Source: Candidatus Latescibacterota bacterium
Lineage (GTDB): Bacteria; Latescibacterota; UBA2968; UBA8231
Direction: 5' to 3'
Assembly (NCBI GenBank): GCA_007571365.1
Contig: RKRN01000070.1
Location: forward strand, 1 to 56,421
DNA length: 56,421 bases
In this document: positions 1-56,421 of the stretch, piece after piece
Numbering within the stretch: position 1 is the stretch's first letter
Layout: each line of letters opens with the position of its first letter
Made by a program: the position numbers and the translations under genes
Notes under the pieces: generated by a model
Told to the model about the DNA's origin: nothing
The model's input: only the letters and a program-made list of their open reading frames with translations
The model's database searches: none

Positions 1-1082
1 GGGGGAGTGCTCGCCGCCAAGGGCGTGGCCACCTTTTGCCCCATTGCGTTGAAGATGTCGATTTGGGCAAACTGAGCTCCGCCCTCGGGGATGGCAAAGG
101 GGATAGCGGTGCCGGCGTTAAAGGGATTGGGGTAGTTCTGCGCGAGCATGGGGTCGGGCGGTAGCGCGAAGCCGGACGGCACTGAGATGGACGTGGCAAC
201 GTCTCCCCATACGACTCGGTTTTCTGCACACGAGCCTTCGGCGCAGGTCTTGAAAACGAGCGAGGTAGCCTGTTCGGCGTCGAAGAGCAGATAGGTCTGG
301 CCGCGCTCGTCGCTAGTGGTCGTTATCTGCTGGGCTGCGCCGGCCGGGATGGGGATGGCCTCGTCGTCGACGAGCGCGTATGCCGGTGCCGCTCCGGGAT
401 TGGTAATGTCCCAAGTGAAAGATGCGCTAGGGCGGAGGTGCCCGGCTTGCAACAGGCGCGCCGACACGAGGATTTCGCCGGTGCTGCTGTCGGCTTTTCG
501 GCCGCTGCCAGCGGCCGAAAAGAAGGGGTTTTGCCCGACCAAGCGAAAGAAGATGCCATCCGGCAAAGCCTGCCCGTCGTCGTCGCAGTAATTGCGCAAG
601 AACGCAACTTGGGGGTGGAGGTCGTCGCGCTCGTTAAAGGAAGGCCCGAGTGACACCACATCGAGGTAGATGTCTATGGGGGTGGTGGGGCTGATAGAGT
701 CGGCCAAGGTGAAAGCCATGATGGCGAGATGACCTTCGCCCTCTATCGCGGCCCCGCCGAGGGTCGCGATGCCCCATTGGGCGGTTGGGCCTTTTATCTG
801 GGGCAGTCCTGGGGAGACAAAGGAATGGGCCCTCGTCGTCTCGCCTAGGGCGCCCGAGATCGCGGCGATCGCGTGGGCTGGTTCCCAGCTAAATTCGAAT
901 TTGACTTGGCGCACGCCGCTCATGTTGCGCGCCGAGACGCTGAACTCCACGGTGCTATTGGCGGCAAACCCGCAAAAAGGGCCTTCTGCGCTGGTGAAAA
1001 TTTCGGCATCTGCATTGGGACCGGCGGCCGCTAGGCGGGGCAATGCGGCGATACCGAGCAGGGCTATATAGCAGCGTAACAT
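1..1082 (-). CDS. Secreted protein with C-terminal sorting module (3' end cut by window)
   Basis: Reading the minus strand from the ATG at 1082 gives 360 codons without a stop up to the window edge, so the gene is partial at its C-terminus. The N-terminus (MLRCYIALLGIAALPRLAAA) is a signal peptide. The next 150 residues look like a cohesin-type or Ig-like beta-sandwich (VEFSVSARNMSGVRQVKFEF), but I cannot assign a family firmly. From about residue 317 comes the motif AQNYPNPFNAGTAIPFAIP, followed by IDIFNAMGQKV. This is the start of the FlgD-like or Por-type C-terminal domain that directs secreted proteins of FCB bacteria to the cell surface. A perfect hairpin lies inside the coding sequence at 494-522. 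No enzyme motif was seen. Reading frame and sorting module are clear; function is unknown. Confidence 0.85.
   Translation of the reverse strand, partial: MLRCYIALLGIAALPRLAAAGPNADAEIFTSAEGPFCGFAANSTVEFSVSARNMSGVRQVKFEFSWEPAHAIAAISGALGETTRAHSFVSPGLPQIKGPTAQWGIATLGGAAIEGEGHLAIMAFTLADSISPTTPIDIYLDVVSLGPSFNERDDLHPQVAFLRNYCDDDGQALPDGIFFRLVGQNPFFSAAGSGRKADSSTGEILVSARLLQAGHLRPSASFTWDITNPGAAPAYALVDDEAIPIPAGAAQQITTTSDERGQTYLLFDAEQATSLVFKTCAEGSCAENRVVWGDVATSISVPSGFALPPDPMLAQNYPNPFNAGTAIPFAIPEGGAQFAQIDIFNAMGQKVATPLAASTP
494..522. repeat. Perfect 13-bp inverted repeat inside a coding sequence
   Basis: CTTTTCGGCCGCT at 494-506 and its exact reverse complement at 510-522 are separated by 3 bases. The repeat lies in frame inside the secreted-protein gene and encodes part of FFSAAGSGRKA. 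A stem this perfect is unusual in coding DNA. It could be an inserted palindromic unit or a chance result of GC-rich codons. Confidence 0.7.
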
Positions 1083-1105
1083 GCTCTTTTCCCAAGTGAA
1101 TTAAA

Positions 1106-1270
1106 TGACGTTAGGCAGTTGGCTGCCATGGAGTCGTGCCCTTCGCCTGGCGTCGGCGGATCCTTTGGGAGACAGACGCCGTAGGTCTGTCCCTACGGTT
1201 CGACACACTCAGCCCCCCACGGGACAACGCCCAAGGGGCCGCCGGCTGCTAACGCTGCTGCGTAACGTCA
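1106..1270. mobile_element. MITE-like dispersed element, copy 1
   Basis: The element is bounded by imperfect terminal inverted repeats: TGACGTTAGGCAG at 1106-1118 and CTGCGTAACGTCA at 1258-1270, which match at 12 of 13 positions. It contains an internal palindrome with GTAGGTCTGTCCCTACGG around 1181-1199. Read as reverse complement, it matches the sequence starting at 54283 in order: TGACGTTACGCA, a GCGTTAG stretch, then CCGTAGGGACAGACCTA. It has no coding capacity. A non-autonomous miniature element or palindromic dispersed repeat fits best. Confidence 0.6.
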
Positions 1271-1292
1271 GTGATTAATTGATGTTACGCAG
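1258..1292. repeat. 13-bp inverted repeat
   Basis: CTGCGTAACGTCA (1258-1270) faces TGATGTTACGCAG (1280-1292) across a 9-base loop, with one G-T wobble. The left arm is also the right end of the MITE-like element. The sequence TGCGTAACGTCAGTGATTAA recurs as a direct repeat at 1504-1523. Confidence 0.65.
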
Positions 1293-1329
1293 TCGCTGGT
1301 TATCGTCGGCCCGTTGCTGGCCCCCGGCG

Positions 1330-1500
1330 TCATTCCCGCGCAAGAACGTCACCTCGTGCCTTGACACGGGGCGGGAATCCAGTACGCCATGCGGGCGAGA
1401 CGCCCGCGCACCCAGGTCCTTCCCGCGCAAGCGGGAATCCAGTCTGAGCACGGGCCGTCAATGGGATTCTCTGGATGCCTGCTTTCGCAGGTATGACAAA
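1330..1500. repeat. REP-like palindromic repeats (CCCGCGCAAGCGGG type)
   Basis: Two related units are visible. One starts CATTCCCGCGCAAG near 1331 and closes with GCGGGAATCCAGTA near 1384. The second, at about 1420-1442, is the compact hairpin TTCCCGCGCAAGCGGGAA followed by TCCAGT; a diverged half-unit with CTGGATGCCTGCTTTCGCAG lies near 1472. This resembles the CTGGATTCCCGC...GCGGGAATG class of extragenic palindromes found in many bacteria. With the flanking elements it fills the roughly 600-bp gap before recJ, where I see no gene. Confidence 0.6.
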
Positions 1501-1503
1501 GGA

Positions 1504-1523
1504 TGCGTAACGTCAGTGATTAA
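1504..1523. repeat. Direct repeat of element end
   Basis: TGCGTAACGTCAGTGATTAA is an exact copy of bases 1259-1278, about 245 bp further on, and brackets the REP-like units. Its first 13 bases also occur as reverse complement at 54282-54294. This marks it as a recurrent element end. Confidence 0.6.
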
Positions 1524-1678
1524 GTTGAAAAAATACAGCGAACAAATGTACGCAACACTAGCGTCTAGGCAAACGCGTTGGCTGCACCTTGACCGAGGCG
1601 CGGTTAGTGGTTAGTTGTTAGTGATTAGCCCCTGCCTCACCCCAGAAACGGGCCGGGCACCAACCGCTAACCACCACA

Positions 1679-3364
1679 ATGTATATGCGCCGTTACCCGG
1701 TCTGGAATGTCGTCCGCGACGCTCCGTACGATAGCTTAATTGATGCTCTACTCGCCGGCCGCGGCCTGACTCTCACCCAACTGCAAGTCGGCCCTGAAGC
1801 CTTGCATCGGCCCGAGCAAATGCAGGACATGGCCACCGCAGTTGCGCGCTTAGAACGCGCCGTGCGCACTCGCGAGAAAATCGTCGTGTACGGCGATTAC
1901 GATGTCGATGGGGTTTGCAGCACGACCGTACTGATGGATTTTCTCGAGCGCGTAGGAGCCGACTGCGACTGTCTTTTGCCCGATCGCCACAAGGACGGCT
2001 ATGGCCTCAAGCCGCCTGGGGTTGAGTGCGCCATAGCAAAGGGGGCCCAGGTCATCGTCACGGTCGACAACGGCATCTCGGCCTACGAAGCCTTGGAACT
2101 AGCCGCGGTACGCGGCGTAGAGGTCGTCGTCGTCGATCACCACCAACAGCTCGCCGAACTGCCACGCGCCTGCGCCATCGTCAACCCCAATCGACGCGAT
2201 TGCACCTATCCGTTCAAGGGCTTGGCCGGCGTCGGCGTCACCTTCAAACTAGTGCAAGCCCTCAGCGCGGCCTTTCTCGCCGACGAGGAGCGCCGGCGCT
2301 ATCTCAACGAATTGCTCGACTTAGTGGCTTTGGGGACGGTGGCCGATCTCGTACCCGTGCTGGGGGAAAATCGCCTGTTCATCCAACGCGGCCTGCAGAT
2401 CCTCCAGCACACCAAGCGCCTCGGGCTGCGGGCACTCAAGAAGGTGGCCAGCTATCGAGACCAGCCCCTTGATGCCGCCAGCCTGGGTTTTCGCTTGGGG
2501 CCGCGGATCAATGTCGCCGGTCGTTTGAAGACGCCCGATATAGCGCTACGGCTTTTGCGCGCGACACAAGAGGGGGAGGCCGCGCAGTTGGCCGACGAAC
2601 TCAACCGGCTCAACTCCCAGCGGCAGGCTTGGCAGCGCGAAGGCATACAGGAGGTCGAGGAACAGGTCGGCCCGGCCGAGGATGTGGCAGACCACATCAT
2701 CGTGGTGCTAGGGGAGTGGAATGTGGGGATCGTCGGCCTGTTGGCCAGCAAGTTGTGCGAAGAATACGCCCGTCCCGCCGTTGTATGCACCCAAGGCGGC
2801 GACCACGGCCTCTATGTAGGCTCGGCTCGCAGCATCCCGGGCTACGACATCAGTGCCGGGATTCACGCCTGCGAAGCGTACTTGCAGACGCACGGCGGCC
2901 ATCCGGCGGCCGCCGGGTTCTCGCTCACAGCCGACGCCTTTGAGTGCTTTCGCCTCGCGCTAATCAAGCACGCCAACGCCCACATTAGCCCCGAGGCCCT
3001 GCAACCTGTCTTGGACATTGACCTGATGCTCAACCCGGCCGATTTGACGCTGGACGCGGTGGAACAACTCGCCGCGCTAGAGCCTTTTGGCAACAGCCAC
3101 CGGCGGCCGGTTTTTGCCCTAGAGAACTGCCGGGTCGTCTGGTCGCGGCAAATCGGTACTGACGGTCGCCACTTCAAGGCCGAATTGGCGGTAGGGGGGC
3201 GTCGCTGTACTGCGCTGTGGTGGAACCAAAAAGACCTCGCAAACCAGATGCGGCCAGGCGACCAACTGAGCGCAGCGTTCGAGCTGGAGGCAGACACCTA
3301 TGCTGGCAACGGCGCCGTGCAGATGGTGCTCAAGGACTTGCATTTGCAGGAGCCGGTAGCTTAG
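1679..3364 (+). CDS. recJ: Single-stranded-DNA-specific exonuclease RecJ
   Basis: This is a 561-aa DHH/DHHA1 phosphoesterase, close to the usual bacterial RecJ length. It degrades single-stranded DNA 5' to 3' in recombination and mismatch or base-excision repair in the cytoplasm. The metal-binding motifs are in order: YGDYDVDG at about residues 71-78, VTVDNG near 127-132, VVDHHQQ near 151-157, and ALGTVADLVP near 217-226. The DHHA1 motif GGHPAAAGFS is near 406-415. An oligonucleotide-binding domain fills the last 120 residues. The ATG at 1679 follows a repeat-rich gap; an in-frame ATG at 1685 is an alternative. The gene ends 15 nt before the phosphoglycerate mutase start, so the two are probably co-transcribed. 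All catalytic residues I looked for are present. Confidence 0.95.
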   Translation: MYMRRYPVWNVVRDAPYDSLIDALLAGRGLTLTQLQVGPEALHRPEQMQDMATAVARLERAVRTREKIVVYGDYDVDGVCSTTVLMDFLERVGADCDCLLPDRHKDGYGLKPPGVECAIAKGAQVIVTVDNGISAYEALELAAVRGVEVVVVDHHQQLAELPRACAIVNPNRRDCTYPFKGLAGVGVTFKLVQALSAAFLADEERRRYLNELLDLVALGTVADLVPVLGENRLFIQRGLQILQHTKRLGLRALKKVASYRDQPLDAASLGFRLGPRINVAGRLKTPDIALRLLRATQEGEAAQLADELNRLNSQRQAWQREGIQEVEEQVGPAEDVADHIIVVLGEWNVGIVGLLASKLCEEYARPAVVCTQGGDHGLYVGSARSIPGYDISAGIHACEAYLQTHGGHPAAAGFSLTADAFECFRLALIKHANAHISPEALQPVLDIDLMLNPADLTLDAVEQLAALEPFGNSHRRPVFALENCRVVWSRQIGTDGRHFKAELAVGGRRCTALWWNQKDLANQMRPGDQLSAAFELEADTYAGNGAVQMVLKDLHLQEPVA

Positions 3365-3379
3365 AGGCTTGCTGCGAAG

Positions 3380-4603
3380 TTGGAGAGTGCGAACGTGATA
3401 AGTTCCCAATACGCCAAGGAGTTGTGCATCCGCGACAGCGACGCCAAGATCGTCCTGTTGGTCGTCGATGGCTTGGGTGGGTTGCCCCATCCGGCCACCG
3501 GCAAGTCCGAGTTGGAAACAGCCCAGTTGCCCAACTTAGACGCACTGGCCAAAGGGGGGACCTGCGGCCTGCTTTCGCCGTTAGGGGCTGGCTTTACCCC
3601 GGGCAGTGGCCCGGCCCATTTGGCCCTCTTTGGCTACGATCCTTGGCAGAACCAGATCGGTCGCGGGGCCCTTTCGGCCCTTGGTTTAGGGCTAGACTTC
3701 GCCCGCGGCGATGTGGCGGCGCGTCTCAATTTTTGCACGGTGGATGCGGCGGGCCGGGTGTGCGACCGCCGCGCTGGTCGCATCCCCACGGCAAAAGGTC
3801 GCCAGCTTTGCGAAACGTTAAAAGCAATTACAGTGCCCGGCGTGGCGGTGCAAGTCGCCGCTGAGATGGAGTATCGCGCTGGCGTGGTGTTTCGCGGCGC
3901 GGGCTTGGGCGACCAAGTCTCGGATTCGGACCCGCAAGTGACGGGCGTGCCGCCCAAGCCCCTGACAGCTCGCACGCCGGGTGCCGAGCGCACTGTGGAA
4001 GCGGCCAATGCCTTTGTGGAGCAAGCCGCCGCCTTGCTCGCCGACGAGCATCCGGCCAACATGGTGCTGCTGCGGGGATTTGGTCGCTATCCAGAGTTAG
4101 TGTCGATGGACGAGGCGTACGGGCTGAAAGCACTGGGCATTGCCGGGTATCCCATGTATCGCGGAGTGGCTGGTGCCGTGGGCATGGCGGTCGAAGCGGT
4201 CGGCTGGGACCTCGAATCCGAATTCGCCTTGCTCGAAAGCCGCTATGCGGACTACGACTTTTTTTACGTCCACGTAAAGAAGACCGACAGCGCAGGTGAG
4301 GACGGCGATTTCGACTTGAAGGTGCGGCTGTTAGAAGAGTTGGATACCTACATGCCGAGGTTGCTGGCCTTGCAACCCGCGGTACTCGTCGTCACCGGCG
4401 ACCACTCGACCCCGTCGATTATGCGCAGCCACAGTTGGCATCCGGTGCCCACAGTCATCGCCAGTCAGTGGGCGTTGGCCGACGCGGCGGATGAATTTTC
4501 CGAGCGCGGTTGCAGCACTGGCTGTCTCGGGATCGCGCCGTCGACTAGCTTGATGGCACTCGCGTTGGCCCATGCGCACCGGCTCGACAAATTCGGCGCT
4601 TGA
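3380..4603 (+). CDS. apgM: 2,3-bisphosphoglycerate-independent phosphoglycerate mutase, archaeal type
   Basis: A 407-aa member of the alkaline-phosphatase superfamily that interconverts 3- and 2-phosphoglycerate in glycolysis and gluconeogenesis. The N-terminal metal site is VLLVVDGLGGLPHP (residues 25-38). The conserved GSGPAHLALFGYDP segment (from about residue 75) carries the nucleophilic serine. The C-terminal metal sites are FFYVHVKKTDSAGEDGD and VVTGDHSTPSIMRSHSWHPV. The length fits the archaeal-type ApgM family rather than the longer GpmI. The open frame begins at a TTG at 3380; a GTG at 3395 would remove five residues without touching the fold, so the start is uncertain. The gene lies between recJ and a glycerophosphodiesterase, with almost no spacing to the latter. 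Confidence 0.93.
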   Translation: MESANVISSQYAKELCIRDSDAKIVLLVVDGLGGLPHPATGKSELETAQLPNLDALAKGGTCGLLSPLGAGFTPGSGPAHLALFGYDPWQNQIGRGALSALGLGLDFARGDVAARLNFCTVDAAGRVCDRRAGRIPTAKGRQLCETLKAITVPGVAVQVAAEMEYRAGVVFRGAGLGDQVSDSDPQVTGVPPKPLTARTPGAERTVEAANAFVEQAAALLADEHPANMVLLRGFGRYPELVSMDEAYGLKALGIAGYPMYRGVAGAVGMAVEAVGWDLESEFALLESRYADYDFFYVHVKKTDSAGEDGDFDLKVRLLEELDTYMPRLLALQPAVLVVTGDHSTPSIMRSHSWHPVPTVIASQWALADAADEFSERGCSTGCLGIAPSTSLMALALAHAHRLDKFGA

Positions 4604-4604
4604 G

Positions 4605-5453
4605 ATGATCGCGCCTCTGCGCATTGCCCACCGCGGTGCGTCCGGTCCGGGGCTGGCACCCGAAAACACATTGGCCGCTTGCGAAAAGGCACTCCAGATC
4701 GGCGTCGATATGCTCGAAATCGACGTCCGCGCCACCCGCGATGGCCAGATCGTAGTCCTGCACGACCCAGCCCTTGACCGGACCACCAACGGCACCGGCT
4801 TAGTCGCCAATCTCTTGGGCGAGCAAGTGCGCCAATTCGATGCCGGCCGCTGGTTTAGCGCAGATTTTGCCGGTGAGCGCGTGCCCCTGCTCGAAGACGT
4901 GCTCGACTTGGCGCGGAACCAAGCCCTCGTACTGATAGAGATCAAAGCCGACGGCATGGCCGAGCGCGTCCTGCAGGTGATTGAAGCGGCCAATGCGGTC
5001 GAGCGCGTCGTGGTACAGGCGTTCAATCCGCAAACCATCCAGCGGCTCAACTTGCTCGCGCCGACTCTGCCCACCGCGCTGTTGGTCGGTCAGTTGCCGA
5101 CCACACCCTCGCGGGTGCGTGCGCGTCGCCTCGTGCGCCAAGTGCTGCAAGTGGGGGCCAACGCGCTGGCAATGTGGTATGCGGCACTGACTCCGTCCTT
5201 CCTCGAAGAGATGCGCCTGCGAGGCATTGCGGTCTGGGCTTGGACCGTTGACGAGGATATTGCCATGCGCGATTTGGCGACGATGGGGGTGCCGGGGATC
5301 ATTACCAATCGGCCCGACCAGCTCAATCAAGTGCTCGACGAACTGGTCGCCGACGGGCCCCTGCGACCGCCGTTGGGTCGGCGCATCAAGCGCAGCCGTT
5401 GGGGGCGCCGCCGCCAGTTGCGCAAGCTCAAGACGGCCAAGCAGAGCCGCTGA
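4605..5453 (+). CDS. Glycerophosphodiester phosphodiesterase
   Basis: GDPD hydrolyses glycerophosphodiesters to glycerol-3-phosphate and an alcohol. The start is placed at the ATG at 4605, one base after the upstream stop, because the signature begins immediately: RIAHRGASG (His9, Arg10), PENT (19-22), EIDVRATRDG (Glu38, Asp40) and VLHDPALDRTTNGTG (His53). An ATG at 4572 would overlap the mutase gene by 32 bp and is less likely. No signal peptide is seen, so the enzyme is probably cytoplasmic. The barrel ends with GVPGIITNRPD. The last 25 residues form a very basic tail (GRRIKRSRWGRRRQLRKL) that is not part of the GDPD fold and may bind membrane or nucleic acid. The length, 282 aa, is slightly long because of it. 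Confidence 0.9.
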   Translation: MIAPLRIAHRGASGPGLAPENTLAACEKALQIGVDMLEIDVRATRDGQIVVLHDPALDRTTNGTGLVANLLGEQVRQFDAGRWFSADFAGERVPLLEDVLDLARNQALVLIEIKADGMAERVLQVIEAANAVERVVVQAFNPQTIQRLNLLAPTLPTALLVGQLPTTPSRVRARRLVRQVLQVGANALAMWYAALTPSFLEEMRLRGIAVWAWTVDEDIAMRDLATMGVPGIITNRPDQLNQVLDELVADGPLRPPLGRRIKRSRWGRRRQLRKLKTAKQSR

Positions 5454-5461
5454 GGTCGCAG

Positions 5462-5665
5462 ATGCTCTACACCTTGTTGGCCATACTGCTGTTGGTTGTC
5501 GTGGTGCTGAAGTTCTGGTCGCCCTTTGGTCAGCGGTGCCCCCAGTGCCAAGCGCGCCGGGAGGATGCGGAACACCCCTTGTGTCCAAATTGCGGATGGA
5601 TTTACGAAGTGCCTGGGGAAGCAGACGATGATTTTGCGCCGGACGACGAAAACGCGAAATTTTGA
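5462..5665 (+). CDS. Small membrane protein with zinc ribbon
   Basis: A 67-aa protein starting at the ATG at 5462. Residues 2-19 form one membrane helix (LYTLLAILLLVVVVLKFW). A compact zinc ribbon follows with two knuckles, CPQC (26-29) and CPNC (41-44), and then an acidic tail. The gene starts 8 nt after the glycerophosphodiesterase stop, so it is likely in the same transcript. A longer reading from 5399 would overlap that gene and give an implausible proline/glutamine-rich N-terminus. Function unknown; small membrane-anchored zinc ribbons are usually annotated as hypothetical. Confidence 0.75.
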   Translation: MLYTLLAILLLVVVVLKFWSPFGQRCPQCQARREDAEHPLCPNCGWIYEVPGEADDDFAPDDENAKF

Positions 5666-5701
5666 AGGGTGCGCTGCCGCGCTGTTGCGTCCTGTTTGCG
5701 C

Positions 5702-5731
5702 TTGACAACACCTTGTACTTCCCTTTAGATT
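5702..5731 (+). promoter_or_regulatory. Probable sigma70-type promoter for the DUF4398-like lipoprotein gene
   Basis: A perfect -35 box TTGACA lies at 5702-5707. A weak -10 candidate TAGATT lies at 5726-5731, with an 18-base spacer. Transcription would begin about 45 bases before the lipoprotein ATG at 5782. AAGGTG at 5772-5777 is a likely ribosome binding site. Confidence 0.5.
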
Positions 5732-5781
5732 GTCTCTAATTATAGGGAAGCACAGAACGTTCAAACTCAGGAAGGTGTACT

Positions 5782-6405
5782 ATGAAAATGCGGGCAATAT
5801 CGCTGTTTGTCGCCCTCGCGGTTTTGGCGGGCTGTGACGACCCTCCCACAGCCGAGCTCGACGCGGCCAAGCAAGCCCTTGACGCGGCCCGAGACGCCGA
5901 TGCCGAGCGCTTTGCCGCCAGCGAGTACTCGGCCGCGCAGCGCACGTACAGCGAGGCCGAAACAACGACCCAAACCGAAGACGAGCGCTTTTTCCTCTTA
6001 AAGGACTTTGAGCAGGCGCGGGCGCAAATCGCCGATGCCAAGAGCAAGGCCATGCAGGCCGAGTCGGCTGCGCGTACCGAAAAGAAACGCCAGCGGGAGT
6101 CAGCCGAAGCCGCCGTTGCAGTGGCCCACGACGCGGTCACCGCCGCCTATACCAGTCTAGAGGACGCGCCCTCTGGCAAGGGCACGGAAGCCGATATTGA
6201 AGTCCTGCACACCGATTTAGGTACGGCCGAAGCCGAAATAGAAGCGGCCGAAGCCGCACTGGACAGTGAGAATTTTTCCGATGCTGAGTCCCTCGCCGAA
6301 AGTGCGGATCAGAAGGCTACTGAAGTCGCCGATGGCGTGATAGTAGCCGTGGACAAATACCACGCGCTGGTCGAGAAGATGCGCCCTTGGTACGAGCGCT
6401 TCTGA
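5782..6405 (+). CDS. Lipoprotein, DUF4398-like, helical
   Basis: A 207-aa predicted lipoprotein. The signal peptide ends in the lipobox LAGC with Cys18. The mature part is almost entirely alpha-helical and rich in Ala, Glu and Asp (AAKQALDAARDADAERFAAS), with the A-P-xE-Y-xxAxxxYxxA pattern typical of DUF4398 periplasmic lipoproteins. Such proteins are thought to sit in the outer membrane and contact the cell wall or OmpA-like proteins, but no function is established. The gene has its own promoter candidate upstream and a strong intrinsic terminator downstream. It is followed by a cell-wall L,D-transpeptidase. Confidence 0.8.
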   Translation: MKMRAISLFVALAVLAGCDDPPTAELDAAKQALDAARDADAERFAASEYSAAQRTYSEAETTTQTEDERFFLLKDFEQARAQIADAKSKAMQAESAARTEKKRQRESAEAAVAVAHDAVTAAYTSLEDAPSGKGTEADIEVLHTDLGTAEAEIEAAEAALDSENFSDAESLAESADQKATEVADGVIVAVDKYHALVEKMRPWYERF

Positions 6406-6415
6406 GTGTGCGCCC

Positions 6416-7012
6416 TTGCAAGTTTCAATCACAAGCGGCCGGGAGTTATTCCCGGTCGCTTTATTTTTTTTCGCGCTGCTGTGGGGGCCGCCCGCCGGTC
6501 GGGCGGCCCGCGCGCTCTGGTTGGAGCATCAGCAACTGGTGCAAGCTGTTGAGCGCCACGACCTAGCTACGCCCTACATCGTCATCAATACCCAAGACAA
6601 TCTAATCCTGCTCCGCGACGGGGAGCAGGTGTTGCGCCAAGCCGCTTGTGCAACGGGCAGCGGTCGCAAGCTCGAAGGGGTCAAGCGGTGGCATCGCTGG
6701 ACGTTCGACACCCCCAAAGGCCGCTTCGCCATCCGCCGCAAAGTCGCCGATCCCCTGTGGATTCGGCCGGCTTGGTACTTTATCGAAAACGACGAGGAGA
6801 TTCCCATTTTCGCCGAAGATCCGCGGCGCTTCCAACGCGGGGTCTTGGGTGCGTACGCCTTGTACTTCCTCAAAGATTTTATGATCCACGGTACGCTCTT
6901 TGAAATCAACTTGGGCAAGAGCATTACGCACGGCTGCGTCCGGGTGGGCAGCGAGGACTTAGAGTACCTGTACGAAGCCGTCGAAATCGGCTGGCCGGTC
7001 TTTATCTACTAA
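6416..7012 (+). CDS. L,D-transpeptidase (YkuD domain)
   Basis: A 198-aa periplasmic peptidoglycan cross-linking or lipoprotein-anchoring enzyme of the YkuD fold. The catalytic signature is complete: MIHGT (His158) followed by KSITHGCVRV with Ser169, His172, Gly173, nucleophile Cys174 and Arg176. The TTG start at 6416 is chosen because the next 30 residues give a workable signal peptide (LFPVALFFFALLWGPPAG). No in-frame start between it and the mature domain would keep that segment. The stretch encoding this segment coincides with a strong intrinsic terminator. The stop overlaps the ATG of the next gene (TAATG), a coupled arrangement with a degenerate paralogue. Confidence 0.88.
   Translation: MQVSITSGRELFPVALFFFALLWGPPAGRAARALWLEHQQLVQAVERHDLATPYIVINTQDNLILLRDGEQVLRQAACATGSGRKLEGVKRWHRWTFDTPKGRFAIRRKVADPLWIRPAWYFIENDEEIPIFAEDPRRFQRGVLGAYALYFLKDFMIHGTLFEINLGKSITHGCVRVGSEDLEYLYEAVEIGWPVFIY
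6434..6471 (+). terminator. Intrinsic terminator overlapping the L,D-transpeptidase 5' end
   Basis: An 11-bp stem (AGCGGCCGGGA / TCCCGGTCGCT, one G-U pair) with a 5-base loop is followed directly by TTATTTTTTTT. This is a textbook rho-independent terminator, 28 bases after the lipoprotein stop codon. It also lies within the predicted signal-peptide codons of the next gene. Confidence 0.85.
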
Positions 7013-7533
7013 TGAAGCACCTAGCGTTGTTCTGGGCCTTGGCGTGTGGCGCGAGCGCGGCGTCGGCCGCGGACTTGGCCTATGTCAACGCCGCGCTGCG
7101 GGCTTGGTTGCAGGCCATAGAAGCGGATGCGCCGTACTTGCTGGTGGATCGGGGCGCGGGGGAGTTGCGGCTGATGCACGGGAGAGCACTCTTGCGGCGC
7201 GTGCCGCTGGTGGCTGATTCCCTCGGAGAGCAGCCGCCCGTGCAATCCTCACTTGAGGCCCGGTTGCGGCGCTATCGCCCCAGCAATCCTTGGCAGAGCT
7301 TGGTGCCCAGCCCTTTCGACTGGGAGCAGAACTTGGTTGCCGCTGCTTCGGCCGCTAGTGCCCTGTATTTTGCGAGCGGCCTGTTGATCTACGCCAGCCC
7401 GGCGTGGCACCGCCTAGGGGCTATAGACCTACAAATTGGAGTGGCTGATTTGCGAGCGTTGTACAGTGCCTGCGGCCCGGGCACAACGCTCGTCGTCCTG
7501 CCCGTCAATTGGCGAGAGGGGCCGCTGCCGTGA
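7012..7533 (+). CDS. Exported L,D-transpeptidase-like protein without catalytic motif
   Basis: A 173-aa protein with a clear signal peptide (MKHLALFWALACGASAASAA). It aligns by eye with the enzyme upstream. The early part, APYLLVDRGAGELRLMHG, corresponds to TPYIVINTQDNLILLRDG. The end, VADLRALYSACGPGTTLVVL, corresponds to SEDLEYLYEAVEIGWPVFI. Where the enzyme has SITHGCVRV, this protein has AIDLQIG, so the catalytic Cys, His and Arg are missing. It is probably an inactive tandem paralogue acting as a partner or regulator. The start overlaps the previous stop (TAATG) and the end overlaps the next start (GTGA). Export is well supported; the paralogy is my inference. Confidence 0.7.
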   Translation: MKHLALFWALACGASAASAADLAYVNAALRAWLQAIEADAPYLLVDRGAGELRLMHGRALLRRVPLVADSLGEQPPVQSSLEARLRRYRPSNPWQSLVPSPFDWEQNLVAAASAASALYFASGLLIYASPAWHRLGAIDLQIGVADLRALYSACGPGTTLVVLPVNWREGPLP

Positions 7534-8825
7534 CCTTGTACTTTGGTACGGCGGCCGCCGACATCACGCCGCCGGTCGGCATCGCAATGGGCGGGTACTG
7601 GGGGCGGCGGTCTGGGGCCACGCATATCCGCGACCGCCTCATGGCCAAGGCCCTCGTCTGTGGCTGCGGTACAGCGCGGGTCGCCCTTGTCGCCGTTGAT
7701 TTGGTGGGGTTGGACGCGGATGTCGTGCGGGCAATACGAGAGCGGGTAGAGCGTACCACGGGCATTGAAGGCGCGGCCATCATGGTCTGCTCCTCCCACA
7801 CGCATGCCGGCCCGCTAACGTTCCCCTTCCGGGGCATGGGTCGCATTGACGGTCGATATTTGGAGCAGGTCGCGGACGCCGCGGTCGGGGTAGTAGCAGT
7901 TGCGGCCGCCGACAGCCGACCGGGCCGCTTGTACTATGCGCGTCCCCCGGTGCAGATCGGCATCAATCGCCGCGAGTCGCACCCGCAGGGCACGCGGATT
8001 GGACAGAATCCCGCCGGTCCGGTCGTGCCCTATGCACACGTGTTGCGCTTTGTCGCTGCCGATGGCCCAGGAGCCACGCTCTTCAACCACGCCTGTCATC
8101 CGGTGGTCTTGGGCCGCGACAACTGCCAGATCAGCGGCGACTTTGCCAGTGTGGCAGTGCGCCACATAGAGGAGCAGACCGGCGATAAGGCCCTCTTTGT
8201 CAACGGGGCCTGCGGCGATGTCAATCCGCGGATCGCCAACGGCTCGTTTGCCGATGTCGAGGCGTTGGGCCAGGCGTTGGGACGAGCTGTGTTGGCAGGG
8301 CGGGCTGCGGCTGCGCCCTTGGATGCTTCAGCGATAAGCTGGGCGCACGAGCGATTGGCCTTACCGCTACAGCCCCCGCCATCGCGCTGGCGCGCTGAAG
8401 TCGCCAAACTCAAAGGGCACCTGCGGGTGCGTTTGGCGCGGGGTGGCGCGGTGTCTAAGGCGCAGCTTGCATGGGCTGTGGCTAGACACAAATGGGTGCT
8501 GGCTGGCGCCGGGCGCACTCGGGTGCAGCCTTTTGAGATGCAGGCGTTGGCCCTTGGCGAATTGGTGCTTTGGGGGCTGGAAGGGGAGCTTTTCGCCCGC
8601 TATCAGCTCGACTTGGAGGCCGCGCATGGACCCGCCGTGTTGTGCGGCTTTGCCAATGGCTGCATTGGCTACGTGCCCACAGCCGACGAGTACGCCCGGG
8701 GCGGTTACGAGATTGACTTGGCCTACAAGGTTTATCCGAGCGTGCAGATGATTGCACCGACGAGCGAGGTGCTGATACGGCAGCGAGCCGCGGCGTTGAG
8801 CGCAAAAGTGCGCTCGCTTAAGTAG
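7530..8825 (+). CDS. Neutral/alkaline ceramidase-like hydrolase
   Basis: A 431-aa protein resembling the N-terminal catalytic domain of neutral/alkaline non-lysosomal ceramidases, zinc amidases that cleave ceramide. Diagnostic features are the opening FGTAAADITPPVGIAMGGY, the SSHTHAGP motif (about 88-95) with zinc-binding histidines, FNHACHPVVLG, and NGACGDVNPR. It lacks the C-terminal Ig-like domain of full-length ceramidases and has no signal peptide. A role on a cytoplasmic N-acyl substrate other than ceramide is therefore possible. The GTG at 7530, overlapping the upstream stop as GTGA, is preferred over a TTG at 7509 because ADITPP normally sits a few residues from the start. The gene ends 8 nt before a cysteine-cluster protein gene. 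Confidence 0.85.
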   Translation: MTLYFGTAAADITPPVGIAMGGYWGRRSGATHIRDRLMAKALVCGCGTARVALVAVDLVGLDADVVRAIRERVERTTGIEGAAIMVCSSHTHAGPLTFPFRGMGRIDGRYLEQVADAAVGVVAVAAADSRPGRLYYARPPVQIGINRRESHPQGTRIGQNPAGPVVPYAHVLRFVAADGPGATLFNHACHPVVLGRDNCQISGDFASVAVRHIEEQTGDKALFVNGACGDVNPRIANGSFADVEALGQALGRAVLAGRAAAAPLDASAISWAHERLALPLQPPPSRWRAEVAKLKGHLRVRLARGGAVSKAQLAWAVARHKWVLAGAGRTRVQPFEMQALALGELVLWGLEGELFARYQLDLEAAHGPAVLCGFANGCIGYVPTADEYARGGYEIDLAYKVYPSVQMIAPTSEVLIRQRAAALSAKVRSLK

Positions 8826-8833
8826 GAGGATAT

Positions 8834-9508
8834 ATGCGCGATCTAGCAGTGCTCTACGATCGCGTTCCGGCGACGCGGTGCGCGGGAACGGGCGATTGCT
8901 GCTGGCTGACGGACGAGGAGTTCGACAACTACTACGCCACTATGTTCCCGCTCTACCGGGTCGAATACGTCCACATCGTCAACTATGTGGAGCGACACTT
9001 TTCCCCGCAGCGTCGCCGAGAATTGCTGAGCTTTACCCAAGAGCGACCCCGCCGCTGTCCCTTTCTCGGCGCGGATCATAGCTGTACTATTTACCCGGTG
9101 CGCCCGCTGATTTGCCGCACGTACGGGGCGATGAATCCGGTTTCGATTGCCCGCCAAGCTATGGCTCAGCAGGGTGCTTTGCCAGCGGCGCAGATCCGCG
9201 CCTTTGTGCGGCGCGAGGCCGGCATGGTGTGTCCGCGGGTGGCGGTGCTGGAGCCAGAAAAGGTCGCACGGCACGCTCGCATGCTCAGCGAAGGGACATA
9301 CGAGCGCGAGTTGGCGCGGCTCAGTGCCGAGGTGGAGCTGGCCGACGCGGCGCGCCAACAGCTCTTCCAACGGCTCACCGGCTGGCAAGAGTGGCCGCTG
9401 CGCTGGTCTTGGGGCGGCTTTAATGCGCTATGCTTTGCGCCGCTAGCGTGGCTGCGCGAGCACTTTGCCGCATATTGGAAAAAGGCCGAGCTTGTCAATG
9501 GTAAATGA
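8834..9508 (+). CDS. YkgJ-type cysteine-cluster protein
   Basis: A 224-aa cytoplasmic protein of the CxxCxxxCC zinc/iron-chelating family. The cysteines are arranged as C16, C22-C23 near the N-terminus (CAGTGDCC), then RRCPFL, SCTIYPVRPLICRTYG and later MVCPRV. The biochemical role of this family is poorly defined; a bound iron-sulfur cluster or zinc is expected. A strong ribosome binding site AGGAGG (8824-8829) sits four bases before the ATG. The C-terminal 90 residues are helical with several Trp and are less typical. The gene follows the ceramidase-like gene closely and is likely co-transcribed with it. Confidence 0.82.
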   Translation: MRDLAVLYDRVPATRCAGTGDCCWLTDEEFDNYYATMFPLYRVEYVHIVNYVERHFSPQRRRELLSFTQERPRRCPFLGADHSCTIYPVRPLICRTYGAMNPVSIARQAMAQQGALPAAQIRAFVRREAGMVCPRVAVLEPEKVARHARMLSEGTYERELARLSAEVELADAARQQLFQRLTGWQEWPLRWSWGGFNALCFAPLAWLREHFAAYWKKAELVNGK

Positions 9509-9540
9509 CGCCAGCATTGGCGTCGCAAGGAGACAGCATC

Positions 9541-10704
9541 ATGCAACAATACCGAGTCGCTATTTTGGGTTGCCGCGGCCGCGGCACGGCCGCGGGCCGG
9601 GCGTATCATCAGCATCCCCGCACCGAGGTTGTCGCTTTGTGCGACCTCGTGCCCGCGCGGCTGGAGACGCTCGGCGACGAGCTGGGGGTTGCCGCCCGTT
9701 ACGACGACCTCGACCGGATGATCGAGGCCGCGGCACCCGACATTGTCGCCATTCCCACGGGCACTGAGTTCCACTATTCACTCGCTATGCGGGTGCTGGA
9801 ACACGGAGTCCACATTGACATTGAAAAACCGATCTGCACGACCTTGGCCGAGGCCGACGCGGTGTTGGCCAAAGCTACGGAGAAAGGCGTGCAAGTCGCC
9901 GTGCATCACCAAGGGCGCAGCGGCGGTGCGCTGCAAGCGGTCAAAGCGGCCCTTGCCGAGGGTCGGGTCGGCGACTTGCGCTATGTGCAAGGCAGCGGCA
10001 AGGGCTACTACGGCGGCTACGGCCTGATGAATATTGCCACGCACTCGCTCAACGCCATGCTCGGCGTGGCCGGGCCGGTGCGGTGTGTGCAAGCCGTGGC
10101 CCTGACCGATGGCCGCCCGATCACGCCCGAGGATGTGGTGCCGTCGCCGAGCGGCATGGGCTACATTGCTGGCGAGCACGTAACTGCGGCCCTTGCCTTT
10201 GACTGCGGGATTTCGGCCACGCTCTTGCAGCATCGCTTCCCCAAGGTGGATTCAACGGCCTATATGATTGAGATCTACGGCACCGAGGGGCGGCTTTACT
10301 GGAAGAGCGGTGCCCCGTGGTTTTTGTCCACGCCGCACTTTGCCCCCGGCCGCGCCGAGTGGCAGCCCCTCGACCCCATAGTGCCCGAGCACTACGACCC
10401 AGCGGGCCCGGCCGCGGTGGAGGACTACCAGTTTGCCGACGAGTACGTGCAGGCACTCGACGAGGGCCGGGCGCACGAGTGTTCGGGTGAGGCTGGTCGC
10501 CACGTGCTGGAGATCTTGATGGGAATTTTCGAGTCGGGTGCGCGTGGCAAGCGCGTGGACTTGCCGCAAGCCGACCGCGAGCACCCGCTCCTGCGCTGGC
10601 GCGAGGAACACGGCATGGGCCTGCCCAGCTCCATGCCGCGCCCGTATGGGGAGTGGCTGGCCGCCGAAGACCTGCGATTGGGCCGGGCGCGAGTTAGCCG
10701 CTGA
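9541..10704 (+). CDS. Gfo/Idh/MocA family oxidoreductase
   Basis: A 387-aa NAD(P)-dependent oxidoreductase acting on a sugar, inositol or related polyol. The Rossmann nucleotide-binding loop is RVAILGCRGRGTAAGRA (residues 5-21). The catalytic family motif IEKPIC is intact near residue 98. The C-terminal alpha/beta domain contains the substrate region with GYGLMNIATHSLNAML. The ATG at 9541, preceded by AAGGAG, is preferred over an upstream start at 9505. The neighbour at 12.3-13.5 kb belongs to the same superfamily but is only distantly similar. Substrate cannot be deduced. The gene converges with the Nramp-like gene across a 47-bp gap. Confidence 0.9.
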   Translation: MQQYRVAILGCRGRGTAAGRAYHQHPRTEVVALCDLVPARLETLGDELGVAARYDDLDRMIEAAAPDIVAIPTGTEFHYSLAMRVLEHGVHIDIEKPICTTLAEADAVLAKATEKGVQVAVHHQGRSGGALQAVKAALAEGRVGDLRYVQGSGKGYYGGYGLMNIATHSLNAMLGVAGPVRCVQAVALTDGRPITPEDVVPSPSGMGYIAGEHVTAALAFDCGISATLLQHRFPKVDSTAYMIEIYGTEGRLYWKSGAPWFLSTPHFAPGRAEWQPLDPIVPEHYDPAGPAAVEDYQFADEYVQALDEGRAHECSGEAGRHVLEILMGIFESGARGKRVDLPQADREHPLLRWREEHGMGLPSSMPRPYGEWLAAEDLRLGRARVSR

Positions 10705-10751
10705 GCTTTTTCCACAGGCCCCAATCGGGTGTCTGGCGTCGCTGCCGCCTG

Positions 10752-12206
10752 TCAGCCCCCCAGTTTTCCCAACAAGCCCCAACCACTGATGGCGGCCGAG
10801 GCGATCAGGACCGCGGTCGAGAGCACGGCACCGCCCAGAACCCAAGCACGGGTGCGGTAGGAGCTGGGCAGTTTGAAGTTGAGATAGATGGCTGCCACCA
10901 TCATGATGGCAATGGCCAGATTGGCGATGAGGAAGCCGGCTATTTGGGTCAGGATGTCGAAGGGGATATTGTTCCAGACGATGAGCATGGTGGCGGCAAA
11001 GATGTAGAGGCAGATGACGCGCTTAATCGCTTGGTATTCCCAAGTGCGGTCGGGCCAGCGGGCAGCGAGAAACTCCTGCGCCACGCGGGCGTAAATTTCG
11101 GGCAAGGCTTGCAGGGTACCCCACAGCGCGGCGAGGATGCAGACGTAGTAAATCCACACCAAGCTCGGATGAATCTGCCGCCAGACGTGGGCTTGATTCG
11201 TCAGCAGGCTCCAGCCCTCAAAGCGGGTTTCGAGCGGGAAGAGCACGGCCGCGCCGGAAATCATAAAGGCACCGGTGACGATAAAAAGAACTAGGGCCCC
11301 CAGCGCCACGTCCCAGCGCAGCGGTGCTACCCGTTGCCGCAGGTGGTGAATTTGCTGGGGGTCGTCGGGTAGGTAGTCAATGGCCTCGCTGCGGGCGGCA
11401 CGGGCGCGGATGGCTGCGATGTCTTGGTGGCCGGTCAGCCCCCACTTGTGCAAGCCGACCCAGTTGGCGTAGGCGATGTAGCCAATGACCGAGCCGCCGA
11501 CGTAGCCAAAGGTGGTGCCCAACGTCAAAAGCGGATGCGCGACAGCGTCGGCCGGGGCCCACTCCGGGAAAGGCGGCAGGTCGCCAAAGCGCAGAGTCCC
11601 CACCAGTGCCGCGATAAAGTCTGGACGCACGATGAGGGTCCCGGCGATGGTGCCCGTGACCAAAATTCCACAGATGATGAGCTGTTGCTTTTCGAGGCGT
11701 TCAAAAGACAGGCGGATACCAAAAAACAGGGCGAAGGCAATAAAGGCCGAGGTTATGGCGTTTTCCCACAAGACTTCCTCCTCGCTAGCCGGCAGCAGGT
11801 CGCGCAGCAAGAAGTGGAAGAGGTCGCCGCAGGGCTTGGAGATGGGCACCCAAGCGAGGGGGGCGCCGATCATCTCAAAGAGCAGGATGGTCAACAGCAG
11901 CCATCCGCGCGGCCCAGGCAGGCGCACGAGGCGGTGGCCGATCAACTCGCCGCTGATGGCTGTATAGCGGCCAATTAGATAGGTGAAGAAGACGCCCTTG
12001 ACCAAGCAACTGAGTAAGACCATCCACAACAAACCATAGCCGGCCCAAGCACCGGCCCGCACCACGACGATGGTCTCGCCCGCACCAATGGCGACCGAGG
12101 CGACGATGGCCGCCGGGCCGAAGACCGCGAGCATACCTAAGAGTTTCTTTAGCGACCAAGGCTGGGCGAAGACGCCTTCAGGCGGTGGAATTGCTATTTT
12201 GCTCAT
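10752..12206 (-). CDS. Nramp-related membrane transporter
   Basis: A 484-aa polytopic protein with about 11 hydrophobic segments. The first helices (GPAAIVASVAIGAGETIVVV, then GYGLLWMVLLSCLVKGVF) match the Nramp/SLC11 metal-transporter fold. The canonical metal-binding DPGN of helix 1 is replaced by IGAGE, so divalent metal transport is not assured. A long cytoplasmic loop with DDPQQIHHLRQR lies in the middle. The ATG at 12206 is chosen because MSKIAIPPPEGVFAQPW is a natural N-terminus and the longer frame would run through non-coding remnant DNA. That ATG overlaps the stop of a 22-codon remnant ORF (ATGA), which may couple translation. Confidence 0.8.
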   Translation of the reverse strand: MSKIAIPPPEGVFAQPWSLKKLLGMLAVFGPAAIVASVAIGAGETIVVVRAGAWAGYGLLWMVLLSCLVKGVFFTYLIGRYTAISGELIGHRLVRLPGPRGWLLLTILLFEMIGAPLAWVPISKPCGDLFHFLLRDLLPASEEEVLWENAITSAFIAFALFFGIRLSFERLEKQQLIICGILVTGTIAGTLIVRPDFIAALVGTLRFGDLPPFPEWAPADAVAHPLLTLGTTFGYVGGSVIGYIAYANWVGLHKWGLTGHQDIAAIRARAARSEAIDYLPDDPQQIHHLRQRVAPLRWDVALGALVLFIVTGAFMISGAAVLFPLETRFEGWSLLTNQAHVWRQIHPSLVWIYYVCILAALWGTLQALPEIYARVAQEFLAARWPDRTWEYQAIKRVICLYIFAATMLIVWNNIPFDILTQIAGFLIANLAIAIMMVAAIYLNFKLPSSYRTRAWVLGGAVLSTAVLIASAAISGWGLLGKLGG

Positions 12207-12271
12207 CTGCGGGGATGTGCTTTGCAGAGGGGAATAAAGCGCTGGGCGACAATGCTGAAGCGTAAATTCAT
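12203..12271 (-). pseudogene. Remnant of a Gfo/Idh/MocA gene 5' end
   Basis: On the minus strand, 22 codons (MNLRFSIVAQRFIPLCKAHP) repeat the first residues of the oxidoreductase starting at 13533 (MSLRIGIVGTGAFAQGFIPL). The DNA is nearly identical over about 60 bases, apart from scattered changes and a clean 15-base in-frame loss that removes the GTGAF nucleotide-binding loop. The copy then stops at TGA, overlapping the transporter ATG. This looks like a partial duplication or a recombination scar, now serving as the transporter leader. Confidence 0.75.
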
Positions 12272-12315
12272 GGGGGCAAAATATAGCGGGTGGCTGGCCA
12301 GCGCAATAGGCCGCT

Positions 12316-13533
12316 TCAGCAAGTGTCCCGGCCGCCAGCGCGAGAGCGGCCTGACGGCGGCGGATCGCCGAAGTCGGGTACAGGCAGGAGGGTGCCCCCT
12401 TGGACTGCGGACTCGTGGGCGACCAGGCCCGGAAGCATGTAGCGCGCCGCGTCCCAGGCGTTGTTGGGCGGGAGTTGGCCGCTGGCACAGGCGGTGACAA
12501 AGTCGTGGACGAGGAACTGATGTGCGCCGGCGTGGCCATTGGGCAGGCCGGCGAATTCGCACGGCAGGTGCTCGACCGGGTGAACGGCTGATGCGCCGAG
12601 GTGAGTGCCGTCGGCCGCGGTAACTTTATCCATGGGGTCGGCGGGTCGGCGCGGTTGGCCGGTGCAGGCTAGGAGCGGATCCAAGTTTTCTTGCTGGGCG
12701 CGATCTTTGGTCAGCCAACGGGCGCCGCTGGCAGATTGTTCGAAGCAGCCTTCGGTGCCTTGGAGCATCATCTGCACACAGCCAGGGTGGCCGATGCGGC
12801 GGAACTCGTTGATGCGGCAGGTGCTGCCGTCGGACATCTTGTAGAGGGCGCTCTCGTTGCTGAAGGGGTTTTGCCAGTCGTTGCGCTGGTAGATGCCGTC
12901 TGCGTGCTCGTCGCGGAAGCCTTGGCAGGACACGTGCGTCATGTAGGCACCTGTGACGGAGATGATCTGACTCGTCGAGTGAGTCGGGTAGTACATCGGC
13001 GGGATGCCAGCGGTCGCGCGCCAGTTTTCGCCACCGCGCCAGTGAGCTACGTCGTAGAGGCCGTGATCCCAGTCGTGGTAGTACTCGGCTTGGCCATAGA
13101 CAACTTGGCCAAATGCGCCGCGGGCGTACTGCTGGCGGCAGTAGAGCACGCCGGGATAGTAATAGCTGGTCTCGCCGAGCATGTACACCTTGCTGCTGCA
13201 CGCGGCGACCGCGACCAGATTTTCTATTTCCTCATAGCTGATGCCGGGAGGTACGGCTGAGTACACGTGTTTGCCAGCTTTGAGGGCTTGGACGGCTTGG
13301 GGGCCGTGGAGCCAGTTTTGGGTGAAGAGGCAAACAGCGTCGATGGACGAGCCACAGAGCGCGTCGAGCGAGGGGCTGGTGTCGGCGATGTGGTGTTTGG
13401 CGGCGTTGCGCTGCAACTTCTCGCGGTCCAAGTCGCAGAGGACGATTTGGCCGACGAGGGGGTGCGCTTTGAAGAGGGGAATAAAGCCCTGGGCAAAAGC
13501 ACCCGTGCCGACGATGCCGATGCGTAAACTCAT
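12316..13533 (-). CDS. Gfo/Idh/MocA family oxidoreductase
   Basis: A 405-aa NAD(P)-dependent oxidoreductase. The Rossmann loop is RIGIVGTGAFAQGF (4-17). The usual EKP motif is replaced: HVYSAVPPGISYEE occupies that position, so the catalytic lysine may be absent or shifted. The C-terminal domain carries DWDHGLYDVAHWRGGENWRA and PPMYYPTHSTSQII, and resembles the glycosidase-like or dehydrogenase branch of the family. The start ATG overlaps the stop of the upstream ATPase gene (ATGA). The last 15 residues (PPSGRSRAGGRDTC) are low-complexity and probably a run-on. A decayed copy of the 5' end lies just downstream at 12203-12271. Confidence 0.85.
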   Translation of the reverse strand: MSLRIGIVGTGAFAQGFIPLFKAHPLVGQIVLCDLDREKLQRNAAKHHIADTSPSLDALCGSSIDAVCLFTQNWLHGPQAVQALKAGKHVYSAVPPGISYEEIENLVAVAACSSKVYMLGETSYYYPGVLYCRQQYARGAFGQVVYGQAEYYHDWDHGLYDVAHWRGGENWRATAGIPPMYYPTHSTSQIISVTGAYMTHVSCQGFRDEHADGIYQRNDWQNPFSNESALYKMSDGSTCRINEFRRIGHPGCVQMMLQGTEGCFEQSASGARWLTKDRAQQENLDPLLACTGQPRRPADPMDKVTAADGTHLGASAVHPVEHLPCEFAGLPNGHAGAHQFLVHDFVTACASGQLPPNNAWDAARYMLPGLVAHESAVQGGTLLPVPDFGDPPPSGRSRAGGRDTC

Positions 13534-14840
13534 GCCACCGCCTCGTGCGTCTGTCGGCTAAATTCCACCCCAATCAGATAAATCGCCGTGCCGCGACCGC
13601 GATACTTGGCCGCGTAGTCTCGCGCCGGCAACTGACCCAACGCCGCCCCGGTCGCTGCCTGTTCCACCACTTTGAAATCAAACAGATACACGTTCTCATT
13701 GAACTCCACCGCCATGTCCAAGCGACCCGCTTGGCTGCTGTCCTCCACTGTAATCGCCAACCCCAACGACGCAAAGTACGAGTAAAAAACGCTGGCGTAA
13801 TAGCCTTCGTAATTGGCCATCTTGTTGTTGGTATGCCATTGGTAGGGAATGCTGGCAAAGAATCCTTCCAACAGCCGTTCCAAACCATCGAAGTCGTTGG
13901 CCAGCAGCAGGTCGTACAACCGGGGCCTGTGCTCGGCCTGACGCGACGGGTTGCCCGTCAGGTGGTTCAGCAGGCTCTCGTTCAGGCTTTGCCGTGCCTC
14001 CCGGTTGGGGTAGCCCAGCCGATAGTACATCCGCCCGCCGCGTGGCTCACGGCGGCGAATGAGCAGCACTTCGGTCGCCATGTGATCCACGTCAAACGCC
14101 GACAGCAACTCCTCGCTGCCGAACATGTCGTCCAAGGCGAGAGAACTAACTCTGCGTGCCAATAATGTCTCGAGCAGAAAGGTGGGGGTGCCGGTTTCAA
14201 ACCAGTAAGCGGCAAAGGCACGGCGACGAAACAGCAGCAAGACATCAAACGGATTGTACACCGCTTCTTCGCCCAGCCAGTTGTAGCCGTTGTACCACGC
14301 CCGTATTTCCTTCCGGTCCAACCCCAAGAGTTCCGGCGCAAATACCGAGTCCAAGTCGGCCTCAGTATAGCCGCAAATGGCCGAGTAGCGCGGCTCCAAG
14401 GTGATGTCGATGAGATTGTTGAAGCCGGAGAACAGGCTAACTTTGGAAAATTTGCTCACCCCGGTGAGGAAGGTAAACTTGATATGCGCGTCGCCGAACT
14501 TGATGGTCGAGTATAGCCCACGCAAAAAGTCGCGGTTGGCCCTTGCTACCTCCGGTGCCGCTAGCGCATCTAAAATCGGCTTGTCGTACTCGTCGATCAG
14601 CACCGCCAGCCGCTGGCCGGTCTGTTGATGCAGAGTCTTCAGCAAATTTCGGAAGCGGCTCGCTGTGGTATCGCAGCCAGCCGTGACCGCGGCCTTACTA
14701 TCCATAGCGTCCAATTGGGCCGTTACGTCCTTGTGTAGATCGCCCGGCGCGCTGAAGTTGCCGCTGCTGAAATCGAGCCGTAGCACCGGATGGCGCACCG
14801 ACCAATCCCACTGCTGGTAGATGGCTAGCCCGGCAAACAC
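13530..14840 (-). pseudogene. AAA-ATPase/PD-(D/E)XK nuclease, N-terminally truncated
   Basis: A 436-aa reading frame from a GTG at 14840. It belongs to the AAA-ATPase-like family with a C-terminal DUF1703/PD-(D/E)XK nuclease. Walker B is clear (RLAVLIDEYDKPILDAL, about 77-93). The C-terminal nuclease motif is GRLDMAVEFNENVYLFDFKV. Family members normally begin with about 70 more residues, including the Walker A P-loop (RPRRFGKS) just before the FAGLAIYQQWDW stretch with which this frame starts. Upstream codons extend the frame by about 20 residues (FYIFWLPSPQQRPTCLVFAG) but contain no P-loop. ATP binding is therefore lost and the gene is probably decaying, although the rest is uninterrupted. 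It is coupled by ATGA to the oxidoreductase. Confidence 0.78.
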
Positions 14841-14929
14841 GAGACATGTCGGCCTCTGCTGTGGTGATGGCAGCCAAAAGATATAAAACTCTAATCTCTG
14901 AGGTCAAACATGGGAGGGGTCCGCTCGCG

Positions 14930-16525
14930 CTAACGGATCACGGCCAACTTGCGCGCGATCTCCGCGCCGCCGGCCTGCAAGCGATACAAGTACACCCCAG
15001 TCGCTAGATCGCTAGCTACCCAAACAACGGTATGCCAGCCGGCCTCCTGGTGGCCCTTGCTTATCTGTCCGACGCGCTGGCCTTGGAGATTGTACACCGC
15101 TAGATCAACCGGCCCAGCCACGGGCAGCCAAAAGCGTATCAGGGTCGAATTGTTGAAGGGATTGGGCGCATTGGCGACCAAAATCGGCGCCCCGGTCGCA
15201 CCCAGCGACTCCACTCCCTCCACCGCGGTAGCCGTTTCCAACTCGGCAATGTCGAACTGGACGAACCACAACTCGTAGTTGGGGTGAGGCCCGGTGCTGA
15301 ATACCGCCGTGGGCAAGCTCGGCATCAGGCTGCCGCTGGCCGGGGAAATGCCGTGGAGGAAGAAACTAGAGACTAGGCCGTAGCTGGCCAAATCGACCAG
15401 CGGCTCCTCCTGCCAGCTCCTCCCGCGATTATCCGATCGATAGAGCCGCAAGTCGGACCCGGACGTGCTGGCTACCCACACGGCATGGCTTCCACCCGAT
15501 CTTTGATAGGCCGCCGCCACCTGTGCATTGCTCAGTGCTCGGCGGCTCCACGCGCCCGTATGCGGGTCGCGGACAAAGACGAACAGTTGATTGGCTTGGC
15601 CGGGGGATTGGTACTGTCCGGTGACGTATATGTAGCCATCTGGATCGCGCCACATGGCCTCGCCGAAAGCTATAAAATCGCCTTCGGGCGCGATCTCAGC
15701 CACCACCTCGGGCGCGACCTGACCGGGATCGCCGTAGGGCAAGTGCATGTAGAGGATGCGGTTGTACAGGGCCCTAGGGTCGGGCTGATTGCTCACTAGC
15801 AAGTGATAACCCGTCTCGTCGGGCTGAATGATCGGGTAGAGCCAAGTCGTCCACGGCACCGCTGCCCTTTGCGCCAGCGCGAGGACGTAGGGGCCGTCCC
15901 AAGTGCCGGTGCGCAAATCGAGTATGGCCGTCTTGAAGGTATAGGTCGCCGGATCGCCGATATAGCCGATGACTAGACGCTCGTCGTAAATACCAGCACC
16001 CATGTACCCGGCTTTACCAATGGCGACCGGCACTTCGAGTTGCTCGAACTGGTTGATCTGTCCCGGCGCGGTGGCCCGCAGAATGACCGGTTTTTCGTTG
16101 GTCCTTGGATAGATCAGGAGCAGGCGCCGTTGCTCGTCGAGCAACACCATGCCCGGCTGGTAGTTCAAACCGTCCCACTCATAGCCCCGGTGCCACTGCC
16201 CGTCGCGCAATTGGTAGAGCACTCCTCGCGCCGTGGCCTGCTCCGCTCCCCACAAAGCGACCGTGTAATAGCTGTCGCCGTCGTACACCAGTTTGGGAGC
16301 GTTGTAGCCCCAGTACGAACTAACCCAAGCCACCCCGGCGTCGATCTTAGATAGATGCACGTCGATTTCTTGCCCTGATGTCCCGACGACATTGCCCCCT
16401 AGGCCGATGACGGCTAATAGCCATGCAATTCGTCTTCCTACAATCCCGACAGCCGCCATCGCCTCTACGCTCTGAGCAAGAGCTTCGGCAAAGCCCGGGA
16501 ATAAGGTGCTATTATTGGTGCTCAT
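14930..16525 (-). CDS. Secreted propeller-like protein with C-terminal sorting domain
   Basis: A 531-aa extracellular protein. The first ATG (16525) overlaps the upstream dioxygenase gene by 14 bp. The ATG at 16459 gives a cleaner signal peptide (MAAVGIVGRRIAWLLAVIGL) and may be the true start. The body has repeated sheets and one Asp-box (YRSDNRGRSWQEE), suggesting a BNR/sialidase-type propeller without clear catalytic residues. The C-terminus is a FlgD-like/Por-type sorting module: VANAPNPFNNSTLIRFWL, then LAVYNLQGQRVGQI, and finally DLATGVYLYRLQAGGAEIAR. It therefore probably leaves the cell by a type IX-like route. No T9SS machinery is visible in the window. Confidence 0.85.
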   Translation of the reverse strand: MSTNNSTLFPGFAEALAQSVEAMAAVGIVGRRIAWLLAVIGLGGNVVGTSGQEIDVHLSKIDAGVAWVSSYWGYNAPKLVYDGDSYYTVALWGAEQATARGVLYQLRDGQWHRGYEWDGLNYQPGMVLLDEQRRLLLIYPRTNEKPVILRATAPGQINQFEQLEVPVAIGKAGYMGAGIYDERLVIGYIGDPATYTFKTAILDLRTGTWDGPYVLALAQRAAVPWTTWLYPIIQPDETGYHLLVSNQPDPRALYNRILYMHLPYGDPGQVAPEVVAEIAPEGDFIAFGEAMWRDPDGYIYVTGQYQSPGQANQLFVFVRDPHTGAWSRRALSNAQVAAAYQRSGGSHAVWVASTSGSDLRLYRSDNRGRSWQEEPLVDLASYGLVSSFFLHGISPASGSLMPSLPTAVFSTGPHPNYELWFVQFDIAELETATAVEGVESLGATGAPILVANAPNPFNNSTLIRFWLPVAGPVDLAVYNLQGQRVGQISKGHQEAGWHTVVWVASDLATGVYLYRLQAGGAEIARKLAVIR

Positions 16526-17609
16526 CGCTGGCGCGGACTTCGTCGGACCAATCCCGCCAGATGTCGCCGTCGGTGTTGTCCACTACGAGTCGGTCGGGGA
16601 GGGATGCTGGCGTTTTGAGGAAACCGTAGATGGTCGCTTGGCGGATGACGTCGGTAGATTGATTCTGCCCAGCCATGTGCAAAATTTTAGTGTGCCACAA
16701 AACCACGGTGCCGGCGGGGCCGTGGCAATCAAAGGGCTGGGTGTCGCCTTTGATGCGCTGGATGACGGGGTCGTTGTAGCCGCCGGCTTTGCGCTCTGCC
16801 AAGTGTTTGTCGGTATGCTTTTCGCCTTTGAGGAAGGCTTGCCACTGCCCGCGCCAGATCCGGCTGTGGCTGCCCGGCCACACGGTGAAGCCGCCGGAGT
16901 TGGGCGGCAGGTCGTCGATGTAAGCTGACATTTGCAGCCTCCAGCGGCCGTAGCAGGCACCGTCGGAGTGGGCACCGCGATATTCCGGCCCGGGAGACGG
17001 GCTGTTGGGCAGGGTGCAATACAAGCCGCGCGTCCCTTGTCCGTTGAGCCACACCGGGCCGGTCTTGGGCAGGCGTAGTGCTTCTTCAGTGGTGAAGGAC
17101 CCTTTCTCTGGCCACCGCTCAATCTCTTTGCCCAAGTGGGTGGTCAGCCCTCCCACCGCGTCGTCGCACATGAAGCACGGGCCCGTCGTCATACCGGAAT
17201 CATCCTCTCCAGCGGGCCACACTATTGTGCCCTCGCCAAGCAATTGCTCGGCGACTTGCCATAAGGCCCGGGGAGCCAAATCAAGCATGAATTGTTCGGC
17301 GCCGTTGCGGACGTAGAAGCGGTGGCCGTTGCCGGCGAAACAGGGATCGCCGCCGACCTCGGGCCGCGGCGCGTTTAGCTCGGCGCTTTCTTCCTCGGTG
17401 AGCGGCCCCCAAGTGGAGGGATCGTACCGCTTCACGCGGGGCAGGTGGGTTTCAATCGCGGCCCACATTGCGTCTCTGGCTTGGCGGCAGCGTTCGGGGC
17501 TGAGGACGGCGGGGAGCACGAGGAAGCCGTCGCGTTTGAACTGGGCTATCTGGCTCGCCGTCAGGAGCGGCACTTGCTTCACGCTTGGGGTGGTTGGCAT
17601 TGGTTGCAT
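16512..17609 (-). CDS. Phytanoyl-CoA dioxygenase (PhyH) family protein
   Basis: A 365-aa Fe(II)/2-oxoglutarate-dependent oxygenase. The N-terminus LTASQIAQFKRDGFLVLPAV is the standard PhyH opening. The iron ligands are GAHSDGACYGRW (His, Asp) and KILHMAGQNQ (His). The 2-oxoglutarate-binding arginine is in DVIRQATIYGF. SGGFTVWPGSHSRIW is the conserved segment between them. The substrate is unknown; bacterial members hydroxylate many small molecules besides phytanoyl-CoA. The protein is somewhat longer than the second PhyH in this window (300 aa), with an insertion around residues 60-190. The intergenic DNA on its 5' side separates it from the divergent envelope gene train. Its 3' end overlaps the secreted-protein frame. 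Confidence 0.9.
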   Translation of the reverse strand: MQPMPTTPSVKQVPLLTASQIAQFKRDGFLVLPAVLSPERCRQARDAMWAAIETHLPRVKRYDPSTWGPLTEEESAELNAPRPEVGGDPCFAGNGHRFYVRNGAEQFMLDLAPRALWQVAEQLLGEGTIVWPAGEDDSGMTTGPCFMCDDAVGGLTTHLGKEIERWPEKGSFTTEEALRLPKTGPVWLNGQGTRGLYCTLPNSPSPGPEYRGAHSDGACYGRWRLQMSAYIDDLPPNSGGFTVWPGSHSRIWRGQWQAFLKGEKHTDKHLAERKAGGYNDPVIQRIKGDTQPFDCHGPAGTVVLWHTKILHMAGQNQSTDVIRQATIYGFLKTPASLPDRLVVDNTDGDIWRDWSDEVRASDEHQ

Positions 17610-18122
17610 TGCTCTTTTCTCGCTTAGACCGGCGGTTAGCGTTAATGCTGGAATGCGCTAATAACACAACTCGACTGTGAAGTCGCAAGCTACTCATGTC
17701 CGCCCCCGCAAACGCCACTAGCGGCGGCTTATAGCCTCTCCGAGAATGGCACAGATATTGATCGTAGCCGAAAAGTCGGTTCCGCTTCTTGCCCGTTGTC
17801 TAAGCATTCCCCTCTATGTCGAGTACCTCAATGCAAGACTGACAATCTAAAATTACCAACGCCGAAAGACGGGGATTTCAACCCTATTTTCGGACCAATA
17901 AAACTTGCTTTTGCTTGGGACTTTTCTATATATTGGCACAAAATTTCGACTTGTTTTGAACGACGTTATGTACCTACATCACTCTTCACACTGAGTGCGT
18001 ATATATATGCACACTTATAGAGAAAGGAAGGAGGTAGTCAAGAACGAAACTGAACAACGCGAAGTTTCGCAGAAGTTTTCAGCTTCCATCAATATACCAG
18101 ATACCAACTTGGAGAATGCGCT
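17610..18122 (+). promoter_or_regulatory. AT-rich divergent control region
   Basis: A 513-bp gene-free stretch separates the minus-strand dioxygenase from the plus-strand envelope genes. Composition drops abruptly to AT-rich here. It holds a promoter candidate TTGCTT (17905-17910) / TATATT (17929-17934) with an 18-base spacer, and a near-palindrome at 17995-18012. A perfect Shine-Dalgarno sequence AAGGAGGT (18028-18035) has no nearby start codon, and a short hairpin GCGAA/TTCGC lies at 18059-18070. A 74-codon open frame at 17796-18020 has no coding character. The promoter assignment is tentative. Confidence 0.45.
17995..18012. repeat. 18-bp near-palindrome, possible operator
   Basis: GTGCGTATATATATGCAC is symmetric except for one base pair. 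It lies about 60 bases downstream of the -10 candidate, in the leader of the envelope gene train. This is the size and symmetry of a dimeric regulator site, but no regulator gene is nearby. Confidence 0.4.
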
Positions 18123-20030
18123 ATGAAAAAGTTTTTAGCCAATATTTGCCTCGCAGTAGCTTTCGCCTTGCTACCTACCCACTCGGCATTCGCCCAAGGT
18201 GCCATAGGCAGCGAGGAGAATGAAATAACCGAGAGCCGGATGCCTACAGTGCTGACGATCGAAGTCGAGGACATGAACATCAGCAGCTTCCCGGTAGATA
18301 TTCCCTTCACTATGTCGGGGTCTCCCGCCACGGTATATCTGGCTGTTTACACGAACTGGGGAGATGCCGATCTTCCGGGCCTGACGGTGGAGGGCGATTT
18401 CAACTGGCATACCTATCAGGAAGTGAACAAAGCTCTGTGGGTTTCCCCCGGCTCTCGCTTTGAGCCGGGTTCGCATTCAATCCGGTGGGATGGAAACGAC
18501 ATGAGCGGCAATCAGGCCGATCCCAATGCCAGCTATCGGTTCTTTGTCATCGGCCTTGACGACCAAGCCCCCATCAACATGGTGGGCTACGCCAATGAGC
18601 GGCACACGGCTGAATCGTGCCTGGCCCGCGACCAAAACGGCGATCTCTTCATTGTGACCGGCGGTAATACACAACGGCTGACGGCCGATGGGCCGCGCCA
18701 TTTGTTCCTCACTCGCGTCGGCACTAACTGGCTGGAGACGCCCGGCGCGTGGCAGGCGATTGACGTGGAGAACGAACTCATGACCGTTGCCCACACGGAT
18801 GACGTTATGCCGGCCGAGTGGCAGGGTGCCGGCAACGGCAAACAGTACGGTAGCCTGCCCGGCGACTTCTACGGCGATAGCTGGGACGGAACAGTCTACG
18901 GCTCCATCAAGTTCAACGTAGATCCGGCGAACGGTCAAGTTACCCTAGACCGGAACTTCGGTACTGAGGGGGATGGCCGCATGAAGTTCGAGCCCTTCAG
19001 CGATGGGAATCTCGTCGTGGGCTCGACTGGTATAGATGTGTGGAAGGGACGGCTCTACTATCCCATTTACGACCGCGGTAGAGATGCGCCTGCCCACGCC
19101 AATGTCGGGATTCAGGATGCGGCTACCGGCGAAGTCATCGATGTACTTGACCTGTCCGAGTGGCTAGTCGTGGATGTGGGCGAGGGCAACCAAGCCTTCA
19201 GCCCCCACGATATCTGGGTGGACGATACCGGAATCTACGTCGTGGGCTACGCGGGCTCTCAGCACGTCAAGATCACCCTTGACGGCGAGTTAAAGTGGCT
19301 CAACGACAACGGCGATGGCTTTGCGGATCGGCGGAACGCGGATACCGGAGAATTCGACTATGGTGCCTTCTCCATCACGCCGTGGAACACATCTGGTTCG
19401 GGTAGCAAGGACGGCTGGGGCTTCGCCTTTATCCCGCTGTTAGGCAGCACCACCAGCACCGTGGATATCTTAGGACCGGATGGCACGGGTATCCTCCACA
19501 TGGTGGCTACCCATGCTCCGGCCCACTGGCCGCAATGGGTCGAGTCCATCGAAGAAGACGGTCCATACGACGGACTGTACTGGGACATCGGTTCGCGGCG
19601 CGGCGGTGGGACAGACCCTTGGGACGTGCCCGACTTCACGGGATTCCCGGCTCGTCAGGCGATCCACTTTCCCTTTGACACCAAGACCGCGCTCATCAAT
19701 GCCGATGCCGGGGCCACGGTCGTAGAGTCGGTAGAGGGAGCGGGGCTGCCCGATAAATATGCACTCGATAACGCCGTTCCCAATCCGGCCAACCCGCAGA
19801 CTACTATCCGCTTCAGCATCCCCCGGGATGAGAACGTGATGCTGCAGATATACAATTTGTCGGGTCAGCAGGTAAAGACTCTGCATCAGGGCTGGGTTGC
19901 GGCCGGCGCGTATCAAAGCACGTGGGATGGGACGGATGATTCTGGCGCGAGCGTGGCCAGTGGTGTGTATCTCTACACCCTGCAGGCCGGTAGCTTCTTT
20001 GAGGCTAAGAAGCTGACCTTGCTTAAGTAA
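18123..20030 (+). CDS. Secreted protein: two FlgD-like modules around a propeller domain
   Basis: A 635-aa exported protein. The signal peptide is MKKFLANICLAVAFALLPTH, cleaved near AFAQG. A first FlgD-like Ig module follows (residues about 50-145, ending HSIRWDGNDMSGNQADPN ASYRFFV). A central region of about 400 residues has repeated WD/NHL-like strands (ESCLARDQNGDLFIVTGG; FSPHDIWVDDTGIYVVG), consistent with a beta-propeller. The C-terminus is a full FlgD-like sorting domain: NAVPNPANPQTTIRFSIP, LQIYNLSGQQVKTL and SGVYLYTLQAGSFFEAKK. It is the first gene of train 1 and is preceded by the AT-rich control region. A weak ribosome binding site TTGGAG precedes the ATG. It is probably surface-attached or released; ligand unknown. 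Confidence 0.88.
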   Translation: MKKFLANICLAVAFALLPTHSAFAQGAIGSEENEITESRMPTVLTIEVEDMNISSFPVDIPFTMSGSPATVYLAVYTNWGDADLPGLTVEGDFNWHTYQEVNKALWVSPGSRFEPGSHSIRWDGNDMSGNQADPNASYRFFVIGLDDQAPINMVGYANERHTAESCLARDQNGDLFIVTGGNTQRLTADGPRHLFLTRVGTNWLETPGAWQAIDVENELMTVAHTDDVMPAEWQGAGNGKQYGSLPGDFYGDSWDGTVYGSIKFNVDPANGQVTLDRNFGTEGDGRMKFEPFSDGNLVVGSTGIDVWKGRLYYPIYDRGRDAPAHANVGIQDAATGEVIDVLDLSEWLVVDVGEGNQAFSPHDIWVDDTGIYVVGYAGSQHVKITLDGELKWLNDNGDGFADRRNADTGEFDYGAFSITPWNTSGSGSKDGWGFAFIPLLGSTTSTVDILGPDGTGILHMVATHAPAHWPQWVESIEEDGPYDGLYWDIGSRRGGGTDPWDVPDFTGFPARQAIHFPFDTKTALINADAGATVVESVEGAGLPDKYALDNAVPNPANPQTTIRFSIPRDENVMLQIYNLSGQQVKTLHQGWVAAGAYQSTWDGTDDSGASVASGVYLYTLQAGSFFEAKKLTLLK

Positions 20031-20053
20031 CATTCCGTTCGTATTGCGACACA

Positions 20054-20105
20054 AGGACGAGGTGGGAGGTCGGCTGTTGTTTGGACGATTCACTCACCTC
20101 GTCCT
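20054..20105 (+). promoter_or_regulatory. 11-bp perfect stem-loop between the first two train-1 genes
   Basis: AGGACGAGGTG (20054-20064) and CACCTCGTCCT (20095-20105) pair perfectly around a 30-base loop. The loop contains the Shine-Dalgarno-like GGGAGGT and the TTG at 20081. No T-run follows, so it is a poor terminator. It could stabilise the 3' end of the first mRNA or control translation of the next gene. Confidence 0.55.
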
Positions 20106-22303
20106 CTTTCGCGCCCTATCTCAACTGTCCAGGCACAGCTAAGTCACCCCCTCTTCAGAAAAAAGGCTTTCTCTTGGGAAGACGAAGAATCCTGCTGTCC
20201 CTGACTCTCCTCCTCGGCTTTGGCAGCAGCCCACTGTGTGGCCAAACCTTCCGCATCGGTCACTGGGAGCAGACGACTTACTACCGTCATACCTTCCAAG
20301 CTCAACAGGCCCGCTCGGGAATCGTGAGGATTACAGCTATCGGGGATTATACCCTTTATTTTAACGGCAGCGAAGTGGAATCCGATAGCGACTGGAGGAC
20401 TGCTGAAGAAGTCTCTGTGGACCTGCAGGCCGGGGCCAACGATATCGCGGTGGCGGTGAATCACTTTGAGGCGGTAGCTGGCACCGGCCTGATTTTCAGC
20501 CTTCAGGCTGGCCCTCAGATTGCGGTGAGTGAAACATCCCTCTGGTTCTGGTCGGATGCCGCGCAAGTCGGCACCGACTGGACAACCGAGAACGTGCAAA
20601 ATTCGTGGAAAAGGGTGCAGGCCGGAACGATCAGCCGAGGGCAGGTGCAAGGAGGCATATTTCATCCGCTCGCCGAAGTTATCGCCGGCTATCCCAACGC
20701 GGTAAATCTGGGTAGTTCAAGCACCGGTCTCATTGTCCTCGCCGACCAGCGTGGCCAGAATATAGCCTTGGGGCTTAATGCTACTGAAGTAGGGGTGACC
20801 GATGGCCGAATCGGCACTCCGGTATGGTCCTTGCCCCAAGGGCTGGGTGCGCTAAATCGCTTAGTCGACATCACCCTGCCGGACCTGACGCGGATCAACC
20901 GGGTTCGGGTTATAACCAAGCCACCCGATGGGAACGAGGTGTATGCTGGCAACTCGCTGCTGGGATATTCTGTACAGATCAGTGAGGACCAGTCTCGCTG
21001 GATCGAGATGGGGGGAATCAACGACATAGAGGACTTTATCTTTACAGAGGTGCTCTTTGATCCAGTGCTGGCACGCTACGTCCGGATCCAAGTAACCCAA
21101 GCAGAGGTAGGCCGAGATCCGGCTAAGGTGACGGAGATTCAAATATACGGCGTTGATTTTGTCGCTCGAGGAAGCTACACCTCGCCGCCGCTGGACTTTG
21201 GCGATGATACGGTGAAGAATTTCGGGCGCGTCCGCTGGTGGGCGGATGTGCCGGCAGCCACGGAGTTGAGTTTGCAATTCAGCACGGGAGATTCGCCGGA
21301 TACGACCGATGCTAGCTGGAGTGCTTGGAGTGGGGAATTCGCGGCCTCAGACATCTTCGTTCCCTCTCCCGAGCCGCGGCGCTATCTGCGCTACCGGGTC
21401 AATCTCCGCACCGAAGACCTGGAAGTTACTCCGGCTTTGGACAGTCTTGAGATCGACTTCAGCGCGGAAAGAATCGCCGCTAGGGATGCACGTGGTTCAG
21501 TGGTCCCCAACGAGGCCCCGATGGGCGTGGAGACTCCCTTCGTCTACCGGGCTATCTTGGAGTTGGCCGAAGGCGACTCTGTGGAGAAAGTTCGGATCCA
21601 CTTGCCCAGCTTTCCCACTAGAGTGGATTCGATTCAACTGCTCGGCCAAGCTATCTCTGTGCCGCAGTTTCCCACGGGCAGCGGGGGTATTGATGTGGGC
21701 GAACGCGTGTTGCGGATTATGCCTGGGAGCGTCGACGACCTAGACGTCCTCTTTGAACCGCCGCTGAGTTCAATAGACGGGACGGAGATTCCCTTCCAAG
21801 TTCTAGTCCACTCTGCCCTCTATACCGACACGCATGAATTTCGCGCTGCTTTATTCAGTCCTAGGTCTACAAATCCACAGAACATCCGCGAGAACTTGGT
21901 GGACGGCGCTTCTTGGGAGGTCGTAGTGACCGATGTGGTGACGAAAGATCTGCTCAATGTCAGAGCCCACCCTCGCGTCTTCACACCCAATGGAGACGGC
22001 GTGAACGACTTCACTGTGATCGAGTTTACACTAACCAAAGTGGCCGTGCCGCGCCGCGTGGATGTGGAGGTCTGCGACCTGTCCGGGCGCAGAGTACGTC
22101 GGCTCAATACGGAGTGGCTGACCGGCGGCCGCTATGTTCATCCTCTCTTGCCTCAAGAAGAAGCGCACTTTGCGCCGGGATTCTGGGACGGCATGGATGA
22201 GTCTGGCGAATTGGTCCCCCCCGGAATTTACCTTTTTACGGTTAAAGCGAATCTGGATAGCGGAGATAAAACGGCCGCTGGAGTCGTCCATCTGGTCTAT
22301 TAG
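20081..22303 (+). CDS. Exported discoidin-domain protein with gliding-type C-terminal domain
   Basis: A protein of 740 aa from a TTG at 20081, or 709 aa from a TTG at 20174, which gives a better signal peptide (GRRRILLSLTLLLGFGSSPL). An N-terminal beta-sandwich contains YTLYFNGSEVESDSDWRTAE, as in carbohydrate-binding lectin-like domains. A discoidin (F5/8 type C) domain follows, marked by LLGYSVQISEDQSRWIEMGG and ARYVRIQVTQAEV. Ig-like modules come next. The C-terminus has the gliding-motility/type IX hallmark HPRVFTPNGDGVNDFTVIEF and ends LVPPGIYLFTVKANLDSGDK. It is likely a surface adhesin or sugar-binding protein. The gene ends 49 nt before the first giant paralogue, in one direction, so shared transcription is likely. 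Confidence 0.85.
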   Translation: MDDSLTSSSFAPYLNCPGTAKSPPLQKKGFLLGRRRILLSLTLLLGFGSSPLCGQTFRIGHWEQTTYYRHTFQAQQARSGIVRITAIGDYTLYFNGSEVESDSDWRTAEEVSVDLQAGANDIAVAVNHFEAVAGTGLIFSLQAGPQIAVSETSLWFWSDAAQVGTDWTTENVQNSWKRVQAGTISRGQVQGGIFHPLAEVIAGYPNAVNLGSSSTGLIVLADQRGQNIALGLNATEVGVTDGRIGTPVWSLPQGLGALNRLVDITLPDLTRINRVRVITKPPDGNEVYAGNSLLGYSVQISEDQSRWIEMGGINDIEDFIFTEVLFDPVLARYVRIQVTQAEVGRDPAKVTEIQIYGVDFVARGSYTSPPLDFGDDTVKNFGRVRWWADVPAATELSLQFSTGDSPDTTDASWSAWSGEFAASDIFVPSPEPRRYLRYRVNLRTEDLEVTPALDSLEIDFSAERIAARDARGSVVPNEAPMGVETPFVYRAILELAEGDSVEKVRIHLPSFPTRVDSIQLLGQAISVPQFPTGSGGIDVGERVLRIMPGSVDDLDVLFEPPLSSIDGTEIPFQVLVHSALYTDTHEFRAALFSPRSTNPQNIRENLVDGASWEVVVTDVVTKDLLNVRAHPRVFTPNGDGVNDFTVIEFTLTKVAVPRRVDVEVCDLSGRRVRRLNTEWLTGGRYVHPLLPQEEAHFAPGFWDGMDESGELVPPGIYLFTVKANLDSGDKTAAGVVHLVY

Positions 22304-22352
22304 CGGGCCGGTGCGAGAAACAGGGCTTGTGGTCTGGCGCAAGCCTAAAGCA

Positions 22353-25082
22353 ATGCGGAGAAGCGTCGTGATAGAGCGGATTAGAGGAGGATTATCACTC
22401 GCTATATTCGCCGCGGTTCTCTTAGGCTTCTGTAGAGCCGAGGCCCAGCTAATCTCCCGCGACTACTACCCTCTGTGGCAAAAAGAACGCTACGAGAATC
22501 TCGGACAGTACGGCTACCGCGACTTTGATGAGCAGGATATTGAGCGGCGGGTCTACGACCCCTTCGGGGTCTACTTAATCGACGGGGTTCCAGTATTCAC
22601 ACTTGAGGAGAGCCGTACCGAGGGGCCGGAGCGGGGCAGTGCCATCTTCAAGAGTCCGATCTACCCACGGATTTTCCGCAACTTGATGATCGGCATGGAT
22701 TCCTACCGGGGATGGTCGGCTGCTATCATGGTCGGCGATGCCATCCCCACCCGCTTTTCGCCTTTGACTCTGAATTTGAGCCGTCTCAACGGCCTTCGTT
22801 TCGACGCCTCTACGCGCAAGACTAGTTTCAGCATCATCGCCTCGCGGATCTCAGATCCGGTACTCTTGGCCACAGGACTGTCCCAGAGCGGCGTTCAGGT
22901 AAATCCAAAGGGCGTATTCGGCAGACCTTCGTTCGGAACGTACCTGATAGGCGGCCACTGGGAGACGACTCTGGGTAGTGTGCTCAAACTGGGTTCCACC
23001 TATGTCAATATTCACAATTTCGACAGTATCGCCGGTAGAAAGGAAGGATCGCTCAAGGGAGTCGTTCCGTTTTCCGCGCTCGACGAAGGAAAGTCGATAT
23101 TCGTCTTGGTCAGCGATGATTCCCATTGGGACGGAGAAGGGCCACGCGTCTATCGCATGGAGATATACGTCGACGGCGAGCGGCGGGACGATATCGAGCC
23201 GATGATCCGGATGATCCACTCAGTGCCTGAACTCATAGGGGCTGCTAACAGGACCATTGGGCGGGGAACCAGTGAGATCGCGCTCAATCGGGCGGACAGA
23301 CCTTCGTGGCTAATCCAAAATTATCAGATGGAGGAAATCGTCAGGGAGGGGTACACGCGTCGGGGTCAGCTCAGCAATTTTACCAGCGGCGGGCTGTTCT
23401 TCAAAGAGGGAGAACCTGTAAGCCACGATGGCGTTCCTTTCTTACAAGTAGATGAGACGGATATCCTAGTTTATCGCTTTGAGATTCCTCCAAGTTCCGC
23501 GAAGGTGCATTTCAGAATGCTAGCCGCCGGGGACTACGTGGTGGATGTGGCCAGTGCCCTAGACTGGACCGGCACTGACGTCCAGTGGCGAGATTGGCAC
23601 ACCGCAAAGCGGGCCGAGAACAATGCCAAGGATCGGAGCAATATGGGGTGGATCGCGTTCCGCTACGGCTTCCCGACCGGGATGATTCTCTACGGAATGG
23701 ATTTCGAGGCCAAAGTCTTGGGCTTCCGAGCTTGGGGTGAATTCGTCCGGAATACCTCCTATTTCAAGTTTCCGTCGGGAGAGGGCGAGCGTCTCTCTAC
23801 GAATGAAGACGCCTATTTCCTCAATGTATTTCGGGACCTGGGTCGTTGGGACCTGGGGTTCGAGTATGTGAGTTTGCCCTCCGGTTTCGCTACTTCTTTT
23901 TCAGCATTAATGCAGAACCCCCGGCAAAATGTCATAGCCCCCTTTGAGTTAGTAGACGACAACGACGACCGGGATGAATGGCCCGACCGCTGGGAGCAGG
24001 AGCGCGATTTTGCCTCGCTTAACATGACGCCAGCCCCGGGTGCAGGTCTGGGATTTGGGGTTTTTCCCGGCCTAGATGTAGATAATGATGGAGTCCGCGA
24101 CAATGTCTGGTACAACGGGGCGGACAAGGTTCTGACCTATTACGACCAGCCCTTTGTGTTCGGCGACGATTTCAACAATAACGGTCTAGTGGATGGGTGG
24201 GAAAACGACAATCGGTCGGATTATCCCTACGATCACGATAGTCGCGGCGGTCATTTCTTTATTACTTGGCGTCCCTTTACTTCCCAACAGCATGCGTGGG
24301 TGCGAGTCGGCCACTACGATATGCGCCAGCCGGACAGCGGTGGCCGGGATTTGACCACCTATGTCAAGACTAATTATCTGAGGCGCTGGCCGGGGCTCGG
24401 CCGGCTGCAGACCGGCTACTACGGCAAGAGAGTACGGGACGATATTAGCAATGATCTGTACCAATTCGTTGGTGGCGGCAGGTACCAAGTATTGCCGGAT
24501 CGGCTACTGCTGCGCAACAGTCTGCAGAATACCCTCGTGGTGGGGACTCAGGTCAACACGGACAAACTGCCGCACTTGAACATCTACAATGATATTCTCG
24601 TGGAAGTCAACGATCAGCGAGAATTGACCGCAGGGGATTTCTTTCAGCCAGATAGCCGCATAACAACTATGGGATATGTCGCTAGGGTCGATTACACTTG
24701 GTATATAGGCGATAGTTTCGGCTTCGGTCCGATGTTCAAGGCGGTCTTCAACCGGACCAAGGCCGAACTAATTAGTTTGAAGAGACACGCATATACACTG
24801 ACGCCGATCATAAGAGGAGATTACCGTTTGGCACCGCATACCGTGTTGCGAGGGGGGATCCTCGGATGGCCACTGCGGGAGAAGCACCGAGACCTAGTGC
24901 GGCCTTTTTTAGACCGAGATTCTTGGTACTACATCTTGGTTCTGGAAAATCTCGGCAATTACCGAGGAGTTGATGTGAGTACCAACATCGGGTACCAGAA
25001 AAATTTTGACCGCTATCCTTCCGCCTCACACCGCGTGGCCGTCGGTGCCGTCCGCTATTTCATCCGCTTGCGCATCGGCTAG
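22353..25082 (+). CDS. Giant envelope paralogue 1 (D/N-rich Ca-binding-like domain, likely beta-barrel)
   Basis: A 909-aa protein starting at the ATG at 22353. A long upstream extension of the frame is rejected because it runs through the previous gene. The signal peptide is GGLSLAIFAAVLLGFCRAEA. The N-terminal half contains a region shared with the next two genes (MVGDAIPTRFSPLTLNLS; GTYLIGGHWETTLGS). Residues about 534-630 hold an Asp/Asn-rich domain: VDDNDDRDEWPDRW, GLDVDNDGVRDN, GDDFNNNGLVDGWENDNRSD. Its spacing resembles thrombospondin type 3 or dockerin calcium loops. The last 270 residues alternate polar and hydrophobic residues with many aromatics, as expected for an outer-membrane barrel, and end RVAVGAVRYFIRLRIG. 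No known family recognised. Confidence 0.8.
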   Translation: MRRSVVIERIRGGLSLAIFAAVLLGFCRAEAQLISRDYYPLWQKERYENLGQYGYRDFDEQDIERRVYDPFGVYLIDGVPVFTLEESRTEGPERGSAIFKSPIYPRIFRNLMIGMDSYRGWSAAIMVGDAIPTRFSPLTLNLSRLNGLRFDASTRKTSFSIIASRISDPVLLATGLSQSGVQVNPKGVFGRPSFGTYLIGGHWETTLGSVLKLGSTYVNIHNFDSIAGRKEGSLKGVVPFSALDEGKSIFVLVSDDSHWDGEGPRVYRMEIYVDGERRDDIEPMIRMIHSVPELIGAANRTIGRGTSEIALNRADRPSWLIQNYQMEEIVREGYTRRGQLSNFTSGGLFFKEGEPVSHDGVPFLQVDETDILVYRFEIPPSSAKVHFRMLAAGDYVVDVASALDWTGTDVQWRDWHTAKRAENNAKDRSNMGWIAFRYGFPTGMILYGMDFEAKVLGFRAWGEFVRNTSYFKFPSGEGERLSTNEDAYFLNVFRDLGRWDLGFEYVSLPSGFATSFSALMQNPRQNVIAPFELVDDNDDRDEWPDRWEQERDFASLNMTPAPGAGLGFGVFPGLDVDNDGVRDNVWYNGADKVLTYYDQPFVFGDDFNNNGLVDGWENDNRSDYPYDHDSRGGHFFITWRPFTSQQHAWVRVGHYDMRQPDSGGRDLTTYVKTNYLRRWPGLGRLQTGYYGKRVRDDISNDLYQFVGGGRYQVLPDRLLLRNSLQNTLVVGTQVNTDKLPHLNIYNDILVEVNDQRELTAGDFFQPDSRITTMGYVARVDYTWYIGDSFGFGPMFKAVFNRTKAELISLKRHAYTLTPIIRGDYRLAPHTVLRGGILGWPLREKHRDLVRPFLDRDSWYYILVLENLGNYRGVDVSTNIGYQKNFDRYPSASHRVAVGAVRYFIRLRIG

Positions 25083-25098
25083 AATTGCTACGAGCAAG

Positions 25099-27921
25099 AT
25101 GAGGATCTTTCATTTTTTACTTTTAGGCACTCTGGCCCTAGTGTGGGTTGGAGAGAGTAGTGCCTATGTACGGGGGTCGGGACTCTTTCTCTACCGACCG
25201 GGCGAGGGGTATATCACCCATTCCCGGGAACCCTACAAACACTGGCCGCGCTCTTATCTGGTCCGCCCCGAAGATCTCGTCTTCGACGAGTTGGGCAATT
25301 TTGTCGTCGAGGGCATCGAAGTGTTCCGGTTGCGCGAGTCGCGCACCCTTGACCCTGAGCCGGGAAGTGTCATCGACAAGAGTCGGTATTTCAAAGACTA
25401 CCTCAGTCGGCTTTCAGTCTCCTCTGATTCCTACGGAAAATTTAACACTTCTCTGATCGTCGGCGACAATATCCGCACCAAATTTACCTCGCTGACCCTA
25501 GACTTGGCGGCTATGAACGGCATTCGTTGGGACATGAACCTGCCCCAAGCCGATTTTACCCTGATCTCTTCGCGGCTGGACTATCCCATCTTTGACGTGA
25601 ACGCGAACGCCGATAACAAACAACACAACTTTGGTGCGCTCGGCACTCGGCCCCCCTTATTTGCCACCTATCTGCTGGGGTCGCATTTGGAAACCCAAGT
25701 TGGTGCGTTAAATCTGGGACTCGTGTGGGTCAATCAGTATCGCATCAACAGTCTGATGGAATGGGGAGACTGGGATTTCCGGGGAGCGACGCCGGGAAAT
25801 ATCCAGCCAGTTGATTATCTGGTGGTGAAGTTTGCGGATGGGTCGATAGATGATGCCGGAGGGCCCCGAGTATACGATTTTGAGGTCTATATCAACGGCC
25901 AACTACGACCGGAATTGAAGGTGTACCCCGATGCTGTTTCTGCGGCGGGCATTGACGATACCCAGCGCATCGTCGTGACCCGGCATCACCTTGAGGACAT
26001 CGATCCAGCTTTTCCCAATGGCGACAAGGAGTTTCTGCGGGAATTGGGCCGGGAAATACCGCCCTATGTGGAATTCGTCAGCGGCTTGCTACCCGAGAAC
26101 TTTCCAGGAGAAAAGGGTTATCTAGAAACACACGGCAAAGAGTTTCTTCTTTATTGGGTACCGTTGAGCGGGGAAGATATCGACGACGTGCGGTTCAAAG
26201 TCAAGGTGGGCAACGACTATCGGATTAGCCTGTCCGAGGTCTACGCCAACGATCCCAGTAGGGCGAGGAGGGATCGAAGTCCGCGGGATCGGAACAGAGC
26301 CCTCTACTTCTACGACGTCGCCCACGCTCTAGGCAAGGTACAGGACCTTTCCAATCTGCGGGTAGTGGAGTTCCGGCACGGCCGACAGACGGGGAGAATG
26401 CTGGGCGGAATCCACGCGGATTTTGAAGTAGAGGATCTGTCTGTGCGGGCAGAGTACGATCTCAGCTACGATTTTCGCCAGTTTCCGGTCCCTAAAGGGA
26501 AGCGGAGCGATCGCCGGGGAGAAGCGTATTTCATCAATGCCGTCGTCAACCGGGACGGTGTGGAGTTCGGCGGCGAATTATTCCGCATAGAGCCGGAATA
26601 CGGCACCTACTTGCAGGTTCAAGATCCTAGCTATCAAAGCTTTGTCACCTTACCTTTTGCACCCTTGGACAGCGAGATTGACGGCGGCTTGAAAGGCATT
26701 GATGGGTTCAACCAGAGTTCGCTCAATGGAACCCTGATCTTCGATACGGTGGAGGATAACGACGACAAAGACCGCTTTCCAGACGAGCATTATATCAGGA
26801 GCCGCCGGGATCGGGATGGAATTTTCCCGGGGCTAGATCTCGATCAGGATGGCCGACCGGATACCAACATAAACAACAATGGTATACCCGACTATCTGGA
26901 GCCTTTTCTGCTCTTCGATGTCAACCCCGAAGAATACGATTACGGCGATGATTTGAACAACAACGGAGTCATCGACATCCGGGAGAACAATCCCGATGTA
27001 GACTATCCCTACAATAAGGACCTAGAAGGATTTCACCTATTTGCGTCTTTTTACCCTTGGCGAGGAACGACGCTCAAGGTGGGGCACTATAACACCGAGC
27101 AGATCACCGCCGGGGGCGTGAACGAGGTCTTTTACACCAAGGTGGAACACACTCGCTATCTTCCCTTTTGGGGTACCCTTACCCTGATTGACTTCGCCAA
27201 GAGAGTAAAGGACGACATCCGGGATAACGTATTCCAGTTTCCCCGCAATGCTACCTTTGAATTGCAGGAAGATATCAGCGGTCGGCTGACTGGTACGGGG
27301 TTGACCATTGACCTGATAGAAGACCCCCTGCACATGAAGAACAGTTTCGTCAATACCGCTTATGCCGCCTTGGATTTTGATGGCACCACCCCCCTCAACA
27401 TTCACCTCGATTTCAAGCACGACTTCAACCGCCAATTTGCCCAAGAAGGACGCAAGTCCAACCGCATCGTCAGGCTGACTTCTGTCGTCAAGGGAGCGTA
27501 TCCTTGGGACCTGTCGGGTATGTTGCGGGATGTGAGAATCACCCCACAAGTGAAAGTGATGGGGCAGAAGTTGACTAATGATCGATGGCAGGTGCCGGTG
27601 CTGCACGAGATATTCTTCTATCCCATTCTGCGCCTAGACTGGAATATGACCTCCTTGACGAGCGTTCGTATCGGAGCCCAGGGCTTTCCCTTTCTACAGA
27701 GCCGTTCCCTCGACTTGGTCAATTCGAATAGGGACTTTGCGAGCCAAGACTATGTTTTCATACTCGCTAACACTTTCACGTATCAGGGGTACAGGGTGAA
27801 CTTCAACATGGGCTATCAGATACAGAAGCGGGAATTCAACTCCCCCCGACAGGCCTTGAATAACGTAGATACGTCCATATTCTTTTTCCGGGCTTTGGTC
27901 GGACTCCGTCCGGTCATTTAG
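25099..27921 (+). CDS. Giant envelope paralogue 2
   Basis: A 940-aa protein from the ATG at 25099, 16 nt after paralogue 1. The signal peptide is MRIFHFLLLGTLALVWVGES. It shares the N-terminal block (IVGDNIRTKFTSLTLDLA; ATYLLGSHLETQVGAL) and the D/N-rich domain at about 551-645 (VEDNDDKDRFPDEHY; GIFPGLDLDQDGRPDTN; IPDYLEPFLLFDV; GDDLNNNGVIDIRENN). The C-terminal third is strand-rich with alternating hydrophobics and ends SIFFFRALVGLRPVI, compatible with an outer-membrane barrel. Sequence similarity to paralogues 1 and 3 is moderate, so the triplication is old. The calcium-like motif and PDYLEPF core are the most conserved parts. Function unknown. Confidence 0.8.
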   Translation: MRIFHFLLLGTLALVWVGESSAYVRGSGLFLYRPGEGYITHSREPYKHWPRSYLVRPEDLVFDELGNFVVEGIEVFRLRESRTLDPEPGSVIDKSRYFKDYLSRLSVSSDSYGKFNTSLIVGDNIRTKFTSLTLDLAAMNGIRWDMNLPQADFTLISSRLDYPIFDVNANADNKQHNFGALGTRPPLFATYLLGSHLETQVGALNLGLVWVNQYRINSLMEWGDWDFRGATPGNIQPVDYLVVKFADGSIDDAGGPRVYDFEVYINGQLRPELKVYPDAVSAAGIDDTQRIVVTRHHLEDIDPAFPNGDKEFLRELGREIPPYVEFVSGLLPENFPGEKGYLETHGKEFLLYWVPLSGEDIDDVRFKVKVGNDYRISLSEVYANDPSRARRDRSPRDRNRALYFYDVAHALGKVQDLSNLRVVEFRHGRQTGRMLGGIHADFEVEDLSVRAEYDLSYDFRQFPVPKGKRSDRRGEAYFINAVVNRDGVEFGGELFRIEPEYGTYLQVQDPSYQSFVTLPFAPLDSEIDGGLKGIDGFNQSSLNGTLIFDTVEDNDDKDRFPDEHYIRSRRDRDGIFPGLDLDQDGRPDTNINNNGIPDYLEPFLLFDVNPEEYDYGDDLNNNGVIDIRENNPDVDYPYNKDLEGFHLFASFYPWRGTTLKVGHYNTEQITAGGVNEVFYTKVEHTRYLPFWGTLTLIDFAKRVKDDIRDNVFQFPRNATFELQEDISGRLTGTGLTIDLIEDPLHMKNSFVNTAYAALDFDGTTPLNIHLDFKHDFNRQFAQEGRKSNRIVRLTSVVKGAYPWDLSGMLRDVRITPQVKVMGQKLTNDRWQVPVLHEIFFYPILRLDWNMTSLTSVRIGAQGFPFLQSRSLDLVNSNRDFASQDYVFILANTFTYQGYRVNFNMGYQIQKREFNSPRQALNNVDTSIFFFRALVGLRPVI

Positions 27922-27930
27922 GAAAAGGCC

Positions 27931-30900
27931 GTGTTAAACGACCTGCGCCAAAAATTTTCTAGGCCTTGCGGGATTTTTCGTCGCCAGCCCTTTAGCGGGC
28001 CATTGCTGCTTTTCGCAAACTGGGTCTTACTCGCCGTCCTGAGCTGTGCGAGTTCATCCAGCGGCGAGGAAGACGAGTCTTCCGAGAGTTGGGGGCCGCG
28101 CATGGGCATCGATATTCCGGCGGTGCCGCGGATCCAGCCCGACCGGATGTTTCTGAGGAGAGATTGGGAACCCTACGAGAATTATGCCCACGAAGAAAAG
28201 AGGTACAAAAACTATTCAACCATCCTTTCGCCCTACCGCGATCCCAAGCAGTATTTCTACGGGCCGCTAGGGAATCGCTTAGTCTATGGGATCCCTGGCT
28301 ATGACTGGGTGGAGACCACGGGTCTAGGTCCCCAAAGTCGCGGCTCGTCAATACTGAGAGTGACAGGCGATCTCTACAACTATCCCGGGCGCGAACAGTC
28401 TACCTATCGGCGCTATTTCGAGGATGTGCTGACCGTATCGGAGCAGACCAACAGGTGGTGGGCGGGCTTGACCATTGCTCAGGAGTTGCGGGGGCGCTTC
28501 ACGCCGCTGACTCTGAAAGTCAATGCCTTTCGCGGCTTCAGAGTTGATGTGGGTACAAAACACGACGACCTCTCGGCACTATTCATGAACTGGAACACTG
28601 TGCGGATGGGGGCATTTCACTTTGAGCGGCGGGTCGGCCTGCTGAACTTGGGTTTGACTTACATTAACCAGCACGAGAGCTTCAGCGATTCGTACGGTCA
28701 CACTTTCTCCCGCAAAGGGGTACTGCGCCACGACCAGCCATACCCAGAAATTATCGCCGTCAAATTTTCGGATGATTCACCCAAGGACGATCGGGGTGGT
28801 CCTTACATCGTCGAGTTGAACATCTTGGTCAACGGAATCCTCCGCAAAGACATCGTCCCAGATATTGTCGAGCACATTGACGGCATCACCGAGTCCTCAG
28901 TGGGCCGATTCGGTGCACAGGGGTTGGTACGCAACGCCTATGCCGAGTTGTCGGCGGCCTTTACTTCCTCGGTCCCGACACAGCCCACCTATATGCAGTA
29001 CCGCATCAATGAAGCACCGCTCTACATGGACTACCTCTTCTTTAAGGATCTAAGATTGAATGATCCGGTAGATCCCGAACGCCAGTTTACGACGTACGTG
29101 TGGCGGGGTGTAGAATTTCCCATTGAGGAGCCGTGGCACCTAGCGGTGAATCTGCAGCCGGAAGCATCGACGAGCAGAAACTACTACCGCGATAACGCCG
29201 ATGCGATCTTGGGGGAGCGATTTACTGAAGATGAAGTGCGTGCCATCCTGATTCGCAACAACGCTCTCAACAACATCTATAGACCTCTGGAACAGTCTTT
29301 CCGGTGGCGCACCGACGAAACAGGTCCTATAGAGGTTGCTGGCGACGACTTCGTGGTCTATTACTTCAACTTGGCAGGAGCGGGCTACGTTCAATCCGTT
29401 TCCTTTGAAGCCGTGGTCGCCAATGATTACAAAATTGAGGTGGGAACTGTGGCTAGGAATAGAAGGGTGGATCTCGATGACCCGTACGCGCCGATTGAAA
29501 GCCCCTATACACAGCGCTATGGCCAGCCCACGCTCTTTCGCGTAGTGGAGCGCGCTGCGGGAAATGTCCAAGACCGGTCGAACATGAAGCGCATTTCATT
29601 CGACATCGGTACGCAGACCGGGATGGAGATCTTGGGAGCCAATTTCAGTACCAATATTTTCGGGCTGAAGATCGACGGGGAGTACGCGAGGAGCCTGCAC
29701 TACTTTCAGTATCCCGACGGTGTAGTTGGACCCAACCCCAGCACGGCTGTGCGCTTCGGCAAGCGCTTTAAACAGCAAGGTGAGGCGTATTATCTGGTGG
29801 TGCGCAAGGAACACGAGCACTTCGACTGGGGAGGCGAATTATTTCACATGGGACCGAACTACAGCACGGAACTCGTAGTATTGGGTACGCCGGCTGTACC
29901 GCACTTCAACAATACCGTGCGCTTGATGATGGTGGACGACAATGACGACAATGATCGCTTTCCCGACTCGTGGTTTCAGCAATACATCGCTGGCTTTGTC
30001 AACGAAGGCGTGGATGCGGATGGTATTTTCCCCGGCAAGGACGAGGATGGAGATGGGCGACCAGACACAAATAAAAATGGGAATAGGCTGCCGGACTATC
30101 TGGAACCCTTCCTGATGTACGATGTGGAATCCGACGACTATATCTACGATTTGGATCTGAACAACAACGACAGACCGGATGGCCGGGAGGACGATCCCGA
30201 ACCCGACTACCCCTATCCCGAGGATCTGGAGGGCCACCATCTGTTCGGGAAGTACCGGCTGCAGCGGGACCTGAGCTTCTTGCTAGGGCACCTCAATGCT
30301 CACCAGCAGGATGGGGCGGGTAAAAATTTGATGAATTATGGTCGCCTCATCTGGAAGGCAAAGCAGCCTCAACTAGGTAGGTTGATGGTGGAGAATACGC
30401 TGAAGCGGGTTTGGGATACGGTGCCGGATCGCGTCTTGATCTCCTCGGATTTCGGTAGGAGTCCCTTCGGCAAGACGCATCTGGCCGGATTTGGCTACCA
30501 ACAACAGTTCGACCTGATATTAATAGAGGATAATCTGAACTACAAGAATAGCTGGGCCAATAGATTCTACCTGGAGACGCTTTTGAGTCCGCTCAAAGAC
30601 CTAAGAATGTATCACAATTTCCGCTACGAATTCAACTGGCAGCAACGGGGCCCTTTGGCTGACGGAACCCATCAGCGCAAGAATGCGATTCGCACTATGA
30701 GTTCAGTTCATCGCGTCGATTATACCTGGCGGAGGCACCAGAGTAAATTGGAGATCATCCCGGCGCTGAAACTACTTTTCCTCAAGCGGACCCAAGATAT
30801 CATCGACATACCCTTGGCCGATGAGACCACGGTCATTCCGTTGCTCAAAGCCAATTACTATGTGACGCCCCGCACTACCTTTCGCCTCGGTGCCCAAGGT

Positions 30901-31134
30901 TTTCCCTTCTGGAACTATAGCGTCAAGGACCATGGCAACAGTTGGAACAGTTTTGAGCAGAATGTGTACGTCCTCATGATGACCAATCGTTCCGACTATT
31001 TCGGCTATGAGCTTGTGGCCAATGCTGGTGTGACTTTCGATCGCCGAACGTACGACGACTCCTTCCGCGGTGCCGACAATACCGACATCCTAGCGGTCTT
31101 TATACAAATCGTGGCAGGAGCGCCGAGATATTGA
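27931..31134 (+). CDS. Giant envelope paralogue 3, possible lipoprotein
   Basis: The largest of the three, 1067 aa from a GTG at 27931, 9 nt after paralogue 2. The signal segment LLLFANWVLLAVLSCASSSS has a plausible lipobox with Cys39, followed by a Ser/Glu-rich linker, so this copy may be lipid-anchored. It keeps the shared N-terminal block (ELRGRFTPLTLKVNAFRG; GLLNLGLTYINQHE), but with an insertion of about 100 residues (roughly 340-450). The D/N-rich domain lies at about 668-767 (VDDNDDNDRFPDSW; GIFPGKDEDGDGRPDTN; LPDYLEPFLMYDV; DLDLNNNDRPDGREDD). The C-terminal part is strand-rich and ends DILAVFIQIVAGAPRY. It may be the structural partner of the other two. Confidence 0.8.
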   Translation: MLNDLRQKFSRPCGIFRRQPFSGPLLLFANWVLLAVLSCASSSSGEEDESSESWGPRMGIDIPAVPRIQPDRMFLRRDWEPYENYAHEEKRYKNYSTILSPYRDPKQYFYGPLGNRLVYGIPGYDWVETTGLGPQSRGSSILRVTGDLYNYPGREQSTYRRYFEDVLTVSEQTNRWWAGLTIAQELRGRFTPLTLKVNAFRGFRVDVGTKHDDLSALFMNWNTVRMGAFHFERRVGLLNLGLTYINQHESFSDSYGHTFSRKGVLRHDQPYPEIIAVKFSDDSPKDDRGGPYIVELNILVNGILRKDIVPDIVEHIDGITESSVGRFGAQGLVRNAYAELSAAFTSSVPTQPTYMQYRINEAPLYMDYLFFKDLRLNDPVDPERQFTTYVWRGVEFPIEEPWHLAVNLQPEASTSRNYYRDNADAILGERFTEDEVRAILIRNNALNNIYRPLEQSFRWRTDETGPIEVAGDDFVVYYFNLAGAGYVQSVSFEAVVANDYKIEVGTVARNRRVDLDDPYAPIESPYTQRYGQPTLFRVVERAAGNVQDRSNMKRISFDIGTQTGMEILGANFSTNIFGLKIDGEYARSLHYFQYPDGVVGPNPSTAVRFGKRFKQQGEAYYLVVRKEHEHFDWGGELFHMGPNYSTELVVLGTPAVPHFNNTVRLMMVDDNDDNDRFPDSWFQQYIAGFVNEGVDADGIFPGKDEDGDGRPDTNKNGNRLPDYLEPFLMYDVESDDYIYDLDLNNNDRPDGREDDPEPDYPYPEDLEGHHLFGKYRLQRDLSFLLGHLNAHQQDGAGKNLMNYGRLIWKAKQPQLGRLMVENTLKRVWDTVPDRVLISSDFGRSPFGKTHLAGFGYQQQFDLILIEDNLNYKNSWANRFYLETLLSPLKDLRMYHNFRYEFNWQQRGPLADGTHQRKNAIRTMSSVHRVDYTWRRHQSKLEIIPALKLLFLKRTQDIIDIPLADETTVIPLLKANYYVTPRTTFRLGAQGFPFWNYSVKDHGNSWNSFEQNVYVLMMTNRSDYFGYELVANAGVTFDRRTYDDSFRGADNTDILAVFIQIVAGAPRY

Positions 31135-31178
31135 AGGACAGGCGTATTCGCAAGCGAATCCAACAAAAGGTAACTGCG

Positions 31179-31721
31179 ATGAAACATTTTATTTTATTAA
31201 TAACACTTCTCAGCTTGGTACTTCCTTGCTGGGTACAAAGCGCAGACAATGTCTTTGCTACTAGACATATCGCCACTAAAAAGAAGGCCGTTGTCCTGTC
31301 AGCTCTCTTCCCAGGGCTAGGTCAGCTCTCCACCGACCAGAAGATAAAGGGAACGCTCATGTTGGTCGGCGAGATTAGCACTCTGGCCGTAATGCTAATA
31401 GCAAACGAGAACTATAATACGCGCCGCGACAATTTCCACCGGCTAAAAGGCGAATACGCAGTGATGGCGGCTGGGAACAGCCGCTACGATCTCGCCCAGC
31501 AAAAGTGGGACGAGTTGCATAAGACCAATGCTGTGTTAGACGACCTGCATCTGACGCGCAGAATTTCTGGTGCAGTAGCTGTGGGGGTGTATATTTACAG
31601 CCTGGCCGATATGCTCTTATATAATTCTCCCAAAGTATCCGCTGCGCCCCGATGGAACTTGAGGGCTGTGCCGGGGATGGGAGATGGGCCGCCCAAGTTG
31701 GTGCTGATGGGAAGTTTCTGA
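31179..31721 (+). CDS. DUF5683-like membrane protein
   Basis: A 180-aa protein from the ATG at 31179. An earlier start at 31131 would overlap paralogue 3. The N-terminus MKHFILLITLLSLVLPCWVQ is a signal peptide or anchor. The core KKAVVLSALFPGLGQLSTDQ followed by IKGTLMLVGEISTLAVMLI is the hallmark of DUF5683, a small envelope protein family common in Bacteroidetes and relatives, with a glycine-rich hairpin and one or two helices. A second hydrophobic stretch (ISGAVAVGVYIYSLADMLLY) follows a helical spacer. The position directly after the giant paralogues suggests a membrane-associated accessory. The role of DUF5683 is not established. Confidence 0.75.
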   Translation: MKHFILLITLLSLVLPCWVQSADNVFATRHIATKKKAVVLSALFPGLGQLSTDQKIKGTLMLVGEISTLAVMLIANENYNTRRDNFHRLKGEYAVMAAGNSRYDLAQQKWDELHKTNAVLDDLHLTRRISGAVAVGVYIYSLADMLLYNSPKVSAAPRWNLRAVPGMGDGPPKLVLMGSF

Positions 31722-31743
31722 ACCTTTTAGAGGGAGTTCGTCA

Positions 31744-32124
31744 ATGGGTAGAGCCTTATGGCTGCTTTTTTGTCTGCTGCCGATCTTCAGCATCTCGCAC
31801 TGCAGCAAGGATCATAGCTTGCCCCCCAAGTTTCACGAGAGTCGGGTTGGGATTCCCCAAAATTTAGAATCATTCTTTGAAGGGGACGAGGTGATTCTAG
31901 GGTGGAGTATGAGCGACACTGCGGCCGTCTTTTACTATATAGTCACGGTAACTGAAGGCACATCGGGAGTGGAGCGTCAATACACTACTCCCGGGGCTGG
32001 GCAGTCCTATACTGTTGAATTCGCTTGGATTGATTCTTTCTATACCTTCCAGGTTCAGGCCGTGGATAACACCAACTTCGCCGGGCAGAAGTCGAATGTG
32101 GATACCGTGTTTATTACGCAGTAA
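31744..32124 (+). CDS. Small lipoprotein with Fn3-like domain
   Basis: A 126-aa protein. A good ribosome binding site (GAGGGAG) sits a few bases before the ATG at 31744. The signal peptide ends in ISHC, so Cys20 is the probable lipidated residue. The mature part is one fibronectin type III-like sandwich: VILGWSMSDTAAVFYYIVTV, then YTVEFAWIDSFYTFQVQAVD, ending NVDTVFITQ. It would sit on a membrane face as a small adaptor. It is 22 nt after the DUF5683 gene, in the same train. Confidence 0.75.
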   Translation: MGRALWLLFCLLPIFSISHCSKDHSLPPKFHESRVGIPQNLESFFEGDEVILGWSMSDTAAVFYYIVTVTEGTSGVERQYTTPGAGQSYTVEFAWIDSFYTFQVQAVDNTNFAGQKSNVDTVFITQ

Positions 32125-32200
32125 TAACGCGATGCTAGAGCATGAATATATAGGCTTTAACGGCTGACGCACTCCTACTTAGAGCGCGAAGGTACTGCCG

Positions 32201-33481
32201 GTGTCGGAATTCACTTCGGACCGAATACAAGTGCAAAAATCTACTCCAGATCGTTTTAGAGCTCCGTCGGATGCGATCGCTCTGCGGAGGCTCTATAGAG
32301 ATAACCGCCGGATATCCTACGCTGCCTACGCTCTAGCACTGCTCGTAATGGCCTCGGCCTTCGCCTACCTAGTGGGGACAAAAGAAGAAAAACCCGTGCC
32401 CAAGCCCCTGGCAACGGAGTTCATAATTCGCAAGCCGATGGCCAAGAAGCCCTTCCGCATGAGAAAGACCTTGGTGCAAAAGAGGATAATGACCCGCAAG
32501 CTAACTGCCTCGAAGCCGAAACTGGCCCGGACGCCCCCGCGTCCGGCGCGGAGGATAGATGTATTGGGAAATGTAGCTGTCTTTGATCGCGGAATTGATG
32601 CCGGAACGAGCGTGGGGACCGGTACTATCACGCCGCAGATGCCTTCGGTACAGATCAAGAGTTCAAAGGATCCAGAGAAGCGAATCAGTATGCAGGAGGA
32701 GTTTCTGGATCTAAACGCGCTCGATACGGGTAAGTACCGGGGCATGGTAATCCAAGACCCGAATGACCGGAGAAACATCAAGGGCTTCGTCTACTTGGCA
32801 CTGGCTTGGGCCAACGATCTCCAACCCGACGCTCCCCGCTCGGTTACTAGGCTTGCAGATGGCATCAACTCTTATACCGGTATTCAGGCCAAGGTCGCAG
32901 ACCACATGTTCTTGGATTCTCCCGAATTGTTCAAGACGCCTTTTGTATATATCACGGACAAAGATGGTTTTGAACTGACGGACAAAGAAATCGAGAATCT
33001 GGGATGGTACATGAGGAATGGAGGCTTTGTTTTTGCCGACAATGACCGGCCGGACCTAAACTTTGGACCCGCGGAAGCTTCACTAAGAAAGATGTTCAGC
33101 TTGGCTTTGGGCAAAGATGGTAAGCTGCAGCGCATTTCCAACAGTCATCCGATTTACCACAGTTATTTCGACCTAGATGGTCCTCCGGTCGGCGGAGAAT
33201 ACCTGAGTGTCAGGGGTAATCCCGACATTTTCTACTACAACTCAGCCGAGCAGACAGATGTTTACTATCAGCCCGATCAGGCGCAGTTCCTCGAGGGAGT
33301 TTTTCTGCAGGGACGCTTGGTGGCGGTTTACTCGGATATGGGCTATGGGAGCATCTGGCAGGATGAATTCGAGAATGAGCCTCAGCTAAGAATGGGAGTC
33401 AATCTAGTGGTTTTCGCCCTCACCCAAGAGGGCTCTATCGCGCAGCAGCAGATTGATTTCTACACTGAACTCACCGAGTAA
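32201..33481 (+). CDS. TonB-like N-terminus fused to DUF4159
   Basis: A 426-aa protein from a GTG at 32201. A short cytoplasmic segment and one transmembrane helix (ISYAAYALALLVMASAFAYL, about 38-57) are followed by a linker with KEEKPVPKP and a highly basic region (about 75-115). This is the layout of TonB-type energy transducers. The C-terminal half is DUF4159-like, with VYLALAWANDLQPDAP, ITDKDGFELTDKEIENLGWY, FADNDRPD and a late YSDMGYGSIW. DUF4159 proteins often lie near gliding or exporter genes. Here no ExbB or ExbD is seen. The protein could link the inner membrane to the envelope complex. The fusion is my reading of the sequence. Confidence 0.72.
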   Translation: MSEFTSDRIQVQKSTPDRFRAPSDAIALRRLYRDNRRISYAAYALALLVMASAFAYLVGTKEEKPVPKPLATEFIIRKPMAKKPFRMRKTLVQKRIMTRKLTASKPKLARTPPRPARRIDVLGNVAVFDRGIDAGTSVGTGTITPQMPSVQIKSSKDPEKRISMQEEFLDLNALDTGKYRGMVIQDPNDRRNIKGFVYLALAWANDLQPDAPRSVTRLADGINSYTGIQAKVADHMFLDSPELFKTPFVYITDKDGFELTDKEIENLGWYMRNGGFVFADNDRPDLNFGPAEASLRKMFSLALGKDGKLQRISNSHPIYHSYFDLDGPPVGGEYLSVRGNPDIFYYNSAEQTDVYYQPDQAQFLEGVFLQGRLVAVYSDMGYGSIWQDEFENEPQLRMGVNLVVFALTQEGSIAQQQIDFYTELTE

Positions 33482-33502
33482 ATTTCTTCTTAAAGCCTAC
33501 CT

Positions 33503-35059
33503 TTGCTGTGTAAGCCGGATTCTCGGTTGAAAGGCTTGGAAAAGGCAAAAGGGGCGAGTATTGTGCTGACTACCAGCGATTGCGCTGTCATCGCCATCTA
33601 TGTCGTTGTGCTGACTTGGATGGGTCTAGTGGCGCGGAAGAAGGCGGCCAATGTCGACGAGTACTTTGCTGCCGGACATCTCCTGCCTTGGTGGATGGCG
33701 GCGATATCGCACCACGTTTCAGGCTACAGTGCTGTACTCTTTGTCGGCTTTGCCGGCCGTGCTAGCAGTGCCGGGTTCAGCATGTGGACCCTGTTTTCAC
33801 TCTCGTGTTTTATCGCCATGATGATCGCCGCCCTAGCTTGGGCACCAAGATGGTCCCGCCTCAAAGTTTTAACCCCGGTAGAATACTTGGAGACGCGCTA
33901 CGGCAACTCTGTGCGGCTCTTGGTAGCACTAGCAGGGATTGGCGTCAAATTCGTCGATCTAGGAATTAAGCTCTACGCCATCTCGATCGTGGTCCAAGTT
34001 TGTACCGGTTGGGATTTGCTGCCCATTATCGCCGTGGGCGGTCTAGTCACCATTGTGTATGTTTTGATCGGCGGTTTGTGGGCTACGGTACTAACCGATG
34101 TGATGCAGTTTTTCATTCAGTTCGTCCTCAGCGTTCTCATTGTGGTCGTAGTACTCCAATACGTCGGTGGGTGGGATTCGATGTGGGCGCAATTGCCGGC
34201 CGAGCGTGCGATGCTATTCAATACAGAGGCGGGTATTGGGTTTGATTTCTGGCTGGTTCTATTGATTGTCACGATTCTCAGCTACAGCGGCGGTACTTGG
34301 GGCCTAGCACAGCGCTTCATCTCAGTGGGACAATCGAAGGACACACAGAAGGCGGCCTTGCTTTCTGGTTTTTTATACCTCCTTTATCCGGTTGTGATCT
34401 TCGTGCCAGCTTGGGCAGCACCGCTGATGATGCCCGAGTATTTCGACCCCAGTTCATTGTTGCCGCGAGAGGGGTTCGACCCAGACCAGACCTATGTCCT
34501 CTTAGCTCGTCAGGTGCTGACTGATCTAGCTCCAGGGCTGATTGGGTTACTCATTTGTTCGATGTTCGCGGCGACGATGTCCATGATCGACAGCGATATC
34601 AATTCACTGGCTGCGGTCTTCACCAAAGATATCTACCAGCGCAACTTCAACCGCCAGGCGAGCGGTCGAATACTCTTCAGGACCGGGATGATCGCCACGG
34701 TTGCCTTTGGGATGGCGGTGCTGATCACGGCTATCTGGATCGCCGAAAGCGAGGGGATAGGCAAGGTCTTTGAAAAGACCATCAAAATGTTCAGTGCCGT
34801 TCTACCCCCAGTGGCCATCCCGCTCATGTTCGGTCTAATCTGGAAACGGACCACAGCCCGAGGTGCCATTCTCTCCCTGATCGGCGGTCTGCTGACCTAC
34901 GCTCTCTTCAACTGGCTCTATCCCGATAATTTTACCCTCAATATGGGTGCCGAGTTGGGCGTCAGCTTCCTGATCTACTTTGCGGAAGGATTCGCGAGCA
35001 AGCGCTCAGCGGAGAAAGAACGAGAAGTCTCAGCACTCTTTGAGCGGCTGAAGGGCTGA
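33503..35059 (+). CDS. Sodium:solute symporter family protein (SSS)
   Basis: A 518-aa polytopic protein with about 13 membrane helices. Family marks are the opening helix VIAIYVVVLTWMGLVARKKA followed by DEYFAAGHLLPWWMAAISHH and SGYSAVLFVGFAG, and the central GGLWATVLTDVMQFFIQFVL with the conserved DxxQ. The later segment FAATMSMIDSDINSLAAVFT carries the expected Ser/Thr sites for sodium binding. The open frame starts at a TTG at 33503; a GTG at 33563 is a likely alternative closer to helix 1. It is the last gene of train 1 and converges with the transglutaminase-like gene. The transported solute is unknown. Confidence 0.9.
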   Translation: MLCKPDSRLKGLEKAKGASIVLTTSDCAVIAIYVVVLTWMGLVARKKAANVDEYFAAGHLLPWWMAAISHHVSGYSAVLFVGFAGRASSAGFSMWTLFSLSCFIAMMIAALAWAPRWSRLKVLTPVEYLETRYGNSVRLLVALAGIGVKFVDLGIKLYAISIVVQVCTGWDLLPIIAVGGLVTIVYVLIGGLWATVLTDVMQFFIQFVLSVLIVVVVLQYVGGWDSMWAQLPAERAMLFNTEAGIGFDFWLVLLIVTILSYSGGTWGLAQRFISVGQSKDTQKAALLSGFLYLLYPVVIFVPAWAAPLMMPEYFDPSSLLPREGFDPDQTYVLLARQVLTDLAPGLIGLLICSMFAATMSMIDSDINSLAAVFTKDIYQRNFNRQASGRILFRTGMIATVAFGMAVLITAIWIAESEGIGKVFEKTIKMFSAVLPPVAIPLMFGLIWKRTTARGAILSLIGGLLTYALFNWLYPDNFTLNMGAELGVSFLIYFAEGFASKRSAEKEREVSALFERLKG

Positions 35060-35080
35060 TTGCTTGTATTGACCCACGTT

Positions 35081-37204
35081 TCAAGAGTTCATTACTACCG
35101 CCGCCAGACTCTCCGGGCCGCAAACCCCCGCGCTGTTACGCACCTTGAGCCGCAGTTGGTTCAGGCCCTCGTGCAGTCTCCACTCCAGCGAGGTATCTGT
35201 TTGTTCGCTCCATTCGGCACTGTCGATCTGCACCAGAAATGCGTCAAAGCAGGGCGTCTCAGTATCCACATCCACGCACAGAACATCCGGCGCGGCGGTT
35301 TCGCTCAAGAAGAGTTCCGTCTGGTTGAGCGGGGGACTGAAATCCTGCCAGCGCTTAGTGTGTTGGTGGTATTCGCGTTTGCGGGGGAACATATCGCTGT
35401 AAAAACAATAAAAAAGATCGCTTCCCCAGTTGCTGGAAAGGCGCCACGGCAACGGCCAAGGCCGGCTGGCAAAGTCGTTGCGCCGCACTATTTGCAAGTG
35501 TCCTTTGAGCATCAAATGTTCTGGTCCGCCGCTCAGGTCGTCAATCGAAAAAGCACTGTCGCCTTGGCGGTAGGCAACGCGAGCGGCGCGAAGCATTTCG
35601 AGGTTTGGCAGGTGCCACTGGATGGGATATTCCCAAGTCGCCGGTCCCGGCATGACTTCGGCCAAACGCTCGCTGATTTCCACTAGACTCAGGGGAATGC
35701 CCGTGTCGGGGTCGTAAATGTAGTAATCGCGCGTCGCATCTAGGAATATCCACTTGTCGAACTCGTTGGACCATACTTCGGCCACCTCGTGCCCATAGGT
35801 GTGCTTAGTGGAGATGTTGACCCAGCGGGCCGGAAAGCCCATGGCCAGACAGGCGGCAATTAGGGTCAGGTTGCAATAGAGGCAGTGGCCATCGCGCCGG
35901 CGGTTCTGGTAGGCGCCCAGCAGGCGAGGGCGTCCGCTCGCATCCCTATCGAGTTGAGGCAGATCCAAGTAATTCCACTGGTAGGCATCTAGGCGACCGA
36001 GCGGTACTTTGTAGGCCCAGTGCATGAGTTGTAGCTGGGCTTCAAACTCGGTCGCCGTGTCTGCGATCATTGCGTCCAGTTCAAAGCGGTGGCGCAGTTC
36101 GTTCAAGCGAGCAAAATCTTCGTGGACATAGGGTAGGGATGGGCGGATGACGCGACCGTTGCGGAATCTGAGAAGGTGATAAGCTCTACTGGATCGGCTC
36201 TTGTGCTCGCGGTACTTCGCTTCCACGCAAATGCCTTTGAACACTGGCGTCACCAGCGGATTGTGGGTATGCATGGCCATCTTGAACTGTAGGTAGCGTC
36301 CGGCGGGAGAGCACCATGTCTTGGCGAAGTTTGCTACGGGCTCAAAAGGGGGCCATGAGGCGGCTGTAGGCACTGGACTATCACCCAGGCGTGCCTCTAT
36401 TTCTACCGCGCTTCCCGCCGGCATGTCCACCTCCCACCTTACCCGGCACTCTTCCATGTCGAGCAATCTCTCGATTCTTTTTGCGTCCTCTCCTGTAGCC
36501 AAGTCAATCACCGCCGAGACAAAGGTGCCCTGCGGTACGCTGCGGTCTAAACTGAGGCGGATGGTGTACTCCCCGTCGATTTCATCTTTCCAGCCCAAGT
36601 GCTCAAAATCCCAAGTACGGCCTCCGTCTCGACTCTTGGCGCTGCGGTTGGGGTGGCAGAGCCGCGTCTCAGAGCCACGCTTATACTCTTCATCGGCGGC
36701 CACCATGATTTCCCAACTGGTCTCCTTTGATTCTGCCCACAGGACAAACTCATTAGACCCCGGCCGCAAGGCACCCACTGGCACGGCTACTACGAACCAG
36801 TTGTCGAAGTGCGAGCCGCCCCAGTCGCTGGTATAGTAGTGGCGAGCACAGGGGTGGGCTATCTTACTCGGCGGCCGGATCAAGGAGTGGCCGTTGACAC
36901 AGATGTGGAGTGCATGGTCATTGTCGTCCATTTCCCGGCCGTTGAAGAGCAGGTAGGCGGCTAGGGCGCGGGGATCATCCAAGACCAGATCTTTGCGCAC
37001 CATTACCCCTTCTTGCAATTTCTCGAACCACGACCAGCCCTCAGCACCTTGGGGGCGGCCGATGGCCGGCGCATCGTCTTCGACTAGGAGCATATCATTG
37101 AGGACGATAGCCCTTTTCAACTCGCAGTACTGGAGTTGGTCGAGCTGGCCTCGCGCTTCGAGCGCGGCGGCATTAAGCACAAAACGGAGATTTTCTGGCG
37201 GCAT
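35081..37204 (-). CDS. Transglutaminase-like domain protein
   Basis: A 707-aa protein with a C-terminal transglutaminase/protease-like core. The triad is visible: Cys in DGHCLYCNLTLIAACLAMGF, His in KHTYGHEVAEVWSNE, Asp in KWIFLDATRDYY. The N-terminal 350 residues are beta-rich and look like jelly-roll or sugar-binding modules (FDNWFVVAVPVGALRPGSNE). No signal peptide is seen, which is odd for a family usually acting outside the cytoplasm. It may act on imported or surface material by another route. The gene is transcribed against the two trains and lies between them, so it shares the intergenic control region at 37205-37421 with train 2. Composition is intermediate. Confidence 0.8.
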   Translation of the reverse strand: MPPENLRFVLNAAALEARGQLDQLQYCELKRAIVLNDMLLVEDDAPAIGRPQGAEGWSWFEKLQEGVMVRKDLVLDDPRALAAYLLFNGREMDDNDHALHICVNGHSLIRPPSKIAHPCARHYYTSDWGGSHFDNWFVVAVPVGALRPGSNEFVLWAESKETSWEIMVAADEEYKRGSETRLCHPNRSAKSRDGGRTWDFEHLGWKDEIDGEYTIRLSLDRSVPQGTFVSAVIDLATGEDAKRIERLLDMEECRVRWEVDMPAGSAVEIEARLGDSPVPTAASWPPFEPVANFAKTWCSPAGRYLQFKMAMHTHNPLVTPVFKGICVEAKYREHKSRSSRAYHLLRFRNGRVIRPSLPYVHEDFARLNELRHRFELDAMIADTATEFEAQLQLMHWAYKVPLGRLDAYQWNYLDLPQLDRDASGRPRLLGAYQNRRRDGHCLYCNLTLIAACLAMGFPARWVNISTKHTYGHEVAEVWSNEFDKWIFLDATRDYYIYDPDTGIPLSLVEISERLAEVMPGPATWEYPIQWHLPNLEMLRAARVAYRQGDSAFSIDDLSGGPEHLMLKGHLQIVRRNDFASRPWPLPWRLSSNWGSDLFYCFYSDMFPRKREYHQHTKRWQDFSPPLNQTELFLSETAAPDVLCVDVDTETPCFDAFLVQIDSAEWSEQTDTSLEWRLHEGLNQLRLKVRNSAGVCGPESLAAVVMNS

Positions 37205-37290
37205 ATTTGAACACTCCTCTGACTCAACTTTGGCTATCTAGGCGGCGTTAGGATACCCCAATTACAACCTGAATTACGCACAAAAAATGT

Positions 37291-37318
37291 TTGCTGGGCC
37301 AAGCTGTTGCGTTATAAT
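37291..37318 (+). promoter_or_regulatory. Promoter candidate for train 2
   Basis: A perfect -10 hexamer TATAAT lies at 37313-37318, with TTGCTG at 37291-37296 as a partial -35, spacer 16 bases. The first downstream gene starts at 37422, leaving a leader of nearly 100 bases that includes CCCTGACAGGG. Confidence 0.55.
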
Positions 37319-37421
37319 AAGAACGCCTCCAATCAGCCACCAGTGGGATACCCTAGACCCTGACAGGGCAGTGTAAACAGCGACAATACGACAAAGATAA
37401 ACTCTTAACGTAAGAACGATA

Positions 37422-38750
37422 ATGAAGCTGAAAACAGTCATTCTGATAAGCCTATTTTTTGCGGCCCTTTTTTTTATAGTACGCTACGTCGACAGAAAGG
37501 AAGGCGACAAAGAGGGAGAAGAGTATTACTCCAGGGAATTACTGATCTTTGACAAGAATAAGGTAGACGAACTCAGCATAGAGAATGCGAGGGGCAAAGT
37601 GGTATGTCGCAAGGTTGGAGAAGCCTGGCAGATTATCGAACCCGTAACGGTTGATGCACACCGGGGGGCCATACAAGCTATCCTAGCGAATCTCGAGCGG
37701 GCACGACTGACGAGGTTTCTCGTCTTGGACGATGAATCGACAGAAGGAGCACTCAAAAAGTACGGCCTAGACTTTCCGCACGTGAAAGTAAGCCTGCACG
37801 TCGGGGGACGCCTGCTAGACACGGTCTTGTTCGGGGACGAGAATCCATCTGGACGGTATGTCTATGTCAAGAAGGATTCTGAAGACCGCATTGGTATGGT
37901 CGAATTGTACCGTCGCACCGGGGTAGACAAGCAATGGAGCGAACTGAGGAATAAGACTACGCTCAAGTTCAAGAGGGCACTAGCGACGAGATTGAGAATT
38001 GAAAGTCAGGCGGACACCGTCGAAGTAACAAAAAGTGGTGAGAAGTGGCAGATGAAGTTCCCGACAGAGGCGAGAGGCGATGGAGAAGCGATAGAAGCCA
38101 TTCTACAGGGCTTGGCCTCACCCGTCGAAGAATTTATCGATGATGCACCCAATAGCTTGAAGCTATACGGCTTGGATCGACCTGCACTACGCGTCGAAGT
38201 CTCAATGGGTGACGAGATCCATAGTTTGTGGGTCGGTGCTGAGAAGGATGGGAGCTACTACGCCCGAGACTTGTCCAGGAAGCCTGTCTTCACGCTCAAT
38301 TCGTCCTTTGTAAGTCAGCTAAATCGGGCGAGTTTCGAGTTGAAATCCAGAAAATTGTTCGATTTTACCCGGGCAGAGGTCAACCGCGTCGAGTTCGCCT
38401 ATAAGGATAGCTCCATACTTTGCGTACGAGACGGTGTTGTTTGGCTGGCAGTCCCCCAAGACCGGCCGATCAACGCGATGGAGTTAGAAGCAGTTCTGTT
38501 CAACATGGAGAAGCTCAAAGTCAAAAAATTCCCGACACTAGCTCAAGGTCACCGCCGTGGCCTCAATCCACCGCGCATGAGAATCAGGCTTTGGGCCGGG
38601 GCGGAGACTGTCGGCGATCTTTCCCTCGGCGAGGAAGAGGGAGATCTGGTCTACGTCAAGAGCGGCGAGAACGACTTGATCTGTCTAGTAGATAGGAAAA
38701 TCGCCGAGTCCCTTACGGTGGAGAGGCTATTTGCACCAGAGCAGCGATAG
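37422..38750 (+). CDS. DUF4340 domain protein
   Basis: A 442-aa protein with an N-terminal anchor (KLKTVILISLFFAALFFIVR), then the DUF4340 pattern: LLIFDKNKVDELSIENARGK, GEAWQIIEPVTVDAHRGAIQ and LKKYGLDFPHVKVSLHVGG. The repeat unit appears twice, the second from about residue 205 (GEKWQMKFPTEARGDGEAI; LKLYGLDRPALRVEVSMGD), and a partial third near 335 (DGVVWLAVPQDRPINAMELE). DUF4340 is usually coded next to the GldF/GldG-type ABC exporter. No such transporter genes are present here. It is the first gene of train 2 with its own promoter candidate. Confidence 0.85.
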   Translation: MKLKTVILISLFFAALFFIVRYVDRKEGDKEGEEYYSRELLIFDKNKVDELSIENARGKVVCRKVGEAWQIIEPVTVDAHRGAIQAILANLERARLTRFLVLDDESTEGALKKYGLDFPHVKVSLHVGGRLLDTVLFGDENPSGRYVYVKKDSEDRIGMVELYRRTGVDKQWSELRNKTTLKFKRALATRLRIESQADTVEVTKSGEKWQMKFPTEARGDGEAIEAILQGLASPVEEFIDDAPNSLKLYGLDRPALRVEVSMGDEIHSLWVGAEKDGSYYARDLSRKPVFTLNSSFVSQLNRASFELKSRKLFDFTRAEVNRVEFAYKDSSILCVRDGVVWLAVPQDRPINAMELEAVLFNMEKLKVKKFPTLAQGHRRGLNPPRMRIRLWAGAETVGDLSLGEEEGDLVYVKSGENDLICLVDRKIAESLTVERLFAPEQR

Positions 38751-38769
38751 ACGCTAGGGGGAAGATTCG

Positions 38770-40011
38770 GTGTCGCGAAAGATCACAGCCCAGGTCAAAT
38801 GGCTCAGTATCGGAATGGCATGTGCCGGCCTCATCGGCGTAATCTGTTTGTACTTCTTCGCCTCTGAATCCCCGAGAGATCGGGCCGCAGCCAAGGCGTT
38901 ATTCGATCAGGGAAACACCTACTTGAACGTCGGTCAGGTGGGTCGTGCGATTGCCTACTATAAGAAGGCGATCGACCGCGATCCAGATTTTGTCTATGCC
39001 TACAACGGTATGGGCATGGCCTACAGAGCTACGGGAGATTTGGCCCGGGCCGAGTATTACCTCCTGCAGGCTCTTGCCCTAGATCGGACCGCGGTGGAGA
39101 CCTACAACAATCTGGGGATTATCTACTCAGAGAGCGACAGACCGGAGAAGGCAGAAGCCATATACAGGCAGGCTCTTTCATTGGCCCCGAACTCTGCCGT
39201 GATGCACTACAATCTGGGTGCCTTCTATGGCCAGATTGGCCAGTACCGCAAGGCGGTGGAAGAGTATAGGAAGGCCGTCCAACTTAGACAGGACCTATTC
39301 CAAGCTCACAACAATCTAGCACTCACCTACATCGCCTTGGGCAAGCCTAAGGAGGCTATAGCGGAGTACGAGATTTCGCTTCAGCTAAACCCGCATCAGA
39401 GCAGAGCCTACTACAATCTCGGACTCGTCTATGCCGAAGAAGGCCAATACGAAGTGGCACTCGACTATTATAGAAAGGCGCTCCGAGGTAAGCGTAATAA
39501 TCCCGATATCCACTATCACCTCGGCTTGACCTATGAGGGCCTCCAACAGGAGGAGCAGGCGATGACGCAGTACGAGAAGGTCCTCTCCTTGGCCCCATCC
39601 CACCGGCAGTCCCATTACCGCATCGGATTACTTCTGGCTAGGGAAAATCACTACAGGGAGGCTGTGGCCTACTACGAGCAGGCGATCTCTCTAGATCCCC
39701 AGTACGCCGATGCCCACTACAACTTGGGCCGGGCTTATATGAAGTTGGGCATGAAAGCAGAAGCTCAGCGCGAGATGAACTTGTTTGAGAAGATGAGCCA
39801 GTACAACAAAGAAAAAGAACACATCGGCAAAATTCTGCTCTACATGCCCGGCGATGCGGCAGCGCACTGGAAGTTGGGACGCATCCACGAAAAATACGGG
39901 CAATACGAGCGGGCAATTATCGCGTACAGGAAGGCCCTGACCCTGCGACCTGGCTTTGCGGAAGCCCGGCGGGGACTCAAAGAAGCTCTGCAGAGGACTC
40001 AGAGCCTTTGA
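38770..40011 (+). CDS. Membrane-anchored TPR protein
   Basis: A 413-aa protein from a GTG at 38770, preceded by GGGGGAAG. A single N-terminal helix (LSIGMACAGLIGVICLYFFA) anchors about ten 34-residue tetratricopeptide repeats. Their consensus is clear in ETYNNLGIIYSESDRPEKAE and RAYYNLGLVYAEEGQYEVAL. The repeats are very regular and hydrophobic residues are well kept, so it is likely a folded scaffold. It is 19 nt after the DUF4340 gene. TPR scaffolds of this kind recruit partners in envelope assemblies; the partner is not known. Confidence 0.88.
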   Translation: MSRKITAQVKWLSIGMACAGLIGVICLYFFASESPRDRAAAKALFDQGNTYLNVGQVGRAIAYYKKAIDRDPDFVYAYNGMGMAYRATGDLARAEYYLLQALALDRTAVETYNNLGIIYSESDRPEKAEAIYRQALSLAPNSAVMHYNLGAFYGQIGQYRKAVEEYRKAVQLRQDLFQAHNNLALTYIALGKPKEAIAEYEISLQLNPHQSRAYYNLGLVYAEEGQYEVALDYYRKALRGKRNNPDIHYHLGLTYEGLQQEEQAMTQYEKVLSLAPSHRQSHYRIGLLLARENHYREAVAYYEQAISLDPQYADAHYNLGRAYMKLGMKAEAQREMNLFEKMSQYNKEKEHIGKILLYMPGDAAAHWKLGRIHEKYGQYERAIIAYRKALTLRPGFAEARRGLKEALQRTQSL

Positions 40012-40044
40012 GTCTTCGCCGGGCTTGCAAAGAGGAGCGACCTG

Positions 40045-43000
40045 ATGAATTTGCTGGGCTTGACGATTGTAGGTATGACCTTGGGCATTGCCTTGCTGGC
40101 AAAAGATGTGCCCACTAGAGAGTACATGCTCTCTACCTTCCAAGCGGGTCAGAGTTTCTATTCCGAGGGGGCCTACGATCAGGCCATCGATAAGTTTGAA
40201 AATCTCAGCAGTGTTCGCAGTATGTTGCTGGATGACAGCGACATCGTCGTCGTGGTTGGAAAAGTGGAAACTGCGGTAAAAGACGCGGCGATTTACCAGA
40301 TGGGCAATGCGTATTTCAAGATGTTTGAGGAGGAATTTCGGGCCTCGCAGGACGAGTCGAAGAAAGAGAAACAAGACCAGCGGCAGGAAGGGGCGGAGGA
40401 ATACTTGAGAAAGGCGGTGAGCTATTTCGCTAGGGTAGAAGAAAATGCTAGGTCCGAGAATTTGCGGGCACTAGCGCAGAACAGGATTACGACCTGTTGG
40501 TACAGCGCACAGCACTACCGGGAAGTCATCCGCGCGGGACAGAAGTTTATCGCAAAATATCCCAACAACCCGTATGTGGTGGAGGCTCTTTACAATATAG
40601 GATGGTCCTACTACGAACTGAACGAATACGCCAATAGCATCGAAGCCTTTGCCGAATTGACGGAGCGTTTCAAATCCGGCTTCCAAGTCAGCCGGGCTTT
40701 TTTTCAGATCGGTGAATGCTATTACGACCAAGGACAGTACCGCAAGGCGATCCCCTATTATCAACAATTAGTAGACCAGTTAAACATCGACACGTTAAGC
40801 GAACAAGAAATCCAGAAAATGCAGTTCGAGAAAGTAGCCGGGCTAGTGGACGAAACTGAGTATGAGTTGACCGCAAAGGCCCAGATCCGGATCGGGGATA
40901 GCTACAGCCAGTTAGCGGAATTTGCAAAGGCAGAGCACGCCTACCGCTCTGTCATCACGGTGTTTGCTCAGGAGCGGAGACTGGTTGAGAAGGCTTATCA
41001 GAGTCTGGCGGACATGTACTTTGAAAACCGGCTTTTCGCCCGATGTGTGGATGCGTACCGCGAAGCCATCGTCCAAACACCCAATAACACATTTAAGGCG
41101 CGAATGCAGTTCCAGCTAGCTCAGCGCTACACTGAAGCGAGCGAAGAATGGGGAGAAGACTATTTTGACGATGCGATTCGCGAATACAATATATACGTGA
41201 AAGCCTACGGCGAGATCGCCTCCCGAGCCGGCTACTCCCTAGGAAATTCTTGGTTCGAAATTGGTCGAGCCTACTACGCCAAGGCTGAAAAATTGGCACA
41301 GCAGAAAGATGCAGCAGGGGCCCGTGCGGCCTATGTGGCAGCCGTGCAGGCCTATGACGCGGTCTTGGCGCAGTATCCCGATCCAAATTTTGTCACCGCG
41401 ACCAGATTCAATGTCGCTCTCTCTAAACAGAGAATGGGTGTGCAAGCAGCGCAGCGCGAGGCCGAGGCGATCTACCGGAAGATCATCGCGGACAATCGCG
41501 ATGGCACTTATGCTAGGAGTTCACAATTCCAATTGGCGCGGATGTTCTACAACCAAGAACTATACGATAGAGCGGCGGCCTTTTACGATGAAATTATCTC
41601 AGTGACGGATGATTCCACCCAGTTGGATATCGCCCATTTTGAACTGGGATTGGCTCTAAATAAAAAAGGAGAAGGCGAGAGGGCGACGGAGGTCTTTTTA
41701 CAAGTGCGAGAGACGGCACCGCAATCCTCGCTGGCGACCATCGAGGCCGGGCGCATATACCTAAGTATGGAGCAATGCGACCGAGCACTACGGGTTCTCG
41801 AACGAGGCCTGGCTAGAGTCGGCAGTGAGGAGGAGCGAGCTCAATACCACTACCTGATGGGCAAGGCATGGGTGTGCAAAGGGGAATACGCTCGTGCGGT
41901 GGGCCAATTTACACAGGCCATCGATATTACGGACAATCCCAAGTTGAAAGAGATCGCCCAGTACGACCGGGGGGCGAGTTACTCGCGTCTGGAGCGATAC
42001 GCAGAAGCGGCGGAAGATCTGAGAGTACTGGTGGATTCTGCCGACGAGAGGATCAAAAGTCCGGCTCAGAAGATGTTGGGCCTAGCTTATCTCCGCTTAA
42101 ACAGGCAGGAAGAAGCACTCAGAAGCTACAGGCACCTGGCCTCTGCGGCCGAAGATCCGGTTGAACAGGCAGAGTACATGGTGCTTATGCTGACACTCTA
42201 TCTCGAGTTGGAGCAGTATGACACAGCCATCGCCACAGGACGGAAAGTTCTAGCGATGGAGCTAGAGGATAACAAAAGAGATAGAGAGTACTGGTTGAAA
42301 GAGAAGGTCTATTACCTCATTGGTGAGAGCCAACAGCGCAAGGAACAATACGAGGAAGTAATATCGACGTATAGCGAAGGGCTCAAACGCTATCCGAACT
42401 CTTACTATTCCGTCGACATGGCCTATGCGCTGGGCACGCTTTACTTTCAAAGCGAAAAGTTCGATGAATCGGCAGAAGTCTTGAGCACCTTTGTCGCCCG
42501 TTTTTCCGACTCAGCTAACATTGTGTACGCGTACTACTATCTTGGGTACGCGTATTTTAATCTAAGAGAATTTGAGCGGTCTGCCGAGGTCTTCGAGAAG
42601 CTGGTGGAAACATATCCGGACGCCGACATCGCGGCCGAGGCGTTGATGCGTGCATCTGAGAGCGCATTCAACTTGGGGAAATTTGCTGAGGCGATTGCGC
42701 TGTATCAGCGTCTATTAGAGGATTATCTAAAGTCGCCGTTTAGCGATGATGCACTCTATAACACGGCGTGGGCGTTTTACGAACTGAAGGACGAAGAAAA
42801 ATTCATTCGGACTTTTGAACGTCTGCTTGAAACCTTTCCCAATAGCGAGTTTGCAGTAGATGCTCGCTTTACGCTGGGCGATTATTACTTCAACAAGGAA
42901 GATTACGAAAGGGCACAGGTCGAGTATCAACATGTGCTGGCCGACTATCCCGAGGCCGATGTCGCCCGAGAAGTTCCCGAGCTGTTAAAAAATATACGGG

Positions 43001-43332
43001 AACTCATAGCCTATGAGGAATACGAACAGACTATGGCCATATTTGGCGAAGCTGTGGCCTTGGACAAAGAGGGCGAGGAAGAGCAGGCGCGGCAGAAATT
43101 CGACGAGGTGGTGCCGCTGTTCATCGCGCTCACGGAGAAGTATCCTGGCACCGAGGTGGAGATCGGCGCATTAAGCAATTTGGGCACCTGTTATGAGTTT
43201 TTGCGCCAGTGGAAGAAAGCAGTGCAAACCTACGATAGAGTGATCGCTCTATTCGAGGACGATAAAGCCAGCGCGGATGCCTATCGATTCGCTAAGGGAC
43301 ATCGGGACTGGATCGTGAACTCTAGGCTGTGA
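40045..43332 (+). CDS. Very large exported TPR protein
   Basis: A 1095-aa protein with a short N-terminal signal (MNLLGLTIVGMTLGIALLAK). It contains roughly 25 tetratricopeptide units along its length, of the periplasmic BamD/YbgF style: AQNRITTCWYSAQHYREVIR, VVEALYNIGWSYYELNEYAN, YYYLGYAYFNLREFERSAEV, ALMRASESAFNLGKFAEAIA. A coiled region with DESKKEKQDQRQEGAEE lies near 110-130. Such a long solenoid could span a good part of the periplasm or organise an outer-membrane complex. It is 33 nt after the smaller TPR gene. No enzymatic motif is present. Confidence 0.87.
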   Translation: MNLLGLTIVGMTLGIALLAKDVPTREYMLSTFQAGQSFYSEGAYDQAIDKFENLSSVRSMLLDDSDIVVVVGKVETAVKDAAIYQMGNAYFKMFEEEFRASQDESKKEKQDQRQEGAEEYLRKAVSYFARVEENARSENLRALAQNRITTCWYSAQHYREVIRAGQKFIAKYPNNPYVVEALYNIGWSYYELNEYANSIEAFAELTERFKSGFQVSRAFFQIGECYYDQGQYRKAIPYYQQLVDQLNIDTLSEQEIQKMQFEKVAGLVDETEYELTAKAQIRIGDSYSQLAEFAKAEHAYRSVITVFAQERRLVEKAYQSLADMYFENRLFARCVDAYREAIVQTPNNTFKARMQFQLAQRYTEASEEWGEDYFDDAIREYNIYVKAYGEIASRAGYSLGNSWFEIGRAYYAKAEKLAQQKDAAGARAAYVAAVQAYDAVLAQYPDPNFVTATRFNVALSKQRMGVQAAQREAEAIYRKIIADNRDGTYARSSQFQLARMFYNQELYDRAAAFYDEIISVTDDSTQLDIAHFELGLALNKKGEGERATEVFLQVRETAPQSSLATIEAGRIYLSMEQCDRALRVLERGLARVGSEEERAQYHYLMGKAWVCKGEYARAVGQFTQAIDITDNPKLKEIAQYDRGASYSRLERYAEAAEDLRVLVDSADERIKSPAQKMLGLAYLRLNRQEEALRSYRHLASAAEDPVEQAEYMVLMLTLYLELEQYDTAIATGRKVLAMELEDNKRDREYWLKEKVYYLIGESQQRKEQYEEVISTYSEGLKRYPNSYYSVDMAYALGTLYFQSEKFDESAEVLSTFVARFSDSANIVYAYYYLGYAYFNLREFERSAEVFEKLVETYPDADIAAEALMRASESAFNLGKFAEAIALYQRLLEDYLKSPFSDDALYNTAWAFYELKDEEKFIRTFERLLETFPNSEFAVDARFTLGDYYFNKEDYERAQVEYQHVLADYPEADVAREVPELLKNIRELIAYEEYEQTMAIFGEAVALDKEGEEEQARQKFDEVVPLFIALTEKYPGTEVEIGALSNLGTCYEFLRQWKKAVQTYDRVIALFEDDKASADAYRFAKGHRDWIVNSRL

Positions 43333-43398
43333 CGTCCGCGTACGTGGAGTGCCTGATCCGCGCAAGTTGAGGGAAAGGTACGTCGCACCAAAAAGGAA

Positions 43399-44190
43399 AT
43401 GAACATGAAAATCACCGGCGAGGCGATAAGGTGGATATTGGCAGCTTGTATAGCCCAAATTGCAGTGGGGTGCATTATTTTTCCGCCGAAAATCCACTAC
43501 AACTCATACTTAGAGCCTACGGAAACAAGCGGCAATGGATCTCCGTATAGAGTGGAGAATGATGGCTCTAGATACGTATCAGAGGGATTGCGAATCGACG
43601 TCAAATTTATGACGGATGCAGAACTGAATGCCTTGCTCCCCGAAGATTCGCATAGAGGAGAGTATTCGACCAACCCCTACACCTACGGCGACTACATTGA
43701 TCGGGATGTGGGTTACACCCCCAACCGCTTCACGGTCTTCAAGGTGAGTGTTTTCAATCAGACTTTTGCCAAAGTTCAACTCTATCCTCTCAAAGGCATT
43801 CTCTTGACGGATCAGGGCCAGACACTCCATTCCTATGGGATGCCATCGACGTCGCCCTACAATAGCTTTGAGCGGTATTACAGAGGCTTGCGCGGGCAGA
43901 GCGGCAATGAATTCTATCGCTTTGAAGTCAGAATGGGGCATGTGCGCAGTCTGAACTATGCAGAGGATCAGCCGATATTCAAGGGTGAAAACTACAGCGG
44001 CCTGATCGCCTTTGATTCGCTCGACCCAGCGGTGGAAAAAGTGCGGTTGGTCCTGAAAGAATTCGCGCTCAAATTCGACGAGTTTGACACCCCGCTAGAA
44101 ACGGTCGACATCCGTTTCGACTTCAACCGCAAGATAGAGAAGTGGAAGGTGCAGAAAAACCATGAGACGGTGAGCTTTGACCATCAATAG
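43399..44190 (+). CDS. Lipoprotein of unknown family
   Basis: A 263-aa protein from the ATG at 43399 (or 43405), with AAGGAAA before it. The signal peptide ends in the lipobox AVGC with Cys25. The mature part is mostly beta, with a conserved-looking core NRFTVFKVSVFNQTFAKVQL and KVRLVLKEFALKFDEFDTPL. The pattern of an extracytoplasmic beta-sandwich is clear, but I do not recognise the family. Position between the giant TPR gene and the CsgG-like gene suggests it belongs to the same outer-membrane assembly. Confidence 0.78.
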   Translation: MNMKITGEAIRWILAACIAQIAVGCIIFPPKIHYNSYLEPTETSGNGSPYRVENDGSRYVSEGLRIDVKFMTDAELNALLPEDSHRGEYSTNPYTYGDYIDRDVGYTPNRFTVFKVSVFNQTFAKVQLYPLKGILLTDQGQTLHSYGMPSTSPYNSFERYYRGLRGQSGNEFYRFEVRMGHVRSLNYAEDQPIFKGENYSGLIAFDSLDPAVEKVRLVLKEFALKFDEFDTPLETVDIRFDFNRKIEKWKVQKNHETVSFDHQ

Positions 44191-44217
44191 TGGTCCGCTC
44201 TGGCAACAGCTCTTCCC

Positions 44218-45126
44218 ATGCTAACAACAGCTACTCTAGGCTGGTCTCGTCTCTGTAGAATCGCCCTGTTGGGGCTCGCCTTACTCCTGTATCCGCTTCG
44301 GTCTGCGGCGTTTCAGCCCGAAGCGGTGATTCTGCTCGTCCCCTTCGAGGATCACAGTTACTTTCGCGGTAGCTGGGATATCAGCCGGGGTATTCCCCAA
44401 GTCCTAGGCGACTTGCTCCAGCAGGATCGGAACATAGTCGTTTTGCCGTTGCTCGATTCTCTACTAACAGCAGGCGAGGACAGGGCCGCCCTGAGTGAGG
44501 CCCAAGCACTCAGGATAGGAAGTGCCGCCGGTGCCGATCTGGTTGTGAGCGGCGATATTCGCAACTTCTCTATCAAACGGTTCAATGCCGGCAACCCCTT
44601 CTTAGGGGGGTACACCTCCTATACGGCCCAGGTCGAAGTCGAGATCCAATTGCTGCGGCCGCTCTCTGGTAGTCAAGTTGGAACGGCGGCGGGGAAGGCC
44701 GAAATGACGGATCGCGATCTGGGCTTGACCCTTTTGGGAAAACCTACCCGTAAAGAGGCCGCCCTGCTCGAGCTCAACGAGATTCCCTTTGGTGTGGAGC
44801 ACTTTCGGCAGACCATAATAGGCAAGGCCACACTAGATGCACTCCAGCAACTAACTAAAGCGATTGCGGCTAAGACCTTTCCACCCCGTGCCCTACAACA
44901 GCGGGAACCGAAGATCCTCAGCCTGCAGGGAAAGGAGGGGTTCGTCAATTTGGGACTGGCGGATAAGGTTGAGATAGGACACAAATTTGTGGTGTATTCC
45001 CGGCGGGCGGTGAAGCAGGTCGGAGTCGTACAAGTCGCCGAAGTACTGGCCCAGCATCTCTCGCGGATTCTGGTGCTCAAAGGGCAGGAGTATATTCAGG
45101 TAGAGGATGCGCTAGCAGCCCCCTAG
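44218..45126 (+). CDS. CsgG/FlgT-like exported protein
   Basis: A 302-aa protein with a signal peptide (IALLGLALLLYPLRSAAFQP). The core VILLVPFEDHSYFRGSWDIS, IPQVLGDLLQ and LRIGSAAGADLVVSGDIRNF follows the CsgG or FlgO pattern: an ABD-like domain that forms the neck of outer-membrane pores or binds flagellar parts. A C-terminal segment GKEGFVNLGLADKVEIGHKF resembles the FlgT C-terminal domain. It lacks a lipobox cysteine, unlike CsgG itself. Its stop overlaps the start of the next gene (TAGTG). A pore or pore-associated role in the locus is an inference. Confidence 0.7.
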   Translation: MLTTATLGWSRLCRIALLGLALLLYPLRSAAFQPEAVILLVPFEDHSYFRGSWDISRGIPQVLGDLLQQDRNIVVLPLLDSLLTAGEDRAALSEAQALRIGSAAGADLVVSGDIRNFSIKRFNAGNPFLGGYTSYTAQVEVEIQLLRPLSGSQVGTAAGKAEMTDRDLGLTLLGKPTRKEAALLELNEIPFGVEHFRQTIIGKATLDALQQLTKAIAAKTFPPRALQQREPKILSLQGKEGFVNLGLADKVEIGHKFVVYSRRAVKQVGVVQVAEVLAQHLSRILVLKGQEYIQVEDALAAP

Positions 45127-46904
45127 TGCTACGCCTGCCGCGAGGTGCTATCTCCATGTCGCCAGACTACCTAGGTCGCCTTTTTCTCCACTCAATGTGG
45201 TCGATCTGCCTCGTGCTTTGGGGTTCGGCCACCGATGCCACGGGTGGGCCGGTGCATTTTGTCGAAGTGGGCGCAGAGGCGGGTATCGATTTTCACTACA
45301 CCCATGGTGGTACTGGGCAGAAGTACTTTATCGAAACTATGGGCCCAGGGTGCGCATTTCTGGATTATGACAGCGATGGATTTCTCGATTTATACACAGT
45401 CAATGGGCACGACCTGACTCTTGGCACCGCCCCTGAAGAGTTCAATGCGCTCTATCGCAACAAAGGCAATGGAACCTTCGCCGAAGTCGGGCGCGAGGCT
45501 GGGGTACGAGACCGGGGATACGGTATGGGCGTGACCGCCGCCGATTATGACAACGACGGCGATGTGGATATCTACCTCACCAACTACGGTCCGAATGCCT
45601 TGTATCGCAACGAGGGGGACGGAACCTTTGCGGATGCTACCGACCAAGCGGGACTAGGGAACGAACTGTGGGGGACCGGGTGTGCCTTTTTTGACTATGA
45701 CAACGACGGCTCCCTCGATTTATATGTGGCCAACTATGTCGAATATACCCTCGACGCCCCAAGAAAGGATCTGACTCCATATGCCGTTGGCTCCCTTGCG
45801 GGCGAAGAAGTAGCACCAGATATCAGGGCCTATCCCAGTCCCGATAATTTTAAAGGTGCTCCCGATGCACTGTATCACAACGAGAGAGATGGAACCTTTG
45901 CCGATGTCACGGTCCAAGCCGGGGTGTTCAATCCGGCTGGAAAAGGGATGGGCTTGGTGTGCGGCGACTACGACAACGACGGCGACATAGATCTCTTTGT
46001 GGCCAATGACCAGACAGCCAATTTCCTCTACCAGAACAACGGCGATGGAACTTTCGCAGATGTAGCTCTTATCGCGGGAGTCGGCTACAGCGGCGATGGG
46101 CGGATGGAAGCCAGCATGGGAGCCGACTTCGGAGACTATGACAACGATGGCTTGCTCGATCTCGTCGTGCCAAACTTTCAGCGCGAGCCTACCAGTCTCT
46201 ACCGGAACGAAGGCGATGGTTTGTTCGCGTACGAATCGACGCCTTCGGGTGTCGGGCGCTATTCGCTCCCCTATGTCGGCTGGAGCACTGCCTTTTTCGA
46301 TTATGACAACGATGGTTTGTTGGATATCTTCGTCGCCAACGGGCACACCCTAGACAACGTGATTCTCTTCGACGCCTCCACCTCGTATCCCCAGCGCAAC
46401 CAGTTGTTCAGGAACGAGGGACAGAGACGCTTCGCCGAGGTCTCCGACGCCGCAGGAGAGGGGCTGGCCATCGTCAAGGTGAGCCGAGGGGCGGCGTTGG
46501 GGGATTACGACAACGACGGCGATGTAGATATCTTCGTGGTCAATTCGGTCGGCCGCGCTGACCTGCTGCGGAACGATGGGGGCAACGAGCGCAACTGGCT
46601 CCAAGTCGGAGTGGTCGGCGTAGAGAGCAACAGGGATGGTGTAGGGGCGAGAATCGAACTCAACGCGGGCGGTCTGCGCCAGATCCGGGAGATCAAGAGC
46701 GGCTCTGGACTGTACAGCCAAAATGACCTGCACGCTTCTTTTGGGTTGGGGAAGAGTGAGCGTATAGAGCAACTCGTCGTTCGCTGGCCCAGCGGCATAG
46801 TGGATCGCATGAGCCGGTTAGCTGTCAACCAGAGCATCATAATCGTGGAGGGCCGGGGCCGGGTCGAAGCCAGTGCATGGAACAACAGCAGCCGTGCGCC
46901 CTGA
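45126..46904 (+). CDS. FG-GAP/ASPIC-UnbV surface protein (CRTAC1-like)
   Basis: A 592-aa protein from a GTG at 45126, or 582 aa from the ATG at 45156, which gives a cleaner signal (LGRLFLHSMWSICLVLWGSA). Six to seven FG-GAP/VCBS repeats form an integrin-like propeller with the calcium motif DYDNDGDVDIYLTN and close variants (DYDNDGSLDLYVAN, DYDNDGLLDIFVAN). Each repeat is joined by LYRNEGDGTFADAT-type sequences. The last 100 residues are an ASPIC/UnbV domain: NWLQVGVVGVESNRDGVGAR and LVVRWPSGIVDRM. It is a calcium-dependent surface or adhesion protein. Like the giant paralogues, it carries many Asp-rich calcium loops. Confidence 0.92.
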   Translation: MLRLPRGAISMSPDYLGRLFLHSMWSICLVLWGSATDATGGPVHFVEVGAEAGIDFHYTHGGTGQKYFIETMGPGCAFLDYDSDGFLDLYTVNGHDLTLGTAPEEFNALYRNKGNGTFAEVGREAGVRDRGYGMGVTAADYDNDGDVDIYLTNYGPNALYRNEGDGTFADATDQAGLGNELWGTGCAFFDYDNDGSLDLYVANYVEYTLDAPRKDLTPYAVGSLAGEEVAPDIRAYPSPDNFKGAPDALYHNERDGTFADVTVQAGVFNPAGKGMGLVCGDYDNDGDIDLFVANDQTANFLYQNNGDGTFADVALIAGVGYSGDGRMEASMGADFGDYDNDGLLDLVVPNFQREPTSLYRNEGDGLFAYESTPSGVGRYSLPYVGWSTAFFDYDNDGLLDIFVANGHTLDNVILFDASTSYPQRNQLFRNEGQRRFAEVSDAAGEGLAIVKVSRGAALGDYDNDGDVDIFVVNSVGRADLLRNDGGNERNWLQVGVVGVESNRDGVGARIELNAGGLRQIREIKSGSGLYSQNDLHASFGLGKSERIEQLVVRWPSGIVDRMSRLAVNQSIIIVEGRGRVEASAWNNSSRAP

Positions 46905-46946
46905 TATCAGAGACTCGACTATAGTAGGCGCGAAAGGAGTTTTTCG

Positions 46947-48230
46947 ATGAAATGGGCTTTGTCCCTAGCTCTTTTGTGGGCCCTCCCCGGAATGGGCCAA
47001 GTGTCTCTTTCTACTAGTAAACGCGATGGGCAGCCGATATATGTGTTCGAAAATAAATACATCAGAAGTGAGATAGCCCATACCCGGGGGCGGTCGCCTC
47101 TGAGTTATTTCGACAAAATCGCCGGCGTAGAACAGCTAAGACAACTCGACCCCCTCGACAAAAACCACGGCAAACACTACCCGCACGGCGGTGTCGCCGA
47201 ATGTGTGCCGTGGACCGGGGGATCGCCCTACATGGGTTACCTATGGACGCAACCGTGGGAGATGACAGCCCGGACTTACGCGCACCGTGCCGTCTTGGTA
47301 AGTGAGATGACTTTTCCCTACCCCGACCCGGTCACCGGCAAATTGTGCGAACTGAGATTTAAAAAGACCATGACCGCTTACGAAGGCTCCACGCGGCTAA
47401 AGATGGATTACAAGATAGAAAACGTCGGTGAACGGCGCGCTCGCTTTCAACACTGCGTCCACGGCAGTCCCTGCGTCGGCGGCGAGTGCGACGACAGCGA
47501 TTATTTTTACGCTCCCGGCAGTCAGTGTTGGGTGGTGTGGAGCGGACTCATTCCGCAATACCAGATCCCGGATCAGTCGTGGCATTCGTGGCCAATACCC
47601 GAAGCAGTGGATTTCCGCCGGGGCGGTGTGGGAGGTCTCCAGTTGTTTGTGCCGGCACTGTGGGGTGTAATTGGGGACAACGAGAGCCAGCAAGTAATGG
47701 CTATGGTCAGCTCGCCGGTGTCTGTGGGGGATAGGCAGATCCCCTCCTATATAGGTTATACGCGCGGTGCAGACACGTACTACTTAGAGCCCTCGCTGAC
47801 CCGCCATATCTCCAATCACGCCGACCGCTGGGAGCGGGAGGGGTACTCTGTCGACCTCAACCGGGGCGAGGTATGCGAATACACCGTGGATATGGCGATG
47901 TTTCATGGCATCACCAAGGAACAGGTTGTCTCCCTGTACAGGCTCACAGGAGATTATCTGCTGCTGGATGAGCCGAGCCTGACCTTTAAGAGCAGCAAGC
48001 GAGAAAAGGCCGTCTTGAAAATGGATATTGGGGTATCGGCAGAAACCGAACTCATCGCGCAGGATGCGGCTAGCGGCGAGGATCTTTTTATCAAGAGCTT
48101 GCTGCCGGGAAAGATAGCGCGGGTTTCGGCGGCGATCCGGCTGCCCACAGCAGCGGAAGCCGTCACTGTGATGCTCAGGAACGCGGCTGGGGACCAAGTT
48201 ATATCGCGACTGCCCGTAGCATTACCCTAG
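46947..48230 (+). CDS. Exported beta-sandwich protein, family not recognised
   Basis: A 427-aa protein with a signal peptide (MKWALSLALLWALPGMGQVS). The body is beta-rich with many Trp, Tyr and charged residues, as in sugar-binding or aldose-epimerase-like folds (FENKYIRSEIAHTRGRSPLS; FKKTMTAYEGSTRLKMDYKI; NVGERRARFQHCVHG). Histidine and acidic residues are clustered there, but no catalytic pair could be named. A C-terminal Ig-like segment (AETELIAQDAASGEDLFIKS) follows. It lies 42 nt after the FG-GAP gene and 43 nt before the last membrane protein gene of the train. A role in carbohydrate recognition is possible. Confidence 0.6.
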   Translation: MKWALSLALLWALPGMGQVSLSTSKRDGQPIYVFENKYIRSEIAHTRGRSPLSYFDKIAGVEQLRQLDPLDKNHGKHYPHGGVAECVPWTGGSPYMGYLWTQPWEMTARTYAHRAVLVSEMTFPYPDPVTGKLCELRFKKTMTAYEGSTRLKMDYKIENVGERRARFQHCVHGSPCVGGECDDSDYFYAPGSQCWVVWSGLIPQYQIPDQSWHSWPIPEAVDFRRGGVGGLQLFVPALWGVIGDNESQQVMAMVSSPVSVGDRQIPSYIGYTRGADTYYLEPSLTRHISNHADRWEREGYSVDLNRGEVCEYTVDMAMFHGITKEQVVSLYRLTGDYLLLDEPSLTFKSSKREKAVLKMDIGVSAETELIAQDAASGEDLFIKSLLPGKIARVSAAIRLPTAAEAVTVMLRNAAGDQVISRLPVALP

Positions 48231-48273
48231 TTGATTACTGCACTGGCAGGCAAGACAATATGCCCCTTGTGCA

Positions 48274-50310
48274 GTGAATGAGGAGTTGTACGACGCCCGA
48301 CAAAATCGCTGTAGGGAAATCTGTCGACTGAGAATGAAGAAACAAAAGCCAAGAGATACGAGCGTGGAAAACTCCTCTGGGGTGACGCCGAGAGCTTTTT
48401 TTACCGGTCTGGTGTGCTCGGCAGTGGTGAGCGGGGGAACGCAGTACGGGGAAATTTTCCTCAGAAGTTCGCGCATGTCCGACGACTTCAGCACCGGTGG
48501 GGCTCTATTCGTTTTCTTTTTTTTAGTAGCCGGTATCAATGTGCTGTTGAAGCTAATGGGACCCAGAGTGGCATTCACGCCGGCGGAATTGATCCTCATC
48601 TATGTAATGATGATGACCTCGTGTGCGATCACGGGAATGGGGCTGACCCACTACCAGATCCCCCTGATGGCGACGCTGCCCTATTTTGCGACGCCCGAGA
48701 ACGACTGGGCGAATCTGGTGGCCCCCTATGTCAGAGGATGGATGGTCATCGAGGATCCGCTGGCGTGCAAGTACTTCTTTGAGGGCCTGCCGCAAGGCGA
48801 GTCGATTCCGTGGGCTGTGTGGTTGAAGCCACTGGCCTACTGGAGCGTCTTCTTCGCCGCCTTCTACTTTGTGATGATCTCGCTGATGGTCATTCTGAGA
48901 AAGCAGTGGATAGAACATGAAAGGCTTATATATCCCATCATCAGGGTCCCTCTAGATATGATCGGTGAAAATAACAAGAGCGGTCTGCTAGTGGGATTCT
49001 TCAAAAATCCCCTGATGTGGCTAGGTTTCGCCTTTGCATCCTTCATCACTTCTTCCATTGGTCTCAATGCTTACTATGATTATTTGCCCGCACTCAACCC
49101 CCTTTATCCCGGCGTCACTTTCTCGTTGCTGCGGGAATCGATCCAGTTGCGCTTTATGATCAGTTTTCCCGTGATGGGATTTGCCTATTTGATCAATCAG
49201 GATGTGGCCTTCGGGCTCTGGTTTCTGGATGTTGTGGTCAAATGCCTAGGCGGCGTATTCGATACGCTAGGGGTGTATCTACAATTGCGGGTCAATCACT
49301 ACGGCGGCAGCTCAGGGATATTTTCCTCGACCGCGGTCGGGGCCATGTTGATACTAGTACTCTATGGTGGCTGGGTCGCCAGAGGCCACCTGCAAGATGT
49401 ATTTAGAAAGGCCCTTACCCCAGCTCCTGATGTAGATGATTCCGGCGAGATTCTCTCCTATAGGAGTGCGGTAATCGGCACACTGGTGTCGGTGGTCGTC
49501 ATGCTCGTCTGGCTCAGGGCCGCCGGCTTACCGCTTTGGGCGGGCGGGCTGTTCCTGTTTATCGCCTTCGTGATCTTTATCGCCATTACTCGCATCGTGG
49601 TCGAGGGCGGTATGGCGGCGTGTCGGGCACCCCTAATCGCCCCCAATTTTATGCTCTATGCCGTCGGCACTCCGGCCCTAGGCGCACAGGGAGTGACGGC
49701 ACTGGGGTATACCTACGGGTGGTCTTCGGATATTCGGACCTTTTTGATGGCGTCAATTGCCAACGGGTTGAAACTGCTAGACGACGAGCGTTTCCAAGGA
49801 CGCAAGCGCCCGGTGTTTTTCTGTATTGTCGCGGCCCTGATCGTATCGCTGATCGTGTCGTTCGGGCTGATGCTCAGGCTAGTTTATGGGGTCGGAGGCG
49901 TGAACATCCACTCGTGGTTCTGCTTGGGAGCAAATTTACTACCTTTCGACCTAGTATCGACGGTAGTCAGCCGACCGATTGACGTGACTTGGGGGATGTG
50001 GATGAATATGGGTATTGGTGCCTCGCTCATGGGCATTCTGACGCTATTGCGGCACAAGTTTCTGGGGTGGCCTCTCCACCCGCTGGGATTGACTGTTGCC
50101 GGCAGCCGGGTGATGGACTGGACCTGGTTCAGCATCTTTCTGGCTTGGTTAATCAAGGTCATCGCCTTGCGCTACGGCGGTCCCAAGATGTTTAGGGCCC
50201 TGCGTCCCTTCTTTTTGGGAATGGTACTGGGACAATTCGTATCGGCGGGTATCTGGACAGTGATTGATGGTTTCACTGGCATGACCGACAACATGATATT
50301 TGTAATCTGA
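48274..50310 (+). CDS. Large polytopic membrane protein, DUF6785/OPT-like
   Basis: A 678-aa protein with about 14 membrane helices. The GTG at 48274 and the ATG at 48334 are both possible starts; the second gives MKKQKPRDTSVENSSGVTPR. Marks of the DUF6785/DUF6784 class are FTPAELILIYVMMMTSCAIT, then GLTHYQIPLMATLPYFATPE, and IEHERLIYPIIRVPLDMI. Later segments IVVEGGMAACRAPLIAPNFM and MTDNMIFVI close the protein. This class is related by fold to oligopeptide transporters, but its substrate is unknown. It is the last gene of train 2 and is followed by a strong terminator hairpin. Confidence 0.8.
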   Translation: MNEELYDARQNRCREICRLRMKKQKPRDTSVENSSGVTPRAFFTGLVCSAVVSGGTQYGEIFLRSSRMSDDFSTGGALFVFFFLVAGINVLLKLMGPRVAFTPAELILIYVMMMTSCAITGMGLTHYQIPLMATLPYFATPENDWANLVAPYVRGWMVIEDPLACKYFFEGLPQGESIPWAVWLKPLAYWSVFFAAFYFVMISLMVILRKQWIEHERLIYPIIRVPLDMIGENNKSGLLVGFFKNPLMWLGFAFASFITSSIGLNAYYDYLPALNPLYPGVTFSLLRESIQLRFMISFPVMGFAYLINQDVAFGLWFLDVVVKCLGGVFDTLGVYLQLRVNHYGGSSGIFSSTAVGAMLILVLYGGWVARGHLQDVFRKALTPAPDVDDSGEILSYRSAVIGTLVSVVVMLVWLRAAGLPLWAGGLFLFIAFVIFIAITRIVVEGGMAACRAPLIAPNFMLYAVGTPALGAQGVTALGYTYGWSSDIRTFLMASIANGLKLLDDERFQGRKRPVFFCIVAALIVSLIVSFGLMLRLVYGVGGVNIHSWFCLGANLLPFDLVSTVVSRPIDVTWGMWMNMGIGASLMGILTLLRHKFLGWPLHPLGLTVAGSRVMDWTWFSIFLAWLIKVIALRYGGPKMFRALRPFFLGMVLGQFVSAGIWTVIDGFTGMTDNMIFVI

Positions 50311-50421
50311 GTCTAGGGCTATTGGCGGAGAGAAGCCCCGGCTTTCGGCAGCAAAAAATACCGCTGGCGACCGATGACTTGCGCGAATAGCCGCAAGGGA
50401 GTTTCATGCGGCTTAACAGGC

Positions 50422-50477
50422 TGCTACAAAACCCGCCGGCACTATACTGCCATGTGTCGGCGGGTTTGGCTTTTGTA
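50422..50477 (+). terminator. Strong stem-loop terminator after train 2
   Basis: AAACCCGCCGGCAC (50429-50442) pairs with GTGTCGGCGGGTTT (50454-50467) except for one wobble; the loop is 11 bases. The flanking TACAAAA and TTTTGTA extend the stem after a small bulge, and a T-rich stretch follows. It lies about 115 bases after the last train-2 gene and 24 before the next gene. Confidence 0.75.
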
Positions 50478-50500
50478 AAACCAACGTCAGGAGGACGATC

Positions 50501-51412
50501 ATGCTCATTGCCACCAGCAATCAGGTTTTCACTTTAGCAGATGGTACGCCCACGCAACGCTTGGCCATTGACGGCATCCGCTGCCTAGACGAGGGCGTCC
50601 GTTGTTCCGTCATCGGTCTAGCCGACGGCCAAGTAGTAGTCTTGGCCAACGGCCAAGCTCAATCGCGAGCCACCGGCATTGGCGATTCAGTCGAATGCAT
50701 TGCCCTGCTGTCCGCAGAGCCGCTGCAAGTACTGCTGGGCACTGAGCCGCCCCACGTGTACTCGCTCAACGGCGATGGCACACCGGCGCACCGGATAGAA
50801 TCCTTTGACGCTTTGGAATGTCGTCAGAGTTGGTACACGCCTTGGGGTGGTCCGCCAGCCGTGCGTAGCTTGGCGCACCGTGGCGACTGGGTTTTTGCCG
50901 ACATTCACGTCGGCAGCATCATGCGCTCGCCCGATCGCGGCGCTACTTGGGAGCCGGTGACGCCGGACTTGCACGCCGATGTGCATCAGGTAGCGACCGC
51001 CCCCATGGTGGGACGCTTGTACGCCAACACCGCAGATGCGGTCTTTGTCAGCGACGACTACGGCCGCTCTTGGGAGCATCGCAAGGCAGGATTGGCAAAC
51101 CGCTATGGCCGCGCCTTAGCCGTCCACCCGCGCGATCCCGACTGCCTGCTGGCCAGCGTCAGCAAAGGGCCGGGGCATGGCCGCGATGTGCAGGGCAAGC
51201 TCTACTTTTCGCCCGACGCGGGCCGCACTTGGACCCGGGCGCTTGCCGGCTTCCCCGAAGCCAAGAACAACATCGACACCTTCCACATTGCCTTTGACGC
51301 CGCGGGGATTGCTTGGGCCGCTGTCGAGGATCAGCTCTATCGCAGCGAGGATAGAGGCGAGAGTTGGTCTGCGTTTTGGCGCGCACCTGCTGCCATTGTC
51401 GCCTTGGCCTGA
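50501..51412 (+). CDS. Asp-box (BNR/sialidase-like) propeller protein
   Basis: A 303-aa protein without a signal peptide. AGGAGG lies at about 50490, before the ATG. Four Asp-boxes are seen: RSPDRGATWE, VSDDYGRSWE, FSPDAGRTWT and RSEDRGESWS. This is typical of a six- or seven-bladed BNR propeller as in exo-alpha-sialidases and VPS10-like proteins. The catalytic Arg triad of true sialidases is not evident. It is probably a cytoplasmic or exported binding protein, or a photosystem-stability-factor-like fold. It is the first gene after the terminator, and the sequence returns to GC-rich composition here. Confidence 0.85.
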   Translation: MLIATSNQVFTLADGTPTQRLAIDGIRCLDEGVRCSVIGLADGQVVVLANGQAQSRATGIGDSVECIALLSAEPLQVLLGTEPPHVYSLNGDGTPAHRIESFDALECRQSWYTPWGGPPAVRSLAHRGDWVFADIHVGSIMRSPDRGATWEPVTPDLHADVHQVATAPMVGRLYANTADAVFVSDDYGRSWEHRKAGLANRYGRALAVHPRDPDCLLASVSKGPGHGRDVQGKLYFSPDAGRTWTRALAGFPEAKNNIDTFHIAFDAAGIAWAAVEDQLYRSEDRGESWSAFWRAPAAIVALA

Positions 51413-51417
51413 ATACC

Positions 51418-51594
51418 CTTGTCAATCCATTCGTCATCCAATTGGACATTCCCGGTCCTACGGATTCTGCTGGCGGCCTGATGGTCGCCGATCTAAATTT
51501 CGTCTTTGACGCCCAAGGCGAGAAGAATCCGCGAATCCGGGTTCGGACCATCCGCGCCTGTGGTCGCAAAACCACTACCGCCGCAGTGAGATGA
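51418..51594 (+). pseudogene. Possible fragment of a secreted FG-GAP-type gene
   Basis: The region between two genes (306 bp) is otherwise empty. One frame reads LVNPFVIQLDIPGPTDSAGG, then LMVADLNFVFDAQGEKNPRI. This is the sort of sequence found at the start of FG-GAP/VCBS repeats (usually VADLNNDGKxD). It has no start codon of its own and stops at 51594, so it is probably a gene remnant. Confidence 0.3.
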
Positions 51595-51718
51595 CTTGGA
51601 ACTAATACAGCCCATAGGAAGTGCTCTGAAACCCCCATCGGGTGGTATGTAGCACCAAGTAAGAAACCGAAAACCTAGTTTTCAGACGCCTTTGACGCCT
51701 TCGTAAAATTAGCTAACC

Positions 51719-52732
51719 ATGTCGATTCTGTCGGGAAAAGTCAGCGACTTTCTCAAGGTCGCGGTCGCGGCTGCCGGCCGCGGCGACCTCCAAACGGTCC
51801 AAGCCGTATTGGCGCAGAAGCCAGCGTGGATCAGCCGCATCGGTGCGCACGGCCGCACCATGTTGTGGGAAGCCGCGTACCGAGGCCGGCTCGCCATGGT
51901 CGATTACCTGCTCGAGCAAGGCGCTGACATCCACGCCTGCGGCTGTCACTTCACGCCGCTGCTGGTCGAAATCTCTCCCTATTGCGCCGCGCGCTACAAG
52001 CACCACCACGCGGTCGCCGACCGACTGCTAACACGCGGTGCGGCAACCGATATCTACACCGCTGCCTTCCTCGGCGAAAGCACTGCCGTCGCCGACTACC
52101 TCAACCGCGAACCAAATCTAGCAACAGCCGAGAGAGCACAGCACAATTCCAGTTTGCGCATGACGGTTTTGCACTACGCCGTCAGCGCCGGGCACCTCGC
52201 CATCGTCGCAATGCTATTGGCGCGGGGGGCCGACCCGCGGCCGGATAGTGGCGGGCTGATTCGCTTTGCCGTGTGGCGGGATCGCGCCGACATCCTCAAG
52301 GCCCTGCTCAACGCCGGAGCCGATCCAACCCACGCCGAGGCTCCTCGCTCCGGCATCGTCAATGCCGATATCATCGAATTGCTGACCGCGCACGGCGTCG
52401 CCGTAGATGTGGACCACGCCGAGGGCGGCTGGCCGCCGCTTGTCTTCCAAGCGCGCGGCGACCGCGGCGGCAACGTCCAGCGCGTGCGCGAGTTGCTCGA
52501 CCGTGGCGCCGACGTCAATGTCAGGAACTACAAGGGCCAGACGGCCTTGCACTGCGCCGCCAAAGCGGGATTCGACCCAATCGTCGCCTTGCTGCTCGAC
52601 CGCGGGGCCGATGCCAACGCCAAAGACGACAAGGGCACCACGCCGCTGGCGACTGCGTTGCGTTCCAAGGTCAAGAACAAGGATCGGCTGGCGGCGGTCA
52701 TCAATCGGCTCATCGCCGCAGGAGGCGTTTGA
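51719..52732 (+). CDS. Ankyrin repeat protein
   Basis: A 337-aa protein with about eight ankyrin repeats, predicted soluble. Good repeats are GRTMLWEAAYRGRLAMVDYL, MTVLHYAVSAGHLAIVAMLL and QTALHCAAKAGFDPIVALLL. The canonical G-TPLH turn and GAD-N end (LLDRGADANAKDDKG) are present. Middle repeats are degenerate (DIYTAAFLGESTAVADYLNR). It has no signal peptide and no extra domain. Ankyrin proteins bind other proteins; the partner is unknown. No ribosome binding site is obvious before the ATG, so the start is likely but not certain. Confidence 0.9.
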   Translation: MSILSGKVSDFLKVAVAAAGRGDLQTVQAVLAQKPAWISRIGAHGRTMLWEAAYRGRLAMVDYLLEQGADIHACGCHFTPLLVEISPYCAARYKHHHAVADRLLTRGAATDIYTAAFLGESTAVADYLNREPNLATAERAQHNSSLRMTVLHYAVSAGHLAIVAMLLARGADPRPDSGGLIRFAVWRDRADILKALLNAGADPTHAEAPRSGIVNADIIELLTAHGVAVDVDHAEGGWPPLVFQARGDRGGNVQRVRELLDRGADVNVRNYKGQTALHCAAKAGFDPIVALLLDRGADANAKDDKGTTPLATALRSKVKNKDRLAAVINRLIAAGGV

Positions 52733-52907
52733 GCGTCAAGGGCAGTTCACATTGCCGCTGTTTACAGCAAGGCGAAGACAGCAATAAAGATGATGGCTCA
52801 CTCGACGGGTGGGTGTCGCCGCCCGCATTTTGACGGTGCTAGACGGCGTGGTATCTTCTGGGCAAAATCGCGCTATTTCTCGATCACACCCGAACCGGAG
52901 TGTCGCT

Positions 52908-54272
52908 ATGAACGCACCCATCGCCTTGGGATCTCGCCGCGAATTATTCGTCGATCACTTTCTTATTGAACATCTCGACGGAGCCGCTCTGCACCTGCAT
53001 CCGCCTAGCCGCCGCGAAGTGGTCTATCAAGTCTCCCAGCCTTGGGACAACGCCTGTACCGGCTGCTACAATCTCACCGCAGACGGGGGCCGCATCCTCC
53101 TGTACTACCGAGGCTTCTATCCGATTGGCGCGGACTATGCCGATGGCGCGGCCAGTCAGACTACCAACTTGGCTATCAGCACCGACGGCATCCACTTTAC
53201 GCAGCCCGAACTGGGTTTGGTCGAATTCAACGGCACGCGCAAAAACAACGTCCTCATCCAAGGCCACCAAAGCCACAATTTCTGCGTCTTCCTCGACGCC
53301 AATCCCGCGGCCGACCCGGCGCAGCGTTTCAAGGCCGTAGGCGGCACCGGCCAGTCCAACTTGCACGGCTTTACCTCGCCCGACGGGCTTGGCTGGACGC
53401 CGGTCAAAGAAGGCCCCTTGGACATCACCGGAGCCTTTGACTCGGTCAACGTCGCCCTGTGGGATGCTCACATTGAGCGCTATCGCCTGTTCAGCCGCTA
53501 CTTTGACACCACCGGTGCGCGGATACGAGCCATCCAGAGTTGCACTTCTGAAGACTTTATCCACTGGACGCCGCCGCAGCCCCACCAATACGCAGCCGAC
53601 GTGCCGCTGGAGCACTTCTACACCAACGCCACCACGCCTTGCCCCGGGGCCGAGCACATCCTGCTGTCGTTCCCCATGCGCTTTTTGCCCGAGCGTCAGC
53701 TCGACATCGCGGCGATGGATTACCCCGGGTCGGGCCTGTCCGACGCGGTGTTTATGAGCAGCCGCGACGGCGTCCACTGGGACCGCCCCTTCATGGAGGC
53801 TTGGCTGCGGCCCGGCGCGGATCAGCGCAACTGGTCCCACCGCAGTTGTACGCCCGCCCCCGGCTTGGTGCAAACGGCTGCCGACGAATGGTCCCTGTAC
53901 ATTGCGGAAAATTACGGCTGGTCGACGAACCGTTTGCGTCGCGTGGTGGTGCGGCCGCACGGTTTTGCCTCGGTGCGAGCCGGGTACAGCGGCGGTGAAT
54001 TGCTCACCCGTCCCTTGCTATTAGAAGGGGCCGCCTTGCGCCTTAACTATGCGACTTCGGCGGCGGGATCGCTGCGGGTGGAAGTCCAAGACGAGTCCGG
54101 GCAGCCCCTGTCGGGGTATGCCTTGGCGGAAATGGACCCGATCTACGGCGACCAACTCGACGCGCCCGTGGCTTGGAAAGCAGGCGGTGGCTTGTCCGAG
54201 ATCCAAGGGCGTCCAGTGCGTTTGCGGGTGGTGTTACAAGACGCTGATTTGTTTGCCATGCGGGCCGCGTAA
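52908..54272 (+). CDS. Five-bladed propeller protein, GH32/GH43-like
   Basis: A 454-aa protein from the ATG at 52908 (MNAPIALGSRRELFVDHFLI). The RELFVDHFLIE opening and the blades with LAISTDGIHFTQPELGLVEF, TSPDGLGWTPVKEGPLDIT and MSSRDGVHWDRPFMEAWLRP are typical of a glycosidase-like family found in Planctomycetes and related phyla. It is related to GH32/GH43 five-bladed propellers. The acidic catalytic trio is not assured, so it could be a non-catalytic relative. A C-terminal jelly-roll (LRVEVQDESGQPLSGYALAE) is typical of GH32-type accessory domains. A longer start at 52809 was not used because it is not preceded by a ribosome binding site and adds a non-conserved leader. Confidence 0.83.
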   Translation: MNAPIALGSRRELFVDHFLIEHLDGAALHLHPPSRREVVYQVSQPWDNACTGCYNLTADGGRILLYYRGFYPIGADYADGAASQTTNLAISTDGIHFTQPELGLVEFNGTRKNNVLIQGHQSHNFCVFLDANPAADPAQRFKAVGGTGQSNLHGFTSPDGLGWTPVKEGPLDITGAFDSVNVALWDAHIERYRLFSRYFDTTGARIRAIQSCTSEDFIHWTPPQPHQYAADVPLEHFYTNATTPCPGAEHILLSFPMRFLPERQLDIAAMDYPGSGLSDAVFMSSRDGVHWDRPFMEAWLRPGADQRNWSHRSCTPAPGLVQTAADEWSLYIAENYGWSTNRLRRVVVRPHGFASVRAGYSGGELLTRPLLLEGAALRLNYATSAAGSLRVEVQDESGQPLSGYALAEMDPIYGDQLDAPVAWKAGGGLSEIQGRPVRLRVVLQDADLFAMRAA

Positions 54273-54281
54273 AATTACGAG

Positions 54282-54420
54282 CTGACGTTACGCAATGGCG
54301 TTAGAATCCGTCGGCCCATGCGTGGGCTTCGACCCGCTCAGCCCACCCCGGTCGGCGGGCCCACCGTAGGGACAGACCTATGTGTCTGTCCCAAAAATCC
54401 TGCCGCACGCTATCATCCAT
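54282..54420. mobile_element. MITE-like dispersed element, copy 2
   Basis: CTGACGTTACGCA at 54282-54294 is the exact reverse complement of the end seen at 1259-1271 and 1504-1516. The next bases (GGCGTTAGAATCCGTCGG) and the core CCGTAGGGACAGACCTA with its closing TGTCTGTCCC (about 54364-54392) follow copy 1 read as reverse complement. The other terminal repeat is not recognisable; the element runs into the leader of the dioxygenase gene. Confidence 0.6.
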
Positions 54421-54434
54421 CAGGAGAACGCCTT

Positions 54435-55337
54435 ATGCAACTAACCGCCGAACAGATCGGCCAATTTGCCGAGGACGGCTATCTGCTGCTGCGCGGCGCG
54501 TTGACCGCCGCCGACCTCGACCCGATCATCGCCGAGTACGAAGAGTACATCGGCCACCGCGCCGCCGAACTGTTGGCGGCTGGCCACATCTCGGCCTTGT
54601 ATGCGGACGAACCTTTTGACCGCCGCCTCATCTCGATCTGCCGCGAAGACGACGCGATCTACCGCGAACTCGACATTATGCACTTTCGCGGGCGGGCCTC
54701 GTTTGAGTTTTTGCGCAACGACGGCCTGCTCGATATGGTCGAGAGTTTGGTCGGGCCGGAGATTACCTGTAGTCCGATCCAGCACACCCGCGCCAAACTG
54801 CCCACGGCCCTGACGCCCAGCGGCAGCGACCCGCACGTGGCTCCTTGGCACCAAGATGCCGGCGTTACTTGGGCGGAGGCCGACCCGCACTTCATCCTCA
54901 CGGTGTGGCTACCGCTGTGCGCGGCGACGCCGGAGAACGGCTGTTTGCAGATCTTGCCGCGCACGCACCGGAACGGACTGGTGCAGCACCACATCAAGCA
55001 GGGTTTGGGCACCGTGATTATCGACGAGGAAATGCCGCAGACTGAGGTGCTGACCTTGCCGATGGACAAAGGCGACGTGCTGCTAATGGACAAGCAGACC
55101 CCACACCGCTCGACGCCCAACAACGCGGACACGGTGCGCTGGAGCATGGATTTGCGCTATCAGCAGACCGGAACGCCGACCGGCCGCCCCTTCCATCCCG
55201 ACTTCGTGGCCCGCAGCCGATCCAACCCGGCGTCTGAGCTGAGGGATTACGACGAATGGTGTCGGCGGTGGGTAGCGTCACTCGCAGCCGTGCAAGGGCA
55301 GGGGATTAAGGCGCATCGGTGGGCGGTTGTCCAGTAG
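54435..55337 (+). CDS. Phytanoyl-CoA dioxygenase (PhyH) family protein
   Basis: A 300-aa Fe(II)/2-oxoglutarate oxygenase from the ATG at 54435, with CAGGAG 7 bases before it. A start at 54318 lies within the repeat element and is rejected. The opening LTAEQIGQFAEDGYLLLRGA is typical. Iron ligands are PWHQDAGVTW (His, Asp) and TPHRSTPNNADT (His). The 2-oxoglutarate arginine is in VRWSMDLRYQ. NGCLQILPRTHRNGLV lies between them as in other members. It is more canonical than the longer dioxygenase at 16.5-17.6 kb. Its 3' end overlaps the convergent AlkB-like gene by 32 bp. Substrate unknown. Confidence 0.92.
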   Translation: MQLTAEQIGQFAEDGYLLLRGALTAADLDPIIAEYEEYIGHRAAELLAAGHISALYADEPFDRRLISICREDDAIYRELDIMHFRGRASFEFLRNDGLLDMVESLVGPEITCSPIQHTRAKLPTALTPSGSDPHVAPWHQDAGVTWAEADPHFILTVWLPLCAATPENGCLQILPRTHRNGLVQHHIKQGLGTVIIDEEMPQTEVLTLPMDKGDVLLMDKQTPHRSTPNNADTVRWSMDLRYQQTGTPTGRPFHPDFVARSRSNPASELRDYDEWCRRWVASLAAVQGQGIKAHRWAVVQ

Positions 55338-55914
55338 CGACGATGCGGCGGAAGGTGAGGTTGAGGCGCCGGGCGCACGGCCGTCGGGTCTTGGGGATTT
55401 GGTGCTGCCAGTGGGCTTGGGTTGGCCCGCGCATGATGAGCAACGCACCGGGCCCGAGGGGGATTTCGACCGGAGGGTAATTGCGGCGTTTGTGCCGCAA
55501 CAGGAAGCGGCGCGTCTGGCCCAAACTCAGCGAGGCAATCGTCGGGTTGGCTCCCAACTCTGGTTCGTCGTCGCTGTGCCAGCCCATGCTGTCGCGGCCG
55601 TCGCGGTACTGATTGAGCAGGACGCTGTTGAAGGGGCAGTCGGCGACCGCTTCGAGCCGCGCCTTGAGGTTTAGCAGCGGCGCAGTCCACGGGCGCGGTT
55701 CCAGTGCCAGCCCGGAATAGGTGTAGTGGGCCTCCGGGGATCCGTACCACGCCGAAAGACGCGGCGCGGGATGCTGGCGACCAAAGATGACAACGTGATG
55801 CTGTTGCCACTCAATGCCGTCCAGCAGGTGCCGCATGAATTGGTCGGCCTCGGCCGGGGCCAAAAAGTCGGGGGCGTAGCGTAGGTCGCCGTCTGGGAGG
55901 GGAATAGCTCTCAT
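55306..55914 (-). CDS. AlkB-like 2-oxoglutarate/Fe(II) oxygenase
   Basis: A 202-aa protein from the ATG at 55914. The core LLNQYRDGRDSMGWHSDDEP holds the iron-binding His-x-Asp, followed by ANPTIASLSLGQTRRFLLRH. The third ligand and the arginines are in HWQHQIPKTRRPCARRLNLT. This is the pattern of bacterial AlkB, which repairs alkylated bases in DNA and RNA. The size and motif order fit the family. The start codon overlaps the stop of a 36-codon ORF upstream (ATGA). A start at 55950 is also open. It converges with the PhyH gene and overlaps it by 32 bp. Confidence 0.9.
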   Translation of the reverse strand: MRAIPLPDGDLRYAPDFLAPAEADQFMRHLLDGIEWQQHHVVIFGRQHPAPRLSAWYGSPEAHYTYSGLALEPRPWTAPLLNLKARLEAVADCPFNSVLLNQYRDGRDSMGWHSDDEPELGANPTIASLSLGQTRRFLLRHKRRNYPPVEIPLGPGALLIMRGPTQAHWQHQIPKTRRPCARRLNLTFRRIVATGQPPTDAP

Positions 55915-56021
55915 GCCACTGCGGAGCCGAGGCCATCGGGGGCCCGGCACAGCGCGGTGCGCTCGGCAATTTCCTTAACGGCCGCTAGCAGGTCAAATAG
56001 GTCGTAGGGTTGAGCGGTCAT
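55911..56021 (-). CDS. Short ORF coupled to the AlkB-like gene
   Basis: A 36-codon ORF reads MTAQPYDLFDLLAAVKEIAE, then RTALCRAPDGLGSAVA. It ends TGA, which overlaps the ATG of the AlkB-like gene (ATGA). The N-terminal half could form an amphipathic helix. I do not recognise it. It may be a translated leader or a gene remnant. Confidence 0.4.
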   Translation of the reverse strand: MTAQPYDLFDLLAAVKEIAERTALCRAPDGLGSAVA

Positions 56022-56097
56022 AGTCCAAAGGGAATGGGGTTGTGGGAGACAGGGCCGGCGGGGCTAGCAGCACAGTCCGCAATCAATCCCGATCAGC

Positions 56098-56310
56098 TCA
56101 CCTGCGGCTAAGATGCGGAGTCTCCGTAGCTGTTAGCGTCTCGACGACCTCGCGCGCCGCATCCTCGGGGCTATCCTCAATGCTTTCGGGGGCAAAGTGC
56201 TGAACTTCGGTTGATCCGTCTCGCTTCTCTATTTTGACGAAATGTCCTTGACGATAGGCTTTATAGTGCTTTCCACGTACACCTCCAGAGAAATCATACC
56301 CTACCTTCAT
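56098..56310 (-). CDS. Small antitoxin-like protein
   Basis: A 70-aa protein from the ATG at 56310. The N-terminus MKVGYDFSGGVRGKHYKAYR is the YDFS-G-RGKH-K-Y pattern seen in the start of many short antitoxin-type proteins of toxin-antitoxin pairs. The rest (VKIEKRDGSTEVQHFAPESI, then helix EDAAREVVETL) is less conserved. No toxin gene is next to it in the window; a partner could lie beyond the window edge upstream. Function as an antitoxin is only suggested. Confidence 0.55.
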   Translation of the reverse strand: MKVGYDFSGGVRGKHYKAYRQGHFVKIEKRDGSTEVQHFAPESIEDSPEDAAREVVETLTATETPHLSRR

Positions 56311-56326
56311 TTCATCTGTTCCTTAA

Positions 56327-56421
56327 TTACCTGTGGGTCAAGGGTGTTGATTCGACGCCGGGGCCGTCTAGGCCGCTAGCGGCGCAAAAGAGGCGCGGGG
56401 CGCGCACTAACAGGTCGTAGG
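56327..56421 (-). pseudogene. Fragment resembling an amidohydrolase N-terminus (cut by window edge)
   Basis: Reading the minus strand from the window edge gives 30 residues, YDLLVRAPRLFCAASGLDGP..., then a TAA at 56327-56329. The YDLLVR...ASGLDGPG pattern resembles the N-terminus of dihydroorotase-like amidohydrolases (YDLLIxGGRVIDPASGLDGP), but the frame stops after a few more residues. It may be a decayed 5' end or the end of another gene. It is too short to be sure. Confidence 0.3.

Follow-up and report, generated by a model that had tools for sequence, protein, structure and literature searches.

Gene content of the locus

Analysis of a 56,421-nucleotide stretch of Candidatus Latescibacterota bacterium DNA (contig RKRN01000070.1), here called the window, revealed 17 plus-strand genes arranged in two trains, 18123-35059 and 37422-50310, with intergenic gaps of at most 76 bases (Table 1). 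The trains are split by a single minus-strand transglutaminase-like gene, and from both of them mostly exported products are predicted, as an earlier sequence-only reading of the locus had stated. The plus-strand ORF 35060-35686 overlaps the transglutaminase-like gene in antisense and was therefore taken as spurious. Domain searches recovered the FlgD_ig, DUF5683, DUF4159, DUF4340, TPR (two proteins) and FG-GAP assignments of that reading; its CsgG-like assignment is only an impression at the level of the fold.

Table 1. Genes of the locus, with positions in the window.
Gene or product	Position	Strand	Evidence or remark
Secreted protein of ~635 aa, FlgD_ig/T9SS type A-like C-terminal tail	18123-20030	+	First gene of operon; FlgD_ig 1.3e-16
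c0, multi-domain beta-sandwich surface protein (F5/8C-like), type B-like CTD	20081-22303	+	CHU_C/F5_F8 just under Pfam cut-off
gA, giant predicted barrel	about 22353 (true start) to 25082	+	gA clade membership
gB, giant predicted barrel	about 25099 to 27921	+	gB clade; AlphaFold model
gC, giant predicted barrel	27931-31134	+	gC clade; start codon uncertain
DUF5683 small membrane protein	31131-31721	+	DUF5683 2.5e-7; position conserved
fn3-like small lipoprotein	31744-32124	+	Weak match, E=0.05; position conserved
TonB-like transducer with C-terminal DUF4159	32201-33481	+	DUF4159 4e-27
SSF symporter	33503-35059	+	SSF domain; no counterpart in orthologous loci
Transglutaminase-like, in ExbB/ExbD slot	35081-37204	-	Domain search; locus comparison
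DUF4340 membrane-anchored protein	37422-38750	+	DUF4340 2.6e-43
TPR protein, 413 aa, N-terminal TM	38770-40011	+	TPR domain match
TPR scaffold, 1095 aa, YbgF/BamD/PorW-like repeats	40045-43332	+	TPR domain match
LP263, outer-membrane lipoprotein	43399-44190	+	Lipobox AVGC; without known family
CsgG/FlgT-like periplasmic protein	44218-45126	+	FlgT_M sub-threshold (E=0.002)
FG-GAP/UnbV_ASPIC protein, accessory neighbour of giants	45126-46904	+	FG-GAP/UnbV match
g46947	46947-48230	+	Train 2; loose or accessory
DUF6785/DUF6784 polytopic membrane protein, accessory neighbour	48274-50310	+	DUF6785/6784 match

Conservation of the core and the ExbB/ExbD slot

The genes gA, gB and gC occur in constant order in more than 20 loci of Latescibacterota, and these ordered triplet loci also hold the CTD-tailed F5/8C-like protein, a TPR scaffold of about 1,090 aa, DUF5683, fn3, DUF4159, LP263 and the CsgG-like protein. 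The DUF5683 and fn3 genes keep their position across loci, the gene for the large scaffold directly follows gC in L029, L030, L053, L061, L064, L069 and L071, and the CsgG/FlgT-like gene lies between DUF4159/LP263 and ExbB in L120, L124 and L127. LP263 is 47-58% identical to the copies that other triplet loci carry beside DUF4159 or gC. The sequence-only reading had suspected one undescribed surface or secretion system and had proposed to look for giants conserved beside TPR, CsgG-like and DUF4159 genes. Such conservation was found, and the suggestion is supported for the core (18123-33481 plus 38770-45126), which is kept together across the phylum; it is not supported as a statement about all 17 genes. 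The SSF symporter gene is present in the window's copy only and is a later insertion into the ExbB/ExbD slot, outside the system. The transglutaminase-like gene is otherwise found at this place in the closest relatives only (L052, L067, L177) and is probably not a system part. Also, the DUF4340 gene is retained in closer orthologues only, and the FG-GAP, g46947 and DUF6785 genes are loose or accessory members. The orthologous cluster of OY282352 lies in parts about 2 Mb apart. The limited conservation of the SSF, transglutaminase-like, DUF4340 and downstream genes would suit a chance neighbourhood of unrelated envelope genes, an explanation that is highly improbable and, for the core, already contradicted, because more than 20 loci show the core order again, at 30-50% identity, and co-occurrence is tight.

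At the place of the SSF and transglutaminase-like genes, syntenic relatives (L030, L049/L128, L120, L123, L124) carry ExbB-ExbD-ExbD motor genes, identified by Pfam matches. ExbB and ExbD are absent from the window, where the cluster is incomplete in this respect; since the local ExbBD of this copy is gone, the motor must come from elsewhere or the copy is a derived form. Contig C92 encodes an ExbB of the same subtype, and a TPR-ExbB-ExbD-DUF4159 module exists elsewhere, for example on contig C120. The transducer has an N-terminal TM helix and a basic/Pro-containing stretch, followed by the DUF4159 domain. TonB-like DUF4159 proteins (E<1e-50) were found in 38 of the 39 giant-bearing and in 0 of the 25 giant-less genomes of the phylum, a co-occurrence that clusters by phylogeny, with 6 positive and 4 negative GTDB families, and thus corresponds to few independent events. 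Similarly, triplet-type ExbB (E<1e-45) was detected in 22/39 giant-bearing versus 0/25 giant-less genomes. No such system is described in the Latescibacteria paper PMC4454575 or in papers on DUF4159 with ExbB/TonB.

Giant proteins and CTD-tailed surface proteins

The giant ORFs gA, gB and gC (982, 971 and 1067 aa) are paralogues with about 30% identity and conserved DxDxDG/DxNNNG loops, in agreement with the three giants with calcium-like motifs noted earlier. Searches of Pfam, NCBIfam and PDB sequences matched none of them, a giant profile gave only chance matches against PDB sequences, and judged by sequence they constitute a new, undescribed family. In a phylogenetic tree, the gA clade (25 sequences, support 0.998) and the gB and gC clades (support 1.0 each) appear as three ancient subfamilies. 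An AlphaFold model of gB (pLDDT 75.5, pTM 0.75) displays an outer-membrane barrel of about 26 strands with the Ca-loop region at residues 540-640; given a predicted signal peptide and a predicted closed barrel fold, the giants are likely to be large outer-membrane barrels, the fold class being that predicted for gB. This fold resembles SlpA, MtrB, LptD and TonB-dependent receptors, with every TM at or below 0.35. In gC a possible lipobox (LSC) is located near residue 39. Kinship of the giants with SprA was rejected (hhalign probability 6%, alignment confined to the Ca-loop region), and profile searches matched them to no PorP/PorV family. Two complete same-genus Latescibacterota genomes contain at least 47 and at least 41 giant copies; at ~2.7 kb per gene, 47 copies would take up about 2% of a 6.27-Mb genome.

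Nearly every giant adjoins a member of the c0 family, which comprises 72 ORFs among the own-genome loci examined. The c0 CTD motif (VFTPNGDGVND) lies about 95-110 aa before the protein end, and 39/65 c0 proteins, against 0/189 controls, carry a type B-like CTD motif whose position is nearly fixed. The 18123-type gene keeps the first position in L047, L049, L050, L054, L055, L069, L071 and other loci. Profile searches found SprA, GldK/L/M/N and PorV nowhere in the window, and the earlier claim of their absence is correct to that extent; for the genome it is wrong as to SprA, encoded by a single ~2100-aa gene at G000:C77, and PorV, which also lies outside the window. SprA was found in 62/64 genomes of the phylum and PorV in 14/14 genomes, while the GldM_1st model, for which none of the control genomes was a verified T9SS positive, gave no match in 6/6 genomes. 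In a variant T9SS, the ExbBD/DUF4159/TPR module would power SprA-dependent export instead of GldLM, with the giants as PorP/PorV-like exit partners. The presence of SprA and PorV in tested genomes, the lack of a GldM match, the CTD tails on the products of the first two genes and PorW/SprE-like repeats in the TPR scaffold are consistent with this variant. However, all 22 same-class giant-less genomes also have SprA, indicating that SprA works without the module, and the missing verified positive for GldM counts against it as well, so that we regard it as very unlikely.

Besides the triplet-type loci, about 40 single c0-giant pairs exist per genome, and PPIases, TPR and c0 genes surround single giants when compared with control neighbourhoods. 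The main rival to the machine proposed below is a SusCD-like uptake, in which plug-less, TonB-energised giants would import large glycans or peptides across the outer membrane, with c0 proteins as substrate binders at the surface and DUF6785, SSF and MFS proteins as inner-membrane importers. More than 40 diversified c0-giant pairs per genome, the ExbB-ExbD with a TonB-like transducer, the carbohydrate-binding-like c0 folds (weak CBM9 on c3), DUF6785 and occasional sulfatase/FGE/catabolic neighbours of giants all resemble SusC/SusD Ton systems or favour uptake. So many diversified copies are more usual for uptake systems, which counts against the machine. In contrast, profile searches and the gB model revealed no Plug domain in giants, the partner has no SusD match, and PPIases and CTD tails point towards export or display. 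Canonical TonB-dependent receptors are separate, similarly numerous in giant-bearing and giant-less genomes, and share hardly any of the giant accessory set in their neighbourhoods; uptake seems somewhat doubtful. On the same receptor data, replacement of these receptors by giants was rejected, and single giant loci were rejected as polysaccharide-utilisation loci, with glycoside hydrolases and sulfatases outside the 25 commonest neighbour families, a finding that also counts against uptake. An initial SusE search of the genome gave no match.

A putative proton-driven trans-envelope machine

We propose, with about equal chances of being right or wrong, that the core forms a machine that spans the envelope, is powered by the proton motive force and works in the manner of Agl-Glt/Nfs. 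In it, a motor and a TPR scaffold would be coupled to giant barrels, and these would hold surface proteins of the T9SS type. An inner-membrane ExbB-ExbD-ExbD motor would move the TonB-like DUF4159 transducer, both periplasmic TPR proteins would relay the force, and the outer-membrane lipoproteins (43399, 31744, 44218) would pass it on to gA, gB and gC. These might hold or release the CTD-tagged proteins (18123, 20081), which the separately encoded SprA/PorV translocon would export, and surface cargo or a surface-bound polymer would be moved, exported or displayed. From the observed families, gene order, co-occurrence and ExbBD of relatives we infer the physical coupling, energy flow, cargo and output.

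In Myxococcus xanthus the Agl motor, consisting of one ExbB/TolQ-like protein, AglR (245 aa), and two ExbD/TolR-like proteins, AglQ and AglS, is re-used with a paralogous output complex, and Glt includes the TPR proteins GltD (1191 aa) and GltE (471 aa) and the TonB-like transducer GltG (PMC3169522, PMC3858216). One ExbB and two ExbD genes are likewise found in relatives of the window's locus, and the cluster encodes a large and a small periplasmic TPR protein, a TonB-like transducer and outer-membrane parts, likened to Glt by architecture and not by sequence. The outer-membrane parts of Glt include GltA/B/H, GltC and GltK. It differs in having barrels of ~900-1070 aa from an undescribed family with more than 40 copies, a transducer with DUF4159 where theirs have FHA/TonB domains, and CTD-tailed surface proteins in the cluster. 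Type B CTD proteins are bound by adjacent barrels, and SprF/PorP are 14-strand FadL-type barrels (PMC9143113). As with SprB-SprF, a CTD-tailed surface protein gene immediately precedes an outer-membrane barrel gene here, and SprA and PorV are in the genome; unlike SprF/PorP, gB is predicted to have ~26 strands, the giants match neither PorV nor SprA, and GldM was not found in the 6 genomes. Tol-Pal shares the ExbB/ExbD pair and a YbgF/CpoB-like TPR protein, but Pal and TolB were not found in the locus. The machine would combine the Agl-Glt/Nfs principle with that of SprB-SprF, and the single c0-giant pairs may be cargo-specific variants that could share one motor, as Glt and Nfs share Agl.

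The conserved order, ExbB/ExbD/ExbD in relatives, co-occurrence of DUF4159 and of triplet-type ExbB with giants, three ancient giant clades, barrel model, CTD motif, PPIase, TPR and c0 genes around single giants and presence of SprA/PorV speak for this machine, as do the Agl-Glt parts list with its modular motor and the barrel-bound type B CTD proteins; the lack of detectable SprA homology or of a PorP/PorV match in giants, the window without ExbBD, the split OY282352 cluster, the few independent events behind the co-occurrence and F5/8C and CHU_C matches just under Pfam cut-offs speak against it. It is unlikely that these genes encode surface machinery of a new, proton-powered class, in which a new family of giant barrels, comprising three types that are all obligatory, would replace the GldLM motor in moving or exporting cargo secreted by SprA and would give each cell more than 40 cargo-specific outputs.

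In summary, a giant family without Pfam, NCBIfam or PDB-sequence match travels in the company of a proton motor and of surface proteins tagged for secretion, and its few, sharply bounded parts make the machine idea testable. If true, one more lineage of surface machines driven by ExbBD/TolQR would join Ton/Tol and Agl-Glt, DUF4159 proteins would be able to serve as TonB-like transducers, and T9SS-type translocons would exist outside Bacteroidota without a recognisable GldM.

Predicted giant-barrel family and its distribution

The ORFs and domains that the sequence-only reading had assigned to the two gene trains were borne out by ORF calls and domain searches, as were the small gaps within the trains (maximum 76 bases; nine genes in train 1 and eight in train 2), and start positions were corrected to about 22353 for gA and about 25099 for gB. 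ORFs were called mechanically, and the window is the whole contig C159 of a draft genome (5.47 Mb, completeness 91.7%, contamination 6.15%). Mutual identity of the three giants (gA, gB, gC) is about 30%; no family in Pfam or NCBIfam and no PDB sequence matched them. AlphaFold modelling of gB, using an alignment of 40 relatives, gave a pLDDT of 75.5, a pTM of 0.75 and about 27 long strands, with low confidence in the calcium-loop region (residues 540-640). Foldseek matched this model to the large outer-membrane barrels SlpA, MtrB, LptD, TonB-dependent receptors, FimD and SprA, with TM ≤0.35 throughout. Together, model and matches make a large outer-membrane barrel a good prediction for the giants, which have no close relative among solved structures. 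A relationship to SprA was rejected, as profile comparison with Latescibacterota SprA revealed no homology.

With gB as query, 99 matching pieces were obtained in the own genome, where 55 giant ORFs were clustered from 39 fetched loci. The complete same-genus genomes G054 and G055 (OX638377.1 and OY282352.1, deposited as 'uncultured Latescibacteria') hold at least 47 and at least 41 distinct giant genes, as counted from the match list, and 47 genes give an arithmetic estimate of about 2% of the genome. In a tree of 121 giants, triplet genes fall into three clades, gA (25/25, support 0.998), gB (26 genes, support 1.0) and gC (24 genes plus one best-hit-labelled gB, support 1.0), and single giants form a separate group joined by a few best-hit-labelled gB. 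The persistence of this three-part set over so many loci suggests that gA, gB and gC may form a complex of three different barrels.

Of the 64 genomes surveyed in the phylum, 39 carry giants (own GTDB family 25/25; three same-class families 0/22; five other families 14/15; one family 0/2), and copy numbers in this survey are lower bounds because at most 14 candidates were scored per genome. A scan of GTDB species genomes found 35 giant loci, all labelled Latescibacteria/Latescibacterota, Gemmatimonadetes/Gemmatimonadota/Gemmatimonadaceae or, once, Nitrospinota; the query was two short peptide patterns, so that rarer occurrence outside these labels is possible. Loci L049, L050, L051, L059, L067 and others were deposited as Gemmatimonadetes, Gemmatimonadaceae or Nitrospinota, yet match Latescibacteria. 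To go by their identity to named Latescibacteria, such loci likely carry old or wrong names for Latescibacterota genomes.

Gene order and single c0-giant pairs

In relatives, at 30-50% identity, a recurring order is FlgD-tail, F5/8C-CTD, gA, gB, gC, TPR1095, DUF5683, fn3, DUF4159, LP263 and CsgG-like, for example at L029 (own genome, contig C92), L062, L064, L069 and L071. Since TPR1095 and LP263, which belong to train 2 in the window, come after the giants elsewhere, the two trains are pieces of this one order. In OY282352 the orthologous set lies in two parts, about 2 Mb apart. On the question of whether all 17 genes stay together, the core order held, but the SSF symporter occurs only in the window copy among orthologous loci; giants stay beside TPR, CsgG-like and DUF4159 genes, for instance in the five loci named.

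Coordinates of features in the window and in fetched loci
Feature	Location	Strand	Remark
L,D-transpeptidase-like	6416-7012	+	by eye; HGTL...HGCVRV-type active-site stretch retained
L,D-transpeptidase-like	7012-7533	+	by eye; adjoins preceding gene, looks like its degenerate paralogue, without active-site stretch
Secreted protein	14930-16525	-	outside locus; T9SS-type tail, Por_Secre_tail just under cut-off
Phytanoyl-CoA-dioxygenase-like	16512-17609	-	by eye
Phytanoyl-CoA-dioxygenase-like	54318-55337	+	by eye
PorV/FadL-looking barrel	L066:4410-5384		distant triplet locus, between F5/8C protein and gA; no Pfam match
SprA (~2100 aa)	L115:7114-13572		own genome, G000:C77
Giant-free second module	L170:169-5947		G000:C120; TPR(~1085 aa)-ExbB-ExbD-DUF4159
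Giant-free second module	L126:432-6292		same composition

Around 20 single giants of G054, neighbour counts exceed those of the controls, and the usual unit is therefore c0 (the F5/8C-like surface protein), giant and PPIase.

Neighbours of single giants and of control regions (TBDR, TonB-dependent receptor)
Neighbour	Single giants	Evenly spaced	TBDR, G054	TBDR, giant-less sisters
c0	20/20	3/20	4/20	0/18
PPIC-type PPIase	16/20	1/20	1/20	0/18
TPR	11/20	1/20	3/20	0/18
c3 secreted protein	9/20	0/20	0/20	0/18
DUF6785	6/20	2/20	1/20	one
LP263	5/20	0/20	1/20	0/18
FG-GAP/UnbV	5/20	1/20	2/20	0/18

The c0 model consists of stacked beta-sandwiches, which Foldseek matched with low TM to galactose oxidase, complement and PorU; F5/8C and CHU_C domain matches were marginal. 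Of 65 full-length c0 proteins, 39 have a TPNGDG-type motif, which almost always lies 87-107 residues before the C-terminus, versus 0 of 189 other proteins; the tail is read as a putative type B-like T9SS CTD. Nutrient uptake through the giants ranks as the main rival explanation, possible though rather doubtful, because the giant variants are so numerous. However, the giants are without plug, their neighbourhood is barely common to TonB-dependent receptors, and PPIases and CTD tails are encoded beside them, all of which leans, not strongly, towards display or transport.

ExbB, ExbD and the DUF4159 protein

In the DUF4159 protein, a TM helix is followed by a basic Pro-containing stretch and then by the DUF4159 domain, a layout as in TonB-like transducers. 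ExbB, ExbD and ExbD are encoded between DUF4159 and DUF4340 in the orthologous loci L049/L128 and L050 (72-76% identity), and after CsgG-like or adjoining TPR in the other triplet loci L030, L120, L123 and L124 (six proteins tested, with Pfam E-values between 1e-26 and 1e-33). ExbBD is absent from the locus, and a transglutaminase-like gene takes the slot, in the window as well as in L052, L067 and L177, which are its closest relatives. Seven MotA/ExbB genes remain in the own genome, of which three adjoin triplet loci, and the giant-free TPR-ExbB-ExbD-DUF4159 module is a candidate for a motor shared by single giants. The TonB-like DUF4159 protein (E<1e-50) was detected in 38/39 giant-bearing versus 0/25 giant-less genomes and triplet-type ExbB (E<1e-45) in 22/39 versus 0/25, co-occurrences that amount to few independent events because presence follows families.

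T9SS parts and a possible mechanism

Irrespective of giants, SprA occurs in 62/64 genomes of the phylum. PorV is nearly universal too, while GldM was not found in the genomes searched, using a search without validated positive control. Sequence comparison predicts that this phylum, which lies outside Bacteroidota, has a T9SS translocon with no GldM motor that could be recognised. In known cases, type B CTD proteins bind to barrels that are their gene neighbours or dedicated partners, as in SprB-SprF and PG1035-PorP (PMC9143113). The Latescibacterota parts list likewise pairs a putative CTD protein with a predicted barrel. In M. xanthus, an ExbB/ExbD/ExbD motor is linked to outer-membrane parts by a TonB-like protein and by TPR proteins of 1191 and 471 aa, and is reused for a second output (PMC3169522, PMC3858216); ExbB/ExbD/ExbD, a TonB-like protein, TPR proteins and predicted outer-membrane parts also make up the Latescibacterota list. 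As this list fits both principles jointly, the best explanation, to which we give about an even chance, is a PMF-driven trans-envelope machine in which the motor would be coupled via the TonB-like protein and TPR proteins to giant barrels that would bind CTD-tailed surface proteins.
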